A stretch of DNA of 33,944 nt from a virus: positions 1-33,944 of IMG/VR virus record IMGVR_UViG_3300017931_000090. One strand, 5' to 3'. Below, in pieces: positions 1 through 33,944 of this stretch. The position numbers and the translations under genes were made by a program. Below the pieces are notes generated by a model. That model was not told where the DNA came from, searched no databases, and was given only the letters and a program-made list of their open reading frames with translations. Each line of letters opens with the position of its first letter. Positions within the stretch are counted from its first letter, which is position 1.

Positions 1-120
1 GCCTGAGGTGCTGGTGCCTCCGTCGCCTGAGGTGCTGGTGCCTCCGTCGCCTGAGGTGCTGGTGCCTCTGTCGCCTGAGGTGCTGGTGCCTCTGTAGCCT
101 GAGGTGCTGGTGCCTCCGAC
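1..120 (-). repeat. 24-bp tandem repeat, five copies
   Basis: Five consecutive 24-bp units begin at 1, 25, 49, 73 and 97, differing at only a few positions and continuing to the window edge. The unit is exactly eight codons. Read on the minus strand it encodes the octapeptide GGTSTSGD, with D/Y and G/R variants. It is in frame with the leftward gene that covers it, so it is a protein repeat rather than a non-coding array. There are no spacers. Confidence 0.93.
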
Positions 121-471
121 GACAAGAGTTCCAGCGGGGGCATAACGGGAGATCAGGGCAGTAGCTTCTTCTCGCGTGCCGAAGTATTCGACGATTGCTT
201 TTGGGACCTTGATCTTGCGGTTAATTTCGACGACCTGCGAAAGTTTGACGCGTGCCACAACCCATGCAGCGTCGCCCCAATTCAGTACTAAGCCATCGCC
301 TGCTCCCCAGAGCAGCCCGTGCAGACCATTGCCGCATCTTGGTTCATCGTTCCAATCAGGACATTCGACCGGACCAGACTTTGGCCAAACAAAACCATCG
401 TAGCTGGTGCCATCTGGATTGCAGGTGCGGAGCATCAGCGCTTCGCCCTTCGCTAGTTTGATTCGTTTCAC
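1..471 (-). CDS. Gly/Thr/Ser-repeat phage protein, partial at the left edge
   Basis: An open frame of 157 codons runs leftward off the window from a GTG at 471-469, preceded by AAAGGAG at normal spacing. The first ~115 residues form a non-repetitive domain with the motifs DGFVWP, CGNGLHGLLWG and KVPKAIVEYFG. The octapeptide repeat GGTSTSGD follows. I recognise this layout from uncharacterised phage proteins in which a CGNGLHG head domain precedes long glycine-rich repeats (DUF7666-like, from memory). The function is unknown. Repeat number probably varies between relatives because the DNA units are almost identical. An ATG at codon 13 is an alternative start, but the Shine-Dalgarno site favours the GTG. 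It is the last visible gene of the leftward group. Confidence 0.8.
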   Translation of the reverse strand, partial: MKRIKLAKGEALMLRTCNPDGTSYDGFVWPKSGPVECPDWNDEPRCGNGLHGLLWGAGDGLVLNWGDAAWVVARVKLSQVVEINRKIKVPKAIVEYFGTREEATALISRYAPAGTLVVGGTSTSGYRGTSTSGDRGTSTSGDGGTSTSGDGGTSTSG

Positions 472-511
472 GGTGTTACGCTCCTTTGTTGCGCCTACTG
501 GCGGGGTTGCG

Positions 512-712
512 CTACATCCAATCGTTTACGAGCCGGCGGATGATTTCGTGAGCAAGGGCATCGTTCTTCTTCATCTCAGGCGTATGCGGCTTTATGGTGC
601 CCCGCGCGACCAGGTGGACAAACGATGCCATGCGCTCAAGCTGCTCAGAGAAATACATCAGCGATTCGATGTGCTTCTTACGCTCTTCCTTCGTTCCACA
701 AAGCTCACACAT
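512..712 (-). CDS. small hypothetical protein with N-terminal CxxC
   Basis: A 66-residue leftward gene with a good AAGGAG site seven bases before its ATG. The product begins MCELCG, a single CxxC pair, followed by a highly charged, mostly helical sequence. One CxxC is not enough for a classical zinc finger unless the protein dimerises or other residues contribute. I do not recognise a family. It lies 40 bases upstream of the repeat-protein gene and 52 bases downstream of the next leftward gene. All three are therefore probably on one transcript from the promoter near 1001-1030. Confidence 0.7.
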   Translation of the reverse strand: MCELCGTKEERKKHIESLMYFSEQLERMASFVHLVARGTIKPHTPEMKKNDALAHEIIRRLVNDWM

Positions 713-764
713 GGCGTGCTCCTTGAGATGCGGGGTTGCGGCCGGGGCCGGTTAGGCGAAAACT

Positions 765-962
765 TCATAGCTTCGATGGGACTGTTTCCTGTATCTCGAC
801 AGCGAGATTGAGGAGACCATGGAAGCCATTCAGCATCTTCTCAACATTTTCCGTTTTGACGCTCGCGCACAGAAAGTCTATCGACACTGTAGGCTGCGCC
901 GTCCCGCGTCCCTCGTTGGACGCCTTAAGATGCAGAGTAAATGAGTGTTGTAACGTGGTCAT
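765..962 (-). CDS. small hypothetical protein, first gene of the leftward group
   Basis: A 65-residue leftward gene whose ATG at 962 is preceded by GGAAGGAAAG. The predicted product is an amphipathic protein with no cysteine pair or membrane segment beyond a short hydrophobic middle. I do not recognise it. Its start lies about 40 bases downstream of the -10 element of a minus-strand promoter, so it would be the promoter-proximal gene of the leftward operon. The short length keeps confidence moderate, but the ribosome site and promoter position support it. Confidence 0.6.
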   Translation of the reverse strand: MTTLQHSFTLHLKASNEGRGTAQPTVSIDFLCASVKTENVEKMLNGFHGLLNLAVEIQETVPSKL

Positions 963-1000
963 TGTGTCTTTCCTTCCCAGATGCTTTCTCGTTCCCCATT

Positions 1001-1030
1001 ACATTACGCACGCCAAATGCCCTTTGTCAA
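1001..1030 (-). promoter_or_regulatory. leftward sigma70-type promoter
   Basis: On the minus strand TTGACA (1030-1025) is followed after 18 bases by TAATGT (1006-1001). The -35 is perfect and the -10 matches at four of six positions. It faces the leftward genes starting at 962. It lies back to back with a rightward promoter at 1087-1114, forming a divergent control region typical of phage early genes. Confidence 0.6.
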
Positions 1031-1086
1031 CACAAATCGTCATAGCCTATACAACTTTCTGTGTACCATTCCCGTAAACACCCAAC

Positions 1087-1114
1087 TTGACAATTCTACA
1101 AATCAGCCTACAAT
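1087..1114 (+). promoter_or_regulatory. rightward sigma70-type promoter
   Basis: TTGACA (1087-1092), a 16-base spacer and TACAAT (1109-1114) form a near-consensus promoter. Transcription would start near 1121 and run through a ~380-base untranslated leader that contains parS and a strong hairpin before the first gene at 1502. It is the best promoter match I found in the window. Confidence 0.72.
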
Positions 1115-1337
1115 TCCGAGTTGTTGGCACCATCGCAATGAGGGGGAAAGGGGGAGCCGCAAGAGGTGCCCCAAAAGTTTCCCCGTTGATGATGACGTTC
1201 CGGCCCATCCTGCCGGTTGTTTGCTGGGCCAGGCAGGGGGTGGTGGCGGGGTGGCACCAGCGGTTTCCATCTCCCCAACAGCAACCCGTCGATTGACGGG
1301 GTTTGGGGCGGGTATCCCCGAAAGAGCCAGTGATTGA

Positions 1338-1353
1338 TGTTCCACGTGGAACA
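1338..1353. promoter_or_regulatory. parS: perfect parS-type ParB binding site
   Basis: The sequence TGTTCCACGTGGAACA is a perfect 16-bp palindrome and matches the widely conserved chromosomal ParB-CTP loading site (consensus TGTTNCACGTGNAACA). It lies in the non-coding control region, not in a gene. Chance occurrence of one given 16-mer in 34 kb is of order 1e-5. I found no second full copy in the window and no parA or parB gene. The site would therefore have to use the host's ParB or a ParB encoded outside the window. Confidence 0.9.
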
Positions 1354-1457
1354 ATCGAGGCTCAAAGGCATTCCGCGGGCCGAGGATAGAGGCCCATTTC
1401 CGAAGCTGGAGACGCAGGCTGCTTGAACACGCAGAAGCAACGGACCAGCACAGACGA

Positions 1458-1484
1458 GGGGCAGCTCTTTACCGGGCTGCCCCT
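1458..1484 (+). terminator. strong hairpin, possible attenuator or terminator
   Basis: GGGGCAGC (1458-1465) pairs perfectly with GCTGCCCC (1476-1483) across a 10-base loop. An additional A-T pair at 1457/1484 extends it. The following bases, TCTGTTT, are only moderately T-rich, so termination may be partial. It ends just before the GGAGG ribosome site of the gene at 1502, a position suited to attenuation or antitermination. Confidence 0.55.
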
Positions 1485-1501
1485 TCTGTTTGGAGGGTTG
1501 A

Positions 1502-1930
1502 TTGGCTCACGTTCAGCAGATCCAGACAGGCCTGAAGGTCATCACCCATGTCCACGGCCGGGTCTACCGCCAGCAGCCGGGCCAGAGCCGAATCCAGACG
1601 ACCGCGGCGCGGATCCAGCCCAAGGCGGTGCAGCGGCGCCGGGTATGCCTGCTCTCGAGCCGCGACGCGCGCTGGCTGACCGAGTACCAGATTGCTCAGC
1701 CGTGCTTTGGACCCGGCTGTTGCCACGCGCACCACACGCGGCGGGAGATTGAGCGGCTGGTGGCGGCCGGCATCCTGGTGTGGGTGGGCGCTGGGCAGAA
1801 CGTGGCGACCTGGCCCGACGATTACCGCTGGATCAGCCGGCGATCGGGAGGGTTTTCGGTGCTGCAGTTGGTGGACATGCGCCGGATGCCGGATCGCAAG
1901 CATTTGGCGAAAATCACCCAAAACGCTTGA
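1502..1930 (+). CDS. hypothetical basic protein, possibly winged-helix
   Basis: A 142-residue gene read from a TTG at 1502, with GGAGGG ending five bases upstream. The product is basic (RRR near residue 46, several R/K pairs). From about residue 55 it has a helix, a cysteine/histidine-rich linker (CFGPGCCHAHH, residues 68-78), a helix with the pattern RREIERLVAAGIL, and a strand-turn-strand. That resembles a winged-helix DNA-binding domain, but I see no decisive family motif. It is the first rightward gene after the divergent promoters and parS, where phages often keep a regulator or partition accessory. Function is inferred from shape and place only. Confidence 0.6.
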   Translation: MAHVQQIQTGLKVITHVHGRVYRQQPGQSRIQTTAARIQPKAVQRRRVCLLSSRDARWLTEYQIAQPCFGPGCCHAHHTRREIERLVAAGILVWVGAGQNVATWPDDYRWISRRSGGFSVLQLVDMRRMPDRKHLAKITQNA

Positions 1931-1963
1931 AAACAACGCAATAGGAGCCTCGTAGGGGCGTCG

Positions 1964-2233
1964 ATGAGCACTCAGCCAACCCCCAGCACGGCGAAAACGT
2001 CAGAGCTTATCGTGTTTCCGATGCTCGACGCTTACCAGTGTTCTCGGTGCGGGGAGACGCTCGAGGTGCCCAAGTTCGCCATCCTGGCCGGGGCAGCCAA
2101 GCCGGTGAGGATCAAAGGCGACCCGCTGAATCACCTGCTGTGGTTCGAAGAGCAGGCGGCCAAGCACCAGGCGTGTCCAGTTCGGGAACGCCGGAGCTGG
2201 CTGGACGAGATCAGGGTGTGGAGGCCGGCATGA
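1964..2233 (+). CDS. small zinc-type hypothetical protein
   Basis: An 89-residue gene with AGGGG about five bases before the ATG. It contains YQCSRCGETLEV, a CxxC typical of half a zinc ribbon, at about residues 25-35. It also has HLLWFEEQAAKHQACP, which supplies possible further Cys/His ligands (His, Cys near 69 and 73). A small CCHC-type metal site is plausible. The stop overlaps the next start (ATGA), indicating translational coupling. Family not recognised; many phages encode small one-finger proteins like this. Confidence 0.7.
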   Translation: MSTQPTPSTAKTSELIVFPMLDAYQCSRCGETLEVPKFAILAGAAKPVRIKGDPLNHLLWFEEQAAKHQACPVRERRSWLDEIRVWRPA

Positions 2234-2337
2234 GCCCTGTGGTTCTTGGCCTGGCCGTGATCCTGCTTTACGTCGGCGTGCTGGTTGTCGTTATCTTCAG
2301 ATCTTCGAAAGCCAAACCCAAGGAGCACAAGCCATGA
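2230..2337 (+). CDS. 35-residue single-pass membrane protein
   Basis: A short gene read from the ATG that overlaps the upstream stop (ATGA) and ends in an ATGA overlap with the next gene. The product has a hydrophobic segment of about 20 residues (VLGLAVILLYVGVLVVVIF) and then a lysine-rich tail. This gives an N-out, C-in membrane peptide by the positive-inside rule. Function unknown; exact coupling on both sides argues that it is really translated. Confidence 0.65.
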   Translation: MSPVVLGLAVILLYVGVLVVVIFRSSKAKPKEHKP

Positions 2338-2816
2338 GCAGCACCGCAACACCGCACCTCCGCCCGGAGGAAGTATTTGGCATCGCCAAGAAAATGTATC
2401 TGGAACTTGAAAAGTACAACATCAATGACCATTCCGCCATAATCTCGATGGAACACGCGATGTGCGTGCATCGGGAAAACCGGATGAAGATGGACATGCA
2501 ACAGGCACAGATCGACGCGCAAGAGGCAGCGATGGACGCGGCGCGGAAGGCGCACGCCGAGGCGCAGGTCCTGCGGGAGGCGAAGATCGCCGGCGAGATC
2601 CGCAAGGTGGTCGAGGAGCCCGCGTCTCAAGCGATGGGTGGGATGAGGGATAATCCAAAGCCGCCGCGGCTGTCGATCGTGCTGGACAGGCCGTCGCCGG
2701 ATGCACACCTCGGCGCCAGCGAGCAGGGCCAGCCCAGCGCGGCCGACCTGGACGCCGATGCGGCCGAGAAACAGGCTGCTGCGCAGACGGCGGCGCCTGC
2801 GGAGGTTCTCCAATGA
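2334..2816 (+). CDS. coiled-coil hypothetical protein
   Basis: A 160-residue soluble protein. Residues ~50-95 form a long Ala/Glu/Gln/Lys-rich helix (QAQIDAQEAAMDAARKAH and onward), probably a coiled coil. A Pro-rich linker and an Ala/Asp-rich, low-complexity tail follow. The start overlaps the upstream stop by ATGA, and the stop overlaps the next start in the same way. I recognise no domain. It is part of a four-gene coupled string between the leader region and the HNH gene. Confidence 0.7.
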   Translation: MSSTATPHLRPEEVFGIAKKMYLELEKYNINDHSAIISMEHAMCVHRENRMKMDMQQAQIDAQEAAMDAARKAHAEAQVLREAKIAGEIRKVVEEPASQAMGGMRDNPKPPRLSIVLDRPSPDAHLGASEQGQPSAADLDADAAEKQAAAQTAAPAEVLQ

Positions 2817-3118
2817 GCGGCCGAACTACACTGCCCAACAACGCCGAGGTTGTCCCGGGGATTGTGGCCGGAATCTACTGGCCGAAGGTTCGAAACGGCT
2901 GCTGGACCGACCAGAACGACATCTTGCTGCGGATTCCCAAGGACAAGGGCGTCGACTGGATGTTTGCGGTCGCAGCCGGGCGAGACAACCCTCTTCCGGC
3001 GGCTGAGATCATGGCCGCCTGCCAGGCGTGGCCTGAAGGGTGGACAGAGGTCAAGCGGGCTGGCGGGGCGTACCCCACGTCCAAGGATGAAGAAGAGATC
3101 GAAGGAGTTCCAGTCTAG
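2813..3118 (+). CDS. hypothetical protein
   Basis: A 101-residue soluble protein translated from an ATG overlapping the previous stop. Motifs visible are GIVAGIYWPKVRNGCW, WMFAVAAGRDN and ACQAWPEGWTEVKRAGG. The regular alternation of aromatic and small residues suggests a compact alpha/beta domain, but I cannot name a family. It is the last gene of the small coupled string; base composition drops sharply just after it, where the HNH insertion begins. Confidence 0.68.
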   Translation: MSGRTTLPNNAEVVPGIVAGIYWPKVRNGCWTDQNDILLRIPKDKGVDWMFAVAAGRDNPLPAAEIMAACQAWPEGWTEVKRAGGAYPTSKDEEEIEGVPV

Positions 3119-3130
3119 TGATCGCTCGAC

Positions 3131-3160
3131 TTCGCATTTCACTTTGTTATTGTGTACAAT
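3131..3160 (+). promoter_or_regulatory. possible own promoter of the HNH gene
   Basis: TTCGCA (3131-3136), an 18-base spacer and TACAAT (3155-3160) lie in a short AT-rich stretch before the HNH gene. The -10 is good and the -35 poor. If used, transcription would begin near the ATG at 3167, giving an almost leaderless mRNA. That would fit the absence of a Shine-Dalgarno site. Confidence 0.35.
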
Positions 3161-3166
3161 GGTGGA

Positions 3167-3715
3167 ATGTACAACAAATCAGCCAACAAGCCCAAAGCAG
3201 ACCCGACCGTTTATTCCGACCAGCATGGCTTTTACCGGCGCATCCCGCTTACGCGGGACCAATACGCTATAGTGGATGCGCATCGTTTCGATGAACTATG
3301 CCGCTTCAACTGGTACGCCCAGTTTGCCCAACACACGAAAAGCTTTTACGCTCGCAGGGCTGAGTGGGATCCGGAAACAAAGAAAAACCGCACTGTTGGA
3401 ATGGTTGCTCAGATTTGCGGGGAAAAAGAGATACGCGACCATGCCGATGGCAATACGCTCAACAACCGGGAGTACAACCTGCGTCCGGTTTCGGAATCGC
3501 AAAACGCTTGTAACCGTAAAGTCCGCAGTAATAGTAAGAGCGGATTTAAGGGGGTAACTTGGCACAAACGGCAAAAGAAATACAATGTTCGGATTACGGT
3601 TCTCGGCAAGACCATCGAACTAGGATCCTGCACAGACCCCAAAAAGGGAGCCGCAATCTACAATGCTGCAGCGGTTGTTTATCATGGACCGTTCGCCAAG
3701 TTAAATATTATTTAG
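3167..3715 (+). CDS. HNH endonuclease with C-terminal AP2 domain
   Basis: A homing-type DNA endonuclease of the HNH-AP2 class. From the N terminus, it has a region typical of these proteins (IPLTRDQYAIVD), then the HNH core DHADGNTLNNREYNLRPVS. The AP2-type DNA-binding domain follows (SGFKGVTWHKRQKKYNVRI to GAAIYNAAAVVYHGPFAKLN). The nuclease His-Asn-Asn pattern is present. The upstream Met-His-Arg seen in many relatives is replaced by MVAQ, so activity may be altered. An in-frame GTG at 3152 would add five residues; neither start has a clear ribosome site. The gene is markedly more AT-rich than its neighbours, consistent with a mobile gene. Its end overlaps the leader of the next gene in a different frame. 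Confidence 0.85.
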   Translation: MYNKSANKPKADPTVYSDQHGFYRRIPLTRDQYAIVDAHRFDELCRFNWYAQFAQHTKSFYARRAEWDPETKKNRTVGMVAQICGEKEIRDHADGNTLNNREYNLRPVSESQNACNRKVRSNSKSGFKGVTWHKRQKKYNVRITVLGKTIELGSCTDPKKGAAIYNAAAVVYHGPFAKLNII

Positions 3716-5232
3716 CCTTTATTTTATTTCTTCCTCTTACGTCTCATGCGCAATTCGTGACACTTACCGGGGTTATTCAATCCAGCAACGGACTTCCAGC
3801 CTCGAACTACACGATTTCATTTGTTCCGAATCAATTTGGATTTATAGCTGGGATTGGAGTTGTCGTTAATAACCAAAGTTACTGCGGCACCGATCCTCTC
3901 GGCGCTGTCGTTGGCATCACCAATCCCCAGCAGCCCTCCCTCAACACCCCCTCCTACTCAGGCGGCACGCTCGCCGCGGCCAACTACTTTGTTGAGTTTG
4001 CCTGGTACACGTCCACCGGGACGGTGACGCAGGTCTCGCCCGAGTCGACGGCCCAACTCACAGCCCAGGGCAATCTGCAGGTTGCGCCGCCGTCCATTGG
4101 CTTGCCAGCAGGCGCGGCCGGCATGAACGTCTACATCGGGACGAGCTCCGGCACGGAGACCTACCAGGGCCAGACCACGGGATCCAACGTCTACACCCAG
4201 TCCGTCGCGCTCGTGACGGGCGCCAATCCTCCCGCTTCCAACACCACCATCTGCAAACAGGTTGCGAATGACGCCATCTGGCCCACCGGGACGGGGTACA
4301 CGGTCTCGATGACTGACCCGAGCGGCAACACGCTGCCCGGCTACCCGATGATGTGGCAGTTGCTCGGCCCGAACACAACCATCAATCTTTCCTATGGGTT
4401 GCCGTACTACCACGGCGTTGTGACGTTCCCGGCGCCGATCCTCGCCTCGCCCCAAAACCACGCTCAGCAATCGATCTCGGGACCGCTGTCTCTGGGCAGC
4501 TACTACATGACGGCCGCCGGATTCGGTGTCGGTGTCCTGAGTCCGATCTACGGCGTCGATGTCGAGGGTTCTGGCAACTACGGTAAGATCCACGCCAATG
4601 GCACGATCAATGCCAACGGAGGTTACCTGGTCAACCACAGCGGCGGCACGGCCGGCCAGGGCCTATGCTCGGACGGGACCTCGGTCGATACGTTCTGCAA
4701 CTTCTTGACCAGCGTCACCACGTATTATCAGACAGTTGCGGCGAACGGCACAGCGAAGACTCAGCGGCCAGTACTAAACTTCTCCCCGCGGCTCACGGCG
4801 ACGGACTCAGCATCGCCGGCGGAGACGACGATCGATCTTGCGACCAGCGGAGTGACGGCGGGCAGCTACACCACGCCCAACATCACAGTCGACGCCTACG
4901 GTCGGATCACTACAGCCGCAAGCACGAGCGGTGGCTACACGTCTGGCAACAACGCCAATGGCTACTGGATCAAGGACCCCACCGGCCACATCCACCAATG
5001 GGGCAGCATCACCGGCTCCGCTTCGGTGAGCACGGGGACGGCTGTGACCTTCCCAACAGCCTTCACAACCTCGGCGAGCATCGTGGTCAACGCCACCAGC
5101 ATCACGATCTACAGCAGCGGGATCGGGTTCATCAGCATCGAAGCCACAACGGTGAACACCACAGGATTTACGGTTGAGGTCGGCGCCGAATCTTCGACGG
5201 ATGGCATGTACTGGACGGCCGATGGCTACTAA
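3700..5232 (+). CDS. tail-fibre-like protein with export leader; start codon missing
   Basis: About 510 residues. The C-terminal ~95 residues (GYWIKDPTGHIHQWGSITG onward) match the gp53-like tail-fibre tip pattern. Before it lie beta-rich segments and a module resembling FN3/Ig (residues ~90-170). The N terminus, KYYLAFILFLPLTSHAQF, reads as a Sec signal peptide. However, its first codon is GTT at 3700, where ATG would be expected. No ATG, GTG or TTG lies near it: an in-frame TTG exists at 3559 inside the HNH gene, and the next GTG is at 3757, after the leader. The HNH insertion therefore seems to have removed the native start. Expression may be lost, or use 3559, 3757 or a non-standard codon. 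Coordinates give the signal-like start. Confidence 0.7.
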   Translation, partial: VKYYLAFILFLPLTSHAQFVTLTGVIQSSNGLPASNYTISFVPNQFGFIAGIGVVVNNQSYCGTDPLGAVVGITNPQQPSLNTPSYSGGTLAAANYFVEFAWYTSTGTVTQVSPESTAQLTAQGNLQVAPPSIGLPAGAAGMNVYIGTSSGTETYQGQTTGSNVYTQSVALVTGANPPASNTTICKQVANDAIWPTGTGYTVSMTDPSGNTLPGYPMMWQLLGPNTTINLSYGLPYYHGVVTFPAPILASPQNHAQQSISGPLSLGSYYMTAAGFGVGVLSPIYGVDVEGSGNYGKIHANGTINANGGYLVNHSGGTAGQGLCSDGTSVDTFCNFLTSVTTYYQTVAANGTAKTQRPVLNFSPRLTATDSASPAETTIDLATSGVTAGSYTTPNITVDAYGRITTAASTSGGYTSGNNANGYWIKDPTGHIHQWGSITGSASVSTGTAVTFPTAFTTSASIVVNATSITIYSSGIGFISIEATTVNTTGFTVEVGAESSTDGMYWTADGY

Positions 5233-5305
5233 GTGGGCCAAGCGCGCCCTCATCGCGGCAGCATTCCTCGCCTTCACGGTCTTCTGCGTGTGGGCCAGCC
5301 TTTAA
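5222..5305 (+). CDS. 27-residue membrane peptide
   Basis: A tiny gene starting inside the last codons of the fibre gene (its ATG overlaps the upstream TAA region) and ending 30 bases before the next gene. The product has a basic N terminus (MATKWAKRA) and a single hydrophobic stretch, LIAAAFLAFTVFCVWASL. No ribosome site precedes it, so expression would rely on coupling. It could be a genuine micro-membrane protein or a chance ORF. Confidence 0.4.
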   Translation: MATKWAKRALIAAAFLAFTVFCVWASL

Positions 5306-5334
5306 TCCATTCAATTCAAAGGAGAATCGTCACC

Positions 5335-6279
5335 ATGCGTACATTCGCTCGGAGCTTTATCGTCGTCGCGCTCATCGCACTGGTCGCCATTTGCGCGGCC
5401 CCCGTAGCGGTGGCGCAGGGCAACCAAACCTTCATGCAGCGCTGGTACTTCGCCTCCGACTTCGGTCAGTGGGCGGTTCGCGGCCAGCAGGCCAACACCT
5501 ACCAGTGGTCCCCGGGCACCGTCTGCCTCGTGAGCCCCACGGGCAGCGCCGGAGCGGCCTTCTTCCCGTTCGCCACCAATGCCCCGGTCGAGATCGTTGA
5601 CGTCACCGGCCCGACAACCAACAACGAGGTTGTCACCCCGTCCGCGGTCACAAACAGCAACGCCTACTGCACGATCGCGGTCTCGCCTGGCAGCAATCAC
5701 TACTCGTTCGACGTGGTTTCAGGCACAGGCGGTCTACAGGAGGTGCTGAACAACATCAGCCGGACGGCGACTGCGCCAGCGATCGTGTGGCTCGACCGCA
5801 ACTGGTACGCGCTGGCCAACTCCGTGCCGAGCACCACGCCGGCGGCGATCATCGCGGCGGCCAAGGGCGGTGTCTCGGCCATCCTGGTCGACGACACCAC
5901 GGCCGGATTCACCTACTACGTGTGGAATGGGTCGGCCTACGCCTCCGGCACCTGGCTCAACACCAAGCCCACCACGGCCTACGGCGCTGCGGTCGGAAGC
6001 CCGACCGGCACGTCCGACACCGGCACGGCGCTGACGGGGATCGTGAAGGTCACCACCGGCACCGGGACCACAGGCATCGTGTTCACGGAAACCTGGTCGA
6101 CCAGCAACCAGTTCGCATACGCCCCGACCTGCACGGTGGTCTTGCTCGGTGCCACAGCTCCGCCAACGCTGACAGTGACGCCCACCTACGCCGGCGGGAC
6201 ACACGCCGTGCTGACGGTCACGGTCGCGTCGGCCATGGCCTCGACGACCCCGTACAGCTTCCAGTGGTCCTGCTACTGA
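5335..6279 (+). CDS. exported appendage-type protein, paralogue of the next tailspike N terminus
   Basis: 314 residues from an ATG with AAAGGAG ten bases upstream. An open frame continues further upstream, but this start has the ribosome site and the signal peptide. The leader (MRTFARSFIVVALIALVAIC to AVAQG, ~29 residues) is a clear Sec signal. The mature part contains FASDFGQW, VTPSAVTNSNAYC, SGTGGLQEVLNNIS and YVWNGSAYASG. The same ordered motifs occur in the first ~200 residues of the 1112-residue protein encoded at 7357, so the two share a duplicated module. The C-terminal ~100 residues are Thr-rich beta-strand repeats. Likely a cell-surface or virion appendage protein; the exact role is unknown. 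Confidence 0.8.
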   Translation: MRTFARSFIVVALIALVAICAAPVAVAQGNQTFMQRWYFASDFGQWAVRGQQANTYQWSPGTVCLVSPTGSAGAAFFPFATNAPVEIVDVTGPTTNNEVVTPSAVTNSNAYCTIAVSPGSNHYSFDVVSGTGGLQEVLNNISRTATAPAIVWLDRNWYALANSVPSTTPAAIIAAAKGGVSAILVDDTTAGFTYYVWNGSAYASGTWLNTKPTTAYGAAVGSPTGTSDTGTALTGIVKVTTGTGTTGIVFTETWSTSNQFAYAPTCTVVLLGATAPPTLTVTPTYAGGTHAVLTVTVASAMASTTPYSFQWSCY

Positions 6280-6283
6280 GTTC

Positions 6284-6362
6284 CCCGCGCAGATTCATTC
6301 GCGGGCCGCGGCTCCAATTCGGAGCCGATCAATGGGCTGGGTTCTCTCAGGAGGCCCAGCCC
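6284..6362 (+). other. three consecutive hairpins between appendage genes
   Basis: Three perfect stem-loops follow one another in the 114-base gap. They are CCCGCG/CGCGGG (6284-6289, 6300-6305), CGGCTCC/GGAGCCG (6309-6315, 6321-6327, 5-base loop) and GGGCTGGG/CCCAGCCC (6334-6341, 6355-6362). None is followed by a T-run, so they are not classical terminators. mRNA stabilisation or processing between the two genes is plausible. Confidence 0.6.
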
Positions 6363-6393
6363 TCACATCTAAGGGACGAGAGGAGCCCCTGAC

Positions 6394-7317
6394 ATGACCA
6401 AGATCCGCTTCGCAGTCATTGCGGCAATATGCCTGCTGGGGGCGAGCCTCGCCAGCGCACAGTACGTCAACCCATCGGCCCCAAACTACGGCGTCAACAA
6501 GATGGGCCAGTGCTACAACTCCACCCTGAATAACTGGGTCGACGTTCTGCCCACGACGGCCAACTACACCGTCTATCCCGTCCAGTGCGATCAGTATGGG
6601 AACCTCACCGGAGTGAGTGCACCGGCGAAGATCTCCACCTCCGCCATCACGGTCAACTCCCTGGCGAGCGGGACGGACACGACAGCCGGAACAGCATCGA
6701 CCACCGGCGGCACCATGACGGCCTCGGCGTACAACTACGCTCGGATCGTCGCCATCGATGCGGCCGGAAATCACACTGCCCCAAACACCATCTCCGCGGC
6801 AAAGACGACCACAGGTACGACCGCCAGCATCGCGTGGTCATGGACGGCAGTCACGGGCGCGCTCTCCTACCAAGTGTGGGTCTGCACGGGATCATCGTGC
6901 ACGCCGGCACACTATTTTACGAGCCCCACAAACGTCTATCTGCAGACATTGCCCGCAACGAGCGGCACAAGCGGCACCCTCCCGACCGTCAACAACACGG
7001 GTCAGATAACCGGGATGCTCGGTTCTCCCTACTGGGCAGACCACGTGGATGGATACAGCATTCTTTCGACGGATGCGAACATCCGCGTGACCGGCGCATC
7101 TAACGCCGTGGTTACTCTGCCCGTGGCGGGATTGATGCAGGGCCAGATCATCAGGGTGAGCAATAAGTTGACGAACTCCGCGAACGTCACGGTGAATGCT
7201 GTCGGCGGTCCCGCGATCGGCAACTCAGGCAATGACACCTCGGAAGTGGTTTGGACCTACGGCAGCACCGACACGTTCCAGTGGGACGGCACGATGTGGT
7301 GGGTGATTGCCCACTAA
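6394..7317 (+). CDS. exported FN3-like appendage protein
   Basis: 307 residues with AGGAG eight to nine bases before the ATG. The first 22 residues (MTKIRFAVIAAICLLGASLA then SAQ) form a Sec signal peptide with a textbook A-Q cut site. A short segment with YTVYPVQCDQYGNLTG follows, similar in kind to the N terminus of the 1470-residue protein at 15244. Next comes an FN3-like fold (ARIVAIDAAGNHTAPNTIS, then ALSYQVWVCTGSSC). The C-terminal domain (residues ~205-307) has GYSILSTDANIRVTGASNAV and VTLPVAGLMQGQIIRVSN, resembling beta-rich phage structural domains, and ends FQWDGTMWWVIAH. Probably part of a surface or virion appendage set with its neighbours. Confidence 0.8.
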   Translation: MTKIRFAVIAAICLLGASLASAQYVNPSAPNYGVNKMGQCYNSTLNNWVDVLPTTANYTVYPVQCDQYGNLTGVSAPAKISTSAITVNSLASGTDTTAGTASTTGGTMTASAYNYARIVAIDAAGNHTAPNTISAAKTTTGTTASIAWSWTAVTGALSYQVWVCTGSSCTPAHYFTSPTNVYLQTLPATSGTSGTLPTVNNTGQITGMLGSPYWADHVDGYSILSTDANIRVTGASNAVVTLPVAGLMQGQIIRVSNKLTNSANVTVNAVGGPAIGNSGNDTSEVVWTYGSTDTFQWDGTMWWVIAH

Positions 7318-7356
7318 GCGGGAGGATAAGCTGAAGAAACAAGAGGAACAGCACCA

Positions 7357-10300
7357 GTGAAAACATCCAATGTGCTGAGAGCGATCTTCTGGGCAGCCGT
7401 GTATGCGTTCCTGATATGGGGAGCGTGCGCCTACGGCCAAGGTTCGAACGGCGGCATCCTCTATGCCTCCGACTTTGCCGCGTGGTCCCTGCCGCAAGGG
7501 ACGGGGCCGGCCAACGGGATGATCGCTTGGCCCAGCGCGCAGGTGTGCCAGATCTCCACGGTGGGCGGCTACAGCTTCACGGCGCCGAAGGTGGGTCGCA
7601 AGCTCACCATCGTGGATAACGGAGTTCCGGCGCACACGGAGACCGTGACGCCGACGCAGGTGACCGTGGGACCAGGTGGCTGTTCGCTGACGGCCACAAT
7701 GAGCTACTCGCACTTGAGCTATACCGTCAAGAGCGGCACGGCCGGGCTGCAGGAGGCGATCGACTACCAGACGGGCTTGCCGCAGGGCGCGCTGGTGGTT
7801 TTGACTCCGGCGTGGACGTTGGCCGGCGGGACCACGGGCATGATCACCGGAGCCTACGGAACATCGCTGGTGTCGATCTCCGATCAGCGAGATGCTGTGC
7901 TGATTGCCTACACTTGGAACGGAAGCGCCTACGTGGCGACTTCGTTTGGAGGAAGCGCCTGCGATCCCAATACCATCCCCAACGGCTGCACTGGAGGCAC
8001 TTCATTGCTTGCGGCGCAAGGAAGTTTGGGGATCTCTCCGGTCCAAAACATCGTCAAGTATGGCGCGGTCATCGATGGCATGTCGGGAACAGACATCGGT
8101 CCTGCAGTACAGAGCGCGATCGCGGCCTGCCCGGGCGACAGCGGCACAGGCGGCGTGTCCTGCACTGTGCTGCTGCCCTGCACCGGCGTGGGTTGCTATT
8201 GGAAGACGCAGACCGCCATTACTTCTGCGTATTCGAAATCGATCCTGATTCTCATCGAAGGAAAGGTGCAGTTAGGCGATACACTTCTTGAAAACTCTTT
8301 CATCGTGCTGCAAGGGAATTCGGGCGGAACGCCTCAAGGATTCCAGAACCGCGGCCCAGCGGCGGAGATTCATGGCGCGCCGTGGAAGGGCACGATGGGG
8401 ACGGCGATCACATCGATCGGGAGCCACAGCTTCACGCCGACATTCACCACCGGTGTGATCGGAAACTTGAGTACAAATTCATGGCTCACCATCGTAGATC
8501 CTGTGACCGTCACAACGATCGGCACTGTGACACGGACGGCATGGACGGGAAACAGCCCCAACGTGTCGGCAACGCTGACCTCCTACACTCGGATGGCGCC
8601 GGGTTCGCTCATCACTGTCAGCGGGTGCACGGATTCCAGCTTCAACGTGACAAACACCTTCGTGATTGCGGTGAACTACCAGAAGCACCTGATCTCGTGG
8701 GCAGAGGACCAAGCGGCGGGAACCACGACCGGCTGCACGATCACCGGGTGGAACCAGGACAGCTTTGAGTCCACGCGGCTGACGAACGTGGGGAGTTCCA
8801 CCCTGACCGCAACGTTCCGCAAAACGCATCTCGCAACCGCGCATTGGGGGATTGCCGGTGTCGCGTTGCCGGCCGGAGTCGGTCCTTATGAGCTCGACTA
8901 TCTGGAGATCCAGTCCGCGACCGGCGCTCAGTTTGTAACGGGTGATACGGTCGACGCAACGTTGATCGGGGATGGATTCGCGGCGTCCGCCAATGTGACC
9001 TCCATCGGTGCCGACGTAAACCTCGGGCTCTCGACTGTCAGAGATGTCTCGGTTGCCTCGTCGCTGGCCTCGTTCTGGACGTGTTACACCACCGGATACC
9101 AGAACTGCGCTGAGCCGAGTTTCCCTTCGGGAGCGTGGCGTTGCACCTACTACGGAGACGTTCCGAATGAGGGCGGCTGCGGACATACGAGCTTCAAGGA
9201 CACGACATTTTACGGTGGCTTCGAGGCAGATAGCAATCAGAGGACGGCCTCGGTGTCAATGCCCGACTTCGAGCATGTCGAGTTTCGCATGTCACCGCAG
9301 TACGCGGTTGACATCGACAATCGATACGGCTCCTCTAACCCCTTTCAACTCGACTACGCAGTTCCAGAAGACAACGCAATCGGCACACCGGTTCTTTGCA
9401 CTGTGGGAACCACTGATGGAGATGCGGGGTATTTCGTTGGACCAGTGCACGTCGGCCGATGGGAATCGTCGGCGACCTACTGCCTCGCGCCTCCGGACTT
9501 CAACGGTCGGCTGATTGCGTGGCCCACGGATAACTTAGAGTTGCCAGTGAGGCCGGGTTTCCCGGCGGGAACCTTTGATTCGGGTGGAAAGCAACTGACG
9601 GAATTCTACGGACAGGATGCTGGACTCGGGCCGAGCGTGATTCCGTTCGCAACCCAAGCGGTCAATTCCGCGGCGAACGTCTCAGGACAATGCGTCTCTT
9701 CAGGTAAATGCACAGTCAGCACGGTCGTCGGGCCGGACGGGTCTGCCGACGCAATTGAGATCAAGGCAATCTCGGATGCCGCCTATCCCCCGCCGTATGG
9801 CTGGACCGGATCAATCGCCACTTATGCCGGAGACTGGATTCTCTACGGAGCGAAAGTGCGGCACGGCGCCGGGCTGAATGCGCCGAGTTCTCTCGCTGGT
9901 AACGCCTCTCTGGACATAGCGAGCTTCGGCACGGACAGCTTTATCGGCAACTCTCCGCAGTTCTGGCAGATGGGGATCACGCTCAACGGGGATTGGGAAT
10001 CAATCGTGGGAGCCGCCACAGTCGTGACGGGTGAGGCGACGCCGCACACCGTGGGCTTGCGGATGTGGCCAGGCCCCTTGAGCACAGAAGGCAACCAGTT
10101 CTACAACTGGTTTGTCATCGTCGTGCCAGGGCCAAACAACCCCGCATGGGACTTGGTGACGACCGGGGAGACCATCGAGCGGGTGCGGCGCGATCTGTTG
10201 CACGGCGCGGTTCCATCGAGCTTCAATCATCCGGGCATTGCAGTAACACTTGAAAGAGTCGCTGCCCCAGAATTTGACATTCTAACTCCAGCTACGGGCG

Positions 10301-10695
10301 CGATTACACCGATCGCAGGCACCCCGCAGTCGGTTATCATTGTGGCCGACGCAGGAGTCGATCCCTCACATGGTGGAACGGCCGTATGCTGGGATTCGGG
10401 ACATGGTGGAACGGCAGTGTGCAATTCGACCAGCGGGATTGTACTGGTGACATTTGGCACAACGCCGGTGGACGACGATCTTTTCGAGGTAGGCTGGGTA
10501 AGCGCGAAAGCGAGCATGCCAGTCCTTACGCCAGCCCAAGTTCATGCGACAGCACCGCCGCAGTGCTGGATTCAGGAAGATGCCGATAACAGCACAACGC
10601 TCAAAGGTGTTATTATCCAGAATTCAGCTACTTGTGGATTTATTTCGAACATGACCGAGTATGTCAGTTACCACATTGATCCGGTACTTCCGTGA
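7357..10695 (+). CDS. large exported tailspike-like protein
   Basis: 1112 residues from a GTG preceded by AGAGGA. The N terminus is a signal peptide or membrane anchor (VLRAIFWAAVYAFLIWGACA, cut near Y-G-Q). Residues ~30-205 are the module shared with the protein at 5335 (ASDFAAW, SGTAGLQEAIDY, YTWNGSAYVAT). Near residue 233, IVKYGAVIDG followed by TDIGPAVQSAIAAC is the usual entry to a pectate-lyase-like right-handed beta-helix, as in tailspikes. The following ~400 residues are strand-rich. The C-terminal ~350 residues include a carbohydrate-binding-like stretch. No catalytic residues can be assigned. The likely role is binding or cleaving a surface polysaccharide. Confidence 0.8.
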   Translation: MKTSNVLRAIFWAAVYAFLIWGACAYGQGSNGGILYASDFAAWSLPQGTGPANGMIAWPSAQVCQISTVGGYSFTAPKVGRKLTIVDNGVPAHTETVTPTQVTVGPGGCSLTATMSYSHLSYTVKSGTAGLQEAIDYQTGLPQGALVVLTPAWTLAGGTTGMITGAYGTSLVSISDQRDAVLIAYTWNGSAYVATSFGGSACDPNTIPNGCTGGTSLLAAQGSLGISPVQNIVKYGAVIDGMSGTDIGPAVQSAIAACPGDSGTGGVSCTVLLPCTGVGCYWKTQTAITSAYSKSILILIEGKVQLGDTLLENSFIVLQGNSGGTPQGFQNRGPAAEIHGAPWKGTMGTAITSIGSHSFTPTFTTGVIGNLSTNSWLTIVDPVTVTTIGTVTRTAWTGNSPNVSATLTSYTRMAPGSLITVSGCTDSSFNVTNTFVIAVNYQKHLISWAEDQAAGTTTGCTITGWNQDSFESTRLTNVGSSTLTATFRKTHLATAHWGIAGVALPAGVGPYELDYLEIQSATGAQFVTGDTVDATLIGDGFAASANVTSIGADVNLGLSTVRDVSVASSLASFWTCYTTGYQNCAEPSFPSGAWRCTYYGDVPNEGGCGHTSFKDTTFYGGFEADSNQRTASVSMPDFEHVEFRMSPQYAVDIDNRYGSSNPFQLDYAVPEDNAIGTPVLCTVGTTDGDAGYFVGPVHVGRWESSATYCLAPPDFNGRLIAWPTDNLELPVRPGFPAGTFDSGGKQLTEFYGQDAGLGPSVIPFATQAVNSAANVSGQCVSSGKCTVSTVVGPDGSADAIEIKAISDAAYPPPYGWTGSIATYAGDWILYGAKVRHGAGLNAPSSLAGNASLDIASFGTDSFIGNSPQFWQMGITLNGDWESIVGAATVVTGEATPHTVGLRMWPGPLSTEGNQFYNWFVIVVPGPNNPAWDLVTTGETIERVRRDLLHGAVPSSFNHPGIAVTLERVAAPEFDILTPATGAITPIAGTPQSVIIVADAGVDPSHGGTAVCWDSGHGGTAVCNSTSGIVLVTFGTTPVDDDLFEVGWVSAKASMPVLTPAQVHATAPPQCWIQEDADNSTTLKGVIIQNSATCGFISNMTEYVSYHIDPVLP

Positions 10696-10703
10696 GGAGA
10701 ACC

Positions 10704-11222
10704 ATGAAACGCATCTTTGCAGCATTCGCACTCGCAGTTCTAGCGGCAGGTTGTCACGGGCAGGTCCCGCCCGCTTCGTCGGCCAAGGTAGTTCTGACCT
10801 GGACCGCGCCAGTCGCAAGCGGCAACTGGACCGGCTGCACCACGGCCGCGCCATGCACCTACGCGATCTACCGCGCGACAGGCGCAACGTGCCCTGCCTC
10901 GACCAGCACAGCTTTTCAGGAGGTCACCACGCCCACGGCGCGTCCCTCGGGCACAACCTGGACTGATACCACGGCGACCGGGATGACGGTCTGCTACATC
11001 GCAGCAACGATCCAGGGGACGCAGAACAGCGGGCCGTCGAACACGGCTGGGCCAATCGCAGTTCCGGGCGTTCCGCTGGCTCCGGCGTTGGGGACTCCAT
11101 CGACCGCGGTGCTCGAGAAGTCTCCGGGCTGCTTCGATTGCTTCACGCCGGAGCAGGTGAACTGCTGGGAAGGATCGTGCACTGCGCCGTTGAGTCTGAT
11201 GGCGACGCTGAAGAGGCGGTGA
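10704..11222 (+). CDS. predicted lipoprotein with FN3-like domain
   Basis: 172 residues, starting at the ATG with GAGGAGA upstream; an in-frame GTG at 10692 is an unlikely alternative. The leader KRIFAAFALAVLAAGC ends in LAAGC, a good lipobox, so the mature protein would be lipidated at Cys 17 and anchored in a membrane. The remainder resembles one FN3/Ig domain (KVVLTWTAPVASGNW, CTYAIYRATGATC, VCYIAATIQG). A cysteine-rich tail follows (CFDCFTPEQVNCWEGSC). A phage lipoprotein at the end of an appendage cluster could act in surface display or superinfection exclusion; this is inference. Confidence 0.75.
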   Translation: MKRIFAAFALAVLAAGCHGQVPPASSAKVVLTWTAPVASGNWTGCTTAAPCTYAIYRATGATCPASTSTAFQEVTTPTARPSGTTWTDTTATGMTVCYIAATIQGTQNSGPSNTAGPIAVPGVPLAPALGTPSTAVLEKSPGCFDCFTPEQVNCWEGSCTAPLSLMATLKRR

Positions 11223-11377
11223 TGGACACGCCGCTGCGCATCTGCGCGGATCTGGACCGGCTGCGTCAGTCGGTTGGGAGCAGGCCGTTGGAAGGCATCC
11301 GTGCGACGCGCGTGTTGAAGGAACTGGCGCACGTAGACGAGCGGCTCAAGGTGATTTTGGCAGGACAGGTAGGGTAG
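11222..11377 (+). CDS. small helical hypothetical protein
   Basis: 51 residues from an ATG that overlaps the previous stop as TGATG; a GTG one codon earlier is also possible. The product (ICADLDRLRQSV, ATRVLKELAHVDERLKVILA) is almost entirely helical and charged, with no signal or membrane segment. Not recognised. It is coupled to the lipoprotein gene and sits 14 bases before the coiled-coil membrane protein gene. Confidence 0.55.
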   Translation: MDTPLRICADLDRLRQSVGSRPLEGIRATRVLKELAHVDERLKVILAGQVG

Positions 11378-11391
11378 GATAGGGGAAGGCG

Positions 11392-11817
11392 ATGAGCGAT
11401 GATGGGCGTCTTGGCGAGCTCGATGGGCGTCTGCGGAAACTGGAGACAGATATGGCCTCACTGACAGCGGATCACAAGAGCGTGATGTCCGACCTCTACG
11501 GCAACGGGCAAAAGGGACTTCTCGATACGCTCAACGAGTTCGTTGCGGCGTACAACACGCGGGAGACAGAGCGAGAGAAGGCGTTCATCACGCAGCAGAA
11601 TTCGGTTAGGGACGTGCTGGATATTCACAACAAGAAAGTCATGCGATGGGTTGCAATCATAGGACTGCTGGTGGCTGTCCTAACACTCGTAGAGGGGACT
11701 AAACTCCTGCCAAAAGGAGTGCTGAAGACACCGGCAATCATCGCTTGTCAGACCGCTACTCATCTGACCAGCGGATGCGCAAACCCGGCGTATGGCAGTA
11801 GCATGTACAGCAGGTAG
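11392..11817 (+). CDS. coiled-coil plus membrane anchor protein, holin-associated type
   Basis: 141 residues. The N-terminal ~80 residues are a coiled coil (GELDGRLRKLETDMASL and TRETEREKAFITQQNSVRDV). One membrane helix follows at residues ~84-101 (VMRWVAIIGLLVAVLTLV), then a short tail. This layout resembles XhlA-like or holin-accessory proteins in phage lysis modules. The 3' 58 bases overlap a convergent minus-strand gene. It stands just before a holin-like gene, supporting a role at the cytoplasmic membrane during lysis, though another membrane role cannot be excluded. Confidence 0.65.
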   Translation: MSDDGRLGELDGRLRKLETDMASLTADHKSVMSDLYGNGQKGLLDTLNEFVAAYNTRETEREKAFITQQNSVRDVLDIHNKKVMRWVAIIGLLVAVLTLVEGTKLLPKGVLKTPAIIACQTATHLTSGCANPAYGSSMYSR

Positions 11818-11951
11818 ATCAGGAAGATCACGGCGACAATCACCTGAGCCACGCGGCCAAAGGGCGCCGGCAGGGGAATGAGGCTGATGATCCAGTACAC
11901 CACGCCGAAGATCAGGCAGACGATGAGAAGCGTTACCAAGATCGAAAGCAT
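11760..11951 (-). CDS. 63-residue two-helix membrane protein on the opposite strand
   Basis: Read leftward from an ATG at 11951 with AGAGGTG upstream. Two hydrophobic segments flank a Pro-rich turn: ILVTLLIVCLIFGVVYWII, then IPLPAPFGRVAQ, then VIVAVIFLIYLLYMLL. This closely resembles the small Thivi_2564-type membrane proteins found in many bacteria and phages, whose function is unknown. It is the only minus-strand gene inside a long rightward block and converges with, and overlaps, the end of the coiled-coil membrane gene. A longer in-frame upstream extension lacks a ribosome site, so the internal start is preferred. Confidence 0.65.
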   Translation of the reverse strand: MLSILVTLLIVCLIFGVVYWIISLIPLPAPFGRVAQVIVAVIFLIYLLYMLLPYAGFAHPLVR

Positions 11952-12106
11952 CGAAGCACCTCTACCTGAGAAGAGCACTAGGGGCAGCGAGCCGTCTGTG
12001 CAATCCGGTACATCCAGGCCAGCTCCGCGCCCGATCACCGACCGCGAAATGGCTGAGTGGAAACGGGAGCAGGGTCGGGCGTAGAATTCTGAAAGGAGAA
12101 CCGACA

Positions 12107-12349
12107 ATGTGGAGCACAATCGTTAGCGCATGGGCGCATTTTACGCAGAACTGGAAATCGACCGCGGCGAACTTCCTTACGCTGGTGGTCATCACCGGCG
12201 GCTACTTCGCGGTGATTCCCGTCGCCACGCTTCAGGAGCACGGCATCACCCAGAATGAAGTGTTCTGGGGAACGGTGATCTGCGGGCTGGCCAAGCTGTA
12301 CGTAGGCCTCATCACGAATGACGCCAAGTCCACCCAGGCGGCGAAGTGA
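12107..12349 (+). CDS. holin-like membrane protein
   Basis: 80 residues with AAAGGAGA at ideal spacing. Two membrane segments are visible, about residues 20-43 (NFLTLVVITGGYFAVIPVA) and 51-69 (VFWGTVICGLAKLYVGLI). A charged, Lys-rich tail follows. Size and topology fit a small class II holin that would make lesions in the inner membrane so that endolysin can reach the wall. A lysozyme gene lies 2.2 kb downstream. The next gene starts with a GTG overlapping this stop. No family signature is certain; it could be another membrane protein of the lysis region. Confidence 0.6.
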   Translation: MWSTIVSAWAHFTQNWKSTAANFLTLVVITGGYFAVIPVATLQEHGITQNEVFWGTVICGLAKLYVGLITNDAKSTQAAK

Positions 12350-12615
12350 ACCTCGCCCTCACTCCCGCGCAGTTCGCGGCCCTGCTCGTCGCGCTGATCG
12401 CTGATGCCGCCGTGCACCTGGTCCAGACCGGCCCGCTGACCGGCAACTTGTCCTATCGGGGCGCTACGATCGGCTACGCCTATGACGGCGCTCTCCAGGT
12501 GACCGTGGCGATCCTCGATAAGCACTTCCCGGCGATCCTGCTCACGGACGACCAGATTTTCGCCAAGATCACCGAGAAGTTCAACCAGTACATCGCAGGA
12601 GGCAACACCGCATGA
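12346..12615 (+). CDS. small hypothetical protein
   Basis: 89 residues from a GTG that overlaps the upstream stop codon, so translation is probably coupled. The N-terminal half is moderately hydrophobic (FAALLVALIADAAVHLV). The second half is soluble (GYAYDGALQVTVAILDKHF, DQIFAKITEKFNQYI). No recognised domain. The stop overlaps the protease start as ATGA. Its place between a holin-like protein and a papain-like protease suggests a role in the same lysis or surface module. Confidence 0.6.
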   Translation: MNLALTPAQFAALLVALIADAAVHLVQTGPLTGNLSYRGATIGYAYDGALQVTVAILDKHFPAILLTDDQIFAKITEKFNQYIAGGNTA

Positions 12616-13319
12616 GACTCAGAGGCGCAAGACCATCTCCCAGGCATCGCCTCGCGGCTGCACGGCCACACGTTCCATTGGCTCCGACGCCGCCACAGTT
12701 CCTGTGGAAGCCTGTGCAGATATCGATGTGGGCCAACGATGTCGATGGCGACTGTGTGACAGCCGAAGAGGCGTTCGCCAAAGCCTGCCACTCGCCGGAG
12801 ATTTTCGTCACCGACGATGAGGTAGTCGCCTGGGCGACGGCGAACGGCGTTCTAAATGGGGCCGATCTGACGCAGGTTCTCGACCTGATGCAAAAGGGTG
12901 GATTCCTCCAGGGAAGTTCGCGCCTGGATGACGGGCCTTACGTTTCCGTGGATTGGACCAACGCGGCGATTCTCAAGAACGCCATCGCACAAGGGCCGGT
13001 CAAGATCGGAGTAGCCGCGGATCAGCTTGAAAACGCGGTTCCCGATCCGCCTACAGACGGCTGGCTCGCCTCGGGATTCAAGCGGGACCAGAACGAGGAT
13101 CATTGCGTCTCGCTCTGCGGGTACGGAGAGATCGGCTGGCTAGCTAAGCAACTCGGAGTGACAGAAGACGGCTATCTCCTCGAAGCTGATTCTTCAGGAT
13201 ACGCAATGTTCACCTGGAACTCCATCGGGATCATCGACGTGCCCTCGCTGCTGGCAATTTGCGGGGAGGCATGGCTCAGGAATCCCACAACCGTTGTAGC
13301 CGCGATGGCGGCACTTTAA
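12612..13319 (+). CDS. papain-like cysteine protease fold protein
   Basis: 235 residues. The key blocks are WANDVDGDCVTAEEAF with Cys48, EDHCVSLCGYG with His164, and YAMFTWNSIG with Asn203. Their order and spacing match the Cys-His-Asn triad of papain-fold (C1-like) peptidases. In true papains the nucleophile is normally followed by Trp; here it is Val, and an oxyanion Gln is not obvious, so activity is not certain. There is no signal peptide, only a basic, Pro-rich N terminus of ~30 residues. Translation is coupled to the previous gene (ATGA). Possible roles are virion or host protein processing, or peptide cleavage during lysis. Confidence 0.7.
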   Translation: MRLRGARPSPRHRLAAARPHVPLAPTPPQFLWKPVQISMWANDVDGDCVTAEEAFAKACHSPEIFVTDDEVVAWATANGVLNGADLTQVLDLMQKGGFLQGSSRLDDGPYVSVDWTNAAILKNAIAQGPVKIGVAADQLENAVPDPPTDGWLASGFKRDQNEDHCVSLCGYGEIGWLAKQLGVTEDGYLLEADSSGYAMFTWNSIGIIDVPSLLAICGEAWLRNPTTVVAAMAAL

Positions 13320-13380
13320 CAAACGAGACAGCCCATGGGGGCAGCGAGGTTTGCCGTGGATCCAGAAAGTGAGCTAGTCA

Positions 13381-13677
13381 ATGAACCGGCGTGAAGCTCT
13401 TGGAACGTTTGTAATCGCGGCGGCAAGTCCAGTTTTGGGCGCACAGACTGGATCCGAAACGGCTGCTTCCTCTTACGCTCGGTTAGTCAACGCCACCGGA
13501 GAGGACGCTGCTGAACGAAAGCGCCAATACGCGATCTGCAAAGAACGTGGGCACGCACACGGAATAGGAATGTTTGCAGCCTATCCCGAAGAAACAAATC
13601 CGTTTGTTCCCTGCAAATTCTGTGGCACGGGATTCCGTTTCGTAACTACAATGGAGGAACAAGGTGCTCCTGAGTAG
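13381..13677 (+). CDS. possible Tat-exported small zinc protein
   Basis: 98 residues. The N terminus MNRREALGTFVIAAASPVLG followed by A-Q has a twin-arginine pair followed by a mild hydrophobic stretch, as in Tat leaders; the second half of the Tat consensus (FLK) is weak. The mature part contains CKERGHAHG and PCKFCGTGFRF, which could give a Cys/His metal site. Tat export would make sense if the protein folds around metal in the cytoplasm. A GGAGGAAC site for the next gene lies within its 3' end and the two genes overlap by 14 bases. No family recognised. Confidence 0.65.
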   Translation: MNRREALGTFVIAAASPVLGAQTGSETAASSYARLVNATGEDAAERKRQYAICKERGHAHGIGMFAAYPEETNPFVPCKFCGTGFRFVTTMEEQGAPE

Positions 13678-13786
13678 AATTGTCTGGGCATATGCCGAAC
13701 TGGGCCTTGGCGCTTTCTGGCTCTTGGTTCTTCTGAGCTTTTCTGCGTCAGACCTCATCAAGAAATGGAGAAGGAGACAACCATGA
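13664..13786 (+). CDS. 40-residue membrane protein
   Basis: A short gene from a GTG with GGAGGA five bases upstream, overlapping both neighbours (ATGA at the 3' end). The product has a hydrophobic core (LGLGAFWLLVLLSFSA) and a strongly basic tail (KKWRRRQP), giving a single-pass membrane peptide with the tail in the cytoplasm. The precise overlaps and ribosome site make it a likely real gene. Function unknown; small membrane peptides in lysis regions can be holin regulators. Confidence 0.62.
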   Translation: MLLSRIVWAYAELGLGAFWLLVLLSFSASDLIKKWRRRQP

Positions 13787-14355
13787 AGCACATTCTCATC
13801 ACCGCGGGCCTGTTGTTGTTGTTCCTCGCTGCGGCAATGGCCGCCAGCGCGCAGGTCACAGTTGGAACGACCGCAAGCGCCTACTACTACCAGAAAGCCT
13901 GGTTTGTGGGCAACGAGACGACCGCCAGCGTGCCCTTTCTGTACCTGGGCACCGCGAAGAACAACATCCTGTCGCTGGGCGGGCGCAACGATGTGGCTGC
14001 GAACGCGTTCGACGCCTACACCGGACTCGTGAGCTTCCAGCCCGACCTGACCAAGTATTTCGGCAATCAGGTGGCGCTCTCGCTCGACGTGGGAGGCGGC
14101 GCGGCCACGCTTGCGGCCGGAGGGACCAAGCCTGCCGTCCAGGGCACGCTGAACTTTACCGTCATGCTCACGCCGAACACGTCTGCTATCGGCGGGTACG
14201 CCGGGGGCGGCTTGATTGGCGGCAACAAGTTTGGGAAGTTCTCGGCCGGCATTGCGCATTACTTCGGCGGTCCTGCCACGGTGCAGAGCCAGGCCAAGAA
14301 GAACTTCGTGAAGCGATACCTTTCGACCCACTTCAAGAAGCAGACGGGCCAGTAG
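13783..14355 (+). CDS. exported protein, possibly an outer-membrane beta-barrel
   Basis: 190 residues starting at the ATG after GAAGGAGACAACC; an upstream in-frame ATG is less likely. The leader HILITAGLLLLFLAAAMA ending S-A-Q is a strong Sec signal. The mature chain alternates polar and aromatic residues, as in strands of a small barrel (TASAYYYQKAWFV, VALSLDVGGG, TLNFTVMLTP, GKFSAGIAHYFG), with glycine-rich turns. The last ~25 residues are basic and would lie outside a barrel. If it inserts in the outer membrane it may alter the host surface, for example to block other phages. The barrel assignment is by eye. Confidence 0.65.
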   Translation: MKHILITAGLLLLFLAAAMAASAQVTVGTTASAYYYQKAWFVGNETTASVPFLYLGTAKNNILSLGGRNDVAANAFDAYTGLVSFQPDLTKYFGNQVALSLDVGGGAATLAAGGTKPAVQGTLNFTVMLTPNTSAIGGYAGGGLIGGNKFGKFSAGIAHYFGGPATVQSQAKKNFVKRYLSTHFKKQTGQ

Positions 14356-14357
14356 CC

Positions 14358-14528
14358 ATGGACCGCTTCGTCTTGATCGCCCAGGCCGTCTCGCCGGGTG
14401 GGAGCGCGGAGTTCGACGTGAAGCTCTACGTCTGCGAAAAGTGCGGTGCCATCGTAGCCGAAGATCGGCGGCAGGCGCACCGGGAGTGGCATGAGCACGT
14501 CGCGGCCCGCGCAACATCGGAGGGATGA
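14358..14528 (+). CDS. small C2H2-type zinc finger protein
   Basis: 56 residues from an ATG two bases after the previous stop. It contains CEKCGAIVAEDRRQAHREWH, a Cys-x2-Cys followed by two or three histidines, the common phage one-finger pattern (CxxCGA...HxxWH). It likely binds zinc. Target unknown. Its stop overlaps the lysozyme start (ATGATG), and the GGAGGG ribosome site for lysozyme lies in its last codons. Confidence 0.7.
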   Translation: MDRFVLIAQAVSPGGSAEFDVKLYVCEKCGAIVAEDRRQAHREWHEHVAARATSEG

Positions 14529-14953
14529 TGCACACCAGCGAGAACGGCATCGCGTTCATCGAGTCGAATGAAGGGTTCGCCGCCCAGGTCTACAACGACA
14601 ACGGGAACCCCGCGATTGGATTTGGGCACGATCTCCTGCCGTGGGAATCGTTCCCCAACGGCCTGACGCGGCCCCAGGCGGAGGCCTTGCTTATCTCCGA
14701 TCTGCGCACACGCTTCGAGTCTCCGGTGAACGCACTTATCCCGCCGACCTGCACGCAGAACCAGTTCGATGCCTGCGTAGACTTTTGCTTCAACGAGGGG
14801 CCGCGCGCCTTTGCGATTATGATGCACCATGGATGGGATCAGGTTCCCGAGCAGATGCTGGCGTGGGTCTGGGAGCACGTGAAAGGCGTATTGGTGAAGT
14901 CGCCGGGGCTCCAGGCACGCCGCGAGGCCGAAGTTCAGATGTTCAATTCATAG
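14525..14953 (+). CDS. GH24 phage lysozyme (endolysin)
   Basis: 142 residues, GGAGGG before the start. It cleaves the glycan backbone of peptidoglycan. The signature IESNEGF...YNDNGNPAIGFGHD matches the N-terminal lobe of T4-type GH24 lysozymes, with catalytic Glu16 and Asp25 nine residues apart, as in T4. The third T4 catalytic residue, Thr26 in TIGIGH, aligns with Ala30 in PAIGFGH, so the mechanism or rate may differ. The Q-FDACVDFCFNEG block fits the family's second conserved region. There is no signal peptide or anchor, so release would depend on a holin. A terminator-like hairpin follows directly. Confidence 0.88.
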   Translation: MMHTSENGIAFIESNEGFAAQVYNDNGNPAIGFGHDLLPWESFPNGLTRPQAEALLISDLRTRFESPVNALIPPTCTQNQFDACVDFCFNEGPRAFAIMMHHGWDQVPEQMLAWVWEHVKGVLVKSPGLQARREAEVQMFNS

Positions 14954-14976
14954 CCGGTTCCGGCGGAAAGGCAGGT

Positions 14977-15036
14977 CGCGGACAGTCAGAGCAGCAGAGG
15001 GGACGGCTCCAAAGGCCGTCCCTTTTGCTGTCCGCG
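14977..15036 (+). terminator. nested hairpin terminator after lysozyme
   Basis: An inner stem GGGACGGC/GCCGTCCC (15000-15007, 15015-15022) with a 7-base loop is followed by TTTT. An outer stem CGCGGACAG/CTGTCCGCG (14977-14985, 15028-15036) encloses it. The inner part is a good intrinsic terminator closing the lysis block; the outer arms make the element unusually long. Confidence 0.75.
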
Positions 15037-15044
15037 AAACTCCT

Positions 15045-15227
15045 ATGGCAGAGAAAAAGAACTGGGCGGCCGGCGCATTCAAAAATGCCCACGGCCAATT
15101 GCACGAGCAACTCGACGTGGATCCCAAGAAACCCATCCCGAAGCAGAAGCTGATGGCCGCGGCGCGCGGACGGTACGGCAGCCTAGCGAAGAAGCGGGCG
15201 ATGCCGGTAGTGAATGTCCAAAAGTAG
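15045..15227 (+). CDS. small basic hypothetical protein
   Basis: 60 residues, Lys/Arg/Ala-rich and helical (NWAAGAFKNAHGQLHEQL, KQKLMAAARGRYGSLAKKRA). It looks like the very common short phage or bacterial protein with an N-terminal AGAFKNAHGQLH-type motif, whose role I do not know. No clear ribosome site; the start lies just after the terminator hairpin. It may bind nucleic acid because of its charge. Confidence 0.65.
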   Translation: MAEKKNWAAGAFKNAHGQLHEQLDVDPKKPIPKQKLMAAARGRYGSLAKKRAMPVVNVQK

Positions 15228-15243
15228 AGAGGGAGCTCTTCCC

Positions 15244-18200
15244 ATGAGAAAAGTTCTGATTCTGGCGCTCGCGTTCCTCGCGGGTGCATCGCTCGCGTGC
15301 GCCCAAGCGCTTCCGGTGGGACCAAAGGCGTATCTCGGCTACTGCCTGGCGACTTCTGGCGCCAATGCCGGCCTCTACATTCCGATCGCCGTCTCTGCGA
15401 ACAGCTCCGTCGTTCCGAATCCCCCCACCGCCATCACTCTCTACGGATTCGATTCGACGAACTACGATCCAGTGACCTGCGACTCGAGCGGAAACTTGAA
15501 CTTTGGATCTTTCCCGAAGTTTGCCGCGGCACCATCTCACTGCTCGGCCGGGCAGGTCTACTTCAACACGGTCAGCACAACGCCCTATTATTGTTCTGCG
15601 ACGGACACATGGACGGCGTTCGGCAGCGGCAGCTCGATGACCTGGCCTACTACTCCTGGCTACGCGCTCTGGTCGAGCGGTACTTCGTGGGCGACGCCGC
15701 ACCTGTTCGATGCTACCGGATTGGTCTATACCACCGAGCCGTTTTATACGTCTTACATCGGCACGGCCTCTCAGTCCTCGCTTTACGCAACAGGGGCACC
15801 TTACACGGGCGGCACGGCCACAACCAATTTCCCGCTTGCCTATCTCAACGGCGGGGGCGCTGTTTCGTCGTTCTCCACCTCGGGTACGGAGTTTGGCATC
15901 AACGCTCCGAGCGGCTTCACCGGGAACTTCCTCGACTTCCACGTAAATGGCGGAGCCTCGGTCGGAAAGGTTGACTACACCGGGAAATTCACCTTTGCTA
16001 CCGCTCCGGTTTTCACTGGGTTGACGGGGTATCTCTACGCAAACGGAGCCTCACAGGCCAGCGCAGCAACGACGATTCCACTCGGCAGCATCGTGAGCAC
16101 GGCGGGAACGCTTGCACCCCTGGTTCTGGCAAACGCCACGAGCGGCCTATTGTCGCTTCAACCAGCTGACGGAGCAATCACATCCTACACAATCGAGCTT
16201 CCGGTTGCGCAGCCGACCTCCAGCAATACTCTTCTTTCCTGCACGGCAGCCAATCCGGCGGTCTGTACATGGACCGGAAACGCGCCCACGGCCTCCAGCG
16301 CAACCAAGAGCACAAACATTGCAGGCGGCGCTGCGGGATCAATTCCGGTGCAGAGCGCAGCGGACACTACGACGTTTGCCACAGGGAACTCTACCGGATC
16401 AACGGACGCCGTTCTGACCAGTACCTCATCGGGCGGGGCTTACAGTGCGACAGCGTTCAAGAACGCGCCGGCGGTGAGTCTCGCCAACGTCACCGCAGCC
16501 GCGATCCCGGTGAACGTGAGCACGCCGGGCTTGACGCTAAGCGCCGTAACCGACGCAGCGGCCCCCACAGGCGCAGCAACAAACTCAGGCCAGTCCGTGC
16601 CCGCGAGCACAACGAATCAAGCCGTGCTGACCTGCATCGATTCGAGTGGCGTAAACACCACAAATGCACTGAATGCCTCAGCCAACGTGACGACCACGGG
16701 CGGTTCCAGCTTCATCGTGTGGACCTATGGCACTGTGCCTACAGGATGCACGACGCCGTATCTCTGGCTGAAGAACACAGGCTCGTTTGCGTATTATCAC
16801 GCGGTATCTCCGTCACAGACGACCTGGGAGCAGGACGCGGCGTACACGACCTACACCCCTGCGGCAAGCTATCCCGTTGCAGGAGTGCTGCCCGCCGCGA
16901 ACACCACGGGCTTGCCGATCCTGCAAGCGATCAAGAGCGCTAACGCTCTCGCCACAGGCTCAGACGGCCATGTAACAGCGCAGTCCGCAGCGCAAGCCGC
17001 AGCGCAGATTGCGGGGCAGGATATTGAGCCAAATCTTGTCAGTTCCGCCATGTCTCCTATAAACGTAACAAATCCTGGTTACGGCGCGAAGGGCGATGAG
17101 CGGATGGTGTCGGATGCCTCAATCAACGCCGGATCGTACACTCTCCATTCTGCAACTGCAGCCTTCACTTCTTCGGATAATGCCCGCACCTTTACGGTGG
17201 AAATGGGTTCGCGGATCATGGCGAACGGAACTTATCAGTCAGGCGGAACGATTAGTGGACCAACTGGAGGGTTTTGTTCACTGAGCGCTTTCAACGGTGC
17301 ATCTGGGGTCACAGGAAATGTATGGCTGACAAGCACCGATACTATCGCTGCCGGAAGCGATCTGATCTTCACTAACGTGGGGTCCGGTATTGCGACTGCT
17401 CCAACCTCCGCCACACTTGGCAACGGTATCGCGGCTACTGGAACAGTTAATACCGTAGGTGCTGAAGTGTCTTGGATTAGTGGCGGGATGTTCTCTCCAA
17501 ATTGGGTAGGTTACAGCATGACGATTGGCGCAACCACCTACACAATTCAGGGCGTGGAAGGCGGAAATCATCTTACACTAGCGACATCTGCGGGAAGTCA
17601 GACGGGAGCTTCTTTCACAATCACCGGGGCGACGTGCAGCGGAACTGCCACGATTTCGACGAACCTTTTTGCAAAACCCGTGACAACGACTGGGACCATC
17701 GTCAACTCCACAACGGTAACGCTCGGCACGGCGGCGACGAATAACGTGAGCGGCGCAAATGCGTGGATCGGTACAGATGATACAGCGGCTTTCCTAGCGG
17801 CAATCAGCGTTGCTGCGCTCAAAGGTGGCACCGTGTACGCCCCAGAAGCTCAAGGGTGTCCAACTGGATATACGGGCGTGTGCCAGTATCTGATTCTTGG
17901 ACAATTAACCTTTCCGGTTTCTACCTATAGCCCCTGCACTTTTGATGGTGGAGCCTGTTTGAATCAGCAGGCTCCTGTCTATATTGCTGGCGATGGTCCT
18001 AGTTTCTTGTATCCAGGCGCTAACCAAGTCCCACCCGCAACGCCTTTTGGTGGCACGATCTTGGATATGCGGAGCACGACCAGTCCGGCAAAGATTGTAG
18101 ACTTAGCCCAAGGATATTTAGACATCTCTGCCATCACGTTAACAGACAACGGATGGGACACGAACCCCTACGTATTGACCACAAACACGGTGCTCCACGC

Positions 18201-19656
18201 CCACGATATGTATGTAGATGACAATGCAATTTTGAATGGGTGGCACGCGGGGACGTGGCTAAAAGATGCCTTTGTCATCGGCGGGCAGGACGCCGTACCA
18301 AGTAATTTGACTACTGCACCGTTCTTTGGCTACGGCTCTAGTATCGAGCGCGTGGGGTTTGGCCGCATCCAGCGTGGTGTACTGACGGGGGCGTGGGCAT
18401 CGTCTATCGCCATATCCGACAATGTGTTCTACGCGACAGGAGGATCGGACAGTACCGCTGCGGCTATTGAATTAAATGCCGGCACAAATGCGCCGCTGGG
18501 CGGAACGTTACACAACCACATCAACGATAATCTAATTGAAATGTTAGGAAGGGCGTATGGCATCAAATTCACTGTATCTTCAGATAGTACCATTGCAGGA
18601 AATTACTACGGGGATGCCTCGAATTATAGGACCATAGCCTTTGATCGCTTTGAGGTAAATTCAACAGGGAACATTGTCTCGGATGAAGACAGCCATACTT
18701 ATAGTTATGGCTATCCAGGAGCTCAGTGCGCCTGGGTGTCATCAGCAACGAACGACAACTTTGTGCAGTTTACGAGTGTGCCGCCGCTTTCTCCGAGCGG
18801 ATTGCGCACATTCTGTAATCCCTGGTTTGGCGGTATCGCTGCAGCCATTCCCCTAGTCTTAGGGCCATTTGCTATCGAGAGCGCGCCTGGAGCTAACTGG
18901 CCCGCTTACGAAATATTTGATACGAATGCAAATGCGAATACGCGCAACTGGGCTTTGGTATCAACCTACGAAGCCTACGGAACATTGTGCGTCAATCACA
19001 GCAATCTAATTGGCGGTGATCCTCTTGCGGCGGGCACACCCAGTATATGCTTCGGCCCAACCGGAGGCGTCAATATCGGAGACGTAAGTGATCCCGGTGC
19101 GGGTAACCTAACCGTGGGGGGAGCGATCAAGTGGGGTTCCATGACGGCCTCTCCGGTGACTGCTACGTCGCTTTCAGCGACATTCCCCTTCACGCTAAAT
19201 GGGTCGGCGAGTGGACTCAATACTTATATCCAGCTTCTGAATAACAGTTCGCCCATTGCCATCTTAGGCAGCGGCAGTTCCCTTTATGGTGGCGATCCGG
19301 CGGCAAATGTTGGGTTATGGGTGTACGGGACGAATCAGTTCGACCTTTCTACAAACGGGGTCAAGCGATTCTCCGTGGCGGGCTATGGGGGCGTAGGAAT
19401 TGGTATAACCCCATCTTCCCCGTTATTGTTTGAGGTTAACGGCACTTCGGAGTTTGTTGGCGAAGCGAGCTTTGAAGGAACCTCATCTAGTATCAGCGCC
19501 GCTGGTACGATTCAAGCGGATGGTGGGGCCACTGTAATGGATCATTGCGTAGGTGGAACTATGGATGGTGCATATATCGCGGCATCCAGTACCCAGGCGA
19601 CCGCCTGCACAGTGGGCGGCGGTACGCTAATTGTCTCGGGATTTCTTGGAAATTGA
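15244..19656 (+). CDS. giant exported tailspike-like protein
   Basis: 1470 residues from the ATG with GAGGGAG upstream (an earlier in-frame TTG is unlikely). The leader MRKVLILALAFLAGASLACA with A-Q is a clear Sec signal. The N-terminal ~350 residues carry tail-fibre-like repeats (FTGNFLDFHVNGGAS, YTGKFTFATAPVFTG) and an FN3-like part. Around residue 612 VTNPGYGAKGDERM, and around residue 842 GTDDTAAFLAAI with GGTVYAPE, mark entry into a right-handed beta-helix like those of polysaccharide-binding tailspikes; this continues to ~1190. The DNA for residues ~600-1230 is visibly more AT-rich with different codon use, suggesting an acquired module. The C-terminal part resembles fibre-tip repeats. 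No catalytic residues assigned. Confidence 0.8.
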   Translation: MRKVLILALAFLAGASLACAQALPVGPKAYLGYCLATSGANAGLYIPIAVSANSSVVPNPPTAITLYGFDSTNYDPVTCDSSGNLNFGSFPKFAAAPSHCSAGQVYFNTVSTTPYYCSATDTWTAFGSGSSMTWPTTPGYALWSSGTSWATPHLFDATGLVYTTEPFYTSYIGTASQSSLYATGAPYTGGTATTNFPLAYLNGGGAVSSFSTSGTEFGINAPSGFTGNFLDFHVNGGASVGKVDYTGKFTFATAPVFTGLTGYLYANGASQASAATTIPLGSIVSTAGTLAPLVLANATSGLLSLQPADGAITSYTIELPVAQPTSSNTLLSCTAANPAVCTWTGNAPTASSATKSTNIAGGAAGSIPVQSAADTTTFATGNSTGSTDAVLTSTSSGGAYSATAFKNAPAVSLANVTAAAIPVNVSTPGLTLSAVTDAAAPTGAATNSGQSVPASTTNQAVLTCIDSSGVNTTNALNASANVTTTGGSSFIVWTYGTVPTGCTTPYLWLKNTGSFAYYHAVSPSQTTWEQDAAYTTYTPAASYPVAGVLPAANTTGLPILQAIKSANALATGSDGHVTAQSAAQAAAQIAGQDIEPNLVSSAMSPINVTNPGYGAKGDERMVSDASINAGSYTLHSATAAFTSSDNARTFTVEMGSRIMANGTYQSGGTISGPTGGFCSLSAFNGASGVTGNVWLTSTDTIAAGSDLIFTNVGSGIATAPTSATLGNGIAATGTVNTVGAEVSWISGGMFSPNWVGYSMTIGATTYTIQGVEGGNHLTLATSAGSQTGASFTITGATCSGTATISTNLFAKPVTTTGTIVNSTTVTLGTAATNNVSGANAWIGTDDTAAFLAAISVAALKGGTVYAPEAQGCPTGYTGVCQYLILGQLTFPVSTYSPCTFDGGACLNQQAPVYIAGDGPSFLYPGANQVPPATPFGGTILDMRSTTSPAKIVDLAQGYLDISAITLTDNGWDTNPYVLTTNTVLHAHDMYVDDNAILNGWHAGTWLKDAFVIGGQDAVPSNLTTAPFFGYGSSIERVGFGRIQRGVLTGAWASSIAISDNVFYATGGSDSTAAAIELNAGTNAPLGGTLHNHINDNLIEMLGRAYGIKFTVSSDSTIAGNYYGDASNYRTIAFDRFEVNSTGNIVSDEDSHTYSYGYPGAQCAWVSSATNDNFVQFTSVPPLSPSGLRTFCNPWFGGIAAAIPLVLGPFAIESAPGANWPAYEIFDTNANANTRNWALVSTYEAYGTLCVNHSNLIGGDPLAAGTPSICFGPTGGVNIGDVSDPGAGNLTVGGAIKWGSMTASPVTATSLSATFPFTLNGSASGLNTYIQLLNNSSPIAILGSGSSLYGGDPAANVGLWVYGTNQFDLSTNGVKRFSVAGYGGVGIGITPSSPLLFEVNGTSEFVGEASFEGTSSSISAAGTIQADGGATVMDHCVGGTMDGAYIAASSTQATACTVGGGTLIVSGFLGN

Positions 19657-19664
19657 GAGGGATT

Positions 19665-19934
19665 ATGTCTAAGAGAATCGCACTCATTTGCTTGCTGGCA
19701 CTTCCATTGTGTGCGCAGGATAAACCTGCCCCACAGTCTCCAACGATACCGGCTCCTGTCTCGCAGCCCGCGTCGAAGCCGGATCAAATCTCTGTGTTGA
19801 AGCTGGAAATTCGCCTTGTAAAGCAGCAGGCCAAATTGCAGACAAAGGCGCAAGTTGACCAACTGAAACTACAAATCTTCCAGCGGGAAGTGGACGTTAA
19901 ACTCGCAGCGGCCCGAGCGAAGGCTGCAAAATGA
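19665..19934 (+). CDS. exported coiled-coil protein
   Basis: 89 residues from the ATG after GAGAGGG. The signal peptide (RIALICLLALPLCA, cut at A-Q) is followed by a Pro/Ser-rich linker (residues ~20-42). A 45-residue helix rich in K, Q and L, with a heptad-like pattern, completes the protein. It would be a periplasmic rod. Its stop overlaps the RlpA gene start (ATGA), so the two are made together. It could be a partner of RlpA, or a spanin-like or small surface protein; there is no lipobox. Confidence 0.7.
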   Translation: MSKRIALICLLALPLCAQDKPAPQSPTIPAPVSQPASKPDQISVLKLEIRLVKQQAKLQTKAQVDQLKLQIFQREVDVKLAAARAKAAK

Positions 19935-20344
19935 AACGCATTCTTACCCTTGCCGTGCTTGCCCTTGCCCTTCCCGCCAGTGTCCGCCCGCTGGAGCCAT
20001 CGCAGCCGCGCCTGATGCTCATCAAGCATGTGCCGATACGGACAATGCGTCTTCAGGCGCAGCATGCCGTGCTGGCATCCTGGTACGGCCAGCACTACGC
20101 CGGACGCGCTACGGCAAGCGGCGAGCCATTCAACCCGCACGCCATGACCGCCGCACACCGGACGCTGAAGCTCGGCACGCGCATCCGGGTGACCAATCCG
20201 CGCACGGGCGCAAGCGTGGTGCTGGTGGTCAACGACCGCGGGCCATTCGTGGGCACGCGGGAACTGGACGTGAGTGAGGCGGCGGCGGAAGTGCTTGGGA
20301 TACGCGGGCGCGGAGTGGCACGACTGCTCGTTGAAGCGCTGTGA
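19931..20344 (+). CDS. rlpA: RlpA-type peptidoglycan protein, exported
   Basis: 137 residues: a signal-like N terminus (KRILTLAVLALALPAS, residues 2-17), a linker to ~45, then a complete double-psi beta-barrel domain. The signature runs ASWYG, TASGEPFNP, MTAAHRTLKLGT, VVNDRGPFVGTRELDVS, and GIRGRGVARLLV. The conserved Glu65, His76 and Asp102 of RlpA lytic transglycosylases are all present with the usual 11 and 26 residue spacing. RlpA cleaves denuded glycan strands at the septum in the bacteria studied. There is no SPOR domain and no lipobox, so this is a minimal secreted form. Possible roles are wall thinning for lysis, virion passage, or altering division. Confidence 0.85.
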   Translation: MKRILTLAVLALALPASVRPLEPSQPRLMLIKHVPIRTMRLQAQHAVLASWYGQHYAGRATASGEPFNPHAMTAAHRTLKLGTRIRVTNPRTGASVVLVVNDRGPFVGTRELDVSEAAAEVLGIRGRGVARLLVEAL

Positions 20345-20380
20345 GAGAAACGACCAAATTAACTGACTGAGAGGAAGATC

Positions 20381-20782
20381 ATGGCAAAGGCGGGCGGACC
20401 TAACACCACAATCCGGCTGATCGACATTGGCGCGAACGGAGCTGGGACGAAAGTCTACGCGACTGGCCCCACGCGTGGCTGGAGAGTTTTCGAGAGTGTC
20501 ATCACTGCGGGAGGGGCGAACAACGCGCCTCAGGGTTTCCAGATCAAGATTCCGAATGACAACTCAGCGTCTGGATTCACGACTTGGTTTGCGCGCGCCG
20601 CCGACGTTCCGTTCGACCAGCGCAACTTCATCTCCGAGCACGCGGCGTATGGTGAAGTCTTTGCCGGCCCAGGGAATGCCACCCCAGGTCTCGGCATCGG
20701 CGCCACTGCGGCTACTCTCCTCTGCATAATTCAGTCGGCCACAGCGACAGCAACGACAATCGAGATTGTCGAAGAGTTCTAA
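20381..20782 (+). CDS. hypothetical beta-rich protein
   Basis: 133 residues with GAGGAAG before the ATG. It is Gly/Ala/Thr-rich, with strand-like segments (GWRVFESVITAGG, GFQIKIPNDNS, TIEIVEEF) and no signal peptide. I do not recognise a family. It is the first gene of the head block, 400 bases before the portal gene group, so a virion accessory such as a capsid decoration or head protein is a fair guess only. Confidence 0.62.
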   Translation: MAKAGGPNTTIRLIDIGANGAGTKVYATGPTRGWRVFESVITAGGANNAPQGFQIKIPNDNSASGFTTWFARAADVPFDQRNFISEHAAYGEVFAGPGNATPGLGIGATAATLLCIIQSATATATTIEIVEEF

Positions 20783-20982
20783 TGGCAGAGCCAATTCCAG
20801 TCAACAGCTCGTGGGTCCAGAGCATCGATTACTCCGGCGGTCTGCTCACTGTGACCACCAAGAAGGGGAAGCGTATCGTCTTTCTCGGCGTGCCGCCTGG
20901 AATATGGGAACAACTCCAGGGCGCGCCGAGTAAAGGCGAATTCATCAACAGGCATATCAGAGGCAAATTCAAGGAACTGTGA
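20782..20982 (+). CDS. KTSC-domain protein
   Basis: 66 residues. The pattern VNSSWVQSIDYSGGLLTVTTKKG, then VFLGVPPGIWEQLQGAPSKGEF and HIRGKFKEL, matches the KTSC domain, a small fold found alone in phages and bacteria and fused to Lys-tRNA synthetases and other proteins. Its biochemical role is not established. The start overlaps the previous stop (TAATGG), and the end overlaps the next gene's start (TGATG). Confidence 0.75.
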   Translation: MAEPIPVNSSWVQSIDYSGGLLTVTTKKGKRIVFLGVPPGIWEQLQGAPSKGEFINRHIRGKFKEL

Positions 20983-21227
20983 TGCTCGACTTCATGTTTG
21001 TCAGCAAGCGCGAGTACACCGCGATGGAGAAGCAGATCGCGGACCTCAAAGAAGCGAACGCGAAGTTGTGGGAACTCGTCGGCGCGAAACAGGGAGTGCC
21101 GGAAAGTACTGAGCCCGGAGAAGAGCCGGCACCGCCGCGCCCGCACCGCATACTCGGCGCGGAGATGCGCGCACGCTGGCGCAGAGAAGCCGATGAACGC
21201 GCACGGCAACAAGGGGTGACCAAGTAA
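20982..21227 (+). CDS. small coiled-coil hypothetical protein
   Basis: 81 residues from the ATG within TGATG; a GTG one codon earlier is possible. Residues ~8-38 are a coiled coil (REYTAMEKQIADLKEANAKL). A proline-rich stretch and a basic, helical C terminus (EMRARWRREADERARQQ) follow. The family is unknown. It ends four bases before the portal start, which lacks a strong ribosome site of its own, so portal translation may be coupled to this gene. Confidence 0.65.
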   Translation: MLDFMFVSKREYTAMEKQIADLKEANAKLWELVGAKQGVPESTEPGEEPAPPRPHRILGAEMRARWRREADERARQQGVTK

Positions 21228-21231
21228 AGCG

Positions 21232-23781
21232 ATGGCGACAAATCCAGTAGCGATCGGATCGGCAGGAATGCCCCAGGATCAACTCAACATCGCCCATGGT
21301 CCGGACAATCCGCAGACGGAGACAGCAGAGCAGCAGGAGCAGCGTCTCCAATTCCCACCCGGCTACCAAGCGAAGATGATTGAGACGATCACCTCCTATC
21401 GCTCGGGTTGGGCTCCGGACAGACTTCTCCGCATCCCTGGCTGGATGCGCAACGTCTTGATGTTCCGCGGCAGCCAACTCATCGAGTACGACCCAGCTTC
21501 GAACACCTACGTGGATGTGCTCGCCTGGAACCGCCAGAACAACAAGGCCGAGGCGGAGGACACTTACCTCGAAAAGTACGGCAACAACATCACACAGATG
21601 CTTGAAGGCGGGTTCTCTTCAGTGATTGCCGGGGCCGTCCCATCGGTGATCGTAAAGCCGGAGAATGCTGAGATCCTGGCCGACGTAACGACCGCGAAGG
21701 CATCTCAGGAAGCCATCTCGATCATCGAAAGGATGAACGAAACTCCGGACATGCTGCTGGAGGAGAGCAGCCTGCTCTATCTCTACGGCGTCTACTTCAA
21801 ATACACGAGACCGGTTCTCGACGGAGATTGGGCTGGCTGGGACTTCGAAGACACGTTCGGAACCGTCACCGTGCAGAAGCCGGCCCGCTACCACTGCTTC
21901 AAATGCGGGACCGACACGCCCGCGCAGATGTTCCAGCAGGATCAGGCGAAGAGTTGTCCGAAGTGCGGGGCGCCGCTCGGCCCCGAGAGCTTTTTCCCGC
22001 CCGAGCAGAGTGACGAGGTATCTCGCACAGGCCAGCAGCGTGTCCCGCGCGCCATGGTCAAGTGGAGCGTCCACGGGCCAATGGAGATCGATCTTGACCC
22101 GATGGCGAAGTCGATCGACCAGACCCCCACCCTGAGCTTCGACCAGGAAATCGACATCGGCGCTTTGCGTCTGACGTTCCCGAAAATCTTTGAGCAAATC
22201 ACGCAGGGCGCCGAGATCGGGACCACACCGAATGCGTCCTATGAGAAGTTGCGGCGCAACGAAATCTATTCGATGGGGTGGGGATACACCTCGGACTCGC
22301 AGAACCAAAAGCCCGCCTTCTCGCAAAACTGGATGCAGCCCTCTTCCTATGGCCGCATTGGGGACAAGGATTTCGCGGCGTGGATGAATCAGAACTTCCC
22401 CGATGGTGCCAAGATCACGCTGATTGGCGAACTGGTTGCCGACGTGCGGAAAGCCAATCTGCCGAAAGAGTGGACGGCATGTCTACTGCACAAGAATGTG
22501 GGCATGTACCCGCCGTCGATCGCTGACAACGTGGTTCCCTTCAACATTCGGCTGAACGACGCCATGGACATGATCGACGATTGGATCGAGCGGTGCGCGG
22601 CCGGGATGACGATCTACGATTCGAACAAGATCGACCGGCGGGAGATGGCGGGCCGCGTGATGTCTCCGGGCGTGCTGAACGGAATCCAGACCAAAGGCTC
22701 TGGCATCGATAAACCGCTTACCGATTCGCTCATGCAGTTCAAGTTCGCACTCGATCCGCAGGTGTTTACCTATCCCAACATGCTCATCACGATGTGCGAG
22801 TTGATCTCCGGCGTGACACCGCAGACCTTCGGTGGTGGCGGGCAGGAGGGAATCGAGACCAAAGGCGGCCAGGAGCAGGCCCTCAACACCGCCCTGGGTA
22901 AACTCAACATCTTCTGGAAGAAGGTAAAGCGGGAACACGCGCGCGCGGCGCAGAACGCATTGGAATCTCTCCAGAAGCTGATGAAGGCCGGCGCGGTTGG
23001 CGAGTTGTTCGACGTGATCCAGGCCAATGGCTCTGAGTTCCGGAACAACTACGTCAACTGGGAAAAGATGCAGGGCCACATCAAGGTTTACGAGGATACG
23101 GACCAGGGGCTGCCGCAGACCCCTGAGCAGATCCGCGAGACCACGATGAACATCGTCAAGATGGCGAGCGAAAAGAACCCGATCGCCATGGAGATAATGG
23201 ACTGCGTTCCCAACCAGGAATCGGCGATCGCCATTCTCGGAACCCCGGACATGGTTCTGCCGCAGGCCGCGCAGCGGGCACGCACGCTCCAGGCGATCAA
23301 CACGCTGATGGAGAACGACTACATCGCCGTGCAGGACCCACAGACGGGCCAGCAGGTGAATCAGTTGCCGGTGATGCCAGAGAAGAACGTCGAGGACTTC
23401 CCGGTTCTCAGGGACACGATGCGGCTGTTCTGGCAGGAGAACGGAGACTACAAGAAGTCGAACCCGGGCGGCTGGCAGAGGACGCAGGAGTATTACGAGG
23501 CGGCGCTGAATCTCGAGGCGGAGACCGCGGCAGAAGAGGCCCAGAGACAATCCAAGGTAAAGATGGCGGGGATGCCGCCGCCACCGGCGCCAGACCCAAA
23601 GGAGCAGCAGGTTCTGCAGTTGCTCACCCAGGACGGCGCGCAGGCCGTCCAGCGGCTTCAGGAACTCTCAGAAATGCCACCGCAACCGCCGGGCGTAAAC
23701 ATCACGCCCCAAGTGAGTGCCGCAAACGACATCGCAAAAGCAGCCCTTGACGCGCAAAAGGCCGCCAAGGCGGGGAAATAG
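21232..23781 (+). CDS. phage portal protein with inserted zinc ribbon
   Basis: 849 residues, long for a portal but close to large podovirus types. It forms the head vertex ring through which DNA passes. Portal features are the acidic, helical body, the GMTIYDSN...DRREMAGRVMSPG block (residues ~460-490) and the helical C terminus with PQTPEQIRETTMNIVKMA. An Ala/Pro-rich tail follows. Inserted at residues 222-245 are CFKC...CPKC (Cys 222, 225, 242, 245), a zinc ribbon that ordinary portals lack. It precedes scaffold-like and capsid-like genes in the canonical order. The assignment rests on size, order and overall pattern rather than a single diagnostic motif. Confidence 0.8.
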   Translation: MATNPVAIGSAGMPQDQLNIAHGPDNPQTETAEQQEQRLQFPPGYQAKMIETITSYRSGWAPDRLLRIPGWMRNVLMFRGSQLIEYDPASNTYVDVLAWNRQNNKAEAEDTYLEKYGNNITQMLEGGFSSVIAGAVPSVIVKPENAEILADVTTAKASQEAISIIERMNETPDMLLEESSLLYLYGVYFKYTRPVLDGDWAGWDFEDTFGTVTVQKPARYHCFKCGTDTPAQMFQQDQAKSCPKCGAPLGPESFFPPEQSDEVSRTGQQRVPRAMVKWSVHGPMEIDLDPMAKSIDQTPTLSFDQEIDIGALRLTFPKIFEQITQGAEIGTTPNASYEKLRRNEIYSMGWGYTSDSQNQKPAFSQNWMQPSSYGRIGDKDFAAWMNQNFPDGAKITLIGELVADVRKANLPKEWTACLLHKNVGMYPPSIADNVVPFNIRLNDAMDMIDDWIERCAAGMTIYDSNKIDRREMAGRVMSPGVLNGIQTKGSGIDKPLTDSLMQFKFALDPQVFTYPNMLITMCELISGVTPQTFGGGGQEGIETKGGQEQALNTALGKLNIFWKKVKREHARAAQNALESLQKLMKAGAVGELFDVIQANGSEFRNNYVNWEKMQGHIKVYEDTDQGLPQTPEQIRETTMNIVKMASEKNPIAMEIMDCVPNQESAIAILGTPDMVLPQAAQRARTLQAINTLMENDYIAVQDPQTGQQVNQLPVMPEKNVEDFPVLRDTMRLFWQENGDYKKSNPGGWQRTQEYYEAALNLEAETAAEEAQRQSKVKMAGMPPPPAPDPKEQQVLQLLTQDGAQAVQRLQELSEMPPQPPGVNITPQVSAANDIAKAALDAQKAAKAGK

Positions 23782-23790
23782 GAGGATTCA

Positions 23791-24198
23791 ATGTCCCACC
23801 GTTTCAATGACATCGTAACTCTGGTGCGCGGGAACGTCGAAACGCCCGCGCTGGTTGTCCAGTCCGTACAGCAGCCGAACGGCGAGCATCTGACGGTTGT
23901 CAGCTTGGACCCCGCCAAGGCGAGCCCGCTCCTGAGCGGATCAAACGTGGACGCGGCAATCCGGCGCGACTTCGTTACCCCGCTGACCGGCGGGAAGACG
24001 TTCGGGTGGAAGGAGCGGCCCGTGCCTCCGAAGGGATTCGGGCAGGCAATCGCTGAGGCCATCGCGGCACAACGACCATCTGCCGCCGAACTGATGGATG
24101 AGGTCCAGGGGCCCGTCGAGGGTGGCGATCCAGAATCGCCGCACGCGCTCGTCCAGCCAGCGGCGTCCAGCGAAGTTCCGACTGAGCCGGAGTCGTAA
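23791..24198 (+). CDS. hypothetical protein of the head block
   Basis: 135 residues with GGAGG before the ATG, nine bases after the portal stop. The N-terminal part (RFNDIVTLVRGNVETPALVV, EHLTVVSLDP) looks like a small beta domain. Its middle has a KTFGWKERPVP segment, and the C terminus is Ala/Pro/Glu-rich. Not recognised. Its place between portal and scaffold-like genes suggests a head-assembly or virion role. A hairpin terminator follows its stop. Confidence 0.65.
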   Translation: MSHRFNDIVTLVRGNVETPALVVQSVQQPNGEHLTVVSLDPAKASPLLSGSNVDAAIRRDFVTPLTGGKTFGWKERPVPPKGFGQAIAEAIAAQRPSAAELMDEVQGPVEGGDPESPHALVQPAASSEVPTEPES

Positions 24199-24225
24199 TC
24201 AATCCATCACGGTTCACCGATAGCA

Positions 24226-24248
24226 GGGTCGCTTTCGAGCGGCCCTTT
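24226..24248 (+). terminator. intrinsic terminator with UUCG tetraloop
   Basis: GGGTCGCT (24226-24233), loop TTCG and AGCGGCCC (24238-24245) form an 8-pair stem with one G-U pair, capped by the very stable UUCG loop. TTTCGTTT follows. It separates the portal group from the scaffold-like and capsid genes and may set the ratio of the two transcripts. Confidence 0.75.
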
Positions 24249-24277
24249 CGTTTGCCCGAAACACCAAGGAGAAGAGC

Positions 24278-25942
24278 ATGGCCACGAGTACCGTAGCACC
24301 CGCAGCACCGACCCCAGCGCCGACAGCGACAGCACCCTCGTCGTCACCCGGCGCGACGACGACCCCAGCCTCGCCGCAACCCGCAGCGCCAGCGCAACCT
24401 TCTTCGCCGGCGCAGCCAGAAGTACCCGCACAGCCCGCAGCGGCCCCAGAAGGCCAGCCAGCCACCCCAGCGCAGCCTTCCGCCCCAGCCGAGGGCGCAG
24501 AACCACAGCAAGCTGACTTTCCGGGCGACGTCGTAGGCTTCCTCGAAGCGCACAACGCCTGGGAACGTAAACGCGACGGTCTGGATCAACCAGCAGCCGA
24601 CCAGGCTTCACAGGCGCAGCCGGCCGAAGGTGAGCAGCCGAAGCCGGAGGACCAGCAGCCCAAGATTCCCGAGCCAGAGCAGTCTCTGACGCCCGAGTCC
24701 TTGAACGCCTTGGCCGAGAAGAGCCCCGAGCTAAAGGCGGCGCTCGAAGCATCGCCCGAAGTGAAAAACGCGCTCTTTGCCATGGCGCGCAAGAACGCCC
24801 AACTGGCTCCCATCGGAGAACTCTTCCCGAATCTCGAGGCAGCGAAGTTCGCCGCCGAGACCTCGAACACAATGGTGAACCTCCGGACGCAGTTCATGGA
24901 GGCGATCGACAGTCCCGAGTCGTTTCCAGCCGCCTTTGAGCAGTTCGCAGACGAGTTCGCCATCAAGGACAAAGACGGAAAGCCGGTCCTTGACGCCGCC
25001 GGCAACCCGACCTACGGCGAAGATTTCCAGATGCTCAACGACTTCATCGTGGACACCTACCACGGGATCGAGATTGCAGACCTCGAAGCCGCGCAGCAGG
25101 CCGGCAAGTTCGCCGCAGGCGACGGCAGCGCCGATGACATGGCGCTCCAGGCGCTCAAGTACCTCAAGGATTGGAAGGCTGGCAACGCCGAGGGCCAGAA
25201 ACTCGATCTGACCGGGCTACCCCAAGACCAGATGGCAATCCTCGAAGCCAGGGAGCGCGCCGTCAAGGAGCGTGAGGAAGCTCTGGAGGGTAAGGGCAAG
25301 CAGCAGAACGCCGAGCAGCGCAAGCAGGAGCGCGCGAACTACGAGCTCTCCGTCCAGAAGAAGGTGGGAGGATCGGTCGGCAGCCGCCTCAAGGCCATGA
25401 TCGATGAGCACGAGAAGGCGGCCGTCTTCATCCCGAGCTACGTTCTCGACGCCAAAGACCCCGAGACGGGGATCTCGGTCTTCGCCAAGACCTTGCTCGA
25501 CACGTTCGAGGAGAAGACCTACGGGCGCGTCGACCGAAAGACCGGAAAGGTCATCGGCGGGGTGGCGTACATCCGCGACCAGGCAAAGATGCTGGCGCGG
25601 CGCCCGCCGTCTCCCGAAGCCGAGCAGGCCCGCGTCGACTTTGCCAACCGGCTGATCGACGAGCATCTGCCGGCGATCTTCGATGCGCAGTTGCGCGAAA
25701 TTCAGAAGAAGGACATTGCCGATCGCAGCAAGCGGCAGGGGAGCGTGCAGGCCCGGGAACAGATGGCCGAGCGCGAACCGAAAGCTGGCGGCGGTGCGGC
25801 AGCGGCCAAACCAACGACTCCGCAAGAAGCGATGGCCGAGGCTTACAAGTGGGTCGATCAGAACTTTCCGGACCTCAGCCCCGCTGAGCGGACGGAGAAA
25901 GCGATCATCAAGAAAAACGAGTTATCGGGAAACCGCTACTGA
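24278..25942 (+). CDS. scaffold-like head assembly protein
   Basis: 554 residues, AAGGAGA before the ATG. The first ~75 residues are almost only Ala, Pro, Ser, Thr and Gln, an unstructured tail. The rest is highly charged and helical, with a coiled-coil part around residues 320-355 (AILEARERAVKEREEALEG). A compact C-terminal segment follows (AMAEAYKWVDQNFPDLSPAE). Helical, charged composition and a place just before the capsid gene fit a scaffolding protein, which shapes the procapsid and leaves before maturation. No protease motif is seen. Longer than most podovirus scaffolds (300-400), chiefly through the low-complexity N terminus. Confidence 0.68.
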   Translation: MATSTVAPAAPTPAPTATAPSSSPGATTTPASPQPAAPAQPSSPAQPEVPAQPAAAPEGQPATPAQPSAPAEGAEPQQADFPGDVVGFLEAHNAWERKRDGLDQPAADQASQAQPAEGEQPKPEDQQPKIPEPEQSLTPESLNALAEKSPELKAALEASPEVKNALFAMARKNAQLAPIGELFPNLEAAKFAAETSNTMVNLRTQFMEAIDSPESFPAAFEQFADEFAIKDKDGKPVLDAAGNPTYGEDFQMLNDFIVDTYHGIEIADLEAAQQAGKFAAGDGSADDMALQALKYLKDWKAGNAEGQKLDLTGLPQDQMAILEARERAVKEREEALEGKGKQQNAEQRKQERANYELSVQKKVGGSVGSRLKAMIDEHEKAAVFIPSYVLDAKDPETGISVFAKTLLDTFEEKTYGRVDRKTGKVIGGVAYIRDQAKMLARRPPSPEAEQARVDFANRLIDEHLPAIFDAQLREIQKKDIADRSKRQGSVQAREQMAEREPKAGGGAAAAKPTTPQEAMAEAYKWVDQNFPDLSPAERTEKAIIKKNELSGNRY

Positions 25943-26119
25943 CGCAAGCTCACCGGAGTATTCGCCCAACCCGGGGGCGTAGAGCAGAATAGCGCGAAAG
26001 TTTGGTTCCCACAGAACACGCAAACCGTTCCCGGCAATGGTCGGAAGCGCCACGCCAAGCAGTGCCCCACAGCCCCATAGCCGCAGGATCAGTACGGGTG
26101 CGGCGAGAAGAGGCACAGA

Positions 26120-27406
26120 ATGGCAGCGCCCAATCTCGGAGCAGCGTCCCAGCAGACTGCCTGGATGCTCCAAAAAGTCAACGCCGATGTCCAGATCTCG
26201 GAGAACCTGGACATGGCCGGCGATTCGTTGTTCTCCCAAGCTCCAACCGAGGAGATCGGCCTCCAGCAGTACCGTCACCCGATCGAGATCGAAGTCGGCG
26301 GCATCGCCGGCTACTACCAGCCTGACGGCGGCTCCTACTTCCAGGGCCAGGCCAACCAGGTTGACCAGATGATCGTGGCTCCGTTGCCGATCATGGTAGC
26401 GATCTCCGCAACCGAACTCGCCCGCCGAATCGCCAAGGGCGGACGCGACATCACGGTCGACAACTGGATTGCGCGCATGATCTCCAAGGTCAAGGACAAG
26501 ACTGCGCACACCCGGAACGCCTACCTGCAGGGCTACAACAACGGCCTGCTCGCAACCATCACCGCGGTCAACGGCACCGTGCTGTCGCTGCTGACGCCTC
26601 CGTTCGGCGGCCGTCTGCTCGATAGGAACGGCTACTACCAGGTGACCGACGCCAACTTCAACGTGGCTGGGAACATCAACGTTCTCGACCTCGAGAAGAA
26701 CGGCGTGGGAACCACCGACACCTGCACGGTCGATGCAGTACCGGGCGGAACGGGGAACGGCTACCAGATCATCCCCATTGGCCTGGCGACCGGCAATCCC
26801 ATCGGCATCAACGGGCTGGACTACATCATCAGCGGATCGACCGCACTCGAATACTGCGGCATCTCGCGGGCGAACTCCTACGTCCAGTCTCCTACCTACA
26901 ACGCGAACGGCGCCTACCTCACGCTGGGCATGGTGTCTGCGTTCATGACGCGGATGCAGCAGGCCCTCGGGACGGCGCGGTTCAAGCAGCGCAAGCGGAA
27001 CGTGTGGTATGCCCACCCGGCCCAGAAGGTCTCCGCCGACATCCTCGGCTTCTCGAAGACCCTCTTCATGGCTGGCGGAGGCAAAACACCTGACAGCTAC
27101 GACGTGGCTGTAAACCCGTTTGCGACCTGGATGGTTGCCGGCATCGAGGTTGTGGAAGACTCGATGTGCGCAACCGACAAGATGCGCTGGATTGACAAGG
27201 GCTGCATGAAGCGGGTCCGGTATCCCGGCTCGATGGCATTCATCCCCGGCATGGTCGAGGGCATCTTCTGGCCGCGGCAGGCCGGCGGGCTGTGGGTTGC
27301 AGAATCGGACGCGATGTATCAGGACTCGCTGAATTACTACTCGTCGCTTCCATGGGCGTCTGGCGCCATAACCTCGCTCGGCGTACAACCCTTGCTTTCA
27401 AATTGA
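26120..27406 (+). CDS. major capsid-like protein
   Basis: 428 residues following the scaffold-like gene after a 177-base gap with no visible gene. The soluble protein starts without a signal, has an N-terminal arm and a helix (TELARRIAKGGRDITVDNWIARM), then strand-rich loops with inserted Gly/Asn-rich regions. The C-terminal block (CMKRVRYPGSMAFIPGMVEGI) is typical in style of HK97-fold coat proteins. Ribosome site weak (AGAGGCAC). Strong usage of preferred GC codons suits a highly expressed gene. The call rests on order, size and composition. The leftward HNH gene converges on its 3' end. Confidence 0.78.
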   Translation: MAAPNLGAASQQTAWMLQKVNADVQISENLDMAGDSLFSQAPTEEIGLQQYRHPIEIEVGGIAGYYQPDGGSYFQGQANQVDQMIVAPLPIMVAISATELARRIAKGGRDITVDNWIARMISKVKDKTAHTRNAYLQGYNNGLLATITAVNGTVLSLLTPPFGGRLLDRNGYYQVTDANFNVAGNINVLDLEKNGVGTTDTCTVDAVPGGTGNGYQIIPIGLATGNPIGINGLDYIISGSTALEYCGISRANSYVQSPTYNANGAYLTLGMVSAFMTRMQQALGTARFKQRKRNVWYAHPAQKVSADILGFSKTLFMAGGGKTPDSYDVAVNPFATWMVAGIEVVEDSMCATDKMRWIDKGCMKRVRYPGSMAFIPGMVEGIFWPRQAGGLWVAESDAMYQDSLNYYSSLPWASGAITSLGVQPLLSN

Positions 27407-27426
27407 GCCATTTGTTTTCAATGGCT
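27406..27426 (+). terminator. weak bidirectional hairpin between capsid and HNH stops
   Basis: AGCCATT (27406-27412) pairs with AATGGCT (27420-27426) around a 7-base loop between two convergent stop codons. Only short T-runs flank it, so termination would be weak. It could protect the 3' end of the abundant capsid mRNA. Confidence 0.45.
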
Positions 27427-28287
27427 TGCAGTTAGTGTTGGGGGTTCGGTTGAACCCCCAATACCTTTCCATGTTCTACCGATGTGGGCGTTGTAGACAG
27501 CCATCGCAGTGGCACCTAAAAGCGTGGCTATCTTCGCGTAGGAAAGACCTTTTGATCGCAGTTCGGGAATGCGTTGCACGGCATCCACGGTGAGCTTCGT
27601 GGTGCGTCTGCGGCGCTGATTCACAATCGGTGGCACAGCTTCAAGATGCTTTGGGTTCACGCAGGAGGTAACAAAGCACAGATGATCGACATCGTAACCT
27701 TCTGGGATCGGACCATTGTACTTCTCGTAGTAGGCGCGGTGTGCGCGAACCTGTTTTCGGTTTACGCTCGCGCCACCATAGCCATCCTTGTCGAGATTCT
27801 TTTGCCAGATCCAGCACGGCGTTTTGTAGCCGCGATCCTCAACGACGTAATCCAGGGTTCGGCCATGATGGTTGTGAAGAAAATTCTCGGGCTGGCCGGC
27901 TGCGTATCCGCGTTCCTTGCGGGTCACCTTCGAAATGAGTGTTGGTTTTCCACAGCCACACATGCACAACCCGGATTCATTTTCCGGCACAACCATGCGT
28001 GCGTAAGAACTGCCATGGCCGACGCAGTAGCGACGATGCTCGCCAAGCACGTTCCCGGTCTGATGGGAGGTGTAGATGGCGAGCGGCGTCTTGCGACCGC
28101 ATCCGCACATGCAGAGTCCATCTGGGTTGGGTGGCAGCGTAGAGCCGACAGCTTTGGTCGCGCGCCCGTGGCCGCACAGAAACTTGTACGGCTGCCCTTT
28201 GACGAAGCCCCAACGCGGGACCGTGTTCTTTGCGATGTTGGTTTTCTTGCCGCAGCCACAATGGCAAAAGCCGAACGGAACTTCCAT
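27418..28287 (-). CDS. HNH endonuclease with three zinc-type modules and a C-terminal HTH
   Basis: 289 residues, leftward, GGGGAGG before the ATG. Residues 8-41, 59-91 and 108-141 are three copies of a module beginning CxCGCGxxT and ending RxCxGHG, the last degenerate (HNHHG). They probably bind metal and DNA. Residues ~158-220 hold the HNH core: PCWIWQKN, then HRAYYEKYNGPIPEGYDVDH with His202, and CVNPKHLEAV with Asn211 and His214. Residues 232-276 (VQRIPELRSKGLSYAKIATL) form a helix-turn-helix. This is a free-standing homing-type endonuclease next to the capsid gene; such genes spread by cutting related genomes lacking them. It is inserted opposite to the late genes. Confidence 0.85.
   Translation of the reverse strand: MEVPFGFCHCGCGKKTNIAKNTVPRWGFVKGQPYKFLCGHGRATKAVGSTLPPNPDGLCMCGCGRKTPLAIYTSHQTGNVLGEHRRYCVGHGSSYARMVVPENESGLCMCGCGKPTLISKVTRKERGYAAGQPENFLHNHHGRTLDYVVEDRGYKTPCWIWQKNLDKDGYGGASVNRKQVRAHRAYYEKYNGPIPEGYDVDHLCFVTSCVNPKHLEAVPPIVNQRRRRTTKLTVDAVQRIPELRSKGLSYAKIATLLGATAMAVYNAHIGRTWKGIGGSTEPPTLTASH
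27438..27461. repeat. perfect 10-bp inverted repeat in the HNH 3' end
   Basis: TTGGGGGTTC (27438-27447) and GAACCCCCAA (27452-27461) pair perfectly across GGTT. It lies within the last codons of the leftward HNH gene and 30 bases downstream of the capsid stop. It is likely a stem that ends or stabilises the capsid transcript. Confidence 0.65.
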
Positions 28288-28295
28288 GGTTTCCT

Positions 28296-28380
28296 CCCCA
28301 AGCGGACGGGCTGCAAGGCTTGGGGCGATGCAGCCCTAACATCTGTTTCGAAAGCAGATGCCCTGCCGGCGTGAGCCGAC
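28296..28380 (-). promoter_or_regulatory. structured leader of the HNH gene, possible pseudoknot over the ribosome site
   Basis: On the minus strand, the leader has three elements. A hairpin GTCGGC/GCCGGC lies at 28380-28365. A second hairpin CATCTG/CAGATG spans 28360-28340. A third stem, GGGCTGCA (28336-28329) with TGCAGCCC (28315-28308), has a loop containing CCCCAAGC. That loop sequence (28325-28318) is perfectly complementary to GCTTGGGG (28303-28296), which overlaps the Shine-Dalgarno sequence GGGGAGG. The order A-B-A'-B' is that of an H-type pseudoknot or of two alternative hairpins that would hide the ribosome site. Confidence 0.6.
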
Positions 28381-28436
28381 GTAACCAGTATACACCGGGT
28401 CGGCTTCGGTCGGCCCGCTCCATTTTGAAGGACCGC

Positions 28437-29135
28437 ATGAGCATCACCAACCCGTCTACCGACGCACCGAAATCCGTACAGGACGCCATCGCCAGCCACG
28501 GGGGAAAGGTGCCCGGCCAGGACCGCCCGATGTGGCGGCTTGTCCTCGCACAGAACTGCTTGATCGTGGCGAACGGCATCATGCACGAGCTTGAAACCGG
28601 CGATGTGGCCTGTTTCGCCACGGGCCCGGACGGCAAGCGGTACTACCAGAAGCCGAACGACCGGGTGACAGCAGGCCGCGTGAAGATCCCGAAATACCCG
28701 TGCGAAGGGTGGGTGCTCGAGCGCTGGTTCCCGCCGACGACATGGGGAAGCCCGGAAGAGTGGCGCAGCCACAAGTCGGAAGACGGCTCGACCATCATGG
28801 GCGAGTACCCGAGCCGAGGCGATTACTGGATGCTGGCCGGCCCGTTCGAACGAATTCCCGAGCTGGCCGATCTTCGCCAGGCGATCGACATGCACCGGCA
28901 GGCGATGGCGAACCAGCCAACCAACTACGCGCGCGTCCTGAAGCAGACGATTCTCGACGAGGAGGCGAAGCGCGAGGCGCGGAGAGAAAAACTCGAAGCT
29001 GATCTCGCGTACATGCGCAAGACCGAACTTGTCCCTGTGCTCAAAAGCACGTCACTTGCAGCGCAGCGTTTCCGCAACCAGCTCAGCGAATCCATCGGCG
29101 ATCGGAGTCATCTGGGAGCCGTGCACGACGCATAA
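28437..29135 (+). CDS. hypothetical protein of the head block
   Basis: 232 residues from the ATG after GAAGGACC; a longer open frame upstream overlaps the HNH gene and lacks a ribosome site. The N-terminal half is a mixed domain (MWRLVLAQNCLIVANGIMHE, GPDGKRYYQKPNDR, CEGWVLERWFPPTTWG). The C-terminal half is helical and charged (DEEAKREARREKLEADLAY). No recognised family, but it is part of the capsid-to-adaptor block. Likely once followed the capsid gene directly, before the HNH insertion. A virion or morphogenesis role is inferred from place. Confidence 0.65.
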   Translation: MSITNPSTDAPKSVQDAIASHGGKVPGQDRPMWRLVLAQNCLIVANGIMHELETGDVACFATGPDGKRYYQKPNDRVTAGRVKIPKYPCEGWVLERWFPPTTWGSPEEWRSHKSEDGSTIMGEYPSRGDYWMLAGPFERIPELADLRQAIDMHRQAMANQPTNYARVLKQTILDEEAKREARREKLEADLAYMRKTELVPVLKSTSLAAQRFRNQLSESIGDRSHLGAVHDA

Positions 29136-29174
29136 CCCGCACCGAAATCCCGCAACACCAGGAGAAAAGGAATC

Positions 29175-30185
29175 ATGGGAACACCAGCATTTACACCCGT
29201 AAACCCGATGGCAAACCCCGATCTAAACGGCTGGCTCAGCCGCCGGATCGATGGCAAGTCGATGCGTGCGCTCAAAGTTGAGCGTGAAGCGCTGCTCTTG
29301 TCTCTGAAGGCAACCGGGCTCGCCCAGCCGGCCACAATCCTCAACTTCAACCCCGTACCGCTCTCGCTCGACGGCGGGATCGGATTCAAGGTACCGTCAA
29401 TTGTCGATGAGGCCGTGCAGGAAAATAGCCGCTTCCACTGGAAGCACGAAGGGCGAACCTACCGGGCCAGCGTCCTCACGATCAAGGAGCCGCGCGTCTT
29501 CCCGCAGATCAAGGATGTAAAGGTCGAGGAAGGTGTCGAGGCCGGCGTCTACGACATGAAGGCGTGCAAGCAGATCGAGATTGCCAGTTGCTTCCTCGTG
29601 GCTTACACGCAGGGAACGCCGTCGAGTTCCGGCATGGGCGGAGTCGTCGCCTTCGAGGGTGACCGTCGCGTGCTCGACCGCACCGAGGATCGGAAGAAAC
29701 GGCTCACGATCCGCGTTCCAGCCTTCGTCCGCCTGCCCAACAGGACCCGCGAGTACATCACCGAGGACGCAGACTTTGAAGAGACTGTGGCCGCAGCGCT
29801 CGCGATGCAACGCCGGTACTGCAACAGCCAGACTCAGCAGGCGCAGAACTACTGGGACCAGGGCGATGAGGAGCGGAAGAACATCACCGTGGTGCACAGG
29901 GTCTGGCATCAGTTTGAAATGGACATGGGCTGGCGGCAGACCGTGGCGCCGTGGGTCACGCTCCAGAATGAGGCGCAGGAACTGTGCGCCGGCTGCGGAG
30001 AGCCCAAGAAGCGCGTCGACGCATTCTTCTGCCACAAGTGTCAGCGCGTGTACAACCCACTCGCTGCCTACATGGCCAGGGAAATCCAGGTCACGCACCC
30101 AGCGATGGACCGCATCGAGGATGCCGACTGGCCGAAGGTCAGGAAAGAAGAGGAGCGCCGGAAGGCACTTCGCACAGGGCTGTAA
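29175..30185 (+). CDS. virion-region protein with C-terminal zinc ribbon
   Basis: 336 residues, with AGGAGAAAAGGA before the ATG. A mixed domain makes up the first ~250 residues (ILNFNPVPLSLDGGIGFKVP, TYRASVLTIKEPRVF, FEETVAAALAMQRRYCN). A zinc ribbon follows, CAGCGEPKKRVDAFFCHKC with cysteines at 271, 274, 286 and 289, and then a helical tail. The ribbon suggests a DNA, RNA or protein contact. It sits between the capsid and adaptor genes, so it may be a head or packaging accessory; I do not recognise the N-terminal domain. Confidence 0.7.
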   Translation: MGTPAFTPVNPMANPDLNGWLSRRIDGKSMRALKVEREALLLSLKATGLAQPATILNFNPVPLSLDGGIGFKVPSIVDEAVQENSRFHWKHEGRTYRASVLTIKEPRVFPQIKDVKVEEGVEAGVYDMKACKQIEIASCFLVAYTQGTPSSSGMGGVVAFEGDRRVLDRTEDRKKRLTIRVPAFVRLPNRTREYITEDADFEETVAAALAMQRRYCNSQTQQAQNYWDQGDEERKNITVVHRVWHQFEMDMGWRQTVAPWVTLQNEAQELCAGCGEPKKRVDAFFCHKCQRVYNPLAAYMAREIQVTHPAMDRIEDADWPKVRKEEERRKALRTGL

Positions 30186-30197
30186 TCGGAGGTTGCC

Positions 30198-30908
30198 ATC
30201 AACACGCTACTCGATGTGAAGGCTCGCGTGCGGTCGCTCATTGGCGACCCAGACGCCGATTTTGCGACCGACGCCTATTTACTGCCTCTCATCAATCAGG
30301 CACTGGACCGGGCCGTGAACTATTTGGAAGGCACGTGCTCTCCCTTCATCACACAGCTCCAGGTGGCGACCAACATCCCGCTCGGGACTTCCGACCTCAC
30401 CGAACAGCAGAAGCCAGGCCAGCCTTTCTATGGCTTGGTGAATCCTCTGGACCTTGAGGTGAAGCAGACCGGACTGCCGGAGTTGAACTACGTCATGGGC
30501 AGGCGATACGACATTCTGCCCAACAGCACAAACTACGCTCCGGGCAATCCGGCGATGAACTTCTGGGGAAAATTTGGGTGGGAGTGGAGGAGTTACGTGA
30601 TCTACATAACTCCTCTCGCCTTCCCGTTCGACATCCGAATCCGCGGCGAATTTCGGCCACCGGCACTCGTCAAGGATTCGGACATCATCACCATCCATCC
30701 GCAGATGGTGGCGGCGCTCTCGTTCATGACGGCCGCACTGATCGGCGGAGAGCGGATCAACGCGAGCTACGTGCAGAACTACGGACAGCAGGCGACCGAG
30801 ACGTTGGACGACATTTCGGCAACACTCGTGCGCCAGCAGCAAGGCACTTCCAGCAGAGTAGGACGAATGGGACGCGGCAACCGTGGTGGGCGTCGCGGGC
30901 AGTGGTAA
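30198..30908 (+). CDS. head-tail adaptor-like protein, probable ATC start
   Basis: 236 residues if read from the ATC at 30198. The sequence LLDVKARVRSLIGDP followed by ATDAYLLPLINQALDRAVNYLE is the usual N terminus of small head-to-tail connector proteins of podovirus type, which seat the tail on the portal. The Gly/Arg-rich C-terminal tail (GRMGRGNRGGRRGQW) is basic. GGAGG (30188-30192) lies five bases before the ATC, exactly where an ATG is expected. The first standard codon, GTG at 30216, is 23 bases away from the site and would cut into the conserved helix. Either a rare ATC start is used or the base is a variant or error. Confidence 0.72.
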   Translation: MNTLLDVKARVRSLIGDPDADFATDAYLLPLINQALDRAVNYLEGTCSPFITQLQVATNIPLGTSDLTEQQKPGQPFYGLVNPLDLEVKQTGLPELNYVMGRRYDILPNSTNYAPGNPAMNFWGKFGWEWRSYVIYITPLAFPFDIRIRGEFRPPALVKDSDIITIHPQMVAALSFMTAALIGGERINASYVQNYGQQATETLDDISATLVRQQQGTSSRVGRMGRGNRGGRRGQW

Positions 30909-30938
30909 ACCAAAAACCAAATCAAGGAGAAGACTCTC

Positions 30939-31298
30939 ATGGGAATCAAGTTTCAGGTTCTGAAATACGTCCCGAGCATTGGCGCTCCGGATGCGGTTCT
31001 ACTCAACTCGGTGATGAGCGGCAACTATGTCCCCGGGCAGGGCGGAACGACTGTCGATCTCAACCCAGGCACGTTCTCTGACCCCAACAGTGTTGGCGTT
31101 CTCGGCGAGCCGCTGAATCAGCCGACCACGCCTCCGTCAATCGAATCGTGTCAGTTGGCGGCCGGCGTGTACGCGCAACTCACGCCGGGTGCGACACTGG
31201 CGACGAACAAGATCAGCCTGTGGACCAACAACAATGCGGAACTGGGGAATACGGCCTATCCGGCGGGCACGCTTGTGGTGAAACTGCCACTCAGGTAG
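30939..31298 (+). CDS. small hypothetical virion-region protein
   Basis: 119 residues with AAGGAGA before the ATG. It is Gly/Thr/Pro-rich and beta-like (FQVLKYVPSIGAPDAVLLN, SGNYVPGQGGTTVDLNPG, ISLWTNNNAELG), with no signal peptide. The family is unrecognised. Such small Gly/Thr-rich proteins near the capsid genes are often head decoration or fibre proteins. It lies between the adaptor and nozzle-like genes; a tail-tube accessory is equally possible. Confidence 0.62.
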   Translation: MGIKFQVLKYVPSIGAPDAVLLNSVMSGNYVPGQGGTTVDLNPGTFSDPNSVGVLGEPLNQPTTPPSIESCQLAAGVYAQLTPGATLATNKISLWTNNNAELGNTAYPAGTLVVKLPLR

Positions 31299-31346
31299 GG
31301 GTGAGTTACGGCCAACTTTTTGGGGTCCGCGACCGTAATAAGTCGC

Positions 31347-33944
31347 ATGTTAGGCATGGTCGATCAGGATGACAGTAGCAACCTCCCTAGTGGTCTGTCT
31401 GCCCAGGTCCGCAACTGCTGCTTTGACTCTATGACTTCTGTTCGCACCCGCGACGGGATCAATACCACGATGCAGGGCGAGCATGAAAGCCCGATCACGG
31501 GCCTGATCGGGACGCTCTACACGCCGGAAACCGCTGCGCAGAACTTCCTCCAGGTGCCCACCATCTTCGACATGACCGGCGCTCTTCAGTACGAGAGCCC
31601 AGTCGGCTCGGGCGAGATGGTTCCCTTCCCGCTAAATTCCACGTTCACGCCTCCAGCGAACGCCCACATGATCTCCGTGCAGACGGGGAACAAAATCTTT
31701 GCGGCGTTCTCCGATCTCAACGTGCCGCTGTCAAGCATGGCGGTGATCGATCCCCTAACAAAAGCCGTGTGGCCCTATGGCCTAAAGCCTTTCGGATGGG
31801 TTTGGACGGCCAACACCCCGGTTCTCGCGGGAGAGGTGTGCACGCCCACAGCGCCGAGCGGAAACGGCCATACCTACCTCTGCACGCAGGCTGGAGTCAC
31901 GGGGAACAACGAGCCGCTGCCTTGGCCGACCGCCGAAGAGGCGATCGTCAATGACGGGTCCGCAAAGTGGAAAGAGTACACGGCGGTCATGGCGAACCGG
32001 CTTTCCCCGCCTCCCGTGCCAGTGCTTGCGCTGGCCGGCGGTGGGACCATCGCAGCGACCCAGGACGTGTACGTCGTCATCACGCTGGTCAACACGATGG
32101 GCGAAAGCCTTCCCTCGACGCCGACGTTCATCGAAACTCTGGCGGCTTCCACAACGGTCAACGTGCCATTGCCAACGCTGACTCTCGGCTCTTTGCCTGG
32201 CTGGATGCAGGAACTCGGGGCCAGTTACATCCCGACCGGCTGCAACATCTATGCGGCCATTGTGGCTCACGGGTCATCGGCACCGCCACTGTCGACCTAC
32301 CAAAAGGTCAACGTCGGCGTTCAGGCTCTTGGCTCGACTTACGGGATCACCGCCGCGGGAGCAGGCGTCGCCCCGCCATCGCTCTGCACTGCCCGCGTGG
32401 TTCCCGGCCAACTCCCCACGCCAGATGCGCAGGTTCAGATTCAGAGGATTCCGGTCGGCTCGACGGTTGCTCCGCCGAATGCTCCAGGGCTGGCACTTGC
32501 GGCCGGAATAGTCGCCATCCACCGCACCTTTTACGTGGCCCTAACGCTCGTCAATGCGGCTGGAGAAACAACTCCGGGGGCCATGGCCAACATCACCACG
32601 ACTGGCAACAATCAAGGTGCGCAGGTATTTCTCGCAAGCAACTACGGCCCGACCGTCACAGGAGTAAATATCTACGCGACAGATGTGGCCGAAGGCAGCG
32701 CTCCGCCTCTGGTTAGCTCTCTAAACTTTCAAGGAACCTTCGCTCTCGGATCGTCTCCGATCATTACCGGAGCTGGCGGAGGGGCAAATCCGCCATCTGC
32801 CAATACGGCCACTCTTCCAGGAGGACTCTTCCCTGCCGGCCGTGACATCTACGTCGCACAGACTTACAAAAACAGCGCGGGCGAGACTACTCTCGGGCCG
32901 CTCAATTCAATCATCAATTCCAACGGCGACGATGCCGTGCTCGTCACAATCGCCGTGCCCCAGGACGAGAACAACAACGACCTCTACACCATCGCCTCAG
33001 TGGGCATCTACGAAGCGGACGTGCCCACTGGAGATCCTGCGCCTCCATCGACAGCCTTCTCCCTCGTCGGCTACTACCAGAACACGAATCAGCCGTTCAT
33101 TCTTGAAACGGCCGCGGGCGCCAACCCTCCCATCGTGAATGGGACTGGACCGGGCGGGGCTATCGTGGCCGACACGGCGACTGGCGGGATCAACGGAACG
33201 CAGGGCTATCGTTACGCGGCCATCATGTACATGAACCAGAACTACACGGTCTCAGGGTTCACGGCCGCTTCGGTGATCCAGTACGACGTGGATGAGGATG
33301 GTTGGGAACTCGGAATCTTCAAGGTCGCAACTGGACCTGCGTATGTGCTCGGACGTGCAGTTGCGTTCAGCGTGGCTGATGGATCGAATGCTGGCCCGTT
33401 CTGGTGGATCGGCAATGTCAACCTACAGATCCCATCACAGAATTTCGTTTACCCCCAGACCTTTCTTTCGGACACGGTAAACCAGAGCTCGACGTTCTTT
33501 CTCGACAACGTAACGACCAACGGGACTTTCAACTTTACCGACGAGTATCTGACCAGTTCGAACAACGTCACCGACAGGCTTGATGTGATCTGGCCGAATC
33601 AGGCGGTCCACTGCACCTACTGCCCGAGTGTCGATCGCATCTTCCAGGCTGGAGTTCCAGGCTACTACTCCGGCTGGTGGGTATCGCTCGCCGGCGATCC
33701 CGAGTCCTACTATTCGGACCTGAGTTACATCTCGGTTGGATCAGACGATGGCGAGCGCGCGTGGGGAACGATTGAGTATCGCGGCACGGTCTACGGACTC
33801 CGCGATAGGTCTGGGTACACCTTCACGGCGAATCCCAATAACCCGCAGACCTGGACAGCAACAAAACGGTGGAGCGAGCGCGGCCCGTGCGGTCCAAGAG
33901 CGTTCGATGCCTGCGGCGACTTCCTGATCTTCGTTCACAGGAGC
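31347..33944 (+). CDS. large nozzle-like tail protein with repeated Ig/FN3-like modules, partial at the right edge
   Basis: An open frame of 866 codons runs off the window. The N terminus (GMVDQDDSSNLPSGLSAQVR, then SVRTRDG) resembles the strand that starts beta-propeller nozzle or tail-tube proteins in podoviruses. The middle holds at least three, perhaps four, related modules starting near 32015, 32478, 32820 and 33168. Each has an x-Y-V-A-x-T-x-x-N-x-x-G-E pattern and an x-N-I-Y-x-A motif. The last visible part (YYSDLSYISVGSDDGERAWG, GTVYGLRDRSG) looks like propeller blades. The start is uncertain: ATG at 31347 or 31356, neither with a clear ribosome site, and a TTG at 31320. Confidence 0.72.
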   Translation, partial: MLGMVDQDDSSNLPSGLSAQVRNCCFDSMTSVRTRDGINTTMQGEHESPITGLIGTLYTPETAAQNFLQVPTIFDMTGALQYESPVGSGEMVPFPLNSTFTPPANAHMISVQTGNKIFAAFSDLNVPLSSMAVIDPLTKAVWPYGLKPFGWVWTANTPVLAGEVCTPTAPSGNGHTYLCTQAGVTGNNEPLPWPTAEEAIVNDGSAKWKEYTAVMANRLSPPPVPVLALAGGGTIAATQDVYVVITLVNTMGESLPSTPTFIETLAASTTVNVPLPTLTLGSLPGWMQELGASYIPTGCNIYAAIVAHGSSAPPLSTYQKVNVGVQALGSTYGITAAGAGVAPPSLCTARVVPGQLPTPDAQVQIQRIPVGSTVAPPNAPGLALAAGIVAIHRTFYVALTLVNAAGETTPGAMANITTTGNNQGAQVFLASNYGPTVTGVNIYATDVAEGSAPPLVSSLNFQGTFALGSSPIITGAGGGANPPSANTATLPGGLFPAGRDIYVAQTYKNSAGETTLGPLNSIINSNGDDAVLVTIAVPQDENNNDLYTIASVGIYEADVPTGDPAPPSTAFSLVGYYQNTNQPFILETAAGANPPIVNGTGPGGAIVADTATGGINGTQGYRYAAIMYMNQNYTVSGFTAASVIQYDVDEDGWELGIFKVATGPAYVLGRAVAFSVADGSNAGPFWWIGNVNLQIPSQNFVYPQTFLSDTVNQSSTFFLDNVTTNGTFNFTDEYLTSSNNVTDRLDVIWPNQAVHCTYCPSVDRIFQAGVPGYYSGWWVSLAGDPESYYSDLSYISVGSDDGERAWGTIEYRGTVYGLRDRSGYTFTANPNNPQTWTATKRWSERGPCGPRAFDACGDFLIFVHRS

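Follow-up and report, generated by a model that had tools for sequence, protein, structure and literature searches.

The window analysed here, an IMG/VR virus record of 33,944 bases, contains a block of genes for large spike-like proteins that carry Sec leaders. Export of the leadered proteins from the cytoplasm is highly probable, and we mildly favour the reading that they are disulfide-bonded tail spikes, which would be added to virions in the periplasm or on lysis. Leaders and their conservation, cysteine enrichment and parity, protein architecture and genome context were computed.

Leadered genes in the window

Leaders were called with our own heuristic caller, not SignalP. Its false-call rate is ~0.6%, measured on internal starts or shuffled N-termini, and it called no leader in 44 leaderless virion proteins; the leaders in the window are therefore not attributable to chance. 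Genes B, C, D and G encode n-, h- and c-regions followed by a cleavage motif in which a small residue precedes Q, and gene E encodes a lipobox. The features of the region are as follows.

3152-3715: HNH-type ORF, directly abutting gene A (PF13392, E 2e-4, below the curated cut-off)
3703..5232, + strand: gene A; leader-like stretch at 3703-3750 that lacks a standard start codon, mature frame beginning with Q at 3751; 4 Cys
4972-5229: Gp53-like/H-lectin-like C-terminal domain of gene A
5335..6279, + strand: gene B; ATG preceded by Shine-Dalgarno AAAGGAG, Sec leader 5335-5415, conserved N-domain, beta-sandwich C-domain; 4 Cys, two of them invariant
6394..7317, + strand: gene C; ATG, Sec leader 6394-6459, 285 aa mature; 4 Cys
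7357..10695, + strand: gene D; GTG start, Sec leader 7357-7437, conserved N-domain ~7438-7970; 22 Cys
10704..11222, + strand: gene E, lipoprotein; ATG, lipobox LAAGC, 8 further Cys
13783..14355, + strand: gene F, small leadered protein, outer-membrane-barrel-like by eye; no Cys
14525..14953, + strand: phage lysozyme (endolysin), within the block
15244..19656, + strand: gene G; ATG, Sec leader 15244-15303, 1450 aa mature; 20 Cys
15781-16002: fibre module of gene G with FLDFHVNGG
19665..19934, + strand: small leadered protein
19931..20344, + strand: leadered DPBB (RlpA-like) protein (E 7e-21)
21232..23781, + strand: leaderless portal-size protein of 849 aa, a conserved neighbour of the cassette; putative function from position and size
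26120..27406, + strand: leaderless protein of major-capsid size, which marks the phage group; putative function

The sequence-only reading had placed leaders on at least five proteins and a lipoprotein. They are clear at 5335, 6394, 7357, 15244 and 10704, whereas at 3700 the stretch is leader-like and has no usable start codon. Further leadered genes lie within the block at 13783, 19665 and 19931, and the downstream genes of portal, scaffold, capsid and tube size have no leaders. A small protein at 13381-13677 has a Tat-like N-terminus (RREALG) and no Pfam match. The RlpA-like protein adjoins the cassette and is possibly a lysis or peptidoglycan factor; it, lipoprotein E and the barrel-like F are probably helpers or lysis factors, which is a guess. 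At the left end of the record (1-118) is a 24-base tandem repeat of 4.9 copies, whose minus strand codes for GTSTSGDG-like repeats.

The gene start proposed at 3700 was rejected, as the codon there is GTT and the only ATG, GTG or TTG starts of this frame are TTG 3559 and GTG 3757. The in-frame leader-like stretch reads YYLAFILFLPLTSHA up to the predicted cut, followed by QF. Homologues of gene A occur in seven other contigs, and nearly all copies have a proper leader; one of them, L037_8012, was left unscored by the caller, but its N-terminus is MKLPACAFVLLSSICAA followed by Q. The family has an invariant Cys pair (C45 and C168). Since the leader-like stretch is present and the relatives have proper leaders, gene A is probably real by ancestry and damaged or oddly started in the window. 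The HNH-type ORF ends at 3715, so that A has probably either had its start displaced by an insertion or uses an unusual one; an endonuclease insertion at 3152-3715 possibly damaged the gene. A second record of the same virus (L002/G001), shifted by 5,773 bases, adds ~6 kb, and the region of gene A lies outside its coverage.

Appendage-type domains had been ascribed to all of these proteins. By sequence they were found in A, with a Gp53-like tail fibre C-terminal domain (E 1.7e-9) and a match to the virion structural protein phrog_2557 (E 1.8e-10), and in G; B and D qualify by architecture, and C and E belong to no firm family. Sequence searches recognised no fibre or spike domain in B, C or D, and across the cassette proteins few members have a recognised spike domain. 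Searches against solved structures by sequence returned nothing useful. The model of B (pLDDT 82) gave no significant match among solved structures: the best fold match of its N-domain was the Klebsiella K1 capsule lyase at Z 7.5, within the range that the tool calls uninformative, and its C-domain has a common beta-sandwich fold. The AlphaFold model of A was discarded (mean pLDDT 41).

Related and cultured phages

We used the N-terminal ~200 residues of B, of D and of one relative to search viral contigs, and found 12, one of which is the same virus as the window. Where the capsid proteins gave clear matches, they are 37-74% identical to that of the window, and the portals are 43-78% identical. 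By sequence, the window and the contigs with the N-domain are one phage group. The same cassette recurs in these related soil phages, with A, B and D genes beside the portal, and the related capsid and portal genes are found in the same contigs.

The N-terminal domain of ~180 aa common to the B and D families occurs in 2-3 copies per record in each of ten records searched and contains two invariant Cys, C37 and C85. All 23 copies with an intact start have a leader (caller score at least 4 in 21, at least 3 in all), and many have an AAGGAG Shine-Dalgarno sequence directly before the leader ATG. Relatives starting downstream of the leaders, which the sequence-only reading had named as evidence against its proposal, did not appear among these 23 copies. 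The identity of the leaders compared with that of the mature domains (0.41 vs 0.45) is uninformative. Residues ~1-200 of the B and D families align and the bodies have no similarity; D relatives range from 247 to 1,876 aa, and the large body of D itself has no detected relatives. This family thus has the conserved N-domain and variable C-terminal body of tailspikes and tail fibres, with the N-domain as the putative docking part.

Gene G contains a module with 56-70% identity to several genes of other phages and 37% identity to L016. G has one module in common with large leadered genes in L010, L011 and L012, and a second in common with L014, L015 and L017. In L011 and L015, head genes lie upstream of the leadered block. 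The first module also occurs in two leaderless genes, L013_9833 (0 Cys) and L016_9974 (1 Cys), in contigs that have a minor tail protein (L013) or a terminase and portal (L016). When a profile search was iterated to look for a C-terminal domain in common, it recovered only itself, and plain BLAST linked L010, L011 and L012 only.

Leadered blocks are also present in cultured phages. Among five phages of Tunturiibacter, a genus of Acidobacteriota (PMC11924767), the podophages Tunturi 1 and 2 encode four large proteins with leaders each. In Tunturi 1 (PP887698), the stretch bounded by gp11 (tail gene) and gp21 (endolysin) contains leadered gp12, gp13, gp14 (annotated as tail spike), gp16 and gp17, and for gp12, gp13, gp14 and gp17 the annotation begins the gene at the leader. 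The block recurs in Tunturi 2 (PP885685), with gp14 annotated as pectin lyase and an internal insertion in gp17. This insertion is of ~96 aa (L039 19474-23028 in Tunturi 1 vs L043 18902-22744 in Tunturi 2), and the two phages are almost identical in the remaining block proteins that were compared. The fibres of Tunturi 3/4, from the same host genus, are leaderless and Cys-poor. The paper describing the isolates does not mention signal peptides, the word 'signal' occurring only within its reference list.

Like the window, Tunturi 1/2 carry in gp12-gp17 a block of large leadered Cys-rich proteins after a tail gene and before the endolysin, one of them annotated as tail spike or pectin lyase. No tblastn match linked the portal, the N-terminal part of D or G of the window to any of the 50,697 phage records searched. 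No homologue of gp12 or gp14 was found in any other phage record searched, nor any relative of gp12 in the scanned viral contigs.

The host of the window phage may belong to the Acidobacteriota, an indirect and unproven link drawn from the Tunturi parallel, an endolysin match of 33% identity and the GC content of 60%. A scan of genome contigs for the fibre module returned only one short contig, assigned to Dehalococcoidia, so that no host could be derived from prophages. A separate observation concerns L046 (record G015), in which 2266-14007 encodes a protein of 3,913 aa; it contains 0.08% Cys, matches SNF2/helicase and, weakly, RelA/SpoT, and resembles a giant polyvalent protein, perhaps one that is injected along with the DNA.

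Cysteine content and export

Cys makes up 2.02% of the leadered proteins and 0.58% of the leaderless virion proteins that the same genomes encode. The Cys count is even in 41 of 46 mature leadered proteins of at least 300 aa (p 2e-8; 19 of 21 after clustering by similarity), and in 44 of 79 leaderless proteins; in several of the odd cases the cleavage site is uncertain. The counts of the window proteins are those listed above. This enrichment and parity, a statistical signal, suggest disulfide pairing outside the cytoplasm. An extensive disulfide network has been reported in the tail of phage Milano, and that paper's text contains no mention of a signal peptide (PMC10811340); disulfides alone are therefore not proof of export.

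By the heuristic caller, the leadered proteins have n-, h- and c-regions with a cleavage motif, conserved in homologues, and the genes start at the leader. Export is well supported, because leaders are present in all intact relatives, a Shine-Dalgarno sequence precedes the leader ATG in many, and Cys are enriched and evenly counted. The sequence-only reading had suggested export and offered masking of surface receptors, an extracellular fibre coat or attachment to virions after lysis as destinations; among these, attachment to virions appears to fit best, as the genes lie in a virion and lysis block, the architecture is tailspike-like and no leaderless fibre gene was found in large related contigs.

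Destination of the exported proteins and known systems

We propose that A, B, C, D and G are tail fibre- or tailspike-type proteins which the infected cell would export by Sec. The leader would be cut between a small residue and Q, and the proteins would fold with disulfide bonds in the periplasm. They may then join virions once the particles have left the cytoplasm, either in the periplasm during lysis or just outside, with the N-domain shared by B and D as the common docking part and the divergent bodies binding or cutting surface polysaccharide. That the exported spikes attach to virions is, on balance, the outcome we would expect.

It is less probable, and still a serious possibility, that the proteins are exported and never reach virions, acting as secreted polysaccharide-degrading enzymes or as adhesins on the host matrix or surface, in release, dispersal or the exclusion of other phages. 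A leadered apiosidase-like glycoside hydrolase (Pfam E 1e-49) inside the fibre cassette of L012 (12141-13625) is consistent with this, as are the chitobiase C-terminal-like and InlB-like repeat domains of relatives and the lipoprotein, barrel-like protein and RlpA-like protein of the block; a domain search found no catalytic domain in the cassette members of the window. These phages would then be devoid of any recognisable fibre or spike gene, however: the virion modules of four related contigs of 58-69 kb, which are large and not proven complete, contain no leaderless one. Nor is there a consistent C-terminal membrane anchor, a 19-residue hydrophobic stretch past residue 90 being present in 11 of 54 proteins at no constant C-terminal place, and a conserved N-domain with divergent bodies in 2-3 paralogues per phage is the architecture of receptor-binding proteins.

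Modular mosaicism, and the general tendency of phage accessory genes to encode exported proteins, would also accord with leaders and Cys-rich bodies captured from secreted host proteins, as mosaic lysogenic-conversion genes expressed from a prophage. We consider this unlikely, since in the window and its relatives the cassette is co-oriented with the virion and lysis genes and lies beside them, and since it is conserved across the phage group and present in plaque-forming isolates. That the leaders are uncut hydrophobic N-termini, on proteins that never leave the cytoplasm or inner membrane and are incorporated into virions in the ordinary way, is very improbable: canonical fibres do assemble in the cytoplasm and cleavage is here predicted, but the motif of a small residue before Q recurs, Cys are enriched and evenly counted, and two paralogues of L017 with different leaders align from the predicted mature start QGVRYD.

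Returning to exported spikes that attach to virions, we give even chances to the broader proposal that a lineage of tailed phages, with culturable Acidobacteriota phages among its members, assembles its virions in two compartments, with heads and tails made in the cytoplasm and disulfide-bonded spikes exported by Sec and added outside. We found no report of Sec-leadered tail fibres in the literature searched, which was covered in part. If widespread, Sec-exported and probably disulfide-stabilised fibres would change the picture of tailed-phage assembly and explain how the receptor-binding genes of many soil phages could escape notice or be classed as secreted enzymes of the carbon cycle. The reading is testable now in the Tunturi 1/2 isolates.

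Canonical phage tail fibres and tailspikes are assembled in the cytoplasm, have no leader and sit on the virion, usually as trimers. The cassette proteins depart from cytoplasmic assembly in their leaders and Cys parity, and for this reason we file them as a variant that would work like a spike and not as canonical members of the tailspikes or tail fibres. Like P22 gp9, T7 gp17 and the Klebsiella K1 lyase, they are long, repetitive and beta-rich, combine a common N-domain with variable bodies, occur several per phage and are placed with virion genes; unlike these, they have Sec leaders and many evenly counted Cys. The phage exclusion lipoprotein Llp of T5 is, like the small lipoprotein E, an exported phage protein, and the other cassette proteins differ from it in being large, not lipidated and many. 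The receptor-binding virion protein pIII of filamentous phage leaves the cytoplasm by Sec and acquires its disulfide bonds before joining the virion; it is held by a C-terminal membrane anchor, for which the cassette proteins have no constant counterpart, and is extruded with the particle. In Sec export and disulfide bonding pIII resembles the reading given here, in which the cassette proteins too would come to reside on the virion.
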